Shown here in pieces: positions 1-64,000 of a stretch of DNA of 64,000 nt. Within the stretch, counting starts at the first letter, position 1; each line of letters opens with the position of its first letter. The notes below the pieces were generated by a model, which was not told where the DNA came from, ran no database searches, and worked only from the letters and a program-made list of their open reading frames with translations. The stretch is from Flavobacterium sp. KACC 22763 (GTDB taxonomy: Bacteria; Bacteroidota; Bacteroidia; Flavobacteriales; Flavobacteriaceae), in NCBI RefSeq assembly GCF_028736155.1, contig NZ_CP117879.1:4030001-4094000 (forward strand), in the 5' to 3' direction. The position numbers were made by a program, and so were the translations under genes.

Positions 1-1454
1 TCAATAGCTGCTTTCATTGCAGGCATTCCTTGTCTGATTAAGTCGAAGTAACGAAGTCCTTCAAGAGCCAATTCTAACTGACGCTCTTTCATGATGTTTT
101 CGATACTAGCTGTTTTTCTGTGAGTAGTATTTTTAAAGGCACGATCACGTACTCTGTCAAAATCTGCTTGTGCTAAAGCTGGGTTAGAAGATAAATTCAA
201 CTCAGCAGCCATTAGCAATACATCAGAGAAACGAATAATAGCATAATCTTGGTAGTTGTCAATTTGGAAATTTCCTCCGTTTGCCTCTACAACAGCTGTT
301 CCTGCCGCGTTAGTAATTGGACAATATTTTTTCCAAGAATATCCTGTATACTGGCGTTGTTCTCTAGCTTGTGCATCAAAATTTAAACCTTCGCCAGCAT
401 AGTCAATAAATGAAGCTGCTTTTCTAGTATCACCGGCTTCATATGCATTTACCAAAGCAGGATTAACTGTAGCTCCTCCCCATCCTGTTGCATATTTTCC
501 AATTGAACCTCCACGTGGCGCAATGTTTACTTGGAAACGGTTTCCTTCGTGAAGATCCCAATTTCCTTTTCCTGAACCGTTAAAACGAACTGCCCAAACC
601 ATTTCTGTATTATCTTCTCCAGCAAAGTTTTCAAAAGAAGCTGCTAACCAAAGATTAGCAAAATCAGCCACTAAACCATGTCCACTATTGTTTACTGCAT
701 CATTAATATAAGCTGTTGCTTCTGTTTTAGAAACCACACCAGCTAAATCTGCTTTGCCATAAGTTCCTGTATAAAACAAGAATGTTCTAGCCAAATATGC
801 TTCTGCAGCCCATTTTGTAATACGTCCGTAATTAGCATTTCCTGCTTGTGAATAGTTTTCTGGACCTAAATTATCTGCAGCAAATTTTAAATCTTTTGCA
901 ATTAAAGCATAAGTAATTTCTGGAGCTTGTCTTGGCAATTCAAATTCGCTTGTTGTTACAGTATGATCTAACGGAATAATATCTCCAAACATTTTAGCAG
1001 CTGTAAAATGGAAGTGCGCTCTTAAGAAACGTGCTTCAGCTTCGTAACGAGTTTTCAAAGCTGTATCAGAACCCCAGTTTACTTTATCTATATTTTCTAA
1101 TAAAATATTAGCTCTGTAAATTCCTAAGTAAGCATTAGCCCAAACATCTTTGTTCATGTCTTTGTCTGAAACGTACAAGAAACGATCCCACTCAATATCC
1201 GTCTGAGCATCGGCAATACCATAACCTCCAAAACAATCATCAGAAGCTTGTTCACTAATTAATAAAGGTCCGCCGTAAGCCTCGCGCTGCAAAACATCGT
1301 AAACTGCTACAAGACCTTCAAAAGCATCAGAAGGTGTTTTATAAAAATTGTCAGTTACCTTATCTGTATATGGTTCGTTTTCCAAGAAATCCTGCGAGCA
1401 AGCACCTAAAGTAAGTAAGCTTGAAAGCGCAAATAATTTTATATATCTTTTCAT
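1..1454 (-). CDS. susD: SusD/RagB-family outer-membrane glycan-binding lipoprotein (3' end outside window)
   Basis: About 484 codons are visible and the frame is still open at the window edge, so the C-terminus is missing. The N-terminus is a lipoprotein signal, MKRYIKLFALSSLLTLGAC, with lipobox LGAC and Cys19. The typical SusD pattern follows: an N-terminal region with YGGPLLISEQASDDCFGG, helical TPR-like segments (RANILLENID, EARFLRAHFHF), and near the visible end the signature RFSDVLLMAAELNL and ELALEGLRYFDLIRQG. SusD proteins form the lid over a SusC TonB-dependent channel on the cell surface and bind oligosaccharides. The gene starts 13 bp after the SusC stop on the same strand, so the pair is one operon. 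The substrate cannot be read from the sequence; the nearby regulators belong to a family that includes pentose regulators, which is only a hint. Confidence 0.93.
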   Translation of the reverse strand, partial: MKRYIKLFALSSLLTLGACSQDFLENEPYTDKVTDNFYKTPSDAFEGLVAVYDVLQREAYGGPLLISEQASDDCFGGYGIADAQTDIEWDRFLYVSDKDMNKDVWANAYLGIYRANILLENIDKVNWGSDTALKTRYEAEARFLRAHFHFTAAKMFGDIIPLDHTVTTSEFELPRQAPEITYALIAKDLKFAADNLGPENYSQAGNANYGRITKWAAEAYLARTFLFYTGTYGKADLAGVVSKTEATAYINDAVNNSGHGLVADFANLWLAASFENFAGEDNTEMVWAVRFNGSGKGNWDLHEGNRFQVNIAPRGGSIGKYATGWGGATVNPALVNAYEAGDTRKAASFIDYAGEGLNFDAQAREQRQYTGYSWKKYCPITNAAGTAVVEANGGNFQIDNYQDYAIIRFSDVLLMAAELNLSSNPALAQADFDRVRDRAFKNTTHRKTASIENIMKERQLELALEGLRYFDLIRQGMPAMKAAI

Positions 1455-1466
1455 GATTTTCAAATT

Positions 1467-4400
1467 TTAAAAGTTAACATTCAGACCCATTAAATAGGTT
1501 CTTGGCTGAGGATAATATCCAACATCAATTCCTTTAGCCCAAGACTGATTTACGTTTCCGAAACCAATTTCTGGATCCATTCCTTTGTATTTTGTGAATG
1601 TATAAAGGTTGTTTCCTGCAACATATAATCTGAATTTACTGAAGAAACTAAGTTTTGTTGTTAGCTTCGTTAAATCACATCCGATTGTAGCATTTTTAAT
1701 TCTGAAGAAATCTGAATCCTGAATATATAAATCTGAGAATTTAGTGTAATTCCCGTTTGCATCAGTTCCGTAAGTTACTCTAGGAATTTTGTTAGAAGTT
1801 CCTTCAGTTGTCCATCTTCCTAACACTTCTGTAGTGTTGTTTGTGTAAGCACGAGTATAATCGTGAACTCCAAAAACGTTTTGTCCTCCTGCGATACCGT
1901 AAGTATTGATAGAGAAATCAAAAGCTTTGTATGATAATTCTAAATTAACACCATAGTTAATATCTGGGTTTGGATCTCCAATTTGTGTTTTATCGTTTGC
2001 ATCGATTTTTCCGTCATTATTTAAGTCTACGAAACGAACGTCTCCTGGCTGTGCATTTGGCTGAACACCTGCTGCAACTTCAGTAGCATTTTGGAAAATT
2101 CCGTCTGTTTTTAATCCGTAGAAATAACCCATTGGTTTTCCAACCTCAACACGGTTCATCTCGTCTAAACCTTGGAACAATACGTTTGATTCTCCGTGAA
2201 TGATTCCTTCGTTGTTAGCAATTTTCAACACTTCGTTTTGGTTACGAGAAAGGTTTGCATTGATGGCAAAATTCCAATCTTTTCCAAAACGCGTGCGGTA
2301 AGATAACCCAATTTCAAAACCTTTATTGCTTACGTCACCACCATTAATGTAAGGTGCAGTTGCTCCAGCATACGTTGGGATAGATGCCAATACTAACCAA
2401 TCTTTGGTTTTCTTGTCATAGTAATCAAAAGTCAAAGTAAAGTTGGTAAACAAAGTAGCATCAAAACCTAAGTCTAACTGCTCAGAAGTTTCCCATTTTA
2501 AGTTACGGTTTGCTAATTGATCTGGGCTTGAACCTACTAAAAGAGTTTCGTCGCCAGTTCCGAAATGGTATGTTTTGTCTGTTGAGTTAACAGTTGACAT
2601 ATAAGCAAATCTTCTAGCAAATTGGTCATTACCATTTTGTCCCCAGCTTGCTCTTAATTTGAAAGTATTTAAAACTTTATTTTCCTTGAAGAAAGCTTCT
2701 TTATCTAAATTCCATCCTGCAGAGAACGATGGGAAAATAGCATATTTGTTATCTGGACCAAACTCTGATGAACCGTCACGACGAACTGTTGCAGAGAATA
2801 AGTATTTATTGTTGTAATCGTACAATAAACGTCCGAAGTAAGACTGGATTGAGTAATCTTTACGATTTCCTTTTACCACATTTGATGTCGGGTCTTTTGC
2901 GTTATCTAAATAAGCATGTTCGAAATCATCAAAAATTAAGTTTCTTCCTTGCCCTTCCATATAATCAGAAGTATTCTTTTTAGCAGAAGTACCCACTAAT
3001 ACATCAAAGTTATGAGCATCGGCGATGTTGAATTTATATTGAAGTGTATTCTCAAAAATCCATCCTAAAGATTTTGTTGCGCTTTGAGTTACGCTAGAAA
3101 CTGTATTGTTATCATTTGAAGAAAGCGAATAAACTGGTCTGAAAGAACGGTAATTGCTATCTGTCATATCAACACCATAACTAGTTCTGAAAGTAAAGTT
3201 TTTTGCAAATTTTAATTCAGCAAAAATGTTACCTACATAACGATTTGTTTTTGTCTGATTGAAGTTGTTGTAATATAAAGATCCAACTGGATTGCTGATA
3301 TCTTGAGAAATAATTGAATGTGCAAAATCTCCATTTTCGTCATACGCCTGATCGATTGGAGCCGCGTTTAAGAAACTTCTAATTGCGTTGCTGTAAATAC
3401 CATCATCTGCAACACCGCTAGATTTGATGTTTGATAAAGTGAAGTTTTCACCAATTTTTAAATATCCTTTAATTACTTCTGAAGTAGAGTTTACTGTAAA
3501 AGTAACACGATCGTATTGAGATTGGTTTGTAGAACCTCCAATCATACCTTCTTGTCCGTAGTAAGATAAACCAGTTGCAATGGTAGATTTTTCGTCACCT
3601 CCAGTAATCAAAAGAGAGTGATTTTGTTTCATTGCACCTTCGTTGAATAAATCTTTTTGCCAGTCATGATCAGGAAATGAAGCAATTTGCTCTTTTGTAT
3701 ATAATGGTGCATATCCAGAATTTACACGAGCTTCGTTCATGATTGTAGTATATTCTTGTGTATTCATCAAATCCAGTTTTTTAGCAATCTGCTGAAAACC
3801 TGTATAAGAACTGAAAGACACATTCATTTTACCGTCTTTTCCTTTTTTTGTAGTAACCAAGATAACCCCATTTGCTGCTCTTGCTCCGTAGATAGAAGCT
3901 GCAGAAGCATCTTTCAAAACGTCAACCCTTTCAATAACAGATGGATCAAGATATCCGATTCCGTTATCAACCACTACACCATCAACCACATAAAGCGGAT
4001 CACTGTTTCCTGCTGTACCTGCTCCACGAATATTTACCACCATATTCGCACCTGGCTGTCCAGAAGATGAAGTTACAGAAACCCCAGAAGCCTGACCTTG
4101 TAAAGCATTTACAACATCAAGACTCGCAACCTGCTGAATGTCTTTTCCAGACACCAAAGAAGTTGCCGCAGTATTTACTTTCTTCTTTTGAGTACCGTAA
4201 CCGATTACTACAATTTCTTTAAGTTCTGCCGTTTCTGGCTGCAAAACCACGTTGACTACTTTTTGAGTTCCAACCGTAATATTTTGCGCCTTGAAACCTA
4301 CAAAAGTGATTACCAAAACATCTCCTGTTTTAGCCTCAACTTTGTATTTTCCGTCAAAATCGGTAACAGTACTCGATTTTGTTCCCTGTACTTGTACAGT

Positions 4401-4556
4401 TGCACCTGGAACTCCAAATCCGTCTTCGGAAGAGGTAATTGTCCCACTTACAGTTTTAGATTCTTGAGCAAATCCAAACTGCATCATAAATACGCTAAGC
4501 AGCACCGCCATAAAATATGGAAGCTTTGTTGTTTTAATACAATTTTTGCTTTTCAT
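1467..4556 (-). CDS. susC: SusC/RagA-family TonB-linked outer-membrane receptor
   Basis: This 1029-residue protein has a Sec signal peptide (cleavage near FGFA/QES). A carboxypeptidase-D-like beta domain spans about residues 35-110 (GTITSSEDGFGVPGATVQV, TDFDGKYKV). A plug domain follows, with the SusC signatures ELKEIVVIGYGTQKKK, NIRGAGTAGNSDPLYVVDG and IYGARAANGVILVTTKKGK. The rest is the 22-strand beta-barrel. SusC proteins import oligosaccharides across the outer membrane using TonB energy, together with the SusD lipoprotein encoded directly downstream. Start codon and signal peptide agree. The length is normal for the family. Upstream lie a possible small ORF and operator-like direct repeats, then two divergent NrtR-like regulators that may control the locus (inferred from position only). 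Confidence 0.95.
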   Translation of the reverse strand: MKSKNCIKTTKLPYFMAVLLSVFMMQFGFAQESKTVSGTITSSEDGFGVPGATVQVQGTKSSTVTDFDGKYKVEAKTGDVLVITFVGFKAQNITVGTQKVVNVVLQPETAELKEIVVIGYGTQKKKVNTAATSLVSGKDIQQVASLDVVNALQGQASGVSVTSSSGQPGANMVVNIRGAGTAGNSDPLYVVDGVVVDNGIGYLDPSVIERVDVLKDASAASIYGARAANGVILVTTKKGKDGKMNVSFSSYTGFQQIAKKLDLMNTQEYTTIMNEARVNSGYAPLYTKEQIASFPDHDWQKDLFNEGAMKQNHSLLITGGDEKSTIATGLSYYGQEGMIGGSTNQSQYDRVTFTVNSTSEVIKGYLKIGENFTLSNIKSSGVADDGIYSNAIRSFLNAAPIDQAYDENGDFAHSIISQDISNPVGSLYYNNFNQTKTNRYVGNIFAELKFAKNFTFRTSYGVDMTDSNYRSFRPVYSLSSNDNNTVSSVTQSATKSLGWIFENTLQYKFNIADAHNFDVLVGTSAKKNTSDYMEGQGRNLIFDDFEHAYLDNAKDPTSNVVKGNRKDYSIQSYFGRLLYDYNNKYLFSATVRRDGSSEFGPDNKYAIFPSFSAGWNLDKEAFFKENKVLNTFKLRASWGQNGNDQFARRFAYMSTVNSTDKTYHFGTGDETLLVGSSPDQLANRNLKWETSEQLDLGFDATLFTNFTLTFDYYDKKTKDWLVLASIPTYAGATAPYINGGDVSNKGFEIGLSYRTRFGKDWNFAINANLSRNQNEVLKIANNEGIIHGESNVLFQGLDEMNRVEVGKPMGYFYGLKTDGIFQNATEVAAGVQPNAQPGDVRFVDLNNDGKIDANDKTQIGDPNPDINYGVNLELSYKAFDFSINTYGIAGGQNVFGVHDYTRAYTNNTTEVLGRWTTEGTSNKIPRVTYGTDANGNYTKFSDLYIQDSDFFRIKNATIGCDLTKLTTKLSFFSKFRLYVAGNNLYTFTKYKGMDPEIGFGNVNQSWAKGIDVGYYPQPRTYLMGLNVNF

Positions 4557-4600
4557 AATAAGAATTGATTAAGTTTAAGTTATAGTTAGTGTTTCTTACC

Positions 4601-4804
4601 CTAAGAGAAATCTGGAAAACTTCCCAAGCAGGTCATGCCAAAAATGAGGGCCTGAATCTCATTTCCAACATTTAGTACTTGCTGACTATAAACAGGCGTT
4701 TTAAAAACAAGCATTTCTAAAACTTCAAAATCAATTCTTTTGGCAAAATTTGACGATGGTAATCTCATCAAAAAGCTATTTAAATCAATTTTTAGAAAAA
4801 ACAT
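4601..4804 (-). CDS. possible small ORF upstream of susC (67 aa, unknown)
   Basis: The reading frame encodes 67 residues with codon use like its neighbours (many AAA, GAA, TTT and GTT codons). It resembles no family I recognise and has neither a signal peptide nor a membrane segment. Support comes from its 5' leader: the sequence just before its ATG closely matches the leader of susC (ACTTAACTTAAACTTA here, ACTATAACTTAAACTTA before susC). It ends 44 bp upstream of the susC start and would be co-transcribed. It could be a translated leader, a remnant of a duplicated gene start, or chance. Confidence is low. Confidence 0.3.
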   Translation of the reverse strand: MFFLKIDLNSFLMRLPSSNFAKRIDFEVLEMLVFKTPVYSQQVLNVGNEIQALIFGMTCLGSFPDFS

Positions 4805-4846
4805 TTGTGGTAAGTTTAAGTTAAGTGTAAGTTTGTTCTTTTTTTG

Positions 4847-4884
4847 CTTATGGTCAATTTGAATTTATCTTATGGTAAATTTGA
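4847..4884. promoter_or_regulatory. 16-bp direct repeat, possible operator of the sus operon
   Basis: CTTATGGTCAATTTGA (4847-4862) is repeated as CTTATGGTAAATTTGA (4869-4884) with one mismatch. The period is 22 bp, close to two helical turns, so both copies face the same side of the DNA. It lies upstream of the possible small ORF and susC on their strand. Assignment to a given regulator is inference. Confidence 0.45.
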
Positions 4885-5033
4885 CTACAAGTGTAAAACA
4901 AATTTTCTATATTAACAAAATATTAGGGTTATTTTTTTTTGATTCTGATTAATCATAATCCATTTTTATTAATGTTGTAAAATCTGAAGCAGAATTGAAA
5001 TAAAAAATATAGAAAAATCAAGGATTTATAAAA

Positions 5034-5108
5034 TTGACAATCAGTCGTTTAAGAAATTATCTGAATTAAAGAGCTTTTCTTACTTATTTATAAAAGACTG
5101 ATTATCAA
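5034..5108. promoter_or_regulatory. 13-bp inverted repeat upstream of the NrtR-like genes, possible operator
   Basis: TTGACAATCAGTC (5034-5046) is the inverted partner of GACTGATTATCAA (5096-5108), with one mismatch. The centres are 62 bp apart, about six helical turns. The right half contains the palindrome TGATTATCA. It lies roughly 70-160 bp upstream of the first regulator, where an autoregulatory site would be expected. It could also be a weak long-loop RNA hairpin. Confidence 0.4.
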
Positions 5109-5195
5109 ATTTTTGTTTCGTTAAAAAAAATATAAGGCTTTCAAAAAGGCTAATAATCATTTTATTTATTTAATTTGTCAAAATTTATCTCATAT

Positions 5196-5912
5196 ATGGT
5201 TGAAAATGTAGACGACAAAACTGCCCAAAAAAACGAAAACAGCGCGATGAATGCCATCACGATTGACTGTGTTATTTTTGGTTTTGACAAAGGCAGTCTT
5301 GAGGTACTTTTGGTGCAGCACGCTGAAGGTATCAGTAAAGGAAAATGGGGACTTCCGGGTGGATGGATTTATAAAAAAGAAAGCACAGACAATGCGGCTC
5401 ACCGCTTATTGAATGAGCTTACTGGTCTTGATAATATTTATTTGGAACAGCTGAAAGCATTTGGAGATCCAGATCGTTTTCCGCTTCGACGTGTTATCAC
5501 AATCGGATATTATGCTCTTGTAAAAAGAGAAGATTATAACATTAAAGCAGGTTTTACAGCTTCAGATGCCCAATGGTATAAAATTGATAGTATTCCGAAT
5601 TTGATTTATGACCATAATGAGATTTTAGAGTATAGCATCAAACATCTTAGAAATAAAGTTCGCCAAACACCAATCGGATTCAATCTACTTCCCGAAAAAT
5701 TTACCTTATTGCAGTTAATGCAACTGTATGAAGAAATTTTAGGAATCGAAATGGACAAGCCCAACTTTAGAAGAAAAATTCTACACATGAAACTGCTGGT
5801 TGCTTTAGACGAAAAACAACAAGATGTATCGCACAGAGCGGCTCAACTATATAAATTTGATCCTGAAATCTATGAGAAATTAACTGAAAAAGGATTCAAT
5901 TTTGAATTCTGA
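5196..5912 (+). CDS. NrtR-like transcriptional regulator (Nudix domain plus winged helix), copy 1
   Basis: A Nudix-fold domain (about residues 18-150) is followed by a C-terminal winged-helix segment (FTLLQLMQLYEEILGIEMD, then FRRKILHMKLL). This layout defines the NrtR group of Nudix-related regulators, which in Bacteroidota includes controllers of pentose use such as AraR; these sense a metabolite through the Nudix fold and bind DNA through the C-terminus. The Nudix box is degenerate: where catalytic members have R-E-x-x-E-E, this protein has RLLNEL, so it probably binds rather than hydrolyses its ligand. ATG 5196 was chosen; an in-frame TTG at 5175 would add seven residues. It is 35 bp upstream of a close paralogue and divergent from susC, so it probably regulates that locus. 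Confidence 0.85.
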   Translation: MVENVDDKTAQKNENSAMNAITIDCVIFGFDKGSLEVLLVQHAEGISKGKWGLPGGWIYKKESTDNAAHRLLNELTGLDNIYLEQLKAFGDPDRFPLRRVITIGYYALVKREDYNIKAGFTASDAQWYKIDSIPNLIYDHNEILEYSIKHLRNKVRQTPIGFNLLPEKFTLLQLMQLYEEILGIEMDKPNFRRKILHMKLLVALDEKQQDVSHRAAQLYKFDPEIYEKLTEKGFNFEF

Positions 5913-5947
5913 TTTTCATTACACAACAATAACACGACAACAACAAA

Positions 5948-6649
5948 TTGACTGAAATAACTACTAACCACCACAAACCAGCCGTAGACGGCATCACGAT
6001 TGACTGTGTTTTCTTCGGATTTAACAAAGAAAGTCTCGAAGTGCTCTTGGTGCAGCACGCCGAAGGCGAAAGTAAAGGCAAATGGGGACTTCTCGGCGGA
6101 TGGCTTCAAATAGACGAAAGTGCAGATAATGCTGCCCAACGCATTTTACAAGAACTTACTGGTCTTGAAAACATCTATTTGGAACAGTTAAAAGCCTTTA
6201 CAGATCCGCAGCGTGTTCTGGAAAGACGCGTGGTTACTATTGGTTATTATACTTTGGTCAATAGAGAAGATTATAATATTAAAGCCAGCTTAAAGGTTTT
6301 TGAAGCAAAATGGTTTAAGATAAATGAAATTCCTGAGCTGATTTTTGACCACAATGAAATTTTAAATTTCAGTTTATTACAGCTTCGAAACCGTGTGCGT
6401 CAGGCGCCAATTGGGTTTAATCTTCTTCCAGAAAAGTTTACTTTACTGCAGTTGATGCATTTGTATGAAGAAATTCTTGGAATCGAATTGGACAAATCCA
6501 ATTTCAGACGAAAAATTCTTCACATGAAACTCCTGACAGAGCTGGATGAAAAGCAAAAAGACGTTTCGCATCGAGCTGCTAAACTTTATAAATTTGACGA
6601 TCAGATGTACAAAAAATTAACTGAAAAAGGGTTTAATTTTGAATTTTAA
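5948..6649 (+). CDS. NrtR-like transcriptional regulator (Nudix domain plus winged helix), copy 2
   Basis: This 233-residue protein is a close paralogue of the gene just upstream and aligns over its whole length. Both share ITIDCV, LEVLLVQHAEG, NAAxRxLxELTGL, IYLEQLKAF and RQxPIGFNLLPEKFTLLQLM. Its Nudix box is degenerate in the same way (RILQEL), so it is likely a ligand-sensing repressor or activator rather than an enzyme. The sequence before the box reads GLLGGW where copy 1 has GLPGGW. No ATG lies near the conserved N-terminus and a stop sits 18 bp upstream in frame, so TTG 5948 is the only reasonable start. The 35-bp gap suggests one operon. Two diverged copies might sense different ligands or form heterodimers (inference). 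Confidence 0.85.
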   Translation: MTEITTNHHKPAVDGITIDCVFFGFNKESLEVLLVQHAEGESKGKWGLLGGWLQIDESADNAAQRILQELTGLENIYLEQLKAFTDPQRVLERRVVTIGYYTLVNREDYNIKASLKVFEAKWFKINEIPELIFDHNEILNFSLLQLRNRVRQAPIGFNLLPEKFTLLQLMHLYEEILGIELDKSNFRRKILHMKLLTELDEKQKDVSHRAAKLYKFDDQMYKKLTEKGFNFEF

Positions 6650-6714
6650 CGCCAATTTTAATTCACATCTTTCAACTATCTAAGATCAGCATTCCAGAAT
6701 CCAAAACTTTGCGC

Positions 6715-6722
6715 TATCTTTG
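6715..6722 (+). promoter_or_regulatory. -7 promoter element of lepA
   Basis: TATCTTTG matches the Bacteroidota -7 consensus TAnnTTTG. It lies 90 bp before the lepA ATG. The -33 region (around 6692) reads TTC rather than TTG, so only the -7 half is strong. Confidence 0.5.
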
Positions 6723-6812
6723 CGCCTTAATAACATGCTTTAAAGCAATTGCTTTGAGGCATATTATTCCCGAAAAAAGACTTAAAATCGATTAGAGAAC
6801 CGATATATTAAA

Positions 6813-8609
6813 ATGAAGAAGATACGTAACTTTTGCATTATTGCACACATTGACCACGGTAAAAGTACATTGGCGGACAGATTACTAGGCGCAACACAAA
6901 CCGTTACAGCTCGTGAAGAAAAAGCACAATTGCTTGACAACATGGATCTGGAGCGCGAGCGTGGAATTACCATTAAGAGTCATGCCATTCAGATGGAATA
7001 CAAATACAAGGGTGAAGAATATATCTTAAACTTAATTGATACTCCTGGGCACGTTGACTTTTCATACGAGGTTTCAAGATCTATCGCTGCCTGCGAAGGT
7101 GCACTTTTGATTGTTGATGCTGCTCAAAGTATTCAAGCACAAACGATTTCAAACTTATACTTAGCTCTTGAAAACGACTTGGAAATTATTCCAGTTTTAA
7201 ATAAAGTCGATTTACCAAGTGCTAATCCAGAAGAAGTTAGTGATGATATTATCGATTTACTTGGTTGTAAATTAGAAGATATTATTCACGCATCGGGAAA
7301 AACTGGTTTTGGTGTTGAGAACATTCTTGCTGCTATTATCGAAAAAATTCCCGCTCCAAAAGGAGATCCAGAAGAGCCATTGCAAGCTTTGATTTTTGAC
7401 TCGGTTTACAATCCGTTCCGTGGAATTGAGGTAATCTTTAGAGTTGTAAACGGTGAAATCAAAAAAGGCCAGAAAATTAAATTTATGGCTACTGACAACG
7501 AATATTTTGCTGACGAAATTGGAACTTTAAAATTAAATCAGGTTCCTAAAAATGTAGTTTCGGCAGGAGATGTTGGTTATTTGATTTCTGGTATTAAAGA
7601 AGCTCGCGAAGTAAAAGTTGGTGATACAATTACAGATGCAAAAGTTCCGACAACGAATATGGTTGCTGGTTTTGAGGATGTAAAACCAATGGTATTTGCA
7701 GGAATTTATCCTGTTGATACAGAAGATTATGAAGATTTGCGTTCTTCGATGGAAAAATTACAATTGAACGATGCTTCATTAGTATTTACTCCTGAAAGTT
7801 CTGCGGCATTAGGATTTGGTTTCCGTTGCGGATTCTTAGGAATGCTTCACATGGAAATTATCCAAGAACGTTTAGAGCGTGAGTTTGATATGACTGTAAT
7901 TACTACGGTTCCTAACGTTTCGTATTTGGCTTATACTAAAAAAGAGCCAGAAAAAGCTATTGTTGTAAACAATCCTTCAGATTTACCAGAGCCTTCAAAA
8001 TTGGACAGAGTTGAAGAGCCATTTATTAAAGCTACAATCATTACAAAATCTGACTTTGTCGGAAACGTAATGAGTTTATGTATCGAAAAACGTGGTTTAA
8101 TTACCAACCAAACCTATTTAACTACAGAACGTGTTGAGTTAAACTTTGACATGCCTTTGGCGGAAATTGTATTTGATTTTTACGATCGTTTAAAAACTGT
8201 TTCTAAAGGTTATGCTTCTTTTGATTACTCTCCTATCGGAATGAGAACTTCAAAATTAGTTAAACTTGACGTTCTTTTGAATGCTCAAACAGTTGATGCA
8301 CTTTCTGCATTGATCCACGAAGACAACGCTTACAACATCGGAAAAAAAATGACCGAGAAATTGCGTGAATTAATTCCAAGACAGCAATTCGATATTCCGA
8401 TTCAAGCTGCAATTGGAGCTAAGATTATCGCTCGTGAAACCATTAAAGCACTTCGTAAAGACGTTACCGCAAAATGTTACGGTGGAGATATTTCGCGTAA
8501 GCGTAAACTTCTTGAAAAACAGAAAAAAGGTAAAAAACGTATGCGTCAAGTAGGAAACGTTGAAATTCCTCAAGAAGCATTTATGGCTGTTTTGAAATTG
8601 AATGACTAA
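6813..8609 (+). CDS. lepA: Elongation factor 4 (LepA), ribosome back-translocase GTPase
   Basis: The 598-residue length is the normal size for LepA/EF4. G motifs are plain: AHIDHGKST (P-loop), RGITIKSHA (switch I), DTPGHVDF (G3) and NKVDLP (G4). EF-G-like domains follow, with [14 protein letters not shown], and the LepA-specific C-terminal tail contains [20 protein letters not shown] and a final [11 protein letters not shown]. LepA binds ribosomes and promotes recovery of stalled or mistranslocated complexes under ionic or cold stress. It is a cytoplasmic, single-gene unit with its own -7 element upstream and a GAAA-loop terminator downstream. Confidence 0.98.
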
Positions 8610-8654
8610 GCTTTGTTTTTTAGAGAATAGAAGAAAGAAACAAGAATATAGATT

Positions 8655-8686
8655 AAACCCGATAACGAAAGTTGTTGGGTTTTTTA
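8655..8686 (+). terminator. lepA terminator
   Basis: A 12-bp stem with some G-U pairs (8655-8666 with 8671-8682) closes a GAAA tetraloop and is followed by a T-run. It lies 46 bp after the lepA stop. Confidence 0.75.
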
Positions 8687-8851
8687 TTTGAATATAATCC
8701 ATTTCTTATCTTTTAAAATTTGTAAGTCAAAACCTATAATTTATAAAATTATTAACTTAATCGCTTGTTTTTTAACGCTTTTACAAAAACTTAAAGTTAA
8801 TTTTAAGATAAAATTGTATTTTTAATCTTACAACTTTAAAACTGTAAGATT

Positions 8852-9472
8852 ATGAAAACCAAATTTTCAATTATTTTAGCTTTATTTAGTTTTTACTTTG
8901 CAAATGCGCAACAAGAAGATCAGGTTAATTCTGAAATGAATTCTGCAAAAGGAATCACCTTTGCACATGGCGATATGTTTATTGAAGGTGCAATACAAAT
9001 TAGTACGGGAGGCGATCGCGACTATTATGCTTTTAATCCCAAATTTGGATATTTTCTTAATGATAAATTTGCCGTTGGAGGACAATTGAGCTATTCTAGC
9101 AATAAAGTTGAAGCAACCGATGAAAAAACTAATATTTTTGGAATCGGTGGTTTCGCAAGATATTATGTATTGGAACTCGATAAAAAACGATTCAAAGCTT
9201 ATGGAGAAGCAGGTTTAGGATATGGCAGAAATAAATACGAAAGTCCAATTACTGGTACAGATAATAGCAATAGTCTTACTGCAAATATTAATGTTGGTTT
9301 GAACTATTTTATAACTAAAAACATAGCGGTGACTTTTACTTTAGCAAACATCCTATCCTACAATAGCGTTTCTCCAGAAAACGGTCCGTCTTCAGATACT
9401 TTCCAATTAAACATCAATTTATTTGAAAACATCTTCGATCAACCAAAATTCGGATTATTGTTTAGATTTTAA
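8852..9472 (+). CDS. small outer-membrane beta-barrel protein
   Basis: This 206-residue protein has a clear signal peptide (MKTKFSIILALFSFYFANA, cleavage before QQ). The mature part alternates glycine- and aromatic-rich amphipathic strands (GDMFIEGAIQIST, FNPKFGYFLNDKFAVGGQL, FGIGGFARYYV, AYGEAGLGYG, ANINVGLNYFITKNIAV). It ends in GLLFRF with a terminal Phe, the usual outer-membrane insertion signal. This fits an eight-stranded OmpA/OmpX-type barrel (PF13505-like). No periplasmic domain follows. The specific function is unknown. It appears to be a stand-alone unit between the lepA terminator and its own perfect terminator. Confidence 0.8.
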   Translation: MKTKFSIILALFSFYFANAQQEDQVNSEMNSAKGITFAHGDMFIEGAIQISTGGDRDYYAFNPKFGYFLNDKFAVGGQLSYSSNKVEATDEKTNIFGIGGFARYYVLELDKKRFKAYGEAGLGYGRNKYESPITGTDNSNSLTANINVGLNYFITKNIAVTFTLANILSYNSVSPENGPSSDTFQLNINLFENIFDQPKFGLLFRF

Positions 9473-9493
9473 TTCGTTCCCACGATTATACAT

Positions 9494-9525
9494 AAAAGCT
9501 GTTCTAGTTTAGAACAGCTTTTTTT
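9494..9525 (+). terminator. terminator of the small beta-barrel gene
   Basis: A perfect 13-bp stem, AAAAGCTGTTCTA (9494-9506) with TAGAACAGCTTTT (9510-9522), has a 3-nt loop and ends in a T-run. It begins 21 bp after the stop codon. Confidence 0.85.
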
Positions 9526-9548
9526 ATTCTCTTTACTTTTTTCATTTG

Positions 9549-9556
9549 TATCTTTG
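9549..9556 (+). promoter_or_regulatory. -7 promoter element of the WYL regulator gene
   Basis: TATCTTTG matches TAnnTTTG. It lies 63 bp upstream of the ATG, with an 8-bp-period repeat in between that would form the transcript leader. Confidence 0.45.
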
Positions 9557-9585
9557 AATCTTTGCACCTGCAAAAAAGCATAGAA

Positions 9586-9617
9586 ACTTAGCAACTCAGA
9601 ACCTTAGAATCTTAAAA
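9586..9617 (+). repeat. 8-bp-period CTTAGnAn repeat in the leader of the WYL gene
   Basis: Four consecutive octamers, ACTTAGCA, ACTCAGAA, CCTTAGAA and TCTTAAAA, end 2 bp before the start codon. Related arrays occur at 11846-11861 and 12070-12109. Confidence 0.6.
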
Positions 9618-9619
9618 AA

Positions 9620-10579
9620 ATGCTCGACGAAACCCCAAAACGATTTGACCGAATTGTAGCTATTCTTATCCAATTGCAATCTAAAAAAATTGTAAAAGCA
9701 CAAGAATTGGCCGATCGTTTTGAATGCAGTTTAAGAACAATTTATCGAGACATTCGAACTTTGGAAGCTTCAGGAGTTCCTATTTATAGTGAAGCTGGTG
9801 TTGGCTACGCACTAATGGATGGTTATCGTCTTCCGCCTGTTATGTTTACGCGCGAAGAAGTAAGCAGTTTTATTGCGGCCGAAAAATTAATGCAGAAGTT
9901 TACTGACCCTTCTTTGGGAACACATTATGCCTCGGCGATGTACAAACTGAAAGCGGTTTTGAGAAGCAACGACAAAGATTATCTTTCGAACATCGAATCT
10001 AGAATTGTCATGCAAGATGCAGAACCGATGTTTAATGATAATTCGCCAAATACTTTGGCCGTTCTTTTTGAAGGAATTGCAGAGAAAAAACAAATTCTTC
10101 TAACCTATAAAACTTTTGAAAAAGACGAAATCACTGAACGTAATCTTGAACCTGTAGGAGTTTTTCATGACAATAATAATTGGTATTTTCTGGGTTATTG
10201 CCATCTTAGAAAAGATTACCGCCAGTTTAGAACCGACAGAATTCAGGGAATTAAAAAAACAGATGTTGATTTCACAATCGAACATGATGCTCTGGAAACC
10301 TATTTAACTAAAACAGAAACTCATCCAACAACAAAAGTTCGCATTTTAATTGACCGAAAAATAGCGAGATATTTAGCAACCGAAAGAAAATATCATGGTT
10401 TTATTTCGCAGAAAGAGGTTGGTGAAAAAATCGAAATGACTTTTATGTCTAGAGATATTAATAACGCTTTTCCGAGATGGTTTTTGATGTTTGGAGATTA
10501 TGCAGAAATTCTCGAACCTGAAATATTAAAAACCAATGTCCTCCAATTATTGGAAATCAATAGAAAAAGACTTTTATAA
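9620..10579 (+). CDS. YafY-type transcriptional regulator with HTH and WYL domains
   Basis: This 319-residue protein has an N-terminal winged HTH of the HTH_11/DeoR type (about residues 8-62: KAQELADRFECSLRTIYRDI, then LEASGVPIYSEAGVGY). A WYL ligand-sensing domain follows at about residues 140-215 (PVGVFHDNNNWYFLGYC, then YRQFRTDRI), and a WCX C-terminal extension ends the protein. WYL regulators bind nucleic acid or nucleotide-type signals and often control stress or defence genes. Here the WYL core reads WYF. The gene converges on two DinB-fold genes across a shared terminator; in other genomes this class often neighbours DinB/YdeN-type enzymes, so functional linkage is possible but not shown. 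Confidence 0.9.
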   Translation: MLDETPKRFDRIVAILIQLQSKKIVKAQELADRFECSLRTIYRDIRTLEASGVPIYSEAGVGYALMDGYRLPPVMFTREEVSSFIAAEKLMQKFTDPSLGTHYASAMYKLKAVLRSNDKDYLSNIESRIVMQDAEPMFNDNSPNTLAVLFEGIAEKKQILLTYKTFEKDEITERNLEPVGVFHDNNNWYFLGYCHLRKDYRQFRTDRIQGIKKTDVDFTIEHDALETYLTKTETHPTTKVRILIDRKIARYLATERKYHGFISQKEVGEKIEMTFMSRDINNAFPRWFLMFGDYAEILEPEILKTNVLQLLEINRKRLL

Positions 10580-10580
10580 A

Positions 10581-10612
10581 AAAACTCCTGAGAGCAGTAT
10601 CTCAGGAGTTTT
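10581..10612. terminator. bidirectional terminator between the WYL and DinB genes
   Basis: A perfect 13-bp stem, AAAACTCCTGAGA (10581-10593) with TCTCAGGAGTTTT (10600-10612), encloses a 6-nt loop. A- and T-runs on both sides serve both convergent transcripts. Confidence 0.9.
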
Positions 10613-10617
10613 TTCAT

Positions 10618-11115
10618 TTATTTCTGTTTTATAACATTATAAAAATTGTAATCGGTGTTGGAAGCATCTGTAATTCCGATATTTCGTCCCATGGTTACAA
10701 TCTGTCCTCTATGATAAGTGCCATGATTGATAACTTGAATTAAATATTCTGAAATTGGCAGTTCGCATTCAAACCACGGATTCGTAATTTTAACTTCTTT
10801 CATCAAATCTTCTTCTGACAACGAGTTGATAAGGTGTTTCAATCTTGTAGATGAATTAAGCAATCCTTCAAATATTTCTTCTTTTGACAATTCGCTTTCT
10901 GGCTTCTTTACTGTCATTTCATTTTCAGAAATTACAGAAAACCAATATTCTTCTGTAGACCAAATGTGGTCTAACGTTTTTATAATAGTAGAAAAACTCG
11001 ATTGAACTTCTGCATAAAGCAATTCATCAGCTTTTGGCGAAAGCCAGTTTACAAATTGCTGGTTTACCCATAAATTATAATCTGCAAAATTGGACATTAT
11101 CTTTTTTAAACTCAT
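10618..11115 (-). CDS. DinB/YfiT-family putative metal-dependent hydrolase
   Basis: This 165-residue protein has the DinB four-helix fold pattern. A first metal His lies in KTLDHIWSTEEYWF (about residue 48) and the C-terminal pair in NHGTYHRGQIVTMGR, giving the usual three-His metal site. Members include thiol-transferases (bacillithiol- or mycothiol-dependent) and hydrolases; the substrate here is unknown. It is a soluble cytoplasmic protein. It lies 47 bp downstream of another DinB-fold gene on the same strand, probably in the same operon, and converges on a WYL regulator. Confidence 0.85.
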   Translation of the reverse strand: MSLKKIMSNFADYNLWVNQQFVNWLSPKADELLYAEVQSSFSTIIKTLDHIWSTEEYWFSVISENEMTVKKPESELSKEEIFEGLLNSSTRLKHLINSLSEEDLMKEVKITNPWFECELPISEYLIQVINHGTYHRGQIVTMGRNIGITDASNTDYNFYNVIKQK

Positions 11116-11162
11116 AGTCTTAGTTTTAGATTTCTGATATTAAGTTAGTAAAAAATTATCAA

Positions 11163-11642
11163 TTATCTTTCCCAGAAAAATGGTGGTTCGATATTTAATG
11201 CTCTTAAATACACATAAGCTTGTCCGCGATGGTGTACTTCATTGTCGATAAAATATAAGATATTCTGAATTACAGGAAATTCATATTGTCCAAAAAGGTT
11301 AAAGGTCTCACTAAAATCTTCAACCGATAATTGCTGCCAATATTTATCAATTTCTACAGTAGCTTCATCCCATTTTTCAAGATATTGCGCTTTAAAAATT
11401 AGTTTTTCAGTTCCTTCTGAGAATGGTGCAGTTTCTTTTGTTACAATTCCTTTTAGGCCTGGAACTGCAATAGCCAAAAGCTCATCTACTAATTTTGAAA
11501 AAGTTCTCATGCCGCCAATTGAAAATTCGAAGAAATCTTTCTCTGGGAAAACCTCAATTAAACGACGTGTAAGTGCTCTGTGTCCTTGCCAGTGTTTCAA
11601 TAAATCTTCTGAAGTAATAACTTGTGCTTCTAATGTTTTCAT
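11163..11642 (-). CDS. DinB-family protein
   Basis: This 159-residue second DinB-fold protein sits directly upstream of the first. The C-terminal signature IDNEVHHRGQAYVYLRAL supplies the metal-binding His pair. The first helix has HWQGHRALTRRLIEVFPEKD, which resembles the damage-inducible DinB subgroup. It differs strongly from the downstream copy, so this is not a recent duplication. It is probably a metal-dependent enzyme of unknown substrate. It begins the two-gene operon; upstream lies a repeat-rich intergenic stretch with no clear promoter. Confidence 0.82.
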   Translation of the reverse strand: MKTLEAQVITSEDLLKHWQGHRALTRRLIEVFPEKDFFEFSIGGMRTFSKLVDELLAIAVPGLKGIVTKETAPFSEGTEKLIFKAQYLEKWDEATVEIDKYWQQLSVEDFSETFNLFGQYEFPVIQNILYFIDNEVHHRGQAYVYLRALNIEPPFFWER

Positions 11643-11745
11643 GGTTTTAAAGTTTAAATATTTTTAATACTTCAAAAGTAAAATGGGCTGGTGACAACAG
11701 TTTGTCAGCAGCAAAAAATAATTTTTAAAAAATATTCTTCAACAC

Positions 11746-11775
11746 GTTTTAGACGCACTGCAGTGCGTCTAAAAC
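11746..11775. repeat. perfect 30-bp intergenic palindrome
   Basis: GTTTTAGACGCACTG (11746-11760) is followed directly by its exact reverse complement CAGTGCGTCTAAAAC (11761-11775). A decayed relative with core ACGCACTGCAGTTCGTCT lies about 50 bp on, at roughly 11810-11830. The pattern suggests a dispersed extragenic palindrome. Confidence 0.8.
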
Positions 11776-11845
11776 ATCGGAAATCTACACGCAATTGTAT
11801 ACACGAGTGAAACGCACTGCAGTTCGTCTCTACAGAATAAAAAAA

Positions 11846-11861
11846 CTTAGAACCTTAGTAA
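11846..11861. repeat. two-unit CTTAGnAn octamer array
   Basis: CTTAGAAC and CTTAGTAA occur back to back, preceded by an A-run. It is related to the longer arrays at 9586-9617 and 12070-12109. Confidence 0.5.
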
Positions 11862-11903
11862 AAACACACCGCCATAGAGATACTGCGCTAATTTATTTTT
11901 TTG

Positions 11904-12031
11904 AATTGCCTCCAGCTTTAGCTGGGGGAAATAAATGATTATCAAAAGAGGCTTTAGCCAAAACTTTAATGTTCGGCTAAAGCCTTTTATATTCGAATTA
12001 AGCTGACCTCCAGCTAAAGCAGGAGGCAATT
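11904..12031. repeat. tripartite palindromic repeat element
   Basis: The outer arms, 11904-11928 and 12007-12031, are near-perfect inverted copies (core GCTTTAGCTGG against CCAGCTAAAGC). Each arm can also fold on itself. Nested between them is a second inverted repeat, AAAAGAGGCTTTAGCC (11944-11959) with GGCTAAAGCCTTTT (11975-11988). The whole could form a cloverleaf. It has the look of a small mobile or REP-like element without coding capacity. Confidence 0.75.
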
Positions 12032-12069
12032 GATTTTTTAGACAGCAATATAAATCTGCTACAAAAAAA

Positions 12070-12109
12070 CTTAGAACCTTAGTATCTCAGAATCTTAGCA
12101 TCTTTAAAA
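12070..12109 (+). repeat. five-unit CTTAGnAn octamer array upstream of thiL
   Basis: CTTAGAAC, CTTAGTAT, CTCAGAAT and CTTAGCAT follow one another, and a fifth, degenerate unit CTTTAAAA begins at 12102. The array ends just before the thiL -7 element. Confidence 0.6.
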
Positions 12110-12119
12110 AAATCCTTTG

Positions 12120-12127
12120 TACCTTTG
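12120..12127 (+). promoter_or_regulatory. -7 promoter element of thiL
   Basis: TACCTTTG matches TAnnTTTG and lies 29 bp before the thiL ATG. No clear TTG at -33; the octamer array occupies that position. Confidence 0.45.
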
Positions 12128-12156
12128 CACCTTAATAACTTTGGAACTTAACAGAA

Positions 12157-13203
12157 ATGATTGAAGATAAAAATCAGCAGAGAACTAGTATAGCTCAATT
12201 GGGCGAATTCGGCTTAATTGACCATTTAACCAAAAATTTTGATGTTACTCAGGAATCGACTTTAAAAAGTATTGGCGATGATGCTGCTGTTCTTGATTTT
12301 AAAGACAAAAAAGTAGTAGTTTCAACCGATTTATTAATTGAAGGCGTTCATTTTGATTTGGCTTACATGCCTTTAAAACATTTAGGATACAAAGCCGTTG
12401 TAGTAAACGTTTCTGACATTTGCGCAATGAATGCAAAACCGACTCAAATTACAGTTTCGGTTGCCGTTTCTAATCGTTTTCCACTTGAAGCTTTAGAAGA
12501 ATTGTTTGCAGGAATTACACATGCTGCAAAAGAATATAAAGTGGATGTTATTGGCGGAGACACAACCTCATCTCAAAAAGGATTAATTATCAGCATCACT
12601 GCCATTGGAGAAGCTGACGAAAATGAATTGGTTTACAGAAACGGAGCCAAACAAACCGATTTATTAGTTGTAACGGGAGATCTTGGTGCAGCTTATATGG
12701 GATTGCAGGTTTTGGAACGCGAAAAACAAGTTTTTCAGGTTAACCCAAACAATCAGCCAGATTTAGATCCTTATACTTATTTGGTAGAACGCCAATTGAA
12801 ACCTGAAGCACGAAAAGATATTCGCACCCTACTTCATGCTTTAGACATAAAACCAACCGCAATGATCGATATTTCAGACGGATTGTCTTCTGAAATTATT
12901 CATATCTGTAAGCAATCAAAAGTAGGCTGTAATTTGTATGAAGATAAATTGCCATTAGATCCGCAATTTATTTCTACTTGCGAAGAATTTAATATCGACA
13001 GCACGACGGTTGCTATAAATGGCGGTGAAGATTACGAGCTTTTATTTACAATTGACATTAATGATTTCGACAAAATAAAAGGAAATCCGAATTTCTCTGT
13101 TATTGGACATATGGCGGAAGAAAATGAAGGAATCCATCTTGTAACCCGTGCCAACACAAAAATTGCCTTAAAAGCCCGCGGATGGGATGCCCTTAGCGAA
13201 TAA
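12157..13203 (+). CDS. thiL: Thiamine-monophosphate kinase
   Basis: This 348-residue protein is the last enzyme of thiamine diphosphate synthesis, phosphorylating TMP with ATP. The PurM/ThiL fold is evident: GEFGLIDHL near the N-terminus, IGDDAAVLDF (metal/ATP site), STDLLIEGVHFDL, NVSDICAMNAKPTQI, GGDTTSSQKGLIISITAIGE, MIDISDGLSSEIIHIC, and NGGEDYELLFT close to the end. All key Asp motifs are present. It is cytoplasmic. It appears to be a single-gene unit with its own promoter and a strong downstream terminator. No TPP riboswitch was seen upstream. Confidence 0.96.
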   Translation: MIEDKNQQRTSIAQLGEFGLIDHLTKNFDVTQESTLKSIGDDAAVLDFKDKKVVVSTDLLIEGVHFDLAYMPLKHLGYKAVVVNVSDICAMNAKPTQITVSVAVSNRFPLEALEELFAGITHAAKEYKVDVIGGDTTSSQKGLIISITAIGEADENELVYRNGAKQTDLLVVTGDLGAAYMGLQVLEREKQVFQVNPNNQPDLDPYTYLVERQLKPEARKDIRTLLHALDIKPTAMIDISDGLSSEIIHICKQSKVGCNLYEDKLPLDPQFISTCEEFNIDSTTVAINGGEDYELLFTIDINDFDKIKGNPNFSVIGHMAEENEGIHLVTRANTKIALKARGWDALSE

Positions 13204-13224
13204 ATTTTAGAAAATTCCAATAAT

Positions 13225-13275
13225 AAAAAATTCCAAATTCCAATGCTAGGTTATTATTGGAATTTGGAATTTTTT
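13225..13275. terminator. bidirectional terminator after thiL
   Basis: A perfect 20-bp inverted repeat (13225-13244 with 13256-13275) with an 11-nt loop and A/T ends separates convergent thiL and the response regulator gene. A partial third copy of the arm (TTGGAATTTAGAATTT) follows at about 13291. Confidence 0.85.
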
Positions 13276-13325
13276 ATTTCGCTTTTTTTATTGGAATTTA
13301 GAATTTCAACATTGGGATTTTTTCC

Positions 13326-14024
13326 CTAAAAAAGTCCTTTACTTTTTGCTTCTTTAATTAAATCGCGATCAGAACCACTTTTTATTTTTAGCAATTCCAT
13401 TAAATGCTTTTTTCGTTTCACTATCGCATTTAAGGAAATCGGGATATTCTCCAGCATTTCATGAATTGGAGTTCCCCTATCTAAATGAATTAAAATCTGT
13501 TTATCGTACTGATCTATTTCAATTGCATTATGCGTCGATTGATTGAGCATTTTTACGACCGATTGACTATAATACTTTTCATTTTTCATTACCATATCAA
13601 AAGCCAAGAGCAATTCGTCAAAAGTAAGGTCATTTTTAATGATTAATCCATTAGGCTGAATTGTCCTCATAATGGTTTTAATTTTCAGCAATTCGGTATA
13701 CATTGTCAAAAGAATGATCTTACAAGAAGGCATTTTTTTCAAAAGCAATTTTGCCAGATCTTCACCCGAAAAAATCTCTTTTTCCTCATAAGGAGGCATA
13801 CTGATATCCAAAAAAGCAATATCAAAATCTAATGCGTTATTGTTTTCAATTATATCATAACCTGATCTGCAATCATGCGCTTGAGAAATAAAAAACTCAT
13901 ATTGTTTTGGATTATAACGAGTTATAGCATTTTTATATCCTTCAATAATAAATGGATGGTCATCTACTATTAAAATATTCTTTTTAACTAATTGTGGAAC
14001 CGAGGCTGTTAAATCAAATGTCAT
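13326..14024 (-). CDS. Response regulator of a two-component system (NarL/LuxR-like)
   Basis: The 232-residue protein has a receiver domain (about residues 15-140) with acidic pair DD21-22, phospho-acceptor Asp73 in AFLDISMPP, Thr in LLTMYT and Lys in LIIKND. The C-terminal 65 residues carry a helix-turn-helix (YDKQILIHLDRGTPIHEML, then LNAIVKRKKHLMELL) of the NarL type, though poorly conserved. It overlaps the histidine kinase gene upstream by 11 bp, so the two are translationally coupled partners. Output genes are unknown. Confidence 0.9.
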   Translation of the reverse strand: MTFDLTASVPQLVKKNILIVDDHPFIIEGYKNAITRYNPKQYEFFISQAHDCRSGYDIIENNNALDFDIAFLDISMPPYEEKEIFSGEDLAKLLLKKMPSCKIILLTMYTELLKIKTIMRTIQPNGLIIKNDLTFDELLLAFDMVMKNEKYYSQSVVKMLNQSTHNAIEIDQYDKQILIHLDRGTPIHEMLENIPISLNAIVKRKKHLMELLKIKSGSDRDLIKEAKSKGLF

Positions 14025-16062
14025 TATGCAGGTTATTATTTGGCTCTATTGGGACTTTTATGGTGAGAATTGTTCCTTCTCCTTTGGCAGATTTTATGGT
14101 AACTGTTCCCTTACATTCTGTTGCTCTATATTCTATATTATTAAGACCAATTCCGTTTTTAGTTTTATTGGTCTTAAATCCAATTCCATCGTCTTCGATG
14201 ATTAAGACTAGACTATCATTTTCATTTTTAAACTCCACTTTAATAATGTCGGCCTTGGCATATTTGTTACAATTTTGGAGTCCTTCCTGAACAATTCTAT
14301 ACAAATTGATTTTTTCAATATTACTTATCAAATCCCATTTAATTTCAGGATCAAAAACAGTAATCAATTTCGAGCTATACGTATTTCTCTGATCTTCAAA
14401 TAGTTTATTCAAAATCGAAACAAAATTATTAATTAATTCCGATTTTTCTCTATTTAAGTCATGCGAAATTTCTCGAATATCCTGCTCAACATTTTTCAAT
14501 TCGTCAAGATATTTTTTTCTCTTAGCAATAGCTTCAGATTCATTTAACTTATCCAAGCTGTCCAAACTTATCCGAATACCAAACATACGCCCTAAAACAC
14601 CATCATGCAATTCCTGAGCAACTTTCTTCTTTTCTTTTATTCGCGTAAGTTCAATTTCGTTCTGTTGTGAAATCATCAAATTGTAAATATCTTCGTTTGC
14701 AATCTGCTGCTGCTGTTTAAAAAGAAGCTCACGGTTTTTGGCTTGCTGTGTTTTATAAACATAAAAAAACAACCCTAGCAATGTACAAATACTAAATACA
14801 TAAATCAAGGTTTTATTTTTTTCCTCAAGATTGGAGTTCTGATCTTTAATTTCGTTGGTTTCGTACTCGATACGAGAGAATTTTTCTCCCATTTTGCGTT
14901 CTGCTTTTAGCATTTGGTCATTAAGCTTAATATACTCTCGAGAATATTTTGATGCATTTTCTGGATCAATAAGCGCTATTTGTTTAAGTACATCTAATGT
15001 ATTAGCTATTTGATTAGATTTTCTTGACAAAACCAAAGCCTGATTACAATATTCAATAGCAACAAGAGTATCTTTTTTGTAAGCAAAATATTCAGACAAA
15101 TGTAATTTACTTAACACGACTCCCGATTTAAGCTCAAGTGTATCTCGTATTTTTAGTGCATTATCAAACTGAACAAATAGATTTCCTGTTTCTCTTAATC
15201 TAAATTTAGAATAGGCCAAATTATCTAAAATAATGGCGTACAACTCCTTATTCTGTCTATATAAATTCTCTTCATCTAATGCTTTTTGAAAATAAATTTT
15301 TGCATTCCTATAATCCCCTTTTTTTAAGTTAACATAACCAATATTATTTAGAGATGTTGCTTTCAATTGAAATTCTGTAGGAATGGATTTATCATCTAAT
15401 ATATTTAAAGCATTATAATGAAACTCAAAGGCCTTTTGATATTCTTCACGCTCATTATATAAAAGTCCTAATAAATTATAACAATCGTAAAGCAGATCAT
15501 TTACATTTTTCTCCTGTTTTAAAATTCGTAATGCTTTAAAAACACTAATTTCACTTTCAAAATAATCTCCTCCGTTAAACTGAAGATTTCCTTTATTCAA
15601 AAATATCTTCGCTAAATTAATTTTGTCGTTTATTTTTAAATATATTTTTTCTGCTTTGAAATAGTTCAAAAAAGCACTGTCAGATATTGATTTAGAGACA
15701 TAGTAGTCTCCCAAATAACTATAAGCTTTTGCCATATTAACAGAGTCCTTAGAATCTATAGATCTTTCCAAAATTAGTTTGGTAGTTAGAAAATATTCCT
15801 TCCAACCACTCATGTTATAATATCTGTTAGCAACTTTAAAAAGATTTACTTTATTGATAGAGTCATCTTTTTGATCTAAAATTATTTCAAGAGCTTTCTT
15901 ATTGTAGTTTTTTTTATATTCCAAGGAAAGATTCACATCCTTAGCCTTAGACAGGTAAATAGCAAGACTATCTTTTTGCAAGTCTATATTTTTAGAATCT
16001 TTGTTATTGACACAACTCAAAACAAAGCAAAAGAGGAATAATATTATACAATTTTTTTTCAA
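14014..16062 (-). CDS. TPR-containing sensor histidine kinase (HisKA_3 type)
   Basis: The 682-residue protein starts with a lipoprotein-like signal (IILFLFCFVLSC), then many TPR units over about residues 60-380. One transmembrane helix follows near residue 412-432 (TLIYVFSICTLLGLFFYVY), then a coiled segment. The HisKA_3 dimerisation domain has ELHDGVLGRMFGIRISL with the phospho-His near 484. A HATPase_c domain carries NLYRIVQEGLQN, DDGIGF and GIGLNNIEYRA. This architecture places the TPRs in the periplasm and the kinase in the cytoplasm. It pairs with the overlapping NarL-like regulator. The lipobox before a TM kinase is unusual and may tether the sensor twice. It has its own unit, as a terminator lies just upstream. 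Confidence 0.92.
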   Translation of the reverse strand: MKKNCIILFLFCFVLSCVNNKDSKNIDLQKDSLAIYLSKAKDVNLSLEYKKNYNKKALEIILDQKDDSINKVNLFKVANRYYNMSGWKEYFLTTKLILERSIDSKDSVNMAKAYSYLGDYYVSKSISDSAFLNYFKAEKIYLKINDKINLAKIFLNKGNLQFNGGDYFESEISVFKALRILKQEKNVNDLLYDCYNLLGLLYNEREEYQKAFEFHYNALNILDDKSIPTEFQLKATSLNNIGYVNLKKGDYRNAKIYFQKALDEENLYRQNKELYAIILDNLAYSKFRLRETGNLFVQFDNALKIRDTLELKSGVVLSKLHLSEYFAYKKDTLVAIEYCNQALVLSRKSNQIANTLDVLKQIALIDPENASKYSREYIKLNDQMLKAERKMGEKFSRIEYETNEIKDQNSNLEEKNKTLIYVFSICTLLGLFFYVYKTQQAKNRELLFKQQQQIANEDIYNLMISQQNEIELTRIKEKKKVAQELHDGVLGRMFGIRISLDSLDKLNESEAIAKRKKYLDELKNVEQDIREISHDLNREKSELINNFVSILNKLFEDQRNTYSSKLITVFDPEIKWDLISNIEKINLYRIVQEGLQNCNKYAKADIIKVEFKNENDSLVLIIEDDGIGFKTNKTKNGIGLNNIEYRATECKGTVTIKSAKGEGTILTIKVPIEPNNNLHNDI

Positions 16063-16105
16063 TATCGCTTAAGAGTTTTACCAAAAATAGTAAAACTATA
16101 GACAC

Positions 16106-16143
16106 AAAAAAAAGGCTGTCCAATAATGGACAGCCTTTTTTTT
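16106..16143 (-). terminator. terminator of the small exported protein gene
   Basis: A perfect 17-bp stem (16106-16122 with 16127-16143) with core GGCTGTCC and loop ATAA is flanked by A- and T-runs. It ends the transcript of the 86-residue gene and insulates the kinase gene. Confidence 0.9.
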
Positions 16144-16160
16144 GCTTATATCTATTTTTC

Positions 16161-16421
16161 TTAATCTAATTTTACAATTACTCTTTTAAATTGGCTATCT
16201 GCTGCAAAGCTGCTTAAATGCTTAGAATTTATTTTTGATTTATTTTCTAATGAGGCAAAATCAACTTTTTGTCTTCCCCCATTTGTAGCACCGCCACCTA
16301 AAACAGGAGGATTAATCTCCGCCATTGAAGCTGATAATTTATTAGAAACTTCTGGAGCTACAAAAGAAGTTGCTACTACTACTAAAGAAAATAATCCGAT
16401 TGTTAAAGCTGTTTTTTTCAT
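16161..16421 (-). CDS. small exported protein of unknown function (86 aa)
   Basis: The protein begins with a good signal peptide (MKKTALTIGLFSLVVVATSF, cleavage near SFVA). The mature part is about 65 residues, with a glycine-rich stretch (PPVLGGGATNGG) and a basic, Ser-rich tail. There are no cysteines and no recognised domain. It has its own strong terminator and sits between a LytTR regulator and the sensor kinase, both on the same strand, so it might be a target or a signal for either (speculation from position only). Confidence 0.7.
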   Translation of the reverse strand: MKKTALTIGLFSLVVVATSFVAPEVSNKLSASMAEINPPVLGGGATNGGRQKVDFASLENKSKINSKHLSSFAADSQFKRVIVKLD

Positions 16422-16597
16422 GACCTGAGGTTTTAATGTTTGTTTAATTTTTTTGGAGAAGATCCGCCGTTTGCTTGCGAATCAGAGTGTAAAACTAACA
16501 CCAGGTTGAAAAAAAATTTATATGAAAAATTAGGTTTGTGGTAGATCGTACCCAATTGATAGTCAATGGATAGCAAATTCATGTAATTGTCTAATTT

Positions 16598-17416
16598 TTA
16601 GACTTCTAGGTAATTTCCTGCTGCAAAATCGGCAATTATCTGCTCAACATTTGCTCTATAAGTTTTAGAAAAAGGAATTTTTTTTGTGGAATTTTTTATG
16701 TAACAGATTGAGTTTCCGCTATGAATCCTCGAAATATAATTTCGATTTATCACATAACTATTATGAATACGGATAAAAGGATACGTCAAAACACTTTCAA
16801 AATGCTTTAATGTTTTAAACGCAGTAATCATTTCGCCAGTATTCAAATAAATATCTGTAGAGTTATTATCGGCTTGAAAGTAACAGATATCCGCAGCATT
16901 TAAATACCGATAATCTCCATACGATTTTATACAGATCGTTAATGGTTTTTCAATATTTTGGGGTATTGTAACATTATTGACATTGTCAATTACAATTGAA
17001 GTCTGCTCATCTATTGCATTTGCTGTTTTTGGGGCTAAATTGGCTTTTTTAAGCTTCAAAACAGTTTTCAGCAGATAAATATGTGCAATGGGCTTTAAAA
17101 GATAATCAAATACGCCATATTGAATAGCATCGAAAGCTTTCTCTTTTGTATTTGTAGTAATTATAATTTTGGGAATTTCCTGAAAGAAACGGTGCAATTC
17201 GCTTATAAAAGTCAAAGACAAATGACTTGACGGGTTTTTGGATTCGATTTCTAGAAAAATCAAATCTGGTTTGTGTTCTAAAACCAATTCTAAACCTTCC
17301 TGAAAATTTGAAGCCGAAGCCGTAAAAGATAATTCTGAAAAACCTGAAGCGGCTGTTTGGGTTTTCAAAATACTCTCAGCATCATCATCAATTATAATAT
17401 ACGAATACTTTTTCAA
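16598..17416 (-). CDS. LytTR-family response regulator with Glu replacing the phospho-acceptor Asp
   Basis: The 272-residue protein has an N-terminal receiver fold (residues 4-125) with the acidic triad DDD10-12 and the conserved Lys in LLKPI. The acceptor site reads LIFLEIE: Glu56 takes the place of Asp (codon GAA at 17249-17251). Asp-to-Glu often mimics phosphorylation, so the protein may be constitutively active or use another input. The C-terminal LytTR DNA-binding domain (about residues 160-265) has the usual YLNAADICYFQADNN, YPFIRIHNSYVINRNYI and SKTYR motifs. LytTR proteins bind pairs of direct repeats about two helical turns apart. No partner kinase is adjacent on this transcript. Confidence 0.9.
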   Translation of the reverse strand: MKKYSYIIIDDDAESILKTQTAASGFSELSFTASASNFQEGLELVLEHKPDLIFLEIESKNPSSHLSLTFISELHRFFQEIPKIIITTNTKEKAFDAIQYGVFDYLLKPIAHIYLLKTVLKLKKANLAPKTANAIDEQTSIVIDNVNNVTIPQNIEKPLTICIKSYGDYRYLNAADICYFQADNNSTDIYLNTGEMITAFKTLKHFESVLTYPFIRIHNSYVINRNYISRIHSGNSICYIKNSTKKIPFSKTYRANVEQIIADFAAGNYLEV

Positions 17417-17637
17417 TTTCAGGTTTTATTGGTTTTCTCACGGCGCAATCATAATCAAAAAAATATTCTTAATTGCTATGTAAAGAAAAAAAATTGGTCT
17501 TTATCGTAATACAAATTTAAAATTACGCAATTAAAAAATCTAAGCGATTCATTGTTAACATATTACAGGCAAATGTTAATACATAAGGATGAAATGCACA
17601 AAAAGCCGATAAAATACCAGCTTTTTAAAATCAAAAA

Positions 17638-17669
17638 TCCCAAACTCCTTTACGGAATTTGGGATTTCT
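17638..17669 (-). terminator. glyS terminator
   Basis: AAATCCCAAACTCC (17638-17651) pairs with GGAATTTGGGATTT (17656-17669) with one G-U pair. It lies 18 bp after the glyS stop on the minus strand. Confidence 0.75.
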
Positions 17670-17686
17670 ATAATAGACTGTAAAGA

Positions 17687-19228
17687 TTACATTTTCATTA
17701 ACCAGTTTTTCATCGAAACTTCGTTTTCGATAATACCTCTTAATTCAGCAATTTTTACACGATCTTGTTTCATTGTATCTCTGTGACGAATTGTTACTGT
17801 TTCGTCTTCAAGCGTTTGGTGATCTACTGTAATACAGAAAGGCGTTCCTAAAGCATCTTGTCTTCTGTAACGACGTCCTACAGCATCTTTTTCATCATAA
17901 GCCACATTGAAATCCCATTTCAAATCTTCAATGATTTTTCTTGAAACTTCTGGTAAGCCATCTTTTTTAACCAATGGCAATACTGCTGCTTTAGTTGGCG
18001 CTAAAACTGCTGGCAATTTTAAAACTGTTCTTGTAGAACCGTCTTCTAATGTTTCTTCTTTTAATGAAGTAGCAAAAACTGCCAAGAACATACGATCTAA
18101 ACCTACTGAAGTTTCAACTACATAAGGAACATAGTTTTCGTTTAATTCTGGATCAAAATATTGTAATTTTCTTCCAGAATATTCTTCGTGCGCTTTCAAA
18201 TCGAAATCTGTACGAGAGTGAATTCCTTCCAATTCTTTAAATCCGAATGGGAAATTAAATTCGATATCAGCTGCTGCGTTTGCGTAGTGTGCTAATTTTT
18301 CGTGATCGTGAAAACGGTAATTTTCTTTTCCTAATCCTAAAGACAAGTGCCATTTTAGACGAGTTTCTTTCCAGTACTCGTATGATTTCATTTCTTCTCC
18401 TGGACGCACAAAAAATTGCATTTCCATTTGTTCGAACTCACGCATACGGAAAATAAATTGTCTTGCCACAATCTCATTTCTGAACGCTTTACCTGTTTGA
18501 GCAATTCCAAAAGGAACTTTCATACGGCCAGATTTCTGAACGTTTAAGAAGTTCACAAAAATACCTTGTGCCGTTTCTGGACGTAAATATAAATCCATCG
18601 CATTTTCTGCAGATGCACCCAATTTTGTTCCAAACATCAAGTTAAATTGTTTTACCTCAGTCCAGTTTTTAGAACCCGTTTCAGGATCTGCAATTTCAAG
18701 TTCTTCAATCAATGCTTTCACATCGGCCAAATCACCTGCTCCCAAAGAACGTCCTAAACGCTCTCTAATTTCTTTTTCTTTAGCCAAGTATTCAATTACA
18801 CGAGCATTTGTAGTTATAAACTCTTGTTCGTTGAATGCATCACCAAAACGAGCTTTTGCTTTGTCAATTTCTTTTTGCGCTTTTTGGTGAATTTTTTCAG
18901 CAAAGTCTTCAACCAAAACATCAGCTCTATATCTTTTTTTAGAATCTTTATTATCAATTAATGGATCATTGAAAGCATCAACGTGACCAGAAGCTTTCCA
19001 AGTTGTTGGATGCATCAATATTGCAGCATCAAGGCCGACAATATTTTCATTCATCTGAACCATTGATTTCCACCAATATTCACGGATATTCTTTTTTAAT
19101 TCGACACCGTTTTGTGCGTAATCATATACAGCACTTAAACCATCGTAAACTTCGCTTGACGGAAAAATAAATCCGTACTCTTTTGCGTGCGAAACCACAT
19201 TCTTAAATATATCTTCTTGTTTTGCCAT
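17687..19228 (-). CDS. glyS: Glycyl-tRNA synthetase (single-chain, alpha2 type)
   Basis: The 513-residue protein is a class II aminoacyl-tRNA synthetase charging tRNA-Gly. N-terminal DIFKNVVSHAKEYGFIFPSS and YGL-type start are typical. Motif 1 precedes TWKASGHVDAFNDPL. Motif 2 reads GKAFRNEI, followed by FIFRMREFEQMEMQFF, and motif 3 VETSVGLDRMFLAVF. The anticodon-binding domain follows (LAPTKAAVLPLVKKDGLPE to the end). It is the bacterial/eukaryotic-like dimeric form used in Bacteroidota rather than the alpha2beta2 GlyQS. It is a monocistronic unit divergent from comF. Confidence 0.97.
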   Translation of the reverse strand: MAKQEDIFKNVVSHAKEYGFIFPSSEVYDGLSAVYDYAQNGVELKKNIREYWWKSMVQMNENIVGLDAAILMHPTTWKASGHVDAFNDPLIDNKDSKKRYRADVLVEDFAEKIHQKAQKEIDKAKARFGDAFNEQEFITTNARVIEYLAKEKEIRERLGRSLGAGDLADVKALIEELEIADPETGSKNWTEVKQFNLMFGTKLGASAENAMDLYLRPETAQGIFVNFLNVQKSGRMKVPFGIAQTGKAFRNEIVARQFIFRMREFEQMEMQFFVRPGEEMKSYEYWKETRLKWHLSLGLGKENYRFHDHEKLAHYANAAADIEFNFPFGFKELEGIHSRTDFDLKAHEEYSGRKLQYFDPELNENYVPYVVETSVGLDRMFLAVFATSLKEETLEDGSTRTVLKLPAVLAPTKAAVLPLVKKDGLPEVSRKIIEDLKWDFNVAYDEKDAVGRRYRRQDALGTPFCITVDHQTLEDETVTIRHRDTMKQDRVKIAELRGIIENEVSMKNWLMKM

Positions 19229-19298
19229 AGTGATGCAAAAATATAAAAACTAGCTTTATAAAAAAGAAAAATTATAAAGATTGAAGCTCTGTTTTTGT

Positions 19299-19306
19299 TA
19301 CTTTTG
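19299..19306 (+). promoter_or_regulatory. -7 promoter element of comF
   Basis: TACTTTTG matches TAnnTTTG. It lies 20 bp before the GTG start and a TTG occurs at 19281, somewhat close for a -33 element. The transcript leader would be short. Confidence 0.45.
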
Positions 19307-19326
19307 TAAATAAAATCTCTCTTTTT

Positions 19327-20007
19327 GTGATTAATTATCTAATAAATCTATTTTTCCCTAAAGTCTGTAGCGGATGCCGCTCACTTTTACTTCAGAATGA
19401 AACAGTTTTTTGCACCGTCTGCCGACACGAAATGCCTCTAACCCAATATCATTTAAATCCTAAAAATGAAGCTGTCAAAAAGTTTTATGGTAAAATTGAC
19501 GTTCAATTTGCATCTGCTTTTTTGTATTTCAATAAAAAAGGAATGGTTCAGGAATTAATCCATAATTTAAAATACAAAGGTCATCAAGAAATCGGAACCG
19601 TTCTGGGAGATTGGTACGCTGAAGACTTAAAAGAACTTCAGCTTGAAATTCCTTTTGATGCTGTTATTCCCGTTCCGCTCCATAAAAGAAAATTTAAGGA
19701 ACGGGGATATAATCAAGTTACTACTTTTGGAAAAGCAATCGCATCGGGTTTTGAACTTCCTTTTGTAGAAAATATCCTTGTTAGGAAATTATATACCAAA
19801 ACACAATCCAAGAAAAACCTTTTGGGAAGATCTGAAAATATTGAAAACATTTTTGATGTCAAATTCAGCAAATCTGATCACAATAAACATTTCCTAATTG
19901 TTGACGACGTACTTACAACAGGTGCAACACTTGAAGCATGTTCAAAAGCTTTGCTAAAAATACCTGGTGCTAAGATTAGTATAATCTGTATGGCGATGGC
20001 GCATTAA
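19327..20007 (+). CDS. comF: ComF-family phosphoribosyltransferase-like protein
   Basis: The 226-residue protein starts at GTG. The N-terminus has two CxxC pairs (CSGC and CTVC) of the ComF double zinc finger. The C-terminal PRTase fold includes the PVPLHKRKFKERGYNQ motif and the PRPP loop FLIVDDVLTTGATLEAC. ComF/GntX proteins are needed for DNA uptake in transformable bacteria, where they act in the cytoplasm after the DNA enters; a role in this organism is not proven. No other competence genes are nearby. It converges on the protease gene with only 17 bp between stops and no obvious terminator. Confidence 0.93.
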   Translation: MINYLINLFFPKVCSGCRSLLLQNETVFCTVCRHEMPLTQYHLNPKNEAVKKFYGKIDVQFASAFLYFNKKGMVQELIHNLKYKGHQEIGTVLGDWYAEDLKELQLEIPFDAVIPVPLHKRKFKERGYNQVTTFGKAIASGFELPFVENILVRKLYTKTQSKKNLLGRSENIENIFDVKFSKSDHNKHFLIVDDVLTTGATLEACSKALLKIPGAKISIICMAMAH

Positions 20008-20024
20008 GCTTTGAAACTCAAAAA

Positions 20025-22694
20025 TTAATTCACCAATATTTTTTTCACTTCTTTTCTGTTACCATCAGTAACCGTTACAAAATAAAGGCCTGAAGGCACA
20101 TTTGGCAATTGAATATCTTGAATAAAATATCCTGAACCCTGGAAAGTTCTATCGTAAACATATTTTCCATTAATATCATTAACGTAAACTTTAATCTCGC
20201 TTACTGAATCTCTTTCAAATTGCACTGTAAAAGTTCCTTTGTTTGGATTTGGATACGCAACAAAATCAACATTTTCAAAATCATCATTTCCTAATGTATA
20301 GGTTTTAGTGCAAATATTTACAGATGCAGAATTTATTGTTCCCAAAGAACCTACCTTATCATCAAAAACTCTAAAAGTCCAATTTCCTTGCTGATTTTCT
20401 CCATTAAAAGCACTTAGAGCAGTTGAAGGAATAACAATCTGGCTAGTCGTTGTATTACAATTTAAGGCGGTTCCGCTATCATCAAACTGTAAAGCAAAAG
20501 TTGAATTTGTACTTCCACAGTTTTTATTAAATAAAGTAACCACTGTTCCGCTTGGACTTATGATCTGCATGGTCAGATCTGAAAATCTCGCATGCGTTAC
20601 ATTTACCGAAACATTGACATCAGAAACTAATCCTGAAGAAGCAGGCACAGCAACATTTTTGTTTACATTGACATTGACGTCAGTTGAATATCCACCACCA
20701 AAATTATAAGATGAACAAGATGTTGAAACTGTATATCCTACTGCAAATGGTTTGCTATTTATAGCATAGTAAATATTATTAACTGGTTCTATCAAAAGTC
20801 TGCAGTTGGTTGAAGCATCAATTTCTGGAACTAATATCGTTTCAGAACCGTCATTTGGAGTATTGGCTGCTAAAACTACTGGATATGTTAATCCGCCATC
20901 TACAGACAATTTAATATTTACGTTTGATGATCCTGGTAGTGTATTCGTATTATTTACGCTCCACGTAATCGTTTGTACCGATCCTTTTGCCCACCCCAGA
21001 TTATCGTCTGCTTGTGAAGTTACTGCAAACGGTCCAGCTGCGGCAGTTACAGTTACGACCATAGCATCTGTATTGGTTTGCCCCTTTCCTAAAGCGGCAT
21101 TGTCCCTTCCTGTAAGCGTAAAATTCATTGTTTTTGCAATAGAAGAAACAGATTCCCAACTTGTGGTCAATTGATTATTTAATACCGAACTTAAAGCAGG
21201 CATATAGCGAACTGGTGATGTTGTTGGCGGTAAAGATCTGAACATCGGCCCATCTAGTTTTGTAGGATACGTTAAACTATTACTGCCAAAAGTTGTTGTA
21301 GCACTATCAAATTGTTCCCAAGTATAAGTTATAGAATTCCCTTCAGGATCAGAACCTGTTCCTGTTAAAATAAATGGTGTACTGATTGGAATTGTATAGT
21401 CTGAACCCGCATTTATTACAGGCGGATTATTATCCGTTATAGGTATAGATACTGGACAAGTTTTCCCCGCCAGAATACTCTGTATCTGACTAATACTTGC
21501 ATAAGCAAAATAATCGTCTGAATGGCTCTGAACATCATAATTTGTTATTCCAGCATATCCCATAATGGTTGAACCGCTTCCTGGTTCGTAACACGCTCCA
21601 AATCCTTCATTTGCATGCGAAAAAGTATGCGTTGCACCAAGTTGGTGTCCCATTTCATGAGCAACAAAATCAATATCAAAGTTATCACCCAGAGGTTTCG
21701 CATCTGCAGGAGATGTATAGGCACTACCCTTTCCAACAGAATTGCTAGGAGTCGGACTATCGCATACACAGCCGATACAACTTGCAAGCCCTCCTCCGCC
21801 AGAACCTCCAAACAAATGACCGATATCGTAATTGGCTTCGCCAATAACACTAGTTAACGTTGTCTGCACTTCTTTTGGCCAAGTAGGATTAGTATCAGCG
21901 GCACCTATACTAGGAATAGAATAAGGATCTGTAGAAGCGTCTGTATAAATAACAGCGTCATTATTTGCAACTAAAATTAACTGTACTGCAAGGTCTCTAT
22001 TAAAAATACCATTTACTCTTGTTAAAGTAGCATTCATTCCTGCTAAAGCTCCTGCTTTTGTTCCGCCAAAAAAAGCGGTATATTCTCCTGTACAAGATAA
22101 TGCCAATCTAAGTGTTTTAAATTGTTTGGCATTAGAAGTTGTTCTCGCAGTAGTTGTAGATTTATTTTCAGAAATCAAATTAATCGTTTTACAATCCAAA
22201 AGCGCTCTTGACTCTGCATTGTCTGTCGATTTAAATAAAACGTATTCCGATTTATTGTTTGGGTTCTGCTCAATAAATTCCGTTGGTTTTGCTGTTCTAA
22301 AAACCATAGTCTGCATTCCGATTGGAGCAACGCTAAAATGTATTTTAGCATTTTTATCGTCTATTCCTCGACCTTCATAAGATCTGATTTCTGGATATTT
22401 TGCCTGTAATTCTGGATCAAAATTTGAAGATTCCCAAACCGAAAAACGTTCTAAAATTCCATCCGTATTTGGAATAGTAATTTCCGATGTAGTATTTTTT
22501 GCTGTTTTATTTGATGCTGAAGCGAGCTTCGAACTCAAAAGGCTTGCATTTAACTTATAATATAATTTATTGGAACTTCCCCCATCAGCTTTTCGCGAAA
22601 GCGATGAAGAAGCTACTTTCTGCCATAAAGCATCTTGTGCGTTAATAGTTGCAGAACAGAAAATTAAAAATATATAAAGTAGTTGTTTTTTCAT
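20025..22694 (-). CDS. secreted reprolysin-like zinc metalloprotease with P domain and T9SS sorting tail
   Basis: The 889-residue protein has a signal peptide (cleavage ATINA/QDA), a propeptide-like region (residues 20-190), and a metzincin catalytic domain. The zinc motif is HEMGHQLGATH at about residue 346, with a Met-turn STIMGYAG near 377. A PKD/Ig-like domain (PPVINAGSDYTI, SDPEGNSITYTWEQF) and a P/proprotein-convertase-like domain follow (about 665-800: DLTMQIISPSGTVVTLF, GNWTFRVFDD). The last 80 residues are a type A T9SS sorting domain (VAYPNPNKGTFTVQF, VYVNDINGKYVY, PSGLYFVTV, KKILVN). It is exported across both membranes and likely acts on extracellular or surface protein. Single gene. 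Confidence 0.93.
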   Translation of the reverse strand: MKKQLLYIFLIFCSATINAQDALWQKVASSSLSRKADGGSSNKLYYKLNASLLSSKLASASNKTAKNTTSEITIPNTDGILERFSVWESSNFDPELQAKYPEIRSYEGRGIDDKNAKIHFSVAPIGMQTMVFRTAKPTEFIEQNPNNKSEYVLFKSTDNAESRALLDCKTINLISENKSTTTARTTSNAKQFKTLRLALSCTGEYTAFFGGTKAGALAGMNATLTRVNGIFNRDLAVQLILVANNDAVIYTDASTDPYSIPSIGAADTNPTWPKEVQTTLTSVIGEANYDIGHLFGGSGGGGLASCIGCVCDSPTPSNSVGKGSAYTSPADAKPLGDNFDIDFVAHEMGHQLGATHTFSHANEGFGACYEPGSGSTIMGYAGITNYDVQSHSDDYFAYASISQIQSILAGKTCPVSIPITDNNPPVINAGSDYTIPISTPFILTGTGSDPEGNSITYTWEQFDSATTTFGSNSLTYPTKLDGPMFRSLPPTTSPVRYMPALSSVLNNQLTTSWESVSSIAKTMNFTLTGRDNAALGKGQTNTDAMVVTVTAAAGPFAVTSQADDNLGWAKGSVQTITWSVNNTNTLPGSSNVNIKLSVDGGLTYPVVLAANTPNDGSETILVPEIDASTNCRLLIEPVNNIYYAINSKPFAVGYTVSTSCSSYNFGGGYSTDVNVNVNKNVAVPASSGLVSDVNVSVNVTHARFSDLTMQIISPSGTVVTLFNKNCGSTNSTFALQFDDSGTALNCNTTTSQIVIPSTALSAFNGENQQGNWTFRVFDDKVGSLGTINSASVNICTKTYTLGNDDFENVDFVAYPNPNKGTFTVQFERDSVSEIKVYVNDINGKYVYDRTFQGSGYFIQDIQLPNVPSGLYFVTVTDGNRKEVKKILVN

Positions 22695-22858
22695 ACTCTT
22701 AAAATATAATAATCAAAATTACTTCAATTAATTTGAAATTATATTATCTACACAACAATTATTGTTTTTTAATCGACAAGTCTTCTTATTTCTACAAAAA
22801 TATCCAGTATGCGTTAAAATTCGATTTATCATAGTATTAAATTTAAAAGAGAATAGTA

Positions 22859-22866
22859 TAAATTTG
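22859..22866 (+). promoter_or_regulatory. -7 promoter element of ribF
   Basis: TAAATTTG matches TAnnTTTG and lies 21 bp upstream of the TTG start codon. Confidence 0.45.
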
Positions 22867-22887
22867 CAGCATCTTAAATAATTTGTT

Positions 22888-23835
22888 TTGAAGCTCTTTC
22901 ATTCTATAAACGATTTTCAGTCAACCAAGAAAACAATTTTAACTCTTGGCACCTTTGATGGCGTACATATTGGTCATAAAAAAATTCTGGAACGAATTAC
23001 TCAGAATACTGAAAATGGAAAATATGAAAGTCTGGTCTTAACCTTTTTTCCGCATCCTAGAATGGTTCTTCAGGAAAAATCTGAAATAAGATTGCTGAAT
23101 ACCATTGAGGAAAAAATAAAACTTCTGGAGGCAACGGGAATAGAAAATCTTGTTGTACATCCTTTTAATGAAAGTTTTTCAAGATTAACTGCTGAAGAAT
23201 TTGTTCGAACGATTTTAGTAGAAAAATTCCAGATTCAAAAAATTATTATTGGTCACGATCATCGTTTTGGCCGCAATAGAACTGCAAATATTGATGACTT
23301 GATTGCTTTTGGAATCGAATACGGATTTGAAGTGGAACAAATTTCTGCTGAAGAAATTCAGGACGTTTCGGTGAGTTCGACCAAAATCAGAAAAGCTTTA
23401 AATGAAGGAAACATGGCTTTGGCCAATGAATATTTAGGCTACAGCTATTTCTTGAACGGAACGGTAGCAAAAGGAAAACAACTAGGACGAACTATTGGCT
23501 TTCCTACTGCAAATATTCAGATTGAAGAAGATTACAAACTTATTCCAAAAATTGGCGTTTATGTTGTAAAAGCTATTGTAAACGAGGAAACTGTTTTTGG
23601 AATGATGAATATTGGTTTCAATCCGACGGTCAATGGCGAAAAGCAGACTATTGAAGTTCACTTGTTCAATTTTGACAAAGACATTTACGACCAGAAGATT
23701 GAAGTTTCTTTACTGCATTATATCCGTGAAGAACAAAAATTTGGTTCGCTAGATGCCTTAAAGGCCCAGCTTCATCAAGATCAGGTAGATTCTTTAGCTT
23801 TTATAGGCTCTTCTTTAAAAAATCAGACTGCATAG
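22888..23835 (+). CDS. ribF: bifunctional riboflavin kinase / FAD synthetase
   Basis: The 315-residue protein makes FMN from riboflavin and FAD from FMN, using ATP. The N-terminal adenylyltransferase domain has LGTFDGVHIGHKKIL, FFPHPRMVL, IIGHDHRFGRNR and SSTKIRKAL. The C-terminal riboflavin kinase domain has GKQLGRTIGFPTANI and MNIGFNPTVNG. It is cytoplasmic. The start is TTG: no ATG lies near the family N-terminus KLFHSINDF, and a -7 element sits just upstream. Confidence 0.97.
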   Translation: MKLFHSINDFQSTKKTILTLGTFDGVHIGHKKILERITQNTENGKYESLVLTFFPHPRMVLQEKSEIRLLNTIEEKIKLLEATGIENLVVHPFNESFSRLTAEEFVRTILVEKFQIQKIIIGHDHRFGRNRTANIDDLIAFGIEYGFEVEQISAEEIQDVSVSSTKIRKALNEGNMALANEYLGYSYFLNGTVAKGKQLGRTIGFPTANIQIEEDYKLIPKIGVYVVKAIVNEETVFGMMNIGFNPTVNGEKQTIEVHLFNFDKDIYDQKIEVSLLHYIREEQKFGSLDALKAQLHQDQVDSLAFIGSSLKNQTA

Positions 23836-23873
23836 TTTTTACCGTTTTTAAATCATCGTAGTTATTTTTTTAG

Positions 23874-23881
23874 TAAATTTG
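23874..23881 (+). promoter_or_regulatory. -7 promoter element of the small membrane protein gene
   Basis: TAAATTTG matches TAnnTTTG and lies 52 bp before the ATG, downstream of ribF. Confidence 0.35.
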
Positions 23882-23933
23882 ATAGAACACTGTTTTTCAA
23901 ATATTTACTATTAACTTCTAAAAAATAACCACT

Positions 23934-24371
23934 ATGAAATTACCTAAAGAAATTACCAACGGGTTTTTGATTTTCCTCGGAATTGGCATTTATTTTTTAT
24001 TAATGAATGTACTAGGTTTGGCAGATTTGTTTTATTTGAGAACACTCAATGTTTTCTTTATATTCTATGGTGTTAACAGGACAATGCAGATGAATCTTCA
24101 TGAAGGAGAAACCAATTTTTTATCTAATGCCATTTCTGCAATGACAACTTCTGTAGTTGGTGTCTGCATGAGTGTGTTTGGCTTACTAGTATATAGTTAC
24201 GCTCGAGGCGGAGATGCTTACGTAAGAACTTTATCTGAAACATTTATGTTCGGAGGAAATCCATCGGTGCCAACTTATTGTATCTGTCTATTATTTGAAG
24301 GAATTGCATCTTCTGTAATAGTTACTTTAATGATGATGCTGTATTGGAATAACAAATATGCAGCGGATTAA
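23934..24371 (+). CDS. integral membrane protein of unknown function (145 aa)
   Basis: This small protein has about four hydrophobic helices: near residues 10-30 (GFLIFLGIGIYFLLMNVLG), 35-50, 68-90 (TTSVVGVCMSVFGLLVYSYA) and 113-135 (ICLLFEGIASSVIVTLMMML). There is no signal peptide and no recognised domain. It sits in the inner membrane, probably as a stand-alone gene with a hairpin after it. Homologues appear common in Flavobacterium as hypothetical proteins, from memory only. Confidence 0.75.
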   Translation: MKLPKEITNGFLIFLGIGIYFLLMNVLGLADLFYLRTLNVFFIFYGVNRTMQMNLHEGETNFLSNAISAMTTSVVGVCMSVFGLLVYSYARGGDAYVRTLSETFMFGGNPSVPTYCICLLFEGIASSVIVTLMMMLYWNNKYAAD

Positions 24372-24434
24372 TTTTGAAATCGATTAGATTAAAAAATTAG
24401 TCTAAAGAGTTCACAAATTTCAACAAAATTATTT

Positions 24435-24470
24435 AAATTGCTTGTAGCTCAGAGCCATAAGCAATTTTTT
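24435..24470 (+). terminator. terminator-like hairpin just before the JmjC-like gene
   Basis: AAATTGCTT (24435-24443) pairs with AAGCAATTT (24459-24467), followed by a T-run. It would end the membrane-protein transcript, but it lies only 11 bp upstream of the next start codon. Confidence 0.55.
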
Positions 24471-24481
24471 TATTGAATAGA

Positions 24482-25348
24482 ATGAAATTAAAACAAATAG
24501 AGAGGGTTAAAAAAATCTCTAAAGCAGATTTTATTTCCCAATATGTAAAAAAACAGATTCCAGTTGTTATTGAAGAATTGACCGAAGACTGGCCGGCTTA
24601 TAACAAATGGAAATTATCTTATATAAAAGAAATCGCAGGAAATTCAATCGTTCCTTTGTACGACGATAGACCTGTAAACCACGAAGACGGATTTAACGAG
24701 GCGCATACCACAATGAAAATGAGTGATTACATTGACTTATTGGAAGAAAAGCCTACTAATTACCGTATTTTCCTTTATAATCTAATAAAAGAGGTTCCTT
24801 CTTTAAAAAACGACTTTTTATGGCCCGATATTGGCTTAAAATTAGTCAAGCAAATGCCGATGTTATTTTTTGGCGGAGAAAATTCGAAGGTTTTTATGCA
24901 CTATGACATTGATTATTCAAACATTCTTCATTTTCATTTTCATGGCGAAAAACAATGTATGATTTTTCCTCCAAGCCAATCAAAATTTATGTATAAAGTG
25001 CCTCATGCCTTAATTTCGAGAGAAGACATTGATTTTGACAATCCAGATTATGAAAAATTTCCAGCACTTAAAAATGTTGAAGGTTATATCACTAATCTAA
25101 AGCATGGAGAAATGCTATACATGCCTGAAGGCTACTGGCACTATATGAAATATTTAACCCCAGGTTTTTCGATGAGTCTTCGCTCTTTTCCAAAAAACAT
25201 AGTCAACTTATCTAAAGCAGCATATAATGTATTTATTATGCGACATTTTGATATTATGATGCGGAAAATTCAAGGTCAAAAATGGATTGACTATAAAAAC
25301 GAAAAAGCTCTTAAAGATACACATCAAAATCTACAGCGTGCACTTTAA
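24482..25348 (+). CDS. cupin-like / JmjC-domain 2-oxoglutarate-dependent oxygenase-type protein
   Basis: The 288-residue protein belongs to the Cupin_8/JmjC superfamily: PVVIEELTEDWPAYNKW near the N-terminus, KVFMHYDIDYSNILHFHFHGEKQCMIFPP, then GEMLYMPEGYWHYMKYLTPGFSMSLR. The HxD metal pair (HYD) and the distal His in YWHYM are all present, so it could bind iron and act as a hydroxylase of protein or small molecules. ATG 24482 was chosen; a TTG at 24473 would add three residues. The substrate is unknown. It ends at a strong bidirectional terminator facing the giant adhesin-like gene. Confidence 0.85.
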   Translation: MKLKQIERVKKISKADFISQYVKKQIPVVIEELTEDWPAYNKWKLSYIKEIAGNSIVPLYDDRPVNHEDGFNEAHTTMKMSDYIDLLEEKPTNYRIFLYNLIKEVPSLKNDFLWPDIGLKLVKQMPMLFFGGENSKVFMHYDIDYSNILHFHFHGEKQCMIFPPSQSKFMYKVPHALISREDIDFDNPDYEKFPALKNVEGYITNLKHGEMLYMPEGYWHYMKYLTPGFSMSLRSFPKNIVNLSKAAYNVFIMRHFDIMMRKIQGQKWIDYKNEKALKDTHQNLQRAL

Positions 25349-25350
25349 TA

Positions 25351-25387
25351 AAAAAAGCGGTTGAGAATTTCCCTCAACCGCTTTTTT
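25351..25387. terminator. bidirectional terminator between the JmjC-like gene and the first giant gene
   Basis: AAAAAAGCGGTTGAG (25351-25365) pairs perfectly with CTCAACCGCTTTTTT (25373-25387) around a 7-nt loop. Confidence 0.92.
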
Positions 25388-25390
25388 ATT

Positions 25391-28300
25391 TTATCTGAAT
25401 ACTATTTTTCTAGTGACTGTTTTTCCGTTATCTAAAGTCATTTTTACTAGTAAGATTTGAGGACCCGACTGAAAATTGTTTATAATCCATTCCTTATTTC
25501 CTATTCGCTTTTTAAGATACAGCTGTTTTCCTCCCATGTCATAAATAGCGGCCTCTTGAAGATTTTCCTGCTCAGAAACAGATTGCAGTCTGATGTTTTT
25601 ATCTTTAACAGAAACAACAATGTTCTGATCTTGATTTTCAAAATCTTCATTACCAAGCGATTTACCATCATCATTATTTGTGTAACGCAAGACAAAACGG
25701 TTAAGAAAAGTTCCCGGCGCCGACCTAAATGTATAACCTCCTGTTTTAAGATTATGAATAGTATTTGTTACATTGTCTTGCAAATAAATATTCTGAGTGC
25801 TCAAACTTCCGTCTGTGTGATCTATAGCAATTGTAAAATTACCTTCTGGAATAGTCGACTTATATCCTATAGGAATTGTATCGGTCACAACAAAAGGCAC
25901 TGCTCTCCCCTGAATAACTAATTTTTTATCTTCATTAATACTATAAAAATCAACATAAGGATTTGCATTCAGTGTGACTGCATCATAATTATAATCAAAA
26001 GAATTTGTGGCTCCGGTTACATACCCAATTAGTAATTGTTTAAAAGCTCCTTCTGTATTTGTTAAATTCAACCATACACGATGTTTTTCAATTAGAGTTG
26101 TATTTGCAGATTTATAAAACTGGCTATTATTATTAGCCACTCGCATTGAATTTGTATATACGGGATTCTGTCCTGTTCGGGATTTAGCAAAAAAGCCTTG
26201 TCCTGCAGCAATATATCCCTTTGGTTCACTTTGATTTCCTGGAGACGTTGCTCCAGTTCCCTCCATTGTTCCTACCTCTGTGAGTCCCGATAAGTTATAA
26301 TAAGCAAAATCACTACCAGTATAAGTATAGGTATTGGTACCTGGAATTAAAGTAGGCGGACTATTATGTGTCCAAAAATACAGTGTCCCGTAAAGTCGAT
26401 CTGCATTGTCATGAATAAATTGATCTGCATAAATTGCTGAAGGATATGGATTTCCTAGAAATATTAATTTTTCAGCTGCGCCTGATGGTCCCAAAATTGT
26501 TCCATTATTTGGCACTCCTTTAAATTGTCCACCAAAAATTTGAGTCGAATTCAAGTCATAAAATTGAGGAGATCTAATACTATATCCATTTCCTTTCACC
26601 ATTTCTTCTGCTCCATTACTAATTAGTATCCATTTTTCCGTTACAGAATTGAACTTATGATACTTGTCCCAAAGAGTATTTGGCGATAAATCATGTAATG
26701 TGAAAGCTGGCACACGAGTTACTGGCGAAGACCAATATGTAACATCATAACGTCTTACTGGCGTTGTATTTCTTTTGTACGTAATATTTCCTGTATTATC
26801 TACATCATTAATTTGAACTAAGCTTGAATTGTTTTCAAAAATTAAAGTTCCATTACCAAGTACATTTACTTCATTTGTTACAGTGATTGTATTTGTACCC
26901 TGCACGACGAGAGATCCATTGTTCTGAACCGTTAATCTGCTGACTAAAAAACTGGCATTTGTTCCAGAGATAATCGGATCAAACCCTACTTTTGGAATAT
27001 CTACACAATCAGAAGAAATGGGCACTCCTGTTGGTGTCCAATTTGCAGGATTTTCCCAATTGCCATCAGCACTTCCATTCCATGCTTTGGTAACAAAAGC
27101 ATTTATCATGATCGGTGTAGCTTGTGATACACAGCCCGATGTACTATTTCTTACTTGTACATTGTAACCTCCAGAAGAGAGTCCAGCAAATACGCCAGAA
27201 GTATTACTAAAATCTACCCCGTCTATACTGTAAGTATATCCAGTTCCTGAAGCTGGAGAAGTGACTGTTATAACACCTGTATTATTTACACAGGTTGGCA
27301 ATTGAGTCACAAAAGCTGTTGGCGCAGCTGCAACTGCATTTACTGTCAAAGAAACATTTTGACTTGCTTGGCAACCTCCTGAAGTTGTAATGGTCATTAT
27401 TCCATTGTAAGTTCCTGCAGTGGTATTTGCTGGAACATTCACATTTATAATGTCTCCAGATCCTGAACTAAAAGGAAATGGTGTAGTTCCTTGATCTGTC
27501 AAGGCAACCCAATCAATAGCGTAATTAATTGGAGATCCTGTAGTTGATGAATAACTCAAAGTAGTTGTTTGAGCTGATAAACTTTGGCAAACTGGAGTAA
27601 AGACTCCTGCTGTGTTTATAGTGGGAAGACTGTTAATGGTCAAAGAAATTGCTTGTGTTGTTTGGCAGTTATTTGATGTAAAAATTGTCATTACACCGCT
27701 ATAAGTTCCAACGGCTGCGTTTGCAGGAATAGTAATATTATTGATAATTCCTCCTGCAGAATCAAAAGAAAAAGCAGTAGCTCCTTGATCATTTAATACA
27801 GCCCAATCAATTGAATAACTGATCGGAGTACCTGTTGTTGCAGAATATGGCAAAGAAGCTGTTTGCGCCAATACATTTTGACAAACGGAGGTTAGATTCC
27901 CTGATGTAGTAATTGTTGGGGCTTGATTAACCGTTACTGTAAAATTGCTTGGTGTCGAAATGCACCCATTAGCATTTTTTACTGTTAAAGTTCCTGTATA
28001 AGTTCCTGCAGCTGTTCCCGCTGGAACGGCAATGTTTATTGGACTGGCATTTAAAGTTGCATCTGTAACCGCTAAAAAATTATTGGTCGGACTCGCATTC
28101 CAGACAATGCTATAAGAAGTCGGCGAGTTGGTTGGAGCACTATAGCTTAAACTCGAAGTTTGAGCTGAAGCGTTAAAACAGACGGCATTCGCAGTTCCAA
28201 GCGTTATTGATGGCAATGGATTGACAGTTACTGTAAAATTACTAGGGGCAGAAATACATCCATTCGCATTTTTTACGGTTAAAGTTCCTGTATATATGCC

Positions 28301-30232
28301 CATAGCTGTTCCCGCAGGAACTGAGATGCTTATAGGACTAGCAGTTAAAGTTGCATCTGTAACCGCTAAAAAATTATTGGTCGGACTCGCATTCCAAACA
28401 ATGCTGTATAGTGTCGGTGAGTTTGTTGAAGCGCTATAGCTTAAACTCGAAGTTTGGGCTGAAGCACTAAAACAAACTTCATTGGCAGTTCCAAGCGTTA
28501 TTGATGGCAATGGATTGACAGTTACTGTAAAATTGCTGGGCGTAGAAATACATCCATTCGCATTTTTTACTGTTAAAGTTCCTGTATATGTCCCCGCAGC
28601 TGTTCCCGCTGGAACTGTAATATTAATTGAATTAGCAGGTAAGCTTGCATCAGTAATAGTTCCAAAATTATTCGTCGGACTCGCGTTCCAGACAATGCTA
28701 TATGAAGTCGGAGAATTAGCTGGCGCTGTGTAAGGCAATGTTACATTTTGCAGACTTGCGCTTGTACATACTCCAGCAATACTTCCTAACGAAATTGCTG
28801 GTAATGAATTTACTGTAACTGTAAAACTATATGTAGGAGATATACATCCTGCCGTGTTTGCTACTGTTAAATTTCCAGTATAAGTACCGCCTGGAGTATT
28901 GGCAGGTATTTGAATATTAATTGGGCTTGCCGTTAAAGCTGCATTTGCAACTGGCAAAAAACTATTTGTCGGACTTGCATTCCAAGTTATGCTATAAGTA
29001 GAAGGTAAATTAGTGATATTACTATACGGCAGCGTGGTACTCTGCAGATTAGAACTTGCACATACTGCTGTCGTGGCACCTAATGTTAATGTTGGTTGGG
29101 CCCCCACTATAACATTTACAGAATTATTTGTAGAAATTGCAGAAGTACAGTCTACAGAAGTTAAAGAAGTAACTGTTATTGTACTAGTTCCTGAAACATT
29201 CAATCCAACCGCAGTAAAACTTCCAGATCCATTGGATCCTACCGTCATTGTTGCTGTTAAACCTGTAAAAGATGGACTGCTTCTATTATAAGTTACTGTG
29301 TATGTACCTGCAGGTAATGTCGTTGATGTCCCTGTCAGCTGTACTTGTGAAGTTGTCCCTATCGCCGTGCAAACATTTGCTGCCGATATTCCGGTAAAAC
29401 TGTACGTTTTACAAGTATAAGTAATGTTAACGTGGCCTCTTGCTCCAATTCCGCCATTATATAAAGTTGATGAACTCAATAGAACTAAGGAACTAGCTGC
29501 TCCCGCACCACCTCCTCCATATTCCTGCCCAGGATTTCCTGCACCATTTGCTCCTATTAGGCTAGCATAACCAAGCCCTCCTGCTCCCCCCTTTTGTGGC
29601 CCAGGATTTCCTGCACCTCCACCATTTCCAGAGGAAAGAGCTACATTCAGCAAACTAACATATCCTCCTCCCGAAGCCGATCCATTTGCCGTTGTAAGAT
29701 TTCCTATAGAACCAGTAGTTGCAGACGCCCCATTTGGTGGAGTATTACCTGTAGCTGGAAGATTGGCACTGCCCCCAGCGCCACCTGGCGCATAAAAAAC
29801 ATCCGTGAAATTAGCCACATAAGAAGGTTCTCCATTAGCCCCATTGCTTGAGCTTGACGCTGTAGCTTTCGCCACAACAACATTTAAAGTCGATGTTATT
29901 ATTCCTGTAATTTTTCCTAAAGCATAAGCACCACCAGCTCCACCAGCAGCGCCTCTTCCCCATCCGTTACCACCCAAAGCTGCTCCGCCTCCGCCTCCGC
30001 CTCCCCAAGCTTCAACAGTAACTTCATCAATACCTGCTGGAAGAGGGAAAGAAGGATTACTCGATGGAATTGCATGCACTAAAGTTTGCGCTTTGGAAGT
30101 TGTACAAAAAATTGAGAAAAATAAAATTAGTAGAAATTTAAATCTCAAATTGAAATTTAATGGTTTACCAATATAAATTACTAAAGTTGAAAAACTGAAA
30201 AGATTCAGCACAGTAAGTATTTTTTTTTTCAT
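25391..30232 (-). CDS. giant exported protein: glycine-rich domain, 98-aa SprB-like repeats, shared C-terminal module, T9SS tail
   Basis: The 1613-residue protein has an unusually long N-terminal signal region (about 49 residues, two hydrophobic runs, cleavage near TSKAQ). A glycine-rich beta domain follows (about 80-265; EAWGGGGGGG). Then come four 98-residue repeats (about 380-770; cores SYSIVWNASPTNNF and AGTYTGTLTVKNANGC) and two diverged ones to about 960. A WNGS linker near 1050 opens the C-terminal module shared with three neighbours (YDVTYWSSPV near 1166, GNPYPSAI, YFWTHNSPP, GQGFF, DFYSINEDKKLVIQGRA). The last 80 residues are a sorting-type tail ending TVTRKIVFR. ATG 30232 is preferred; a GTG at 30301 extends the frame. 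A surface or secreted adhesin-like role is inferred. Confidence 0.88.
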   Translation of the reverse strand: MKKKILTVLNLFSFSTLVIYIGKPLNFNLRFKFLLILFFSIFCTTSKAQTLVHAIPSSNPSFPLPAGIDEVTVEAWGGGGGGGAALGGNGWGRGAAGGAGGAYALGKITGIITSTLNVVVAKATASSSSNGANGEPSYVANFTDVFYAPGGAGGSANLPATGNTPPNGASATTGSIGNLTTANGSASGGGYVSLLNVALSSGNGGGAGNPGPQKGGAGGLGYASLIGANGAGNPGQEYGGGGAGAASSLVLLSSSTLYNGGIGARGHVNITYTCKTYSFTGISAANVCTAIGTTSQVQLTGTSTTLPAGTYTVTYNRSSPSFTGLTATMTVGSNGSGSFTAVGLNVSGTSTITVTSLTSVDCTSAISTNNSVNVIVGAQPTLTLGATTAVCASSNLQSTTLPYSNITNLPSTYSITWNASPTNSFLPVANAALTASPINIQIPANTPGGTYTGNLTVANTAGCISPTYSFTVTVNSLPAISLGSIAGVCTSASLQNVTLPYTAPANSPTSYSIVWNASPTNNFGTITDASLPANSINITVPAGTAAGTYTGTLTVKNANGCISTPSNFTVTVNPLPSITLGTANEVCFSASAQTSSLSYSASTNSPTLYSIVWNASPTNNFLAVTDATLTASPISISVPAGTAMGIYTGTLTVKNANGCISAPSNFTVTVNPLPSITLGTANAVCFNASAQTSSLSYSAPTNSPTSYSIVWNASPTNNFLAVTDATLNASPINIAVPAGTAAGTYTGTLTVKNANGCISTPSNFTVTVNQAPTITTSGNLTSVCQNVLAQTASLPYSATTGTPISYSIDWAVLNDQGATAFSFDSAGGIINNITIPANAAVGTYSGVMTIFTSNNCQTTQAISLTINSLPTINTAGVFTPVCQSLSAQTTTLSYSSTTGSPINYAIDWVALTDQGTTPFPFSSGSGDIINVNVPANTTAGTYNGIMTITTSGGCQASQNVSLTVNAVAAAPTAFVTQLPTCVNNTGVITVTSPASGTGYTYSIDGVDFSNTSGVFAGLSSGGYNVQVRNSTSGCVSQATPIMINAFVTKAWNGSADGNWENPANWTPTGVPISSDCVDIPKVGFDPIISGTNASFLVSRLTVQNNGSLVVQGTNTITVTNEVNVLGNGTLIFENNSSLVQINDVDNTGNITYKRNTTPVRRYDVTYWSSPVTRVPAFTLHDLSPNTLWDKYHKFNSVTEKWILISNGAEEMVKGNGYSIRSPQFYDLNSTQIFGGQFKGVPNNGTILGPSGAAEKLIFLGNPYPSAIYADQFIHDNADRLYGTLYFWTHNSPPTLIPGTNTYTYTGSDFAYYNLSGLTEVGTMEGTGATSPGNQSEPKGYIAAGQGFFAKSRTGQNPVYTNSMRVANNNSQFYKSANTTLIEKHRVWLNLTNTEGAFKQLLIGYVTGATNSFDYNYDAVTLNANPYVDFYSINEDKKLVIQGRAVPFVVTDTIPIGYKSTIPEGNFTIAIDHTDGSLSTQNIYLQDNVTNTIHNLKTGGYTFRSAPGTFLNRFVLRYTNNDDGKSLGNEDFENQDQNIVVSVKDKNIRLQSVSEQENLQEAAIYDMGGKQLYLKKRIGNKEWIINNFQSGPQILLVKMTLDNGKTVTRKIVFR
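27340..29100 (-). repeat. tandem 294-bp coding repeats (four close, two diverged)
   Basis: The period of 294 bp (98 codons) is set by the recurring string TCGGACTCGC at about 28087, 28381 and 28675. Neighbouring copies 2-4 are nearly identical over long runs, indicating recent amplification; two copies at 27340-27935 are diverged. Confidence 0.85.
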
Positions 30233-30413
30233 CTTGTGGCATTTTAATAATTGAAAAATAAATTCAAACTCAACAAGATTAATTGCAAAATCAAGTAACA
30301 CAGAGTAAAAAGAAGCACTTCAATTTTACAATCAATGTAAGGCAGATAAAATGACAGTTATTGAAACTGTATTTTTGAAGAAAAAAATTTAACTGCTAGG
30401 CTTATAGAAGGCA

Positions 30414-30447
30414 TTTAATCGAATTAATATGCTTTTAATCGATTAAA
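30414..30447. promoter_or_regulatory. paired ATCGA-core repeats, 20-bp period (possible activator site)
   Basis: TTTAATCGAATTAA (30414-30427) and TTTAATCGATTAAA (30434-30447) are direct repeats exactly 20 bp apart; each is also near-palindromic. A matching pair with the same period lies upstream of the fourth giant gene (40765-40796). Confidence 0.45.
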
Positions 30448-30609
30448 CTTTACTACAAGGTACGATTTTATTTACATTGAAATTGAAGTTGAAATACTAA
30501 ACCGTAATTTTAACATGTTTACATTAGAAAACACAAAAAACAGGAAAAAACTGTTAAAACGCAAATAAAGCCAATAAATACAAGCAATTACAAATTAGTT
30601 TAATAAAAA

Positions 30610-30638
30610 AATCCTTTTGTAATTTTTACAAAAGGATT
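30610..30638 (-). terminator. terminator of the delta-60 repeat protein gene
   Basis: AATCCTTTTGTA (30610-30621) pairs perfectly with TACAAAAGGATT (30627-30638); the minus-strand RNA would end in a seven-U run. Confidence 0.85.
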
Positions 30639-30661
30639 GCAAGCGCATTTTATTTCATTTT

Positions 30662-33600
30662 TTAAAAAATCACCTTTTTTGAAGTTGATTTGCCATTCTC
30701 AAAAATGACTTTCACTAATAAAACCTGATGCGGAGAAAACAAATTTTGAACGCTAACTTTTCTAGTTTCAAGTTTATCTTTTTTGTACAATTCATTTCCA
30801 GAAATATCAAATATTCCCACCTTTTTAATGTTTTCCTTAAATGACTCAATATTTATAATTTGATTTTTGACATATATCAGAGTAGTTTGAGAATCTTCCT
30901 TAAAAGTTGTTTCCCCTAAAGTTTTATTAGAATAAACTATTGAAAAACGATTATTAAAAGTTCCTACTTCAGAATCAAATTGATATGCTCCTTCCGAAAG
31001 ATTATGAATTTTATTTAAAGTTTGATCCACTAAAAAAATATCAATTTCATTAAACAATGGATCCTGATTATCTATCTCTAATTTCAAAGTAGTTTTAGCA
31101 GTCGTTTTATATCCTAAATTAAAAGAATCACTTTCTATCCAAGGCATTGCTTTTCCTTGAATTACTAGTTTTTTATCTTCCAAAATACTATAAAAATCAA
31201 TCTCTTGACTTGAACCGAAAGATAAAGCATCATAATAATCTAATGCGTTTGAAGCTTCTTTAGCGTAACCCAATAAAATTTGCTTCAAGGCATTTTTCCC
31301 ATTATGAAGATTCAGCCAAAATCGAAGTCTATCATTTTCTTTTTCAGCTTGAGAGCTATTACTTGGTCTAAAAAAGGAACTGTTGTGAGCTTTAATTCTC
31401 ATACTATTGTTAAATTGAATAAAGCCTTCTTCTTTGCTTTGTATAAAAAAGCCTTGCCCAGAAGCTATTGTGCCATCTGGTGTTGTAGTATAGTTTTCCG
31501 AATTTAAAGAAGAGCTTATTCCAACGCCCCCTAAAAGATTATATACAACACAATCATCTGCTGAATATTTGCCATTAGAAGGCGGCGTGCTATGTGTCCA
31601 AAAATAAAGAGCTCCATATATTTTTGAGGCATTTGATTTTATAAAAAGATCTGCATTTATCGCAGAAGGATACGGATTTCCTATCAGATAATAACCATCC
31701 GCAACTTTAAATTCCGCTTCTATTTTACCATTATTCGGAATCCCTTTAAAAGTTCCTTCAAACACTTCCCGTTCTGTAATAGAATAATTTTGTGGCGCCC
31801 TAATACAGTAACCTTGCCCCGGAATCATGGTCATTGTCCCGTTATAATTTACGATCCAACGAGAAGTTGGGTCATGCCAATAGTATTTATCTGCAAGAGT
31901 ATTAGGCGAAAAATCTACCATTGTCTGTCTATCAACAGGTGAAGACCAATATGTCATATCGTAACGAATTACTGGTTTTGTTTTTCTTATTAAATGAATA
32001 ATCCCAGTATTTACTATCTCATCATCTGACTGATATAAACTTGCTGAGTCTTCTAAGACCAAAGTTCCAAATCCTGTATATCCAAACTCTATCGAAAGGG
32101 CATTTTTCTCTAGCAAGGTTACAATTTTGCCCTGATCAATATGGCAGCCACAAACAGCAGTAGTAGTTAATTGTGGAAAATTTTCTTTAAAAAACACATC
32201 TTTTCCTGCTGAAGGCGGACCATTTGACCAAGAGATTCCATTCCAAACCGTAGTGTTTACACAAAGTTTTAAACGCGCAATTCTATGCTTTGAAATACCT
32301 GAAACCGAATTAAAATTACCTCCAATGAGTAATTTATATTCGTCAGTAAATTTCATGTCAAAGAGTGTATTATTTAGAGGCGAGGTAAAGGAATTATCAA
32401 TAGCTCCTGTAGACAATAATCTAATAAGTCTGGAAGAAACGCTATTTTTATATGTTCCTGAGAAAGAACCTCCGACCAAAATTCGATCATCAGGCTGCAC
32501 TAAAATAGAGCGAACATCTCCTTTACTAAAACCTGTTCCTGACTCAAATGTTGAGTCAAGACTTCCATCACTGTTCAGTCTAACTATTCTTTTCTGAGGA
32601 TTTCCATCAAAAATTAAAAATGAACCTCCAACAATAATCTTTTGATCCGACTGAAGTGCCAATGCGTAGACATATTTATCAAAACCACTTCGAATATTAA
32701 AACTAGAATCAATACTTCCATCAGAATTTAAACGAACCAAGCCTGAAAAAGACTGTTCATTAAATGTTTTAAAATGTCCTCCAAGAAGAATTTTCCCATC
32801 AGGTTGTATAAGTATCGTTTCAATAGTACCATCTGCGCCCAAACCAATATTGAAGCTGTTGTCTTTTGATCCATCTGGCAGAAGTCTAACAATCCTACTA
32901 GTATTTACATTTGATCCATTATATTTTGTGAAAGCGCCCGCAACAATTATTTTTTGATCAGACTGAATGGCCAGTGCATAAACTTGAGCATTAAAACCAT
33001 CTCCATTATTAAAAGAATTATCTATTTCTCCATTTGAAAAAATCCTAACTAGCCTATTATTGAGTACATCATTATATCTTGTAAAGTTTCCTCCAATAAT
33101 TACTTTTCCATCTGACTGCAATGCTGTTGTTTTCACCACACTATTTGCTCCAGATTTTCCTGCATTAAAAGAAGCATCAGTAGAACCATCTCCTAAAAGA
33201 CAAGTTATTTTTGAAACCGATACTCCATTAAATTTACTGAAATTACCCGCAACAATTGTTTTCTGATTTGGAAGAGGCAAAATACTCAAAACAGAATTAT
33301 CAAAACCAATACCCGAAGACAAATACCCAATATCATGTTCCCCATCACTGCTAATTTTAGCTAATCTTCCTTGATTTTGTCCATTAAAAACAGAAAAAGA
33401 ACCGCCAACAAACCAAGAACCTTCTTCATCAAATTCTAAACTTAAGACAGATGCAGAAGCAGGCCCTGAACCAATATCAAAATCTGATTTTAGGGTTCCA
33501 TCTGGATTAAGAAAAACTAATCTATTAACTTCACTATTATTATAAAACCCTGTAAAAGATCCGCCCACCATTAAATTTCCGTATGGATCCATTTTGAGCG

Positions 33601-34516
33601 TTTGCACACCTTCCTTACTAAAACCAAATCCTGTTTGAAAACTTTCATCTTTCGTTCCGTCAGCATTCAAACGAATAAGACGATTGGATGCAATATCATT
33701 AAAGGCAGTAAAATTTCCTCCTAATACAATTTTTCCATCTGGTTGCAATACAATCGCATTAATATCATCATTGAAGCCGGTACCGCTATTAAAAGTCGAG
33801 TCGAAACTTCCGTTACTATTTAGACGCACAATTCTATTTGCAGGAATTCCATTAAATGTGATAAAATTTCCAGTAAGAATTATTTTTTCATCATCAGTTA
33901 TTTTCGCATGAGTTATATTTAATGCCGAACCAGAGCCCGTCAAAAAAGAAGAATCGAGCGTTCCGTTTGGAAACAAACGCACCACTCGATTTACGGTAGA
34001 ATTTGCATATTTTGTAAAACTTCCAACAATTATTATTTTTCCATCTGACTGCGTTGCAATATCATAAACAATTCCAGTTGTTGCCCCTATCGTAGTATTA
34101 AAAGTAGCATCATAAGATCCGTCAGAGTTTAAGCGAATCAGTCTTCCTGCACTAATTCCGTTGTACATCGTAAAATTTCCACCCAAAATAATTTTTCCAT
34201 CTGGCTGTAAATACGATGCGTAAATTTTTCCATTAAAACCAGTGCCTGTATTAAAACTCTCATCAATGGAACCATTGGAATTTAAACGAGTAAGATAAGA
34301 AACTGGAGATCCGTTTAGGCTGAGATAATCGCCACCAACAATCAAGCTGCCATTATTTTGTAAAAGGAGAGTTCGTACAACCCCATCAAAACCATCGCCG
34401 TTTTGCCCGTCATCAAGTGTATTAAACAAATGATCAACTTTCCCTTGCTGTGCTAGAAGGTTTGAATTTGGCAAGAATAAAAATAGAATTAGGCAATAGA
34501 ATAAATTTCTAATCAA
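30662..34516 (-). CDS. giant exported protein: 14 delta-60 (DUF5122) propeller repeats, shared C-terminal module, T9SS tail
   Basis: The 1284-residue protein has a signal peptide (LILFLFLPNSNLLAQQ). Residues about 30-750 hold 14 repeats of roughly 51 residues with the delta-60 pattern DGKIILGGNFTxxNG...RLIRLNSDGSxDxSFN. Fourteen units would suit two seven-bladed beta-propellers (inference). A WNGISWSNGPP linker near 756 leads into the C-terminal module shared with the neighbours (YDMTYWSSPV near 855, FSPNTLADKYYW, GNPYPSAI, YFWTHSTPP, GQGFF, DFYSILEDKKLVIQGKA, then a sorting-type tail ending KSTSKKVIF). It is likely exported through the T9SS and attached to the surface or released. Its own promoter and terminator make it a single-gene unit. 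Confidence 0.9.
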   Translation of the reverse strand: MIRNLFYCLILFLFLPNSNLLAQQGKVDHLFNTLDDGQNGDGFDGVVRTLLLQNNGSLIVGGDYLSLNGSPVSYLTRLNSNGSIDESFNTGTGFNGKIYASYLQPDGKIILGGNFTMYNGISAGRLIRLNSDGSYDATFNTTIGATTGIVYDIATQSDGKIIIVGSFTKYANSTVNRVVRLFPNGTLDSSFLTGSGSALNITHAKITDDEKIILTGNFITFNGIPANRIVRLNSNGSFDSTFNSGTGFNDDINAIVLQPDGKIVLGGNFTAFNDIASNRLIRLNADGTKDESFQTGFGFSKEGVQTLKMDPYGNLMVGGSFTGFYNNSEVNRLVFLNPDGTLKSDFDIGSGPASASVLSLEFDEEGSWFVGGSFSVFNGQNQGRLAKISSDGEHDIGYLSSGIGFDNSVLSILPLPNQKTIVAGNFSKFNGVSVSKITCLLGDGSTDASFNAGKSGANSVVKTTALQSDGKVIIGGNFTRYNDVLNNRLVRIFSNGEIDNSFNNGDGFNAQVYALAIQSDQKIIVAGAFTKYNGSNVNTSRIVRLLPDGSKDNSFNIGLGADGTIETILIQPDGKILLGGHFKTFNEQSFSGLVRLNSDGSIDSSFNIRSGFDKYVYALALQSDQKIIVGGSFLIFDGNPQKRIVRLNSDGSLDSTFESGTGFSKGDVRSILVQPDDRILVGGSFSGTYKNSVSSRLIRLLSTGAIDNSFTSPLNNTLFDMKFTDEYKLLIGGNFNSVSGISKHRIARLKLCVNTTVWNGISWSNGPPSAGKDVFFKENFPQLTTTAVCGCHIDQGKIVTLLEKNALSIEFGYTGFGTLVLEDSASLYQSDDEIVNTGIIHLIRKTKPVIRYDMTYWSSPVDRQTMVDFSPNTLADKYYWHDPTSRWIVNYNGTMTMIPGQGYCIRAPQNYSITEREVFEGTFKGIPNNGKIEAEFKVADGYYLIGNPYPSAINADLFIKSNASKIYGALYFWTHSTPPSNGKYSADDCVVYNLLGGVGISSSLNSENYTTTPDGTIASGQGFFIQSKEEGFIQFNNSMRIKAHNSSFFRPSNSSQAEKENDRLRFWLNLHNGKNALKQILLGYAKEASNALDYYDALSFGSSQEIDFYSILEDKKLVIQGKAMPWIESDSFNLGYKTTAKTTLKLEIDNQDPLFNEIDIFLVDQTLNKIHNLSEGAYQFDSEVGTFNNRFSIVYSNKTLGETTFKEDSQTTLIYVKNQIINIESFKENIKKVGIFDISGNELYKKDKLETRKVSVQNLFSPHQVLLVKVIFENGKSTSKKVIF

Positions 34517-34617
34517 AATAATGCAATTAAAGTTAATATTGTAAGAATTAAGCTAAAATTACAAAGTTGAAGTAAGGTGCACAATACCAAGATTTAGGGA
34601 TATTTTTGTGCATAAAA

Positions 34618-34644
34618 AAGCCCATTCTTTCAAGGAATGGGCTT
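34618..34644 (-). terminator. terminator of the PA14-like giant gene
   Basis: AAGCCCATTC (34618-34627) pairs with GAATGGGCTT (34635-34644), with an A-run giving U-residues on the minus-strand transcript. Confidence 0.82.
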
Positions 34645-34664
34645 ATAAATATTTTGGTAATCAC

Positions 34665-37600
34665 TTACAAATTAGAAAAAATAGCTTTCTTAGTAAAAGT
34701 ATGACCATTTTCTAAGGTTATTTTTACCAATAATACTTGATCTGTAGAATGCAAGTTTTTAATTTGTAATTCTGAGGCATTTACTTTACTATTAGTGTAT
34801 AATAACTGCGCTCCAATGTTATAAACATTTACTTCTTTTATTGTTTCTTTAGATGAAGCAATATTTACCGTTTTGTCTTTAACAGAAACTAAAACTGTAT
34901 TTTCAAGATTCTCAAATTCACCTGTTCCTAAAGTTTTGTTTGTATAACGAAGTGAAAAACGAGTTGTATTTGTTTCTCCGGCACTAAAGAAAGTATAATT
35001 TTCTTTTCGTAAATCTATAATTTTACCTGTCGTTTTGTCTTCTAGATATACATCCTGAGTAGCAAAAAACCCATCTGCGTGATCAATAGAAATGGTAAAG
35101 TTACGATCTCCCTTATCATCAACACCGCTCCTGTATCCTAAAGGAATCACTTCTGTATTATCAAAAGGAAGTGCTCGACCTTGAACTATCAGGTTTTTAG
35201 ATTCGTTAATACTATAAAAATCGATGTAAGAGTTGCTTCCCATAGTCGTTGCATCATAAAGTGCATCATTACTATTTGTTGCTCCTTCAATATAACCAAT
35301 TAATATCTGTTTGAAAGCTCCTTGTGAATTGGCAATATTTAACCAAAGACGATTTTTTTCAACTTCACTAGTTTTATCCGTTTTATAAAACTGCGTATTC
35401 TTTGAGCTTCCCTCACGAAGGCCATTATTAAATTTAATTACAGTTGCAGTTGGAGGTGCATTTGTAAAAAAGGCTTGTCCTGCCCCGATGAATCCATCAA
35501 ATTCATCTGCACCTGAAACAATCTCCCCACTTACTCTTACCGAACCTGTCCCGTTATAAATAACAAAATCTGAACTTAGGTATTTAAAAGTATTAGTTCC
35601 TTGTTCAAGTTGTGGAGGCTGATTATGCGTCCAAAAATATAATGATCCTATATGATCTTTATTTTCGAGCATTAACTTAGCTGCATTTATTGGAGAAGGA
35701 TATGGATTTCCTACTAAATTTAACTTATCATGCTCTACTGGAACTGACCAATCCCCATTGTTTGGAGTACCAACAAATGTACCATCAAATACCGAAGGAG
35801 ATACTAAATCAAAATATTGTGGAGCTCTAATACTATAACCTTGTCCCTCCTCCATAATTCTTGTACCATTCTTGTTAAGAACCCATTTCGAAGTAGCAGA
35901 ATTCCAATAATGGTATTTATCAAACAAAGTATTTGGAGAAAAGTCATGCATAGACAAACCGTTTACTGGTGAAGACCAATAAACAACATCATAACGGCGC
36001 ATGCTAACTTTTCTTTTATAAGAAATACTACCCGTGTTAACAGCGTTTGCTCCCTGTAATAAACTTGATCCACTTTCAAATATCAATTTACCATTACTTG
36101 ATATTCCGTTTGTAATAGTCAAAGTCATTTCAGACGGAATAATTACGTTAGGATCTGTTGCGCCATTTGGAACATTAATATTTAAAGAACATGCTGTTAT
36201 ATTTGGTTTAGCAGCGGAAAATGGCTGATTTGGCACAACTGACGAAATCGTTACACTCTTACTTCCGTCTGGTTCACCATTAGACCATCCTGAACCATTC
36301 CATGTTGTGTTTGAACTAATGTCGTTTATAGTAACAGTAGCTGAACTTGAAGTACAATTTAAATCATTTGTAACTGTAAAGTAATACGTTCCTACTATTA
36401 AATCTTGAATAGGAAGAGTAGAACTTGTTCCAGAAAATGATCTCGCCAACGTAGTCGTTCCTGTCTGATTAATTGTCCAATTTCCAGATAAACCTGTTAG
36501 TGTTATGCTTCCAAAACTTCCGCAAGATACATCGTTGTTTTTTGTAATTGATGGCGCTGTAGGTGCTTGTTTTACTGCTATTGTACCTGTTGTTGAAATA
36601 TTTCCACAACCATTAGTTAAAGTTACTGTATAATTAAATGGGCTACCCACTTCTGTTGTAGGAGTACCGCTAATTGTAACTACATTTCCTGACCAGCCTC
36701 CAGTAACTCCGTTAGGCAGACCTGAAAATGTTGCTCCTGTCGCCCCTGTTGTAGTATATTTAATATCTGAGATTGCAGTATTGGCACAAATAGTTTGCGA
36801 GTCTGTTCCTACTACTGAACTGAGTGTAATTGTGTTTGTAGTAGGAGTAAGCGTACCTGTCGTTTGAGCCGTGCTGGTTCCGCACGCGTTTGTTGCGGTT
36901 ACTGAAACTGTTCCTTGCCCGCTTCCAACTGTAATAGTTGACGATGCTGTATTGGCTCCACCTGTTACTGACCAGCCTGTTCCCGTTACTGACCATGCAT
37001 ATGATGTTGCGCCAGAAATAGGTGAAATGCTGAATGTGTTATTTGATGATCCTGCGCATAAATTGACTGGAGGAGTAATCGCTCCTGGCTGTGGCGGAAC
37101 TGTGGTCGGAGTAAGCGTACCTGTTGTTTGGGCTATACTGGTTCCGCACGCATTTGTTGCCGTTACTGAAACCGTTCCTTGACCGCTTCCAATTGTAATA
37201 CTTGCTGATGCTGTATTACCTCCCGCTGTTACTAACCAGCCTGTTCCCGTTACTGACCATGTGTATGACGTTGCACCAGAAACTGTTGCAATGCTGAATG
37301 TATTATTTGTCGATCCTGCGCATAAATTAGTCGGCGGGGTAATCGCTCCTGGCTGAAATGGTGCTGTAGTCGGATTGAGTGCTGAAGTAGTACGAGCTAT
37401 ACTGTTTCCACAGCCATTTATAGCTATTACTGAAACTGTCCCTTGTCCACTTCCAATTGTAATGCTTGCCGATGCCGTATTGGCTCCACCTGTTACCGAC
37501 CAGCCTGTTCCTGTTACTGACCATGCATATGATGTTGCGCCAGAAACTGGTGAAATGCTGAATGCATTATTTGTTGATCCTGCGCATAAATTGGTCGGCT

Positions 37601-39728
37601 GGGTAATCGCTCCTGGCTGAGATGGTGCTGTAGTCGGATTGAGTGCTGAAGTAGTACGAGCTGGGCTGGTTCCGCACGCGTTTGTAGCCGTTACTGAAAC
37701 AGTTCCTTGACCGCTTCCAATTGCAATGGTTGCTGATGCTGTATTTCCACCTGATGCCACTGACCAGCCTGTTCCTGTCACTGACCATGTATAAAAAACT
37801 GCCCTTGCAACTGGTGCAACGCTAAATGTACTAGTTGTTGATCCAGCACATATATTAGCAGGCTGGGTAATCACTCCAGGCTGTGGTGGCGTCGCTGAAC
37901 TTGCACTTATCCTAACAATGTTACTTGGCGCATACGAACATCCTGAACTTCCACTAATACTTACCAATCGTCTATAGTATACTACATTATTTGCTGTTAT
38001 TGATGGTGGTGAATAATTTCTTGAAGTTCCAGCTGTATTGATGTTATTAAAAGCAACTCCATCTGTTGATGACTGCCACTGAAAACTTAATTGAGGATTT
38101 TGCAAATTAGGATCACCTGAACTATATTGAAGCGATCCTACAATTTGTCCAGGTGTATAAGTACCTGTTCCACAATAATCAACTGTTGCTGGAGCTGTTA
38201 TAGTATTACTATTTGTATCAAATGGTGCCATTGTAAACGTAACTGAATTCGCATCATCATTTTCATAGTAATCAAATACTAAATCGTCATCGCCATCTAA
38301 ATTTACAACTACATTGGTATATGTTGTTGAAGCTTGTTCTACCCATCGATCCAAAATATTTGTTCCATTTAAATATAGTCGAACTCCGTCATCTCCACTT
38401 ACAGTAATCATATAACAACCACTCTTTGTTGTTTTCATTCTATGTCTTACTGCAAAACCCTGCGTATATACCTGCCCACGTGTTGCTCCTCCTGACATAA
38501 ATGAAAAACAAGTATAGCCTGCACCGAAATTTTCATTTATAGACTCTGAACTAACATTATAATACCCCAAATACTTATCACTTGTAAAAGTAATCGGTTC
38601 CTTCCCACCAGCAGTGTAGACATGAGCCACCCAGTTATTTGTTCCATAATCATTTTGGTTATCTTGTGAATTTCCTATTGCTGTTTGAGTAACAGTGATT
38701 CCTCTACTTCCAACCGTTCCATTTGCTGCACATCCCGCTGCAGACAAGACAACCTTCACTTGTCCTGAAACTGACGGAATCCAATCAGTTATAGTAGCTC
38801 CACTAACTCCCGAGGCTGAAGTAGCTGGTGATACATTTGCATCTGTTGCCGCATCAAGTATTGTTAGATTTTCATCTAAACTAGCAAAAGCATTCTGTAC
38901 TGAAAAAGTATATTTAAAGCCTTTTATTACATTCACCAAAGCATATTGCCCAGCTATTACATTTCCTGTTGTATAAGTAGTTGTACTTCCTGTACAAAAA
39001 GTGTATGGTCCACCAACTGAATTAGTAGGAACTATTGTAGCTGGTATATTATATGTTATCTTTATTTGACCTGCTCCTCCAGAACCTCCTGCTCTATTTG
39101 AATTGTTTCCTACGTAGGATCCTCCTCCACCTCCTCCTGGCGCATTACCAGAATTTCCATCACCTCCATTACCTGCGTTGCTTCTCGACGCTCCACCTGT
39201 TCCACCGCCAGTACCTCCACCATTTCCACCTGCACCTCCTTGTGAAGTATTCCCAACATTTCCATTAGCCCCTTGACTAGTAGAATCACCCATACTCCCT
39301 ACAGCTGTACCTACACCACCTAAAACAGTTCCCCCATTTGGATTTAATCCTCCTTGACCTCCTTTAGCGATCAAAACAGTAGCAGATGAAAACCATGTAT
39401 CATCACCAGATGCCCCTCGTGAAGGATTTGTTGAACCAGCTGTTGCAGCGGCGATACTACAATTAAAAACTTGATTAGGAGAGACTGAAAATGTAGATTT
39501 TGCATACGCTCCTCCAGCTCCTCCTCCACCTCCACCTGCGTTATTAGCTGTAGTTCCCCCTCCAGCTCCTCCAGCTCCCCAACACTCTACAGTGATCGAA
39601 GTAACACTGCAAGGCACTGTAAAAGAGGTTTGACCGGCATTTAATGTAATTGTTGTGGAAGTCTGCCCAAAACCAGCAGAATGTAGAAAAATAAAAAATA
39701 AAAACGAGTAAAGTAATTTTCTCATCAT
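34665..39728 (-). CDS. giant exported protein: glycine-rich domain, PA14-like domain, 88-aa Ig-like repeats, shared C-terminal module, T9SS tail
   Basis: The 1687-residue protein has a signal peptide (SFLFFIFLHSAGFGQ). A glycine-rich domain covers about 40-225 (VECWGAGGAGGG), similar in kind to that of the 1613-residue neighbour. A PA14-like domain follows (about 360-507; MKTTKSGCYMITVSGDDGVR, LYLNGTNILDRW). Four 88-residue Ig/PKD-like repeats span about 613-963 (ATSYAWSVTGTGWSV, IGSGQGTVSVTATNACG). A WNGSGWSNGEP linker near 1142 opens the common C-terminal module (YDVVYWSSPV near 1253, FSPNTLFDKYHYWNS, GNPYPSPI, YFWTHNQPP, DFYSINESKNLIVQGRALPF) and the tail ends in FTKKAIFSNL. PA14 domains often bind carbohydrate; adhesion or glycan binding is inferred. 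Confidence 0.9.
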   Translation of the reverse strand: MMRKLLYSFLFFIFLHSAGFGQTSTTITLNAGQTSFTVPCSVTSITVECWGAGGAGGGTTANNAGGGGGGAGGAYAKSTFSVSPNQVFNCSIAAATAGSTNPSRGASGDDTWFSSATVLIAKGGQGGLNPNGGTVLGGVGTAVGSMGDSTSQGANGNVGNTSQGGAGGNGGGTGGGTGGASRSNAGNGGDGNSGNAPGGGGGGSYVGNNSNRAGGSGGAGQIKITYNIPATIVPTNSVGGPYTFCTGSTTTYTTGNVIAGQYALVNVIKGFKYTFSVQNAFASLDENLTILDAATDANVSPATSASGVSGATITDWIPSVSGQVKVVLSAAGCAANGTVGSRGITVTQTAIGNSQDNQNDYGTNNWVAHVYTAGGKEPITFTSDKYLGYYNVSSESINENFGAGYTCFSFMSGGATRGQVYTQGFAVRHRMKTTKSGCYMITVSGDDGVRLYLNGTNILDRWVEQASTTYTNVVVNLDGDDDLVFDYYENDDANSVTFTMAPFDTNSNTITAPATVDYCGTGTYTPGQIVGSLQYSSGDPNLQNPQLSFQWQSSTDGVAFNNINTAGTSRNYSPPSITANNVVYYRRLVSISGSSGCSYAPSNIVRISASSATPPQPGVITQPANICAGSTTSTFSVAPVARAVFYTWSVTGTGWSVASGGNTASATIAIGSGQGTVSVTATNACGTSPARTTSALNPTTAPSQPGAITQPTNLCAGSTNNAFSISPVSGATSYAWSVTGTGWSVTGGANTASASITIGSGQGTVSVIAINGCGNSIARTTSALNPTTAPFQPGAITPPTNLCAGSTNNTFSIATVSGATSYTWSVTGTGWLVTAGGNTASASITIGSGQGTVSVTATNACGTSIAQTTGTLTPTTVPPQPGAITPPVNLCAGSSNNTFSISPISGATSYAWSVTGTGWSVTGGANTASSTITVGSGQGTVSVTATNACGTSTAQTTGTLTPTTNTITLSSVVGTDSQTICANTAISDIKYTTTGATGATFSGLPNGVTGGWSGNVVTISGTPTTEVGSPFNYTVTLTNGCGNISTTGTIAVKQAPTAPSITKNNDVSCGSFGSITLTGLSGNWTINQTGTTTLARSFSGTSSTLPIQDLIVGTYYFTVTNDLNCTSSSATVTINDISSNTTWNGSGWSNGEPDGSKSVTISSVVPNQPFSAAKPNITACSLNINVPNGATDPNVIIPSEMTLTITNGISSNGKLIFESGSSLLQGANAVNTGSISYKRKVSMRRYDVVYWSSPVNGLSMHDFSPNTLFDKYHYWNSATSKWVLNKNGTRIMEEGQGYSIRAPQYFDLVSPSVFDGTFVGTPNNGDWSVPVEHDKLNLVGNPYPSPINAAKLMLENKDHIGSLYFWTHNQPPQLEQGTNTFKYLSSDFVIYNGTGSVRVSGEIVSGADEFDGFIGAGQAFFTNAPPTATVIKFNNGLREGSSKNTQFYKTDKTSEVEKNRLWLNIANSQGAFKQILIGYIEGATNSNDALYDATTMGSNSYIDFYSINESKNLIVQGRALPFDNTEVIPLGYRSGVDDKGDRNFTISIDHADGFFATQDVYLEDKTTGKIIDLRKENYTFFSAGETNTTRFSLRYTNKTLGTGEFENLENTVLVSVKDKTVNIASSKETIKEVNVYNIGAQLLYTNSKVNASELQIKNLHSTDQVLLVKITLENGHTFTKKAIFSNL
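36840..37890 (-). repeat. tandem 264-bp coding repeats (four copies)
   Basis: The motif GATCCTGCGCATAAATT recurs at 37048, 37312 and 37576, with a diverged fourth at 37840; the period is exactly 264 bp (88 codons). Long stretches between adjacent copies are nearly identical. Confidence 0.9.
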
Positions 39729-40012
39729 ATGTTAGTAGGTATTTATTTTAAATTTGTTTTTGGTTTGCTAAAAAGCAAAAAATGGCAATCTATTTTCAAA
39801 AAAAATAAATATTCATTTGGGTATTTTAATGGAAACTAAATGTTAAATTCTTGACTTTTACCAGAATACGAAAACTGTAAAAATTCTGTGCAAAAATATT
39901 TAAATTAGCCTAATACACAAGGTTATAATTTATTTCTTTTTATAAAATATTAACAAATTTTAGAATTATTTTAGAACCAATTGACCATAACTTGATTTAA
40001 ACGTTAAAATGC

Positions 40013-40495
40013 ATGAAAAAGCCGACGAACAGCACTTTTACTATCAAAGAAGCTTTACAAAAATTAGAACATTTTTGTGCTTATCAAGAACGCTGTCACG
40101 ATGAAGTAGTTTCAAAATTGTATGACCTAAAAATGACTCGTGATGAGATTGACAGTATTGTCGTACAGCTCATTGAAGGGAATTTTCTAAACGAAACTCG
40201 TTTTGCCTGCAGCTTTGCCAGAGGCAAACACAGAATCAAGCATTGGGGAAAAATTAGAATCACAAACGAACTTAAAGCAAGAAACATTTCATCAACAAAT
40301 ATCACTTTGGCTTTAAAAGAAATTTCTTCTGAAGAATATTTCGAAACTTTCGAAAACTTAGCCGAAAGATGTTGGAATAGCATCTCTGAAACTAACCAAC
40401 TTAAAAAACGCAAAAAGTTCTGCGACTATATGTTGCGAAGAGGTTATGAAAGTAATTTAGTTTACGAAAAAGTTAAAGAACTAGAAGAAAACTAA
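40013..40495 (+). CDS. recX: Regulatory protein RecX
   Basis: The 160-residue protein is an all-helical RecX: three repeats of a three-helix unit, with ALQKLEHFCAYQERCHDEVVSKLYDL, FLNETRFACSFARGKHRIKHWGKIRI and a C-terminal KRKKFCDYMLRRGYESNLVYEKV. RecX modulates RecA filaments, usually as an inhibitor. It is not next to recA here. It lies between two of the giant exported-protein genes, in opposite direction to the one on its left. No terminator or shared promoter with the next gene is evident. Confidence 0.93.
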   Translation: MKKPTNSTFTIKEALQKLEHFCAYQERCHDEVVSKLYDLKMTRDEIDSIVVQLIEGNFLNETRFACSFARGKHRIKHWGKIRITNELKARNISSTNITLALKEISSEEYFETFENLAERCWNSISETNQLKKRKKFCDYMLRRGYESNLVYEKVKELEEN

Positions 40496-40764
40496 ATCCC
40501 CTTTTATCTTAAAAAAGAGCCCTTTTTTATCCTTTGCAAACCATTTCGATTTTTGTCCAAAAATCATCGAAAAATTACTCCATAAATCAAACAACTTTTG
40601 GTTATAAAATATTCCATTTTTTCAGAATTTATAGCAACCTAGACGTTTTTCAGTATAAAACTTCAAAAAACAGTCTTGAAAAAATCAATTTAACACAATT
40701 ATTCCTTCAAAAAAACTAGGCCTTTTATAAGAATATTTGTCTAACATTAAAATTTTTAATGTGC

Positions 40765-40796
40765 TTCATCGAGTATTTTTTTAGTTCATCGATTAT
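40765..40796 (+). promoter_or_regulatory. paired TTCATCGA repeats, 20-bp period (possible activator site)
   Basis: TTCATCGAGTAT (40765-40776) and TTCATCGATTAT (40785-40796) are direct repeats 20 bp apart, 47-78 bp upstream of the -7 element of the giant gene. Two same-face half-sites would suit a LytTR-type or other dimeric activator (inference). Confidence 0.5.
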
Positions 40797-40842
40797 ATCG
40801 GGGTTCTCAAAACCGCGCCATGATTGGGCTCGTAAATGTATT

Positions 40843-40850
40843 TACCTTTG
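40843..40850 (+). promoter_or_regulatory. -7 promoter element of the fourth giant gene
   Basis: TACCTTTG matches TAnnTTTG and lies 52 bp before the ATG. A TTG at 40824 is a possible but closely spaced -33 element. Confidence 0.5.
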
Positions 40851-40902
40851 TTTGGTTCGGAAGTCCTATACCAGCATAACAAATTGATAAAAAACATTTA
40901 AC

Positions 40903-43900
40903 ATGAAAAAAACTCTACTTTTATTCTTATTATTGCCTTTTTTTGGATTTGCTCAAACTGCTTTAGTAAAATGGGACGCAGCAAATTCTGGCAATAGATT
41001 TGCTCCTGTTCCAATAGGAACAATTAACGGTTCTGATTTATCAGCAACTGTAAGTAATTTATACGACTCTAACAATGCTGCTAATACTTTTTTTAAGAGT
41101 AGTGGCTGGCCAACACCTCAAAGCAAAGGTGGCCAATATGATCTTACAAAATATGTACAATTTGCTCTGGGGCCTAAAACAGGAAGCAAGGTAAATTTAA
41201 GCACATTCGTTTTTGAATGTAAATCTCCAGGTTCTCAAAAATATACAATTAAATACTCTAAACAATCTGATTTCTCATCCGGTGTTTATAATCTTCTTAC
41301 CGCAACATCAGTTACAAGTGATTGGATACAATACACATTAAATTTTTCTGAAGAAATAAACCCTGTTTTACCTACTGAAAAAGTTTATGTTAGAATTTAT
41401 GCTTATTACACTAATAACGAATTCCAAATTAGAACTGGAATCAATAATGTTGTACCTACCATCAATGGTGAAGTATTAAGCTTTGATGCTACTAAAATAT
41501 TAGCTATCAACGATTACGTTACCACTACAAAAGATGTAGCAGTTAATATAAATCCGCTAAGCAATGACGTAAACAAAGCCAACGTAAACACTTTGGTTAT
41601 TTCTACACCTCCATCTGCTGCCGAAGGAACTGCGATACTTAATCCTGATAAAACTATAACTTTTAACCCTGCTGCAGGATTTATTGGTACTTCTGTTTTC
41701 AACTACACCATCTCAAATGCAACGGAAACATCTACAGGAACCATAAAAGTAACCGTAAATCAAGACACAACAGACTTTCTATCGCTTTGGGATGGAGCCG
41801 ATGACACTTTTAATCCCGTAACCAAACAATATGTAGACCCAAACTCTCCAATTACAAAGGCAGGCACTAACATAAGTTTAAATTATACATTTCATAACAT
41901 AAATAATGCTTTTTTTGAAACTAACGGTTGGCCTACTCCTTCTAATAACCCTAATGTTGTAAATACAGCAGACGAAACTAAGTACATTGAATTTAAAATC
42001 GCACCCGATTCTAAACACAAATTAAATCTTAAACAATTTAATTTTACTTATAGAGGAAAGAATCAAAAGTTTCTTGTAAAATATTCTAAGAATCCAGATT
42101 TTACAAATGGTGCTCAGATTTTAATTCCAGAGAGTAATGCTGCCTCATCATGGACGCCATTAACTAATAATATCGCATCAGGTCTAAACACTTTATTGCC
42201 TGGAGAAACCCTGTACATTAGATTTTATGTTTATGCTAGCTACAATACTTTTGAAATTAAAAATGGTAATGGAAGCCCAGAAGGCCCAGTAATCACAGGA
42301 ACAATAGAAGATGTTTTTACCTTAACAGCAAAGAATGATATTGTTTCAACTCCATCAAATCAGGCCGTAACCATTCCTATTTTAGATAATGATGTTATTG
42401 GTGGCTACCCTCTAGAAGCCATAACAGTAACACAACCTAGTAATGGTACTGTAACTGTAAACGGCCTTAACAATGTAACCTTTACACCTGCAGCAAATTT
42501 TTCTGGATCTGCAACATTTACATACACTCTTAAAAACACTAATTCTAATTATTCTTCTGCTACTGTAACTGTTAATGCTACAGCTCCTGTTTGTAATCCA
42601 GGTGACCAAATTAAATACGGAGATAATAAATGGATAGGATATGTGTATAAAACAACAACTTTGCCACCAACTGGCACTCCTGCAGACCCAAATCCTGCAA
42701 CGCCTACTACCATTCCGATTTCAAACATGACCTATATTGGACAAGTTGAAGAAAACAAACTATTTAATCGCGATATTGTACAAGGAACTGTTACTGGATT
42801 AAATGCGCAATTGTGCGAAACTCCTTCAGACTATTTCTTTGTTCGTTATAAAATGAAAGCCAAAGTTGATGTAACGGGCACTTACAATATTACTGTTGGA
42901 GGTGATGATTATTATCGTTTATATTTAACTACAGCTTCCGGAACTACAAAAATAATTGATCAATGGTCTGGTGTCAATTATTCTCAAAAGGCAGTAAATA
43001 TGCAATTGACAGCAGGTGTAGAATATACTTTTGACCTAGAATATTACGAAAAAACAACCGATTCAAGAATACAGTTCTCTATGGGATTAATAGCAGGAAG
43101 CAATACTGCGCCTTATTCATTTGGAGATAATTTATGGAAAGTTTACGGATTTACGACTGCAGATAGTGGTAATAATTTTACAATTCCACAAGGAAGTTAT
43201 GCTGGATATTATAGTGTAAATCCTGTAAATATTAATACAACAGATTCATTTGCTCTTGCAGAATCACCTTCTTTTGATCCGGCTAAATCTGGCTGGCAAG
43301 GAGCTCCCATGCCTCAAGATTATTTTACTCTGGTTTACAAAAGACAAGGGTTTCCTTGCGGAACTTACCAAATACAAATTACAAACTGCGATGACCAAGT
43401 GCAAATTTTCATTGATGATGAAAATGCTACAACTCCAGTTTACACTTCGCCAGGAAACATTAATGATAATGCACCTGTAAACAATGTATTAACCACTCCT
43501 AGAGTTTTAGGCAAAAATTCTAAAGTCGAAATTCGATTAAAAGACTACAAACAAAGTGCAAGACTGAATTTAAATTTTATTAAAACCCAAACAGACTATA
43601 ATGGTGTAGCTACTCCAAATGGAAGTTCCTTATTGATCAGTTCAAATACAGCATTAACTGCGGACCTTACAGTTTGCTCTTGTACAATAAACGACAAAGT
43701 TACTTTGACGGTTCCAAAAGACATAACTTTAACTGTTGATGAAGATATAAATGTTCTAGGAGAAGGAAAACTGCTGATTTTAGACGGAGGATCGTTGCTT
43801 CAAACTTCAACAGCCAAAAACATGCTTACTGGAAGTGCAAAAGCTTTTGAAATACAAAGAACAACCAGCGTAGTTCGTTACGACGTAACATACTGGTCAT

Positions 43901-45168
43901 CACCTGTAATCGGTTTATCTATGCATGATTTGTCTCCGCAAACTTTGTTTGACAAATATCATTACTGGAATGCGACTACCACAAAGTGGGTTCCTAGCAA
44001 CTATGGTATAAAAATAATGGAAGCGGGGTACGGATACAGTATTAGAGCACCACAAACATATGATCTTACAACTCCAAGCAACTTTACTGCGAAATTTACA
44101 GGGGTACCAAATAATGGAAACATTCCAGTCCCAACGGTAAGCGGAAAATTAAATTTGTTAGGCAACCCTTACCCATCTGCTATTGATGCTGAAAAGTTCA
44201 TTACAGACAATGGAGATGTTGGACCTTTATATTTCTGGTCACATAATACGCCTCCTAAAAGAATTGAGGGAACCAATACATTTACTTATGATAGTGCCGA
44301 TTTTGCTGTTTTCACATTAACGGGACAAACACAACCATCGCCAAAAGGACAAGTTCCTAACGGTTATATTGCTGTTGGACAAGGATTTTTTACTCAGCCA
44401 AATGTAAGCACTATTTTATTTACAAATGATCAAAGAGTTAAAGCCAAAAATACCACATTCTTTAAGACTACTGAAAAAACAAGTCAAATCGAAAGAAATT
44501 GTTTATGGCTAAATCTGACCAATTCAGATGGGGCATTCAAGCAAATGCTTATTGGATATGCAACTGGGGCAACCAATAGTTTAGATTATAATTATGATGC
44601 CACAACAATGGGAAGCAACTCCTACATTGATTTTTATAGTATTAACGAAACTAAAAAACTAACTGTTCAAGGTCGCGCCCTACCTTTTGACAATTCTGAT
44701 ATTGTTCCTATTGGTTACAAAAGCACTGTTGAAGGCAATCTTACAATTTCTATTGATCATGCTGACGGTTTCTTTGATACTCAGGCAGTTTATCTAGAAG
44801 ACAAAACAACAGGTAGTATAACCGATTTACGTACTTCCAATTATACTTTTAAAACAGCCGTCGGAACCTTTATAGATCGTTTTGTATTGCGTTATACAAA
44901 TAAAACCTTAGGAACAGATGATTTCGAAAATGTAAAAGATGGAATTTTGGTTGCTGTAAAATCAAAAGCAATAAATGTTACTAGCGGAGCTGAAAACATT
45001 AAAGAAGTACAAATCTATACGATCGGTGGTCAAGCGCTTTATAGCAAAAATAAAATTGAAGCAAAAGAATTAAATATTACAAACTTGCATTTTAGTAATC
45101 AAGTTTTACTGGTAAAAGTAATGCTAGAAAATGATCATACGGTCACAAAGAAAATTATATTCAATTAA
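40903..45168 (+). CDS. giant exported protein: duplicated novel N-terminal modules, cadherin-like and PA14-like domains, shared C-terminal module, T9SS tail
   Basis: The 1421-residue protein has a signal peptide (LLLFLLLPFFGFAQ). Two copies of an unfamiliar module of about 170 residues lie at roughly 20-190 and 295-470 (cores GWPTPQSKGG / GWPTPSNNPN and YTIKYSKQSDF / FLVKYSKNPDF). Each is followed by a cadherin-like unit (AINDYVTTTKDVAVNI, AKNDIVSTPSNQAVTI). Two PA14-like domains follow (about 570-720 with YNITVGGDDYYRLYL, and 740-890). The C-terminal module shared with three neighbours starts near 905, with YDVTYWSSPV near 996, GNPYPSAI, YFWSHNTPP, GQGFF and DFYSINETKKLTVQGRALPF. The tail ends TVTKKIIFN. 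Probably T9SS-exported and surface-associated. Confidence 0.9.
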   Translation: MKKTLLLFLLLPFFGFAQTALVKWDAANSGNRFAPVPIGTINGSDLSATVSNLYDSNNAANTFFKSSGWPTPQSKGGQYDLTKYVQFALGPKTGSKVNLSTFVFECKSPGSQKYTIKYSKQSDFSSGVYNLLTATSVTSDWIQYTLNFSEEINPVLPTEKVYVRIYAYYTNNEFQIRTGINNVVPTINGEVLSFDATKILAINDYVTTTKDVAVNINPLSNDVNKANVNTLVISTPPSAAEGTAILNPDKTITFNPAAGFIGTSVFNYTISNATETSTGTIKVTVNQDTTDFLSLWDGADDTFNPVTKQYVDPNSPITKAGTNISLNYTFHNINNAFFETNGWPTPSNNPNVVNTADETKYIEFKIAPDSKHKLNLKQFNFTYRGKNQKFLVKYSKNPDFTNGAQILIPESNAASSWTPLTNNIASGLNTLLPGETLYIRFYVYASYNTFEIKNGNGSPEGPVITGTIEDVFTLTAKNDIVSTPSNQAVTIPILDNDVIGGYPLEAITVTQPSNGTVTVNGLNNVTFTPAANFSGSATFTYTLKNTNSNYSSATVTVNATAPVCNPGDQIKYGDNKWIGYVYKTTTLPPTGTPADPNPATPTTIPISNMTYIGQVEENKLFNRDIVQGTVTGLNAQLCETPSDYFFVRYKMKAKVDVTGTYNITVGGDDYYRLYLTTASGTTKIIDQWSGVNYSQKAVNMQLTAGVEYTFDLEYYEKTTDSRIQFSMGLIAGSNTAPYSFGDNLWKVYGFTTADSGNNFTIPQGSYAGYYSVNPVNINTTDSFALAESPSFDPAKSGWQGAPMPQDYFTLVYKRQGFPCGTYQIQITNCDDQVQIFIDDENATTPVYTSPGNINDNAPVNNVLTTPRVLGKNSKVEIRLKDYKQSARLNLNFIKTQTDYNGVATPNGSSLLISSNTALTADLTVCSCTINDKVTLTVPKDITLTVDEDINVLGEGKLLILDGGSLLQTSTAKNMLTGSAKAFEIQRTTSVVRYDVTYWSSPVIGLSMHDLSPQTLFDKYHYWNATTTKWVPSNYGIKIMEAGYGYSIRAPQTYDLTTPSNFTAKFTGVPNNGNIPVPTVSGKLNLLGNPYPSAIDAEKFITDNGDVGPLYFWSHNTPPKRIEGTNTFTYDSADFAVFTLTGQTQPSPKGQVPNGYIAVGQGFFTQPNVSTILFTNDQRVKAKNTTFFKTTEKTSQIERNCLWLNLTNSDGAFKQMLIGYATGATNSLDYNYDATTMGSNSYIDFYSINETKKLTVQGRALPFDNSDIVPIGYKSTVEGNLTISIDHADGFFDTQAVYLEDKTTGSITDLRTSNYTFKTAVGTFIDRFVLRYTNKTLGTDDFENVKDGILVAVKSKAINVTSGAENIKEVQIYTIGGQALYSKNKIEAKELNITNLHFSNQVLLVKVMLENDHTVTKKIIFN

Positions 45169-45172
45169 TACC

Positions 45173-45197
45173 AAAACCCATCATAAAGATGGGTTTT
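45173..45197. terminator. bidirectional terminator between the fourth giant gene and bioF-like gene
   Basis: AAAACCCATC (45173-45182) pairs perfectly with GATGGGTTTT (45188-45197) around loop ATAAA, followed by T-runs. Confidence 0.88.
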
Positions 45198-45213
45198 TTA
45201 TTTTTTTTTATAA

Positions 45214-46350
45214 TCAAAAAACAAAATCTCTAACCCATTCTAAAACTTGATTAATTTCTTCTTGCGAATTATAACTGTGAATGCAAAAACGAACACGTTC
45301 CTGACCTTCTGGAACAATAGTAGAAAGAATGCACTGAACATCAAACCCTTTGTCCTGAAGCTGCTGTGATAACTCGCTTACATTCTTATTTCCCGGAATA
45401 ATAGCGGAATGTATCGAAGATTTACTGTGAACAAACATTGGTTTTAATCCTAACATTTTTTTCTGCTGATTAAAAAACACAATATTTTTCCGAAGCTTTT
45501 CAATAGCTTCTTTTTCAATTTCTAATTGATGGTACGCTGTAAAGATTGTCGCAACAGCATGAGGAGACAAAGCAGTAGTATAGATAAAACTTCGAGCAAA
45601 ATTGATTAAATAATCTCTGAGTTCGGTACTTCCTAAAACTGCCGCACCTTGACATCCTAAAGCTTTTCCAAAAGTTACAATTCGAGCAAAAATTCTATTA
45701 TGCAAATGCAAGTACTGAATCAATCCTTCTCCTTTTTCACCAAAGACTCCTAAAGCGTGGGCTTCATCAACGACCAAATAACAATTGTATTTTTCTGAAA
45801 GCTGTACTAACTCTTCCAAATTCGGACTATCGCCATCCATAGAAAAGACAGTTTCTGTTACAATATAAATTGTTGCATCTGAAAATTTAAGAATATGCTT
45901 TTCCAAATCTTCAAAATCATTATGGATAAACGAAGATGATTTTGTCTTAGACATTGCAATTCCATCTTTTATAGAAGCATGACACAATTCATCATACAAA
46001 ACAACATCATTTTCTTGCAGCACAGCGCTAAAAAAACCCAAATTGGCATTGTAGCCCGAATTAAAAATTAAAGCTGATTCTGCCTCGTGAAATTGCGCTA
46101 TAGAACTTTCTGCAATTTGATAAAGCGAATGGTTTCCAGTAGTCAATCTCGAACCCGTAGCTCCATTTTGAAAAATCTCATTTTCTAATAAATAAGCATG
46201 AGTATGCTTGTAAATAGTTTCTGATTTAGAAAATCCGATATAATCGTTTGAGGAGAAATCCACCAGATTATTAAACACGGGTAATTTTCTAAACAGATTT
46301 TCCTGTTTACAGCTTTCTATTTTTCGATTAAGATTTTCTGGAAACTTCAT
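45214..46350 (-). CDS. bioF: 8-amino-7-oxononanoate synthase-like PLP enzyme
   Basis: The 378-residue protein is an alpha-oxoamine synthase. It has NDYIGFS near the N-terminus, GATGSRLTTGNHSLY, FNSGYNANLG, DELCHASIKDGI, DEAHALGVFGEKGEG, and the PLP lysine in TFGKALGCQGAAVLG. BioF joins pimeloyl-thioester and alanine in biotin synthesis; close relatives (KBL, serine palmitoyltransferase) use other acyl donors, so substrate is likely but not certain. No other bio genes are adjacent in this window. ATG 46350 was chosen over 46368 because MKFPENL matches the usual family start. Confidence 0.85.
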   Translation of the reverse strand: MKFPENLNRKIESCKQENLFRKLPVFNNLVDFSSNDYIGFSKSETIYKHTHAYLLENEIFQNGATGSRLTTGNHSLYQIAESSIAQFHEAESALIFNSGYNANLGFFSAVLQENDVVLYDELCHASIKDGIAMSKTKSSSFIHNDFEDLEKHILKFSDATIYIVTETVFSMDGDSPNLEELVQLSEKYNCYLVVDEAHALGVFGEKGEGLIQYLHLHNRIFARIVTFGKALGCQGAAVLGSTELRDYLINFARSFIYTTALSPHAVATIFTAYHQLEIEKEAIEKLRKNIVFFNQQKKMLGLKPMFVHSKSSIHSAIIPGNKNVSELSQQLQDKGFDVQCILSTIVPEGQERVRFCIHSYNSQEEINQVLEWVRDFVF

Positions 46351-46425
46351 AAAAACAAAGTTAGGCAATTCCTATTAGAATAAAACAAACAGCGGATTAT
46401 AAGCAATCCGCCGTTATTCTAAATT

Positions 46426-47064
46426 TTAAATAGCACTTATAAAAGGTGATTGTCTAATGTAATTTGACTCGACCATCACTTTTACGAGAAACTTTGATAT
46501 ATCCAACGCTGTAATTTTTTCTCCCAAACAATCTTCAAGATTTACAGAGATTTCATTACTATCATCAGAAAAAATAATTAACGGAACACGAACTTGCGTC
46601 CAATCAGTCTTACTATCATGTAGAAGATCGTAAGTGAATTGTCGGTCTTTCTGGATTTCAGGAAAATGAGTTTTCATCCAGTCTGTTGCCATAATTGTTT
46701 TAGCGCTTTTTTTATCAAACGGAGTATCGATATTTAGTCCCGCAAGAAGAACATATCTTTGAATTCCATACTCATTCATAGCCATTAAAACATTCTTTGT
46801 TGCCTGACTTGCCACCATAGGTTCTCCAGGCCTCTGCCCAACAGTACTGATCACAGCTTGACAATCTCTAAGCAATAAACTTATTGATTCATCATCAATA
46901 GCATCTCCTTTAATAATTTCTATTTTTGGATTTTGAATAGTAAAATTGTCTGGATTTCTTAGTAAAAGTTTTATACTAAATCCGCTTTCTAGTAATTGAT
47001 TTACTAAATATTTTCCTGTTCTTCCGCCACCGCCAAGAACAGCAACTTTTGATATATTTTTCAT
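46426..47064 (-). CDS. NAD(P)-binding Rossmann-fold protein (NmrA/SDR-like)
   Basis: The 212-residue protein has an N-terminal dinucleotide loop, VAVLGGGGRTGKYLVNQLL, then LLLRNPDNF, IIKGDAIDD, and CQAVISTVGQRPGEP. This matches atypical short-chain dehydrogenases of the NmrA / NAD(P)H-binding group (PF13460-like), which are reductases or redox sensors. The Tyr-x-x-x-Lys catalytic pair of classical SDRs was not evident. Substrate unknown. It is a single gene on the minus strand next to bioF-like and an intergenic region with a terminator copy. Confidence 0.82.
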   Translation of the reverse strand: MKNISKVAVLGGGGRTGKYLVNQLLESGFSIKLLLRNPDNFTIQNPKIEIIKGDAIDDESISLLLRDCQAVISTVGQRPGEPMVASQATKNVLMAMNEYGIQRYVLLAGLNIDTPFDKKSAKTIMATDWMKTHFPEIQKDRQFTYDLLHDSKTDWTQVRVPLIIFSDDSNEISVNLEDCLGEKITALDISKFLVKVMVESNYIRQSPFISAI

Positions 47065-47367
47065 ATATATTCTTTATAAAATTTGACATAAAAAGTTATG
47101 TTCCATCATTCAAGATGAAACAAAATGCAAAAGCTTACTGAGCCTTTACAATTGATCAAATATTTTATAAAGAGATTTTGATAATTCAAAAGTAAGAAAA
47201 TAAAAAAAGCCAGACAATATTCTCTGACTTTTCAGCTTATTTTGAAATTCTTCTGAACTATGTCATCTTAGCATGAATAATATTGTTAATTAAAACATTA
47301 ATATCTCTAATTTTCAAATTATAAACTGATTCCTACTAATTTGTATATTGCGTTAAAAAAGAAAAAA
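47065..47367. other. intergenic region with a decayed copy of the atpC terminator
   Basis: The 303-bp stretch has no gene. At 47204-47249 it carries a 46-bp sequence matching the stretch at 48201-48247 beyond atpC, but with its hairpin partly lost. Otherwise AT-rich leader sequence. Confidence 0.7.
47204..47249. repeat. 46-bp direct repeat, copy 1 (decayed atpC-type terminator)
   Basis: It shares AAAAAGCCAGACAATA and TTTTCAGCTTATTTTGAAAT with copy 2 at 48201-48247. The right stem arm reads TCTCTGAC instead of TGTCTGGC, so the hairpin is weakened. The two copies flank the DUF3667 gene. Confidence 0.8.
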
Positions 47368-48174
47368 ATGAAGATCATTTGTAAAAATTGTGAGACACAC
47401 AATTACCCAAATTTTAATTATTGTCCTGAGTGCAGTCAAAAAGTTAATTTGCATCGTATAAGTCCGCACGAGATTTTTCATGAAGCAATTCATTATTTTA
47501 CACATGCTGACAAAGGCATTTTTCAGCTCATCAAAAATTTGACTTTAAAAAGTGGAGTTGTTGCTAAGGAATACATCAATGGCAAAAGAAAAAAATACTT
47601 TCCTCCACTAAATTTTTTCTTGTTAGTTGCTGCGATCTTTGTTTTCATTTCCAATATACCAAAAGAAACACCTCCGGTCGACATTCAAAAAGAAAATCAG
47701 GAACTTAGCACTATTTCAGACCCCATTCAAAAAGAAAAAATCGTGCATCTTTATGAGAGAAAAGAAAAAATGACTCATTTCATGAGAAAATACTCCAATT
47801 TAATGGCAATGATGGCTTTACCTCTTACAGCGTTCTTTTTCTGGCTGTTTTACAAAAAAGAGAACTACAACTATACAGAACATCTGGTAGCAGGTATGTA
47901 TATGCTCGGTTTTTGCATATTAGTCAATACGCTACTAATCTTGCCGATTTCACTATTATTCCACCTATCACCCAATTATCAGACTTTGTTTTTTCTATTG
48001 TTTCAGCTTTTTTATTTTACGCTCTTTTATTACAATTTTTTAAATAAAAGCACCAAACTTCAATTAGTAAAAGCATTTTCTATAAGTGCTTTCGGAATTA
48101 TCTCTTGGGGAATTATTTCAGGATTTACTGTAAACGCATATGTATCCAGTGGATTTTGGGGGATCATAAAATAA
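47368..48174 (+). CDS. DUF3667 membrane protein with N-terminal zinc ribbon
   Basis: The 268-residue protein starts with a four-Cys zinc ribbon (CKNC...CPEC). A conserved helical segment follows (ISPHEIFHEAIHYFTHADKG, GVVAKEYINGKRKKYFPPLNF), typical of DUF3667. Five or so membrane helices follow: LNFFLLVAAIFVFISNI, MALPLTAFFFWLFYK, LVAGMYMLGFCILVNTLLIL, LFFLLFQLFYFTLFYYNF and the C-terminal FGIISWGIISGF. Function is unknown. ATG 47368 was chosen over a TTG at 47341, which lies in a likely promoter. The gene is bracketed by two copies of the same 46-bp terminator sequence, suggesting insertion between existing genes. Confidence 0.85.
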   Translation: MKIICKNCETHNYPNFNYCPECSQKVNLHRISPHEIFHEAIHYFTHADKGIFQLIKNLTLKSGVVAKEYINGKRKKYFPPLNFFLLVAAIFVFISNIPKETPPVDIQKENQELSTISDPIQKEKIVHLYERKEKMTHFMRKYSNLMAMMALPLTAFFFWLFYKKENYNYTEHLVAGMYMLGFCILVNTLLILPISLLFHLSPNYQTLFFLLFQLFYFTLFYYNFLNKSTKLQLVKAFSISAFGIISWGIISGFTVNAYVSSGFWGIIK

Positions 48175-48200
48175 TTGAAAATTCTCAACCTAAAAAAACA

Positions 48201-48247
48201 AAAAAGCCAGACAATACTGTCTGGCCTTTTCAGCTTATTTTGAAATT
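48201..48247. terminator. atpC / DUF3667 bidirectional terminator (direct repeat copy 2)
   Basis: GCCAGACA (48206-48213) pairs perfectly with TGTCTGGC (48218-48225) around loop ATAC. It serves atpC on the minus strand and DUF3667 on the plus strand. The wider 47 bp repeats at 47204-47249. Confidence 0.85.
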
Positions 48248-48250
48248 GTT

Positions 48251-48532
48251 TTAGTCAACTAATACAATTATCTTATTGTTTTTCATTTCGATTGTTCCTG
48301 ACTTAATCCCTAAAGTATAAGTTTGGTCATTAACTCTCGTAAACTTATCAGCAGCCTCTTTAGAAAAACTGAAGCTTGGAGCTGCAATTTTAATTGTTCC
48401 TTCTTCTAAGATTGAAACAATTGGGGCGTGATGATTTAAAATCTGAAAGCTTCCGTTAACTCCTGGCAAAGTAACTGATGTTACCTCTCCTGAAAATAAT
48501 TTCGCTTCTGGTGATACTATTTCTAAAATCAT
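48251..48532 (-). CDS. atpC: F-type ATP synthase epsilon subunit (short form)
   Basis: The 93-residue protein is the beta-sandwich half of epsilon: MILEIVSPEAKLFSGEVTSV, LPGVNGSFQILNHHAPIVS, with the usual LNHHAP motif. The C-terminal two-helix inhibitory arm is absent, which is the common state in Bacteroidota and shortens the protein from about 135 residues. It links the rotor to the catalytic head. It is downstream of atpD with 81 bp between, which hold a large hairpin. Confidence 0.95.
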   Translation of the reverse strand: MILEIVSPEAKLFSGEVTSVTLPGVNGSFQILNHHAPIVSILEEGTIKIAAPSFSFSKEAADKFTRVNDQTYTLGIKSGTIEMKNNKIIVLVD

Positions 48533-48539
48533 TTTTTTT

Positions 48540-48604
48540 GAGTTATGAGTTATAAGTTATGAGTTATAAGTGAGCAGAAACTCATAATTTATAACTCATA
48601 ATTC
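48540..48604 (-). repeat. large imperfect hairpin between atpD and atpC
   Basis: Arms 48540-48563 and 48581-48604 match as inverted repeats at 22 of 24 positions, built from ATGAGTTATAAGTT units. It ends 7 bp before the atpC start codon on the minus strand and could tune translation or mRNA ends. Confidence 0.65.
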
Positions 48605-48613
48605 ATAATTATA

Positions 48614-50128
<1,515 letters not shown>

Positions 50129-50304
50129 TTATGTATTTATTAAATAGCTATTTAGGTTTATCGAAAATACCTCTTTTTTCAGAGCGCAAAGATAATTTTT
50201 TAAAATATAAAATCAATTTTTTTTTCATAAAAAATAGCATGATTTTGTTTGATTCATAAAACTTGCCTAAAAAACAACAAAAACAGCATTTTTTTAATAA
50301 AAGA

Positions 50305-50341
50305 AAAAAACCGCTTCATTGGTATAAATGAGCGGTTTTTT
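50305..50341 (-). terminator. terminator after the SGNH-hydrolase gene
   Basis: AAAAAACCGCTTCATT (50305-50320) pairs with AATGAGCGGTTTTTT (50327-50341) with one bulge. It lies 20 bp after the stop of the minus-strand lipoprotein gene. Confidence 0.85.
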
Positions 50342-50360
50342 AAACTAAAAAAAATGGTAT

Positions 50361-51830
50361 TTATGGAAGTGTTGCCGGATATTGAATTGGATATTGAGCC
50401 AAATCAACATGACGAAGCGTTGAACCATACTTTTCATTAATTGCATCAATAAATATATTCGCTATCAATCCGTATCCTCTTGCACTTGGATGAACTCCAT
50501 CTAAAGAAAATGCGCCTCCAGTTACATAAGTAGATGACATTACGAAATTCCCAAATCGAACACCGCCGCTTGATAATTGCGTCATAGTACTAACTGTGTT
50601 TACAAATGCAAGTCCTTTTTCGTCCGCAATGGCTTTTATGGCTAAGTTATAAGCGTCAGTTGCCTTCTTCACTTCATTAACTTCATCTTTTGTCAAAACC
50701 CAATTATCCGCCAAAGGCACAGAAAGACCATTAACTTTTGTTGGATCTCCACCCACAGTTGTTCCAATAAATGTTCTTGCAGACAATACCACCAAATCTT
50801 CTTTTGTTGCTTGTCTATAAGATGGAATACCATACGCTGAAAGATTAGTAAGATAACTATCTACAACAACAACTGCATTATTTCCTGCTTTAAAATTTAT
50901 AGTCCTGCGAGCCGCCTCGTCTGCCGCCAAAAGCTTATTGGCAACCATTTGTTGCAAACCTCCATTATAAGCCGCATAACCAGCATTTAACTGAGTCGCC
51001 AAAGCCGCACTAAGAGGAGCAGGGTTGTAAGGAACAGTTGTAAAATATGGCAAAGTTGTAATATAAGGTAAATTTGCCACAACTCCTTTTGCACCATTAG
51101 CCGTTAGAGCTGTAACTAAATTAGAATAAATAGTTTTAAACACTGTTGGATCTGTAATGTCATTACTTCCGTAAGTCGCTGGATTCATATTTCCAGTCTG
51201 ATCTTTACCAATACCTCCAGAAGTAGCATAACTCAACACATCATTTCCTCCAATAAAAAGAGAAAAGAATGTCGGAGCCTGAGCCACAGCATCTGCTAAA
51301 ACAGTAGTAGTAGGCGTACTAGAAAATCTTGCGAAATATGGATTTGCAGCTCCTGTAGCCACACCAGCTACGTTTCCATAACCTGCCGCAACCAGATGGT
51401 AGCTTTTAGCACCAGGAACTCCCATATTATTAAATGTCCCTGTTAAGTGTGATGTTATCTCAGTTGTCGGTTTTCCCGAAACATTTATTGGAGCTTGACC
51501 ATTAAAATAAAGTCTTGTTCCTGCAACAACATTACCTCCCAACAATAAACCTCCGATATTATCATTCATAAGCGGCTGTGTAAAAGCTCCACCGCCCGCT
51601 GCCACAAATTGCTGCGACAGGATATTTACATATGAGTTTTCTTGACCTTTTTTAAACAATGCATTATCACTGTATCCGGCAGCAAAAGAATCACCAAGCG
51701 ACACGTATTTAGTAAAAACCGCAGAACCTGGAACTACTGGAACTTCTTCTGGAGCATTATTATCATCATTATTACAAGCTGCCATAAAGAATAAAGAAAC
51801 CAGCAGCAGCATTTTTATATTTTTTTTCAT
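50361..51830 (-). CDS. SGNH/GDSL-family hydrolase lipoprotein
   Basis: The 489-residue protein has a lipoprotein signal (LLLVSLFFMAAC, Cys19). Block I reads SLGDSFAAGYSD with the nucleophile Ser, block III GGNDVL, and block V SLDGVHPSARGYGLIA with the Asp-x-x-His pair. All catalytic parts are present, so it is likely an active esterase or lipase on the outer membrane. It lies 82 bp downstream of a TonB receptor in the same direction, so the two form an operon; the enzyme may release a ligand that the receptor imports. Confidence 0.9.
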   Translation of the reverse strand: MKKNIKMLLLVSLFFMAACNNDDNNAPEEVPVVPGSAVFTKYVSLGDSFAAGYSDNALFKKGQENSYVNILSQQFVAAGGGAFTQPLMNDNIGGLLLGGNVVAGTRLYFNGQAPINVSGKPTTEITSHLTGTFNNMGVPGAKSYHLVAAGYGNVAGVATGAANPYFARFSSTPTTTVLADAVAQAPTFFSLFIGGNDVLSYATSGGIGKDQTGNMNPATYGSNDITDPTVFKTIYSNLVTALTANGAKGVVANLPYITTLPYFTTVPYNPAPLSAALATQLNAGYAAYNGGLQQMVANKLLAADEAARRTINFKAGNNAVVVVDSYLTNLSAYGIPSYRQATKEDLVVLSARTFIGTTVGGDPTKVNGLSVPLADNWVLTKDEVNEVKKATDAYNLAIKAIADEKGLAFVNTVSTMTQLSSGGVRFGNFVMSSTYVTGGAFSLDGVHPSARGYGLIANIFIDAINEKYGSTLRHVDLAQYPIQYPATLP

Positions 51831-51912
51831 GTTAGTACTTTTTAAATTATTACCTCTTCATTTTTCAAATAACTTCAAAGAAGCCATACCAATTTCACAT
51901 AAATAATTATCC

Positions 51913-54702
51913 TTATGGATTAATCGTCCATGAAGCAAACCACATTTGACCAATCATACCTGCCCCAATAACCTGAAGATAATCTGAGCCGAAAAGGTTT
52001 GTTGCTCCAACTTTAATAACCGATTTCCATTTTGGAATAGCATAATTTACCTGAGCATCCAAAACTGTATTTTCAGGAATCATACCATCTCCAAAAGAAG
52101 ACTCCCATAAGTACTCAGAATTCCATCTTACATTTACATTAAAGCCTAAGTTTTTAATCACTTTAGCATTCCCTAAAGAAGCTTTAATTCTATGTTTTGG
52201 AGTGTTGAATCCAGCCACGAAATCTGGATCATCCGCTTGATTGAAATCAAATTGAGAGTAGTTATAATTTACACCTACTTCAAAATCTTTATAAACTTTT
52301 TTAGATAATCCAGCTCCAAAACCAAAAGAAGAAACTCGAGCAGTTGTATTGGTATAAACCTGATACACTCTTCTATCACCAAAAGCAAGAGCTTGGTAAG
52401 TTTGCTGAACAGCAGGGTTTGTCGGATCTGTTCCAACAGTTCCATAATAAGGAGAAATAACCCTAGCAGTATTCATGAAATCATTGTAAATATTATAATA
52501 AGCATTCAAATCTACAGACAAATCATTTTGTACAACTGTACGATATCCTGCTTCGAAAGCCTGAACTTGCTCTGGCTTCACTAAACCAATATCAGCAACT
52601 TGAAGATCGTTAGGATTTGATGAAGCCGCGAAAGCCTGAACCGAAGCCACTGTATACGCATTATGATATGCATTTTGCCCAGACATACCAATCGTAGCTG
52701 GCTGTCCTGCGGCTTGCCCTGCCGCACTTACATTTACAGTTTCTTGAAAACGATCTAAGTTTTCTGGAGCAGAACCAATTAATGCAAAAGGCCCTAAATC
52801 AAGACCAATATATTGATCTTGTGTAGTTGGGTTACGGAAACCTGTTTGATAAGATAGTCTGAAATTATGTTTTTTTGATGCCCCTGCAGAATACACAAAT
52901 GAAATTCTTGGCGAAATGTTTCCATCAAAGTTCTGACTCTTATCATAACGCAAAGATCCTGTAAACTTCAATCTATCGTCTAAGAATTTTTTCTGCAATT
53001 GCGCATAAGCTCCATATTCTTTATATTCGATCGGACCATCATAATCTGTAAAAATAGTTCCTTCAGAATTCATCACATATTTTCTCCACGAACCTCCAAC
53101 TTGAACTTCAGCCCATTTAATAATATCTCTAAAATTATAATTAACATCTGAATGATATAATTTCGAATGATCAATAAATTTAGCACCCTGAGTCAAATCT
53201 GGATTTGCCACTACAGTTGCTAAAGCACTATTAAATTGCGCGCTCCCTGGCTCGAATCTTGGTGAACCAGTCGGTTTTGGAATAAACGATATTTGCGCAG
53301 GCAATACATTGTAATCCGCAAAGTTTCTCGCAATCTGAGCAGACTCATTTGCATTAGTCCCCATTACCGCCCCAGCATATTGATATGCAGTAGCATAATT
53401 TGTAAACCACTCTTGATCAGATTTGGCTGCTCGGTTAACATTCCAAGCCGCAAATCTCATATCATATGAATCTCCAGCCGATTCGCTTGTAAAATAAACT
53501 CTTCCAAAAAAGTTTTTCCCTTTTACCTCAAATTTACCTTGCTCCATCAAGAAACCTTTCAAAGCATATCTATTTGCTCCTTGGTAAATTGTACTTCCTG
53601 TACCAATTTTATATTGAAGTATAAATTCTGTATCATCTGCCCAAGGTCTAATATGAGCACTCAAATCAGCCTTCATACTTTGAACCTTATTATCTGTTAA
53701 ATCTTGTTCGCGGTATCCCGTTCTACTAACCTGCCCTACATTTGGAATAAAAGTAGTCACCTCGTCACCATAAATATTCAAACCATCATAATTCTGATTC
53801 ATAGCATGCCCAACAGAACCTCCCGTCATACTTCTCGTGTCGTTAGCGATCCATTCAGAAGCTTCCATATAAGTAAAATTAGCCTTCATTGCAAAATGTT
53901 TCGTAAAAGCTTTTGCTGCTCTAATTCCGAAATCATTATAATCATTTGTTCCGGCTGCATCTTGACTAGTCTGCCCATATTTGTAGTAAACGCTTATCCC
54001 TTCATTTGTAAAAGGACTTTTGCTGCTCATAAACATGATTCCATTAAAAGCATTTGCACCATACAACGCTGAAGACGCACCCGGCAAAAGCTCTACACTA
54101 GCAACATCAATATCTGAAATCCCAATCAAATTCCCCAAAACAAAGTTCAAAGCCGGAGACGAATTATCCATTCCATCTACCAGTTGCATAAAACGAGTAT
54201 TGGCTACTGTAGCAAAACCACGAGTATTTATCGATTTAAAAGAAATACTACTTGTATTAAAGTTTACCTCTTTTAAATTTTCTAAACCATCATAAAAAGT
54301 TGGAGCAGTTGTATTCTTTATTTCCTGAAGCCCCATACGTTCAATTGTAACAGGAGATTCAATTACTCTTTCTGGTGTCCTTGAAGCAGAAACTACAATT
54401 TCATCCAATTTCGTTTCTTCGTCTTTAAGCAGCACAACCAATTTTTGATTGGCCGCTGTCACATTAATCGTTTTTGACTCAAACCCGATGGCTGAAACTT
54501 TAACAGAAAAAGGGAGTTTGGCATTTGTTGTCAATTTAAATGTCCCGTCAAAATCAGTGGATGCACCACTATTTTCACCGACCACAACAACATTGGCACC
54601 AGGAATAGATTGCTTGTTACTGTCAGTAACCGAACCTGTAATTGTATTCTGCGCAAAAGATACTCCGCTGAATAACAACATAATTAGCAAGTAGACTCTC
54701 AT
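51913..54702 (-). CDS. TonB-dependent outer-membrane receptor
   Basis: The 929-residue protein has a signal peptide (LLIMLLFSGVSFAQ), an N-terminal carboxypeptidase-D-like domain (about 19-95: ITGSVTDSNKQSIPGANVVV, TDFDGTFKL), a plug (DEIVVSASRTPERVIESPVT, FKSINTRGFATVANTRFMQL, LLPGASSALYGANAFNGIMF) and a long 22-strand barrel. It does not carry the SusC signature motifs, so it is a general TonB receptor rather than part of a SusCD pair. The ligand is unknown; the co-transcribed SGNH-hydrolase lipoprotein suggests an ester or lipid-like substrate (inference). Confidence 0.92.
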   Translation of the reverse strand: MRVYLLIMLLFSGVSFAQNTITGSVTDSNKQSIPGANVVVVGENSGASTDFDGTFKLTTNAKLPFSVKVSAIGFESKTINVTAANQKLVVLLKDEETKLDEIVVSASRTPERVIESPVTIERMGLQEIKNTTAPTFYDGLENLKEVNFNTSSISFKSINTRGFATVANTRFMQLVDGMDNSSPALNFVLGNLIGISDIDVASVELLPGASSALYGANAFNGIMFMSSKSPFTNEGISVYYKYGQTSQDAAGTNDYNDFGIRAAKAFTKHFAMKANFTYMEASEWIANDTRSMTGGSVGHAMNQNYDGLNIYGDEVTTFIPNVGQVSRTGYREQDLTDNKVQSMKADLSAHIRPWADDTEFILQYKIGTGSTIYQGANRYALKGFLMEQGKFEVKGKNFFGRVYFTSESAGDSYDMRFAAWNVNRAAKSDQEWFTNYATAYQYAGAVMGTNANESAQIARNFADYNVLPAQISFIPKPTGSPRFEPGSAQFNSALATVVANPDLTQGAKFIDHSKLYHSDVNYNFRDIIKWAEVQVGGSWRKYVMNSEGTIFTDYDGPIEYKEYGAYAQLQKKFLDDRLKFTGSLRYDKSQNFDGNISPRISFVYSAGASKKHNFRLSYQTGFRNPTTQDQYIGLDLGPFALIGSAPENLDRFQETVNVSAAGQAAGQPATIGMSGQNAYHNAYTVASVQAFAASSNPNDLQVADIGLVKPEQVQAFEAGYRTVVQNDLSVDLNAYYNIYNDFMNTARVISPYYGTVGTDPTNPAVQQTYQALAFGDRRVYQVYTNTTARVSSFGFGAGLSKKVYKDFEVGVNYNYSQFDFNQADDPDFVAGFNTPKHRIKASLGNAKVIKNLGFNVNVRWNSEYLWESSFGDGMIPENTVLDAQVNYAIPKWKSVIKVGATNLFGSDYLQVIGAGMIGQMWFASWTINP

Positions 54703-55010
54703 TAGGGTTAGTTTTATTGTTAGTATATATAGCCAAAATACATAAATATTTTAATATGCATAAAAAAATGTTAAATAAAATTAATATTTATCACTGTTTT
54801 ATACAATATTTTAACTATTTGCTAATTCAATTTATTAAAATAAAAACAAAGAAAACCTAAAGAAAAATCCGTTTGCTATGCATACATATAAATTTTTATC
54901 AAAAAACTGAAAAATTCATAAAAATACATGTGCCTGAAAAAATTTTTGACAATAAAAAAAAGCGAGACCTAAATCTCGCTTTTTTAACATATTTTATATT
55001 TAAATAAAAT
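54703..55010. other. intergenic region between the TonB receptor gene and glmS
   Basis: The 308-bp AT-rich stretch holds the glmS terminator at its right end and presumably the TonB receptor promoter on the minus strand, which could not be pinned down. Nothing else was seen. Confidence 0.6.
54955..54985 (-). terminator. glmS terminator
   Basis: A stem with core AGCGAGA (54961-54967) and TCTCGCT (54974-54980), extended by A- and T-runs, lies 25 bp after the glmS stop on the minus strand. Confidence 0.88.
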
Positions 55011-56861
55011 CTATTCTACTGTAACTGACTTCGCTAAGTTACGAGGCTGATCAACATTGCAACCTCTCATAACTGCTATGTAGTAAGAAAGTAATTGCAA
55101 CGGAATTGTTGTAACTAATGGCGATAATGCATCTGAAGTTTCTGGAATTTCGATTACATAATCTGCTAATTCTCGAACTTGAGTATCCCCTTTTGTAACT
55201 ACAGCAATAATTTTACCGCTTCTTGATTTAATTTCCTGAATATTACTTACAATTTTATCGTAATGTCCTTGTTTTGGAGCAATCACAATAACTGGCATTA
55301 ATTCGTCAATTAAAGCAATCGGACCATGCTTCATCTCAGCAGCTGGATAACCTTCTGCGTGGATATATGAAATCTCTTTTAATTTCAACGCTCCTTCTAA
55401 AGCAACTGGGAAATTGTATCCTCTACCTAAATAAAGACAGTTTGGCGAATCTTTAAAAGCAGCGGCAATTTCTTTAGCTTTATCATTTGTTTCTAAAGCT
55501 TCAGACACTTTCTCAGGAATGATTTCTAATTCTTGAAGATACGTATGGAAATCTGTATTTGACAACGTTCCTTTTGCTTTTCCTAAACGTAAAGCAATCA
55601 TCGTTAAAACTGTAATCTGAGTAGTAAATGCTTTTGTAGAAGCCACTCCAATTTCTGGTCCTGCATGTGTATAAGCACCCGCATGGCTCTCTCTAGAAAT
55701 AGAAGAACCCACTACGTTACAAACTCCAAATACAAATGCTCCGTTTTCTTTAGCCAATTTAATAGCCGCCATAGTATCAGCAGTTTCACCAGATTGTGAA
55801 ATCGCAATAACTACGTCATCTTTATTGATGATTGGGTTTCTGTATCTAAACTCAGAAGCATATTCTACCTCTACAGGAATACGTGTAAATTCTTCAAAGA
55901 TGTATTCTGCTACTAAACCTGCATGCCAAGAAGTTCCGCACGCTACGATTAAAATACGTTTTGCATTTAAGAATTTCTCCAAGTTATCTTCAACACCTGC
56001 CATCTGAACAATTCCTTCATTTGCATGAAGTCTTCCTCTGTAAGTATCTTTAATTACACTTGGCTGTTCGTAAATTTCTTTAAGCATGAAATGATCATAC
56101 CCTCCTTTTTCAATCTGCTCCAAGTTCATTTGAAGTTCTTGAATGTAAGGATCAACTAAAGAGTCATCCTGGATTTTTCTAATTTTAATTGGCTTGTGCA
56201 ATCTGATATTAGCCATTTCGCCATCTTCCAAATAAACCGCATTAGAAGTATATTCTATAAATGGGGAAGCATCAGAAGCAACAAAATACTCTCCTTCTCC
56301 AACTCCAATTGCCAACGGACTTCCTAATCTAGCCGCAACAAGTTCGTTTGGATTTTTTTTATCAAAAACAGCAATTGCATACGCACCAACAACTTGGTTC
56401 AACGCAATCTGAACCGCTTTACCTAATTTAATATTTTCTTTCTTTTGAACTTCTTCTATTAAATTAACTAAAACTTCAGTATCTGTATCTGACTTAAAAG
56501 TATAACCTCTTTTGATAAGCTCCTCTTTCAAAGGCGCATAATTCTCTATAATTCCGTTATGGATGATTGCCAAATCTCCAGAATTAGAAAGATGAGGATG
56601 CGAATTCACGTCATTAGGAACCCCGTGAGTTGCCCAACGCGTGTGTCCAATTCCAATATTTCCGTTTGTTGTAAAACCTTCATTGGCTTTAGCTTCAAGG
56701 TCAGAAACCTTACCTTTTGTTTTACAAACTTTAATACCTGCCTCTTCGTCATACAACATAACGCCGGCACTATCATATCCTCTGTACTCAAGACGCTTTA
56801 ATCCTTTTATCACAATAGGATAAGCCTCTCGGTGACCGATATATCCAACAATTCCACACAT
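55011..56861 (-). CDS. glmS: Glutamine--fructose-6-phosphate aminotransferase (isomerizing)
   Basis: The 616-residue protein makes glucosamine-6-phosphate, the first step of amino-sugar and peptidoglycan precursor synthesis. The N-terminal class II glutaminase starts at Cys2 (MCGIVGYIGHREAYPIVIKG) with GHTRWATHG. Two SIS isomerase domains follow (ACGTSWHAGL, SQSGETADTMAA; LGRGYNFPVALEGALKLKEI, AEGYPAAEMKHGPIALID), ending NLAKSVTVE. It is cytoplasmic. It is the last gene of an apparent three-gene operon with DUF4270 and the GT5 protein (gaps of 9 and 21 bp). No glmS ribozyme was seen. Confidence 0.98.
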   Translation of the reverse strand: MCGIVGYIGHREAYPIVIKGLKRLEYRGYDSAGVMLYDEEAGIKVCKTKGKVSDLEAKANEGFTTNGNIGIGHTRWATHGVPNDVNSHPHLSNSGDLAIIHNGIIENYAPLKEELIKRGYTFKSDTDTEVLVNLIEEVQKKENIKLGKAVQIALNQVVGAYAIAVFDKKNPNELVAARLGSPLAIGVGEGEYFVASDASPFIEYTSNAVYLEDGEMANIRLHKPIKIRKIQDDSLVDPYIQELQMNLEQIEKGGYDHFMLKEIYEQPSVIKDTYRGRLHANEGIVQMAGVEDNLEKFLNAKRILIVACGTSWHAGLVAEYIFEEFTRIPVEVEYASEFRYRNPIINKDDVVIAISQSGETADTMAAIKLAKENGAFVFGVCNVVGSSISRESHAGAYTHAGPEIGVASTKAFTTQITVLTMIALRLGKAKGTLSNTDFHTYLQELEIIPEKVSEALETNDKAKEIAAAFKDSPNCLYLGRGYNFPVALEGALKLKEISYIHAEGYPAAEMKHGPIALIDELMPVIVIAPKQGHYDKIVSNIQEIKSRSGKIIAVVTKGDTQVRELADYVIEIPETSDALSPLVTTIPLQLLSYYIAVMRGCNVDQPRNLAKSVTVE

Positions 56862-56870
56862 ATATATTTA

Positions 56871-58538
56871 TTAATTTGGTTTCGTGTAGTATACTTCGAG
56901 TTTCAGTCTTTTCTTTTCTTGTTCTGAATCAGGCGAACCTCCTTTTTTCCCTCCAAATAAGACTGTACCCAAAGGATTCATAACTGATGTTCTTGGTGCC
57001 GCAGAAAAATATTCAATTGGATTATCATTAATTTGAATCTTGTTCTTTAACGCATTAAATGTAAGCGTTGTAGCACTTTGAGAAACAACCAGTCCTAAAT
57101 CAACATTTTTAGCCGTTGCATCCTTAATTAAATTACGAAAATGGCTTGTGATTCTAATTTTATAACTTGTTCCTCTTTTATCGGAACCCACAGTAATCAA
57201 ACCTCCATAAGCAGAAGAGGCATCTGCAGAATAATCTGCTAAAACAGTATTATTTGTCAAATTATACAAATACACTCTATTTGGCTCTTCTGTCCCTGCC
57301 ATTTTAGCGGCATCAATATAGAATACTAAGTTCGCTTCATTAACTTTCCAGTTCTTAAGCACAACATTACTCCTAATTCCATCCAGCTCATCAGGAACAC
57401 CATTTCCGCCGCTTACAGGTTCACCAGCAGAATTATAACTCAATACATCGGTCTGATTAAAAAGTTTTATAATAGCTAAAGATCCCTGTCCCCCTTTTAA
57501 ATAGAGCTTTTCATCTCCATCCGTCTTATTAACGTTTGTCGTTATAGCACTTACATACTCAGGATTTCGCGCATCATCTAGAAAATTAGCTGTATTTGAT
57601 GTTGTTGCAGAAGCACCTTTTAAATTCATTTCGATCTTCTTAACCTCTATAGCATCATCAGCATCTGCTGTAGATTCCGTTTTAGCTCTATAATAAATCG
57701 TAATTTTACCTTCACTAAAATTCATCAGAGCCATATTACTTGGACTAGATCCAGATTTTTCAACATTAAAATACAGACCTCTGAAATATTCTTGAAAAAC
57801 ATCTTCAGATGAAAGTTTAGAAGCTGCTGCATTCAATATTTTATCTTGAAAAAATTGTGGATTAAGATGCAGAGTCATCTGAGGCTTTTTTCTCTCCGTT
57901 GTTACTGCTTTTGTAGTAGGATCAGTCGTTTTGATTACAATCTCTTTTGCATTAAAATAAAACTCATCATTCTCTAAAACACCACCATTATTTAGTCTTT
58001 CTCCAATTTTTTTATTAGAGAATTCTGTGTTTTGATCTGTATAATAAAACTGCGGTAACTGGTTACCACCACTAAAATAACTACTTCTCATCTGGATTCC
58101 AGATTCATAAACACTTAATTTTAGTTTTCCGTTTTTATCTCCGTAAATAGAATCTAACTCATAAGTGTTGTTCCCGTCTTTATCAGTAGCCGTAATATGA
58201 CTAAAATATGGAATTTCTATTTTTACACTATCAATTACAGCAGACGCCCCAATTGTTGGAGCATAAGAGGTCAATCCCACCTGAGTTACAAAATTTGCAG
58301 TTGTAGTCCCAAAAAGCGGATTATCAAAAATACCTAGCGCATTTGGCGTCATATTATTTGACTGAATAGGAGTAACTTCTTGATTAAAAGCTATAACATC
58401 ATATTTTTCAGACTCAAGTCCAAAGTGATCATCACCAACTAAACCATCACCAATCGCATTGAAATCTTTGTCACAAGAATATAAAAAAACAGCCAGTACA
58501 GCTAAAAGAGATTTCTTAAAAAAAGAAGTTTTATACAT
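56871..58538 (-). CDS. DUF4270 lipoprotein
   Basis: The 555-residue protein has a lipoprotein signal (LLAVLAVFLYSC, Cys22) and the DUF4270 pattern of surface-exposed beta-rich domain (NPLFGTTTANFVTQV, IDSVKIEIPYF, IFDNP). DUF4270 proteins are common in Bacteroidota and unassigned; a role in envelope or carbohydrate handling is guessed from genome context only. It lies between the GT5 protein and glmS in an operon whose order seems conserved in the Flavobacteriaceae (from memory). Confidence 0.88.
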   Translation of the reverse strand: MYKTSFFKKSLLAVLAVFLYSCDKDFNAIGDGLVGDDHFGLESEKYDVIAFNQEVTPIQSNNMTPNALGIFDNPLFGTTTANFVTQVGLTSYAPTIGASAVIDSVKIEIPYFSHITATDKDGNNTYELDSIYGDKNGKLKLSVYESGIQMRSSYFSGGNQLPQFYYTDQNTEFSNKKIGERLNNGGVLENDEFYFNAKEIVIKTTDPTTKAVTTERKKPQMTLHLNPQFFQDKILNAAASKLSSEDVFQEYFRGLYFNVEKSGSSPSNMALMNFSEGKITIYYRAKTESTADADDAIEVKKIEMNLKGASATTSNTANFLDDARNPEYVSAITTNVNKTDGDEKLYLKGGQGSLAIIKLFNQTDVLSYNSAGEPVSGGNGVPDELDGIRSNVVLKNWKVNEANLVFYIDAAKMAGTEEPNRVYLYNLTNNTVLADYSADASSAYGGLITVGSDKRGTSYKIRITSHFRNLIKDATAKNVDLGLVVSQSATTLTFNALKNKIQINDNPIEYFSAAPRTSVMNPLGTVLFGGKKGGSPDSEQEKKRLKLEVYYTKPN

Positions 58539-58559
58539 GTCTAATAATAAAATTAAAAT

Positions 58560-59366
58560 TTAAAGTCCAAATGTTCTGTAGAAATTTGTATAAGCATCAG
58601 CAAACGCATCTTTCGTGGCGAAAGGTAAAAAAGGTTTTCCTGAAGATTCTATAAATTTTGTTAAACTTGGAGAAACATTTTCTGACGCAATAATTACCCC
58701 ATCTGAATGTAAGATGCTAGCTTTTAAAACATTCTCGTAATTTGGAGTTTCTAAATCTGACACAGCCTCATGAGGAACACCGTCAAATTTAACTTTATTG
58801 ATCATCTCTAAATCTAGATTTTCATCAAACGATTGTCCGTAAACAGAAGTAATAATTTTAGTTTCAGAAAACAATGCTTCATGTTTATAATAATGCTTCA
58901 TATAAATTGGAAGCATAGCTGCAAGCCAGCCGTGAACATGTATAATATCTGGAACCCAGTTTAATTTTTTTACAGTCTCTACAACACCTTTTGCAAAGAA
59001 AATTGCTCTTTCGTCATTATCAGGATATAAAGCGCCCTCTTCATCCGTAAAAGTGGCTTTACGTTTAAAATATTCATCGTTATCGATAAAATAAACCTGG
59101 ATTCTTTCTTTCGGAATAGATGCTACCTTAATAATCAACGGCATGTCTAAGTCATTCACTACCAAATTCATCCCTGAAAGTCTAATCACTTCATGCAATT
59201 GGTGTCTTCTCTCATTGATATTCCCATATCTTGGCATGAAAATTCTTATCTGACCGCCTTGATCATTAATCATTTTCGGAACGTCATAAGACATTAAAGA
59301 AACCTCATTTTCAGCCAAATAAGGCACGACTTCAGATGATACGTATAATATCCTCTTATCTTTCAT
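58560..59366 (-). CDS. GT5 glycogen/starch synthase-like protein lacking the C-terminal half
   Basis: The 268-residue protein matches only the N-terminal Rossmann half of GT5 starch synthases (KRILYVSSEVVPYLAEN, QGGQIRIFMPRYGNI, DERAIFFAKGVVETV, WVPDIIHVHGWLAAMLP). Canonical enzymes are about 480 residues with a second GT-B half that binds ADP-glucose. The KxGGL acceptor-nucleotide motif after the first strand is replaced by ENEVSLM. It is probably not a synthase; it may be a regulator or binding protein. The intact reading frame and operon setting argue that it is a real, retained gene and not a pseudogene. Divergent from panC. Confidence 0.82.
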   Translation of the reverse strand: MKDKRILYVSSEVVPYLAENEVSLMSYDVPKMINDQGGQIRIFMPRYGNINERRHQLHEVIRLSGMNLVVNDLDMPLIIKVASIPKERIQVYFIDNDEYFKRKATFTDEEGALYPDNDERAIFFAKGVVETVKKLNWVPDIIHVHGWLAAMLPIYMKHYYKHEALFSETKIITSVYGQSFDENLDLEMINKVKFDGVPHEAVSDLETPNYENVLKASILHSDGVIIASENVSPSLTKFIESSGKPFLPFATKDAFADAYTNFYRTFGL

Positions 59367-59442
59367 AATAGTATTTTACTTAATTTTGGTAATAAAAACG
59401 TCGCAAAATTACAAAATTTTATGCAGTTTATAACTAATATAT

Positions 59443-59450
59443 TATGTTTG
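59443..59450 (+). promoter_or_regulatory. -7 promoter element of panC
   Basis: TATGTTTG matches TAnnTTTG and overlaps an in-frame ATG at 59444. That ATG is therefore likely part of the promoter rather than the start, and ATG 59474 is favoured. Confidence 0.55.
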
Positions 59451-59473
59451 CACTAAATTTTAATAATACCTCG

Positions 59474-60322
59474 ATGCATATTTTCTACAGTAAAGCAGCT
59501 TTGATAGCCTATCTTAAAACTATCAAAACCGCAAATTCAACTATCGGATTTGTACCAACAATGGGCGCTTTACACCAAGGACATTTGGCTTTAATGCAGC
59601 GTTCGCTAAAAGAAAACGACGACACAGTAGTGAGCATTTTTGTCAATCCAACACAATTTAACAACCCAGAAGATTTAGCAAAATATCCTAGGACACTAGA
59701 AGAAGATGTTAAGAAAATGCGTACATTAAGTGATAAAATTATTTTATACGCACCTTCTGTTGAAGATATTTATGAAGGAAATACCGTTTCGCAGACTTTT
59801 GATTTTGACGGATTAGAAAACCAGATGGAAGGAAAATTCCGTCCTGGTCATTTTAATGGCGTTGGAACAATTGTCAAAAGGCTATTCGAAATCGTAACTC
59901 CAACAAATGCTTATTTTGGAGAAAAAGATTTTCAGCAGCTTCAAATTGTCAAAAAATTAGTTGAAAAAACAGAATTGCCTGTAAACATTGTGGGATGCCC
60001 AATTTTTAGAGAAGAAAATCAACTGGCAATGAGTTCGAGAAATGAACGTTTGACAGCAGAGGAAAGAAAGGACGCTTCAATTATTTACAAAACTTTAACT
60101 GAGGCAAAAGAGATTTTCCAAAATCACAGTCCGCAAGAAACAATCGAATTTGTAGAAAATTCTTTCAAAGACAATAAAGAGTTTGAACTAGAGTATTTTG
60201 TTATTGCTGACGAATCTACACTTTTATCTATCGATCAGAAAGAGAATGATAAAAAATACCGAGCATTTATAGCCGTATTTGTTAATTCTATAAGACTGAT
60301 AGACACCATTTCATTAAATTAA
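59474..60322 (+). CDS. panC: Pantothenate synthetase
   Basis: The 282-residue protein joins pantoate and beta-alanine with ATP. Motifs: FVPTMGALHQGHLALM (HxGH), VVSIFVNPTQFNNPEDL, GKFRPGHFNGVGTIV, YFGEKDFQQLQIVKKL and the KMSKS-like AMSSRNERL. ATG 59474 gives the usual N-terminus HIFYSKAAL; the in-frame ATG at 59444 lies inside a -7 element. It begins a two-gene unit with panD, 14 bp apart, and is divergent from the GT5-DUF4270-glmS operon. Confidence 0.97.
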   Translation: MHIFYSKAALIAYLKTIKTANSTIGFVPTMGALHQGHLALMQRSLKENDDTVVSIFVNPTQFNNPEDLAKYPRTLEEDVKKMRTLSDKIILYAPSVEDIYEGNTVSQTFDFDGLENQMEGKFRPGHFNGVGTIVKRLFEIVTPTNAYFGEKDFQQLQIVKKLVEKTELPVNIVGCPIFREENQLAMSSRNERLTAEERKDASIIYKTLTEAKEIFQNHSPQETIEFVENSFKDNKEFELEYFVIADESTLLSIDQKENDKKYRAFIAVFVNSIRLIDTISLN

Positions 60323-60336
60323 TCTAACTTTGCATC

Positions 60337-60687
60337 ATGCAAATTCAAGTTATAAAATCAAAAATTCATCGTGTTAAAGTAACGGGTGCCGATTTAAATT
60401 ATATTGGCAGCATTACTATTGATGAAACTTTACTAGAAGCTTCAAACATTATTGAAGGCGAAAAAGTATCTATTGTGAACATTAATAATGGCGAACGTTT
60501 TGAAACTTATGCTATTAAAGGCGAAAAAAACTCAGGTGAAATCACTTTGAATGGTCCAGCTGCAAGAAAAGTTCAGAAAGATGATATCATCATCATCATT
60601 TCTTATGCAACCTTGGATTTTGAAGAAGCGAAAACTTTCAAACCTTGGATTATTTTCCCTAACGAAAATGATAATTCGCTAACCTAA
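60337..60687 (+). CDS. panD: Aspartate 1-decarboxylase
   Basis: The 116-residue protein makes beta-alanine for pantothenate. The self-processing site Gly24-Ser25 in NYIGSITID forms the pyruvoyl group. KIHRVKVTGADLNY at the N-terminus and NGPAARKVQKDDIIIIISY at the C-terminal side are typical. It follows panC directly, so both substrates of pantoate-beta-alanine ligation are supplied in one operon. Confidence 0.97.
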   Translation: MQIQVIKSKIHRVKVTGADLNYIGSITIDETLLEASNIIEGEKVSIVNINNGERFETYAIKGEKNSGEITLNGPAARKVQKDDIIIIISYATLDFEEAKTFKPWIIFPNENDNSLT

Positions 60688-60890
60688 TCAATTCTTTCTT
60701 TTTTAAGAATTTACTTTCTTTGTCAAAAGCCAATTTTGAACAAAGAATTCCTCTTTTGTCTCAATCCAAAATGATTCTGACGCTAAAACATTGTGCTTCA
60801 ATCTTTACTCCAATTAACAAAGAAGCAAATAAAATAGTATATTGCTACACTATTTTCAATACTTTTTAATTTACTGAAATGCCACAAATC

Positions 60891-62045
60891 ATGAAAAAAG
60901 TTTACCTACTGACACTTTTGATTTCAATCTCGTCGTTTGCCCAAAAAACGTTCGATAACATTAAATCAGAAAAACTAGGAGAAGAGCGTAGAATTACGAT
61001 CGGACTTCCTGCTTCTTATGAAGCAAACAAAGACAAAAAATACCCTGTTCTTTATTTATTGGATGGCGATTACTTATTTGATCCGTTTTCTGGAGCCATA
61101 AGTTATGGCACTTATTGGGATGATATTCCAGAGATGATCATCATCGGAATTCATCAAAACAAAGATGAAGAACGCTACGATGATACAACAATTGATCAGA
61201 ATGAAGGGCTTCCTTTTGAAAAAGGAGCAAAATTTTTCGAATTTATTGGAGCAGAATTAATTCCTTATATCGAAAAAAAATATCGCACCTCGCCTTTCAG
61301 ACTTATTGCAGGTCATGATGTAACAGCGAGTTTTGCCAATTTTTATTTATACAAAGAAATTCCGCTTTTTAATGCCTACATCTGTTTAAGCCCAGAGCTT
61401 GCCCCAAAAATGGAAGTTCGTATTGCAGAGAAATTCGCAAAAATAAAAAGCCCTATTTTCTATTACCTTTCTGCTGGAGAAGGTGATATTAAAAAAATTA
61501 AAGAACCAATAGATAAATTAAACAGCAATATTAAAATCGCTAATAATCCGTTAGTGAATTATAAATATGATGTTTTCAAAGGTGCAACACATTACACAGA
61601 AGTATTGCATTCTATACCAAGTGCATTGTACCAGATTTTTGAAGTATATAGACCTATAAATTCTGCCGAATACAACGACAAAATTGCGGTTCTTCAAGAA
61701 GGTTATGCAGAATATTTAGAAAAAAAATATGCTACAATGTCTGAAGCTTTAGGAGTTCAAATTCCTGTTCGAATGAGCGATTTTAAAGTAGTAGAAAATC
61801 TTATTTTAAAAAGAAATGCCTATAGCGAACTAGGAAAAATGGCTGAAATAGGAAATGTAAATTACCCAAAAGCCATGTTGGGAGAATATGAATTAGGATT
61901 AATGTATGAAAAACAAGGTGATCCTAAACATGCTTCGAAAAAATACCAAAACGCTTCGCAAATGGAGCCAATTGGTGATTTGAACAAAGACTTGATGTAT
62001 GAGAAAATTGACGAAATGAACACACTTGCTAAAAAAAGTAAATAA
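60891..62045 (+). CDS. exported esterase-fold protein with catalytic Ser replaced by Asp
   Basis: The 384-residue protein has a signal peptide (LLTLLISISSFAQ) and an esterase-D/Fes-like alpha/beta hydrolase fold (about residues 25-250): YPVLYLLDGDYLFDP, MIIIGIHQN. The nucleophile elbow, GxSxG in active enzymes, is GHDVT here, with Asp143 (codon GAT at 61317-61319). The distal His is retained in GATHYTEVLH. It is thus likely catalytically dead or altered and may be a binding protein. A TPR-like helical tail (GLMYEKQGDPKHASKKYQNA) follows. ATG 60891 gives the best signal; an ATG at 60879 adds four residues. It overlaps radA by 1 bp. Confidence 0.85.
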   Translation: MKKVYLLTLLISISSFAQKTFDNIKSEKLGEERRITIGLPASYEANKDKKYPVLYLLDGDYLFDPFSGAISYGTYWDDIPEMIIIGIHQNKDEERYDDTTIDQNEGLPFEKGAKFFEFIGAELIPYIEKKYRTSPFRLIAGHDVTASFANFYLYKEIPLFNAYICLSPELAPKMEVRIAEKFAKIKSPIFYYLSAGEGDIKKIKEPIDKLNSNIKIANNPLVNYKYDVFKGATHYTEVLHSIPSALYQIFEVYRPINSAEYNDKIAVLQEGYAEYLEKKYATMSEALGVQIPVRMSDFKVVENLILKRNAYSELGKMAEIGNVNYPKAMLGEYELGLMYEKQGDPKHASKKYQNASQMEPIGDLNKDLMYEKIDEMNTLAKKSK

Positions 62046-63406
62046 TGTCAAAAGTTAAAACTTCCTTTTTCTGCCAAAACTGCGGAACCCAATATGCCAA
62101 ATGGCAAGGGCAATGCAACGCGTGCAAAGAATGGAATACGATTGCCGAAGAAATCATTCAGAAACAGGATAAAGTGGCTTGGAAAAGTGAACCTACTCCA
62201 ACAAGCAAAGCACCAAAGCCTTTAAAAATTAACGAAATTGATTCTACCCAGGAAATCCGAATGGATACTACTGACAATGAATTGAATCGTGTTTTGGGTG
62301 GCGGACTTGTACCTGGATCTTTAACGCTTTTAGGCGGTGAACCCGGCATCGGAAAAAGTACACTTTTACTTCAAGTATCATTAAAATTACCTTATAAAAC
62401 ATTGTATGTTTCTGGAGAAGAAAGTCAGAAACAGATCAAAATGCGTGCGGAAAGAATTACGCCAAATAGCGATAACTGCTATATTCTAACTGAAACTAAA
62501 ACGCAGAACATTTTCAAACAAATCGAAACCATTCAGCCTGAAGTTGTCATTATAGACTCCATTCAGACTTTGCATACCGATTATATCGAATCAACCGCAG
62601 GAAGTATTTCTCAAATTCGTGAAACCACTGCCGAACTGATCAAATTTGCCAAAGAAAGCAATATTCCAGTAATCTTAATTGGGCATATTACCAAAGACGG
62701 AAATATTGCAGGACCAAAAATCTTGGAACATATGGTAGATACCGTTCTTCAGTTTGAGGGAGACAGAAACCACATTTACCGAATTTTACGTTCGCTAAAA
62801 AACCGTTTTGGTTCAACTTCTGAACTTGGTATTTATGAAATGCTCGGAAGCGGATTACGAGAAGTTAACAATCCTTCTGAAATTCTGATTTCTCATAAAG
62901 ACGAAGAGCTTTCAGGAACTGCAATTGCCACAACTTTAGAAGGCATGCGCCCGCTGATGATTGAAATTCAATCTTTGGTCAGCACCGCAGTTTACGGAAC
63001 ACCACAACGAAGCACAACAGGTTATAATGCAAAAAGGCTAAACATGATTTTGGCTGTTTTAGAAAAAAGAGCTGGATTCCGCTTAGGCGCAAAAGACGTT
63101 TTCCTAAATGTTACTGGTGGAATTTCTGTAGATGATCCCGCCATTGACTTGGCCGTTGTTGCGGCAATTTTATCTTCTAATGAAGATATTCCGGTTGGAA
63201 AAGGATTCTGTTTTGCTGGCGAAGTCGGACTTTCTGGCGAAATTCGTCCTGTTAATCGCGTGGATCAGCGTATTCAAGAAGCTGAAAAATTAGGTTTCGA
63301 TACCATATTTGTTTCCAAATACAATAAAATTGCTTTAAAAAACACAGGAATTAAGATTGAGCTTGTTGCAAAAATTGAAGATGTTGCAAACATCCTTTTT
63401 GGCTGA
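62045..63406 (+). CDS. radA: DNA repair protein RadA
   Basis: The 453-residue protein is a RecA-like helicase acting in recombination and branch migration. N-terminal zinc finger CQNCGTQYAKWQGQCNAC, Walker A GGEPGIGKSTLLLQ, RadA-specific KNRFGSTSELGIYEM and a Lon-like C-terminal domain (DVFLNVTGGISVDDPAID, GEVGLSGEIRPV) are all present. Its ATG overlaps the TAA of the upstream pseudo-esterase by 1 bp, so the two are co-transcribed and probably coupled; the functional link is unclear. Confidence 0.98.
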   Translation: MSKVKTSFFCQNCGTQYAKWQGQCNACKEWNTIAEEIIQKQDKVAWKSEPTPTSKAPKPLKINEIDSTQEIRMDTTDNELNRVLGGGLVPGSLTLLGGEPGIGKSTLLLQVSLKLPYKTLYVSGEESQKQIKMRAERITPNSDNCYILTETKTQNIFKQIETIQPEVVIIDSIQTLHTDYIESTAGSISQIRETTAELIKFAKESNIPVILIGHITKDGNIAGPKILEHMVDTVLQFEGDRNHIYRILRSLKNRFGSTSELGIYEMLGSGLREVNNPSEILISHKDEELSGTAIATTLEGMRPLMIEIQSLVSTAVYGTPQRSTTGYNAKRLNMILAVLEKRAGFRLGAKDVFLNVTGGISVDDPAIDLAVVAAILSSNEDIPVGKGFCFAGEVGLSGEIRPVNRVDQRIQEAEKLGFDTIFVSKYNKIALKNTGIKIELVAKIEDVANILFG

Positions 63407-63426
63407 TTTCAAATACCATCCCTCCT

Positions 63427-64000
63427 ATGAATTTTCCAAAACAAAAAATATACAAGGCATTAAAAATACTAGGAATAGTAATTTTAGTGCTTTGCATCGG
63501 ACTGTATTATTTTCGTAATTCACTTTTAAACCAAGCCATTGCAAAAGTTACCCATAAAATGGCTGTTCGGTATAACAGTAATTTTTCAGTAGAATCGGCT
63601 TCATTTGATGGTTTATCGACTATAAAATTGACAGATGTTGTTTTAGCTCCAATAAATGCTGACACGCTTGTCAAAATAAAGAATGTAGAAACTAGCATCA
63701 GTTTAAGTAATTTACTTATTGGAGACGTTCAGCTTGGAACTTTAAAAGTTGATATCGGCTATATTCAATTAGTCAAAAAAGGCAAAAAACGAAATTTTGA
63801 TGCCTTTTTAAAAAGAGACAAAGAAGAAACAGAATCGAACGAAAAACGTAAGTATGCTACTTTTGCATACAGAATCATTTCAAAGGTCCTGAATTTGGTT
63901 CCAACCGATATGGATTTGAAAAACTTCAAATTCAAAATCGACGACAACGGAAAACAAACCAATATCGCGGTAGATAAATTAGTTTTAAGCAACAAACAGC
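63427..64000 (+). CDS. AsmA-family-like membrane-anchored protein (3' end outside window)
   Basis: About 191 codons are visible and the frame is open at the window edge. An N-terminal membrane helix (LKILGIVILVLCIGLYYF) is followed by a beta-rich AsmA-like start (ESASFDGLSTIKLTDVVLAP, VKIKNVETSISLSNLL, LGTLKVDIGYIQLVKKG). AsmA/TamB-like proteins are periplasmic, anchored in the inner membrane, and act in lipid transport or envelope assembly. It starts 20 bp after radA. The rest of the protein would settle the subfamily. Confidence 0.7.
   Translation, partial: MNFPKQKIYKALKILGIVILVLCIGLYYFRNSLLNQAIAKVTHKMAVRYNSNFSVESASFDGLSTIKLTDVVLAPINADTLVKIKNVETSISLSNLLIGDVQLGTLKVDIGYIQLVKKGKKRNFDAFLKRDKEETESNEKRKYATFAYRIISKVLNLVPTDMDLKNFKFKIDDNGKQTNIAVDKLVLSNKQ

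Follow-up and report, generated by a model that had tools for sequence, protein, structure and literature searches.

The window, a stretch of 64,000 nucleotides of Flavobacterium sp. KACC 22763, carries a cluster of four giant genes. The initial annotation had placed four such genes here, and open reading frames of 1613, 1284, 1687 and 1421 residues (P0001 to P0004, in slots 1 to 4) were indeed found at those positions. The P0001 gene starts with ATG, and a longer GTG frame reaching 30301 is probably spurious. In P0002, 10 delta-60/DUF5122 stretches are recognised by NCBIfam and 13 by Pfam.

Table 1 Features of the gene cluster and their positions in the window (CTD, C-terminal sorting domain).
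Feature	Position	Strand	Remarks
P0001 gene, slot 1 (remZ position)	25391..30232	-	1613 aa; glycine-rich domain, Ig-like tandem repeats, platform, CTD
P0002 gene, slot 2	30662..34516	-	1284 aa from TTG; delta-60/DUF5122 propeller payload, platform, CTD
P0003 gene, slot 3 (most variable slot)	34665..39728	-	1687 aa; glycine-rich, PA14, PKD-like repeats, platform, CTD
P0004 gene, slot 4	40903..45168	+	1421 aa; duplicated N-terminal module, Big_9/cadherin-like, PA14, platform, CTD
recX gene, between slots 3 and 4	40013..40495	+	in 31/31 clusters; inverted relative to flanks in 5
P0004 signal peptide, 17 codons	40903..40953	+	called by inspection
P0004 platform, 357 residues (979-1335)	43837..44907	+	
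P0004 C-terminal sorting domain	44938..45165	+	superposes on RemA CTD
P0003 platform	34921..36002	-	
P0002 platform	30918..31945	-	
P0001 platform	25655..26764	-	
Platform-coding inverted similarity across recX, left copy	34686..35381	-	partner 44470-45153
Platform-coding inverted similarity across recX, right copy	44470..45153	+	72.4% over 709 bp against left copy
294-nt tandem repeat array in P0001 payload	27925..28711	-	
264-nt tandem repeat array in P0003 payload (PKD-like repeats)	36837..37883	-	

The four proteins had been described as different N-terminal parts joined to one shared C-terminal region, and pairwise BLASTP bears out the second half of this description: the C-terminal parts are 39–53% identical over 501–637 residues (E 8.7e-104 to 9.5e-170), rather than over the last 80 residues only. 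The motifs listed for the region were also recovered, with one residue changed in some (SPQTL in P0004, GQAFF in P0003, QGKA in P0002). The constant part is, as proposed, far longer than a sorting signal, since a platform of ~357 residues lies upstream of a 76-residue CTD. The P0004 platform is modelled as a mostly-beta unit with short helices (pLDDT 92, pTM 0.90). In the 5.56 Mb genome, the full constant module matches only at the P0001–P0004 loci. A fifth match (E 8.5e-6), at place 2618286, is confined to the tail and belongs to the fifth protein that exceeds the cut-off of NF033708 (T9SS type C); as this other type C protein lacks a match further upstream, the idea that the platform is itself the sorting signal was rejected. 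The N-terminal parts, or payloads, are not entirely unrelated, as BLASTP finds a PA14 region shared by P0003 and P0004 (E 1e-7; 28% over 184 residues), and a glycine-rich domain PF21722 occurs in both P0001 and P0003. The duplicated N-terminal module attributed to P0004 is seen in residues 20–285 and 286–475, where 60% of the first stretch aligns with the second at 34% identity.

When a profile of the constant region was compared to PDB sequences, it matched RemZ with 695.7 bits and RemA with 673.1 bits (539/540 positions). Genome G195 has RemZ at slot 1 and RemA to the right of recX. The window cluster fits the locus order ribF–cupin–(members)–recX–(members)–bioF, and the neighbours seen within the fetched stretches of 31 clusters were recX (31/31), ribF (28), cupin (28), an M12B peptidase (26) and bioF (23). 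These clusters were hand-picked, and thus non-random, as good matches that seemed to have the cluster on a single contig, and some are clipped at the ends of the fetched stretches (e.g. G348, G180, G162 and G155). Judged by homology and gene order, the cluster corresponds by synteny to the remZ–remA locus of F. johnsoniae and encodes four RemA/RemZ-family members. Of the host machinery, GldJ (1073 bits) and SprA (2791 bits) are found in the same genome. We rejected the possibility of an undescribed family, given the profile matches and the shared locus in G195. The function of the constant part had been called undescribed; in the literature searched this holds for the ~357-residue platform but not for the family, which is the known RemA/RemZ. 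As far as we have searched, the platform upstream of the sorting signal and the payload turnover presented below are undescribed; in the mainly open-access literature searched, no paper was found that deals with turnover of the payloads or inversion of recX here.

The tails of all four proteins exceed the NF033708 cut-off (46–54 bits, cut-off 40), in agreement with the type C T9SS sorting region that had been suggested, and NCBIfam labels the RemA and RemZ tails type C as well. For the type A model TIGR04183 (cut-off 23 bits), the best score was 15.6, for P0004, and the other three proteins were unlisted at E 0.1; RemA and RemZ also fall below this cut-off. However, the structural literature, in its accessible parts, calls the CTDs of RemZ (PMC10994853) and RemA (PMC12618676) Type A, and there is thus a conflict in how RemA/RemZ-like tails are labelled. 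In the available portion of the cryo-EM paper both CTDs are bound to SprA–PorV, and RemZ lysine K1110 is described as contacting PorV (PMC10994853, available text). The KK-I-F motif of the window tails includes the position equivalent to this lysine, and a lysine lies within the last nine residues in 133/133 family tail rows. The P0004 CTD superposes on 8gl6_D (RemA) with 1.3 Å over 76 residues. A Pfam and NCBIfam scan of ten neighbouring ORFs recognised no PorP/SprF-like gene.

Payloads at orthologous gene positions were compared for the 10 related genomes, out of 31, that form the window's clade, the species pairs being non-independent. A swap was scored where platforms were at least 70% identical but the payload was less than 50% covered or less than 45% identical. 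By this measure we see swaps in 21 of 24 pairs at slot 3 and 15 of 24 at slot 4, with none at slot 1 (0/41) or slot 2 (0/24), which supports the interchangeable payloads of the initial annotation, most clearly at slot 3. Between G000 and G365, slot 3 is 95.6% identical from the upstream region through codon 13, the payload then has no collinear match, and similarity resumes at 92.8%. The clearest slot-3 events are in the sister pairs G000/G365 and G168/G266; the pair G006/G063 retains a displaced similar stretch.

Clustering the payloads of 136 genes placed the 30 from slot 3 in 17 clusters with inverted genomes allowed for (15 if the slot is defined simply as the gene left of recX), 7 of them in the window's 10-genome clade, and the 30 delta-60 payloads in one. 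Slot-4 payloads chain into one single-linkage cluster (28/30 overall, 10/10 in the window's clade), so replacements at this slot lie between distant relatives and make a weaker case. In the scripted gene calls, genes were taken from the first ATG, so that some lengths are too short, above all at slot 2. At the DNA level, 45 pairs per slot were classed as split or continuous, giving 29 and 1 pairs at slot 1, 0 and 29 at slot 2, 24 and 0 at slot 3, and 26 and 13 at slot 4; in the remaining pairs the lead or trailing block was undetectable. In the split pairs of slot 4, the conserved 5′ block ends at codons 18–19 in 20/26, and similarity resumes 58–73 codons before the platform in 23/26. Slot 1 also splits in 29/45 pairs (median 5′ block end at codon 85), we think through internal repeats, and split blocks alone are therefore no proof of exchange. 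At slot 2, payload identity exceeds platform identity in 15/45 pairs, with no swap. An apparent payload import at slot 4 between G000 and G276 (payload 92%, platform 68%) was not used as evidence, because the flanking recX and cupin genes are 93% and 95% identical and plain conservation explains the high payload identity.

Could these simply be ordinary paralogous T9SS adhesins, formed by old duplication and fast N-terminal divergence with no exchange of cassettes? The four constant regions of the window genome are only 39–53% identical, slots 3 and 4 are orthologous within the window's clade, and the 28/30 slot-4 payloads chain into one family, all of which would fit such a history. However, two sister-genome pairs have upstream DNA and platform 92.8–95.6% identical while most of the slot-3 payload is without collinear match, payloads turn over at slots 3 and 4 only, and the boundaries gather at the signal peptide and at the edge of the constant region. 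As gradual divergence predicts neither the cassette-like mismatch nor the slot restriction and clustered boundaries, we regard ordinary paralogy as unlikely.

The platform tree and tail check cover 133 of 138 platform genes, platforms under 330 residues having been dropped. In 19 of the 22 genomes having a platform pair at least 76% identical, the best pair (up to 97.6%) is inverted across recX, and recX-flanking platforms are often within-genome sisters in the tree, where the delta-60 platforms (29/29) form one clade. Slot 3 and slot 4 platforms of the window's clade are not homogenised (10 orthologous rows each), and since the DNA is also only 72% identical over the matched 709 bp, recombination between these slots is probably inactive there now. 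The recX gene is reversed in 5/31 clusters, and a ~1020-aa member lies to its right in 7 unreversed genomes and to its left in 5/5 reversed ones. This inversion needs two changes on the tree, in which 9/31 rows cover about half of the columns or less, and only one of the two changes is forced by starred branches. Platform-coding inverted repeats of up to 97.6% identity around recX, and a segment inverted in 5/31 genomes, would suit a dedicated invertible switch, shufflon- or phase-variation-like, that selects the expressed adhesin. We consider such a switch very improbable, as no recombinase family was found among the ten neighbouring ORFs scanned (Pfam, NCBIfam) and only two changes are seen on the tree. 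An on/off function is further down-weighted because the region upstream of each payload would move along with it, and inversion would then swap platforms, not promoters.

Overall, we find it likely that this is a RemA/RemZ-family adhesin locus, in which an invariant platform and CTD are combined with recombination-driven diversification of the payload. This reading draws on family, synteny, the replacement pattern, homogenisation and inversion as they appear in the sequences; that the proteins are secreted and displayed on the surface, how recombination proceeds and what the platform does are what we infer. Each protein has a signal peptide and a variable payload that would face outward, then a short beta-roll, the ~357-residue platform and the 76-residue CTD. 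The CTD would take the protein through SprA to PorV, as others have shown for RemA and RemZ, and would probably be removed afterwards, with payload and platform left on the surface or released. The platform would most likely be an invariant mount on which the payload is presented. To the left of recX, at slot 3, payloads are replaced as cassettes whose limits are the signal-peptide region on one side and the constant region on the other; to the right, at slot 4, divergent variants of one loose payload family alternate, with boundaries of the same kind. Many other species show homogenisation of platform-coding DNA across recX in inverted orientation, probably by the homologous recombination that also inverted the recX segment in some lineages.

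The only enzyme-named Pfam matches over cut-off in the four proteins are glycoside hydrolase 123 N-terminal domains in P0001, which we take to be Ig-like, not catalytic. The other payload domains are PA14, cadherin-like, PKD and propeller, with SUEL lectin and GEVED elsewhere in the family. It is thus improbable that these proteins, instead of being adhesins, are enzymes or public goods that are secreted and set free once the CTD is removed, although the chitinase ChiA belongs to the type C family (PMC10202324, accessible text) and RemA-HaloTag was found also in the medium (PMC12618676, accessible text).

A further possibility, which we find doubtful, is that the platform is a targeting module docking RemA-family adhesins to a moving cell-surface structure, such that any payload on a platform becomes a motile adhesin. 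The platform is common to RemA, RemZ and the window proteins. In the available text of PMC12618676, 86% of the fluorescent cells (n = 86) had mobile foci of RemA-HaloTag with its own CTD, and SprB-HaloTag with the RemA CTD stayed immobile; RemA mobility is therefore not carried by the CTD alone. However, the same text reports immobile RemA foci in 55% of fluorescent cells and an absence of helical motion, and RemA given the SprB CTD moves helically; Paillat et al. 2025 conclude there that the CTD dictates localisation and fate, which counts against the proposed platform role. RemA mobility could also reside in the payload or be free diffusion.

Returning to the diversification of payloads on an invariant platform, we only tentatively extend it to a bolder claim: the remZ–remA locus would be an adhesin-diversification locus where recombination drives the exchange of cassettes, with the signal peptide fixed in front and the platform (of a fold that may be unmatched in the PDB) fixed behind. 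The RemA lectin would be one of many interchangeable occupants of a hypervariable slot, and a protein would owe its place on the gliding surface to the platform and not to the payload. If the diversification-locus reading is true, the particular cassette beside recX would set gliding and attachment specificity for each Flavobacterium species. RemA is one of the named bacterial gliding adhesins and has been studied mainly in one strain; our comparison suggests that the slot which holds its lectin payload changes contents between close species, the lectin being one occupant, and that the large uncharacterised platform is what persists. This offers a testable division of roles, with presentation or docking by the platform and binding by the payload, and an approach to the question of how gliding bacteria alter the surfaces they adhere to. 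For surface display in Flavobacterium, it would likewise supply fusion points that nature already tolerates.

The F. johnsoniae gliding adhesin RemA (PDB 8gl6) shares with the window proteins a homologous constant region and CTD, the recX-flanked locus and the NCBIfam tail label. However, it carries a SUEL lectin payload (PF02140) that was not found in P0001–P0004 at E 0.1, and these are therefore not classed as RemA itself; in the RemA locus of G195, the recX segment is also inverted relative to the window. RemZ (Fjoh_0803; PDB 8gl8, 8glm and 8gln) occupies slot 1 beside cupin and ribF, like P0001, whose platform is the closest in the window (58%), although the payload is shared with P0001 only in part (61% over 134 residues). 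The ChiA-type T9SS type C domain (NF033708) is matched over the cut-off by all four window tails, but the fifth such protein of the genome, at 2618286, resembles the constant region in its tail only. With the type A domain (TIGR04183/PF18962) there is a common CTD fold and a retained C-terminal lysine, and RemZ and RemA are called Type A in the accessible text of PMC10994853 and PMC12618676, yet the four window proteins, RemA and RemZ all score under the TIGR04183 cut-off. SprB-type (type B) gliding adhesins are likewise large T9SS surface adhesins, with a gliding role described for SprB in the available part of PMC12618676, whereas the window tails are of the type C, RemA-like kind.

All four giant genes claimed by the initial annotation were found in the window, and the C-terminal region that their products (P0001-P0004) were said to have in common was borne out: every pair is 39-53% identical over 501-637 residues, and the similarity is thus not confined to the last 80 residues. 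The claim that the N-terminal halves are unrelated stood in part. They do differ, but a PA14 region is common to P0003 and P0004, and a glycine-rich domain to P0001 and P0003. When the complete 5.56-Mb genome (a single contig) was searched with a profile, the full constant module turned up in only these four genes; a fifth match is limited to the tail of another type C protein.

Positions of the genes and side features (window coordinates unless a genome locus is given)
Feature	Position	Strand	Remarks
Slot 1, P0001	25391-30232	-	
Slot 2, P0002	30662-34516	-	delta-60 member
Slot 3, P0003	34665-39728	-	
Slot 4, P0004	40903-45168	+	
L005, 1582-residue frame	G000:C1:2618286-2618585		genome's fifth type C tail; constant region matched in tail only
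M12B-like metallopeptidase	20025-22694		type A T9SS tail and P-domain; near RemZ slot in 26/31 clusters
NUDIX + NrtR-type winged-helix gene	5175-5912		adjacent paralogue of next row (75% DNA identity over 654 bp)
NUDIX + NrtR-type winged-helix gene	5948-6649		with previous row probably a regulator pair; pair adjoins TonB-dependent receptor
Short tandem repeats, 7 and 14 bp	48539-48608		downstream of atpD

Payloads (the variable N-terminal parts) were compared pairwise per slot across the 10 genomes of the window's clade, and were scored as replaced if <50% covered or <45% identical in pairs with platforms (the constant unit of ~357 residues) at least 70% identical. Replacement was seen in 0/41 pairs for slot 1, 0/24 for slot 2, 21/24 for slot 3 and 15/24 for slot 4; these pairs are not independent, and the clear sister-pair events number two. 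When inverted genomes are taken into account, the 30 payloads of slot 3 form 17 clusters, seven of which occur in the 10 genomes of the clade; the 30 delta-60 payloads form a single cluster. For slot 4, 28 of 30 payloads chain into one cluster, which indicates, as judged by sequence, that the payloads exchanged at this slot are distantly related, not unrelated. In ten slot-3 genes taken from other genomes, the domains seen were SUEL lectin (RemA), GEVED, DUF642, PA14, PKD-like, Ig-like and glycine-rich; two of these genes gave no Pfam match at E 1e-5. Possible broken members were seen in slot 2 of G015 (L136, a delta-60 gene with an in-frame TAG), slot 1 of G088 (L130, a split frame) and G289 (L169 and L170, several fragments).

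At the DNA level, the replacement boundaries are sharp. The window's genome and G365 share 95.6% identity at slot 3 from a point 900 bp upstream through codon 13, beyond which there is no collinear match, only one displaced 212-bp repeat match; 92.8% identity then starts 278 codons before the platform and continues to the gene end. G168 and G266 give the same pattern, and G006 and G063 retain a similar stretch, displaced. In slot 4, the 5' conserved block stops at codons 18-19, by inspection the signal-peptide cleavage site, in 20/26 split pairs, and conservation restarts 58-73 codons before the platform in 23/26. Conserved blocks are split in slot 1 too (29/45 pairs), which we think is due to its internal repeats.

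The best platform pair is inverted across recX, which separates slots 3 and 4, in 19 of the 22 genomes having a pair at least 76% identical; it is direct in G180, G162 and G277. Identities for inverted pairs reach 97.6% over 1160 bp (G382), 95.6% over 1410 bp (G195, RemA versus a 1021-residue neighbour), 92.1% (G324) and 90.6% (G079). Most similarity blocks start near the platform start and extend towards the gene end, and best-block identity has a median of 79.6% in the 53 inverted pairs versus 74.5% in the 30 direct ones. The platform tree puts all 29 delta-60 platforms into a single clade, with those of slot 1 likewise clustered together; recX-flanking platforms from one genome are often mutual sisters, though not in the window's clade. 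The orientation of recX is opposite to its flanks in 5/31 clusters, and a member of ~1020 residues, present in 12 genomes, is located to the right of recX in the seven unreversed ones and to the left in the five reversed ones. Parsimony on the flank-gene tree, with nine rows incomplete, needs two changes, one forced by well supported branches. We read the platform pairs, tree and recX reversal as pointing to homologous recombination between platform repeats, which would have caused both inversion and gene conversion. No dedicated recombinase was found among ten neighbour ORFs scanned.

The genome encodes the T9SS components SprA (2791 bits) and GldJ (1073 bits). By analogy with RemA and RemZ, we infer that the window proteins would be exported via Sec and then T9SS, with the 76-residue C-terminal sorting domain (CTD) passed to PorV and payload plus platform displayed on the surface. 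For the platform itself, published chimeras are suggestive. In one study (PMC12618676), 86% of fluorescent cells showed mobile foci when RemA-HaloTag had its own CTD, and SprB-HaloTag carrying the RemA CTD was immobile, so RemA mobility is not explained by the CTD alone and the platform might be a docking module. However, the same study reports that 55% of fluorescent cells had immobile RemA foci and that RemA moved helically only when given the SprB CTD, and it concludes that fate is dictated by the CTD. On balance we consider docking rather doubtful, and take a presentation mount as the default. A predicted fold resembling the platform was also seen in BFVD A0A8D9C8P8, a protein of a marine phage that bears the name putative hemin binding protein (E 4e-17, TM 0.69 of query, 19% identity).

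Payload turnover and the concerted evolution seen around recX appear to be new, as does the uncharacterised platform, within the searchable literature, which is incomplete for older RemA/CTD work. The family and locus are already known. The F. johnsoniae PDB sequences of RemZ (Fjoh_0803) and RemA match nearly the entire constant-region profile (E 3.7e-208 and 2.5e-201). Genome G195 encodes a protein 100% identical to a 298-residue RemA probe; the G195 locus contains the genes for RemZ (2401 bits over 1114 residues) and, right of recX, RemA (3204 bits over 1436 residues). Window and G195 have the same order: glyS, M12B-type peptidase, ribF, cupin, members, recX, members, bioF. The RemZ position is occupied by P0001 in the window, and the delta-60 member is present in 30/31 clusters. 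Unlike RemA, none of P0001-P0004 has a SUEL lectin in a domain scan. Together, profile matches, synteny and domain content place the four window proteins in the RemA/RemZ family, as relatives of RemA and not RemA itself.
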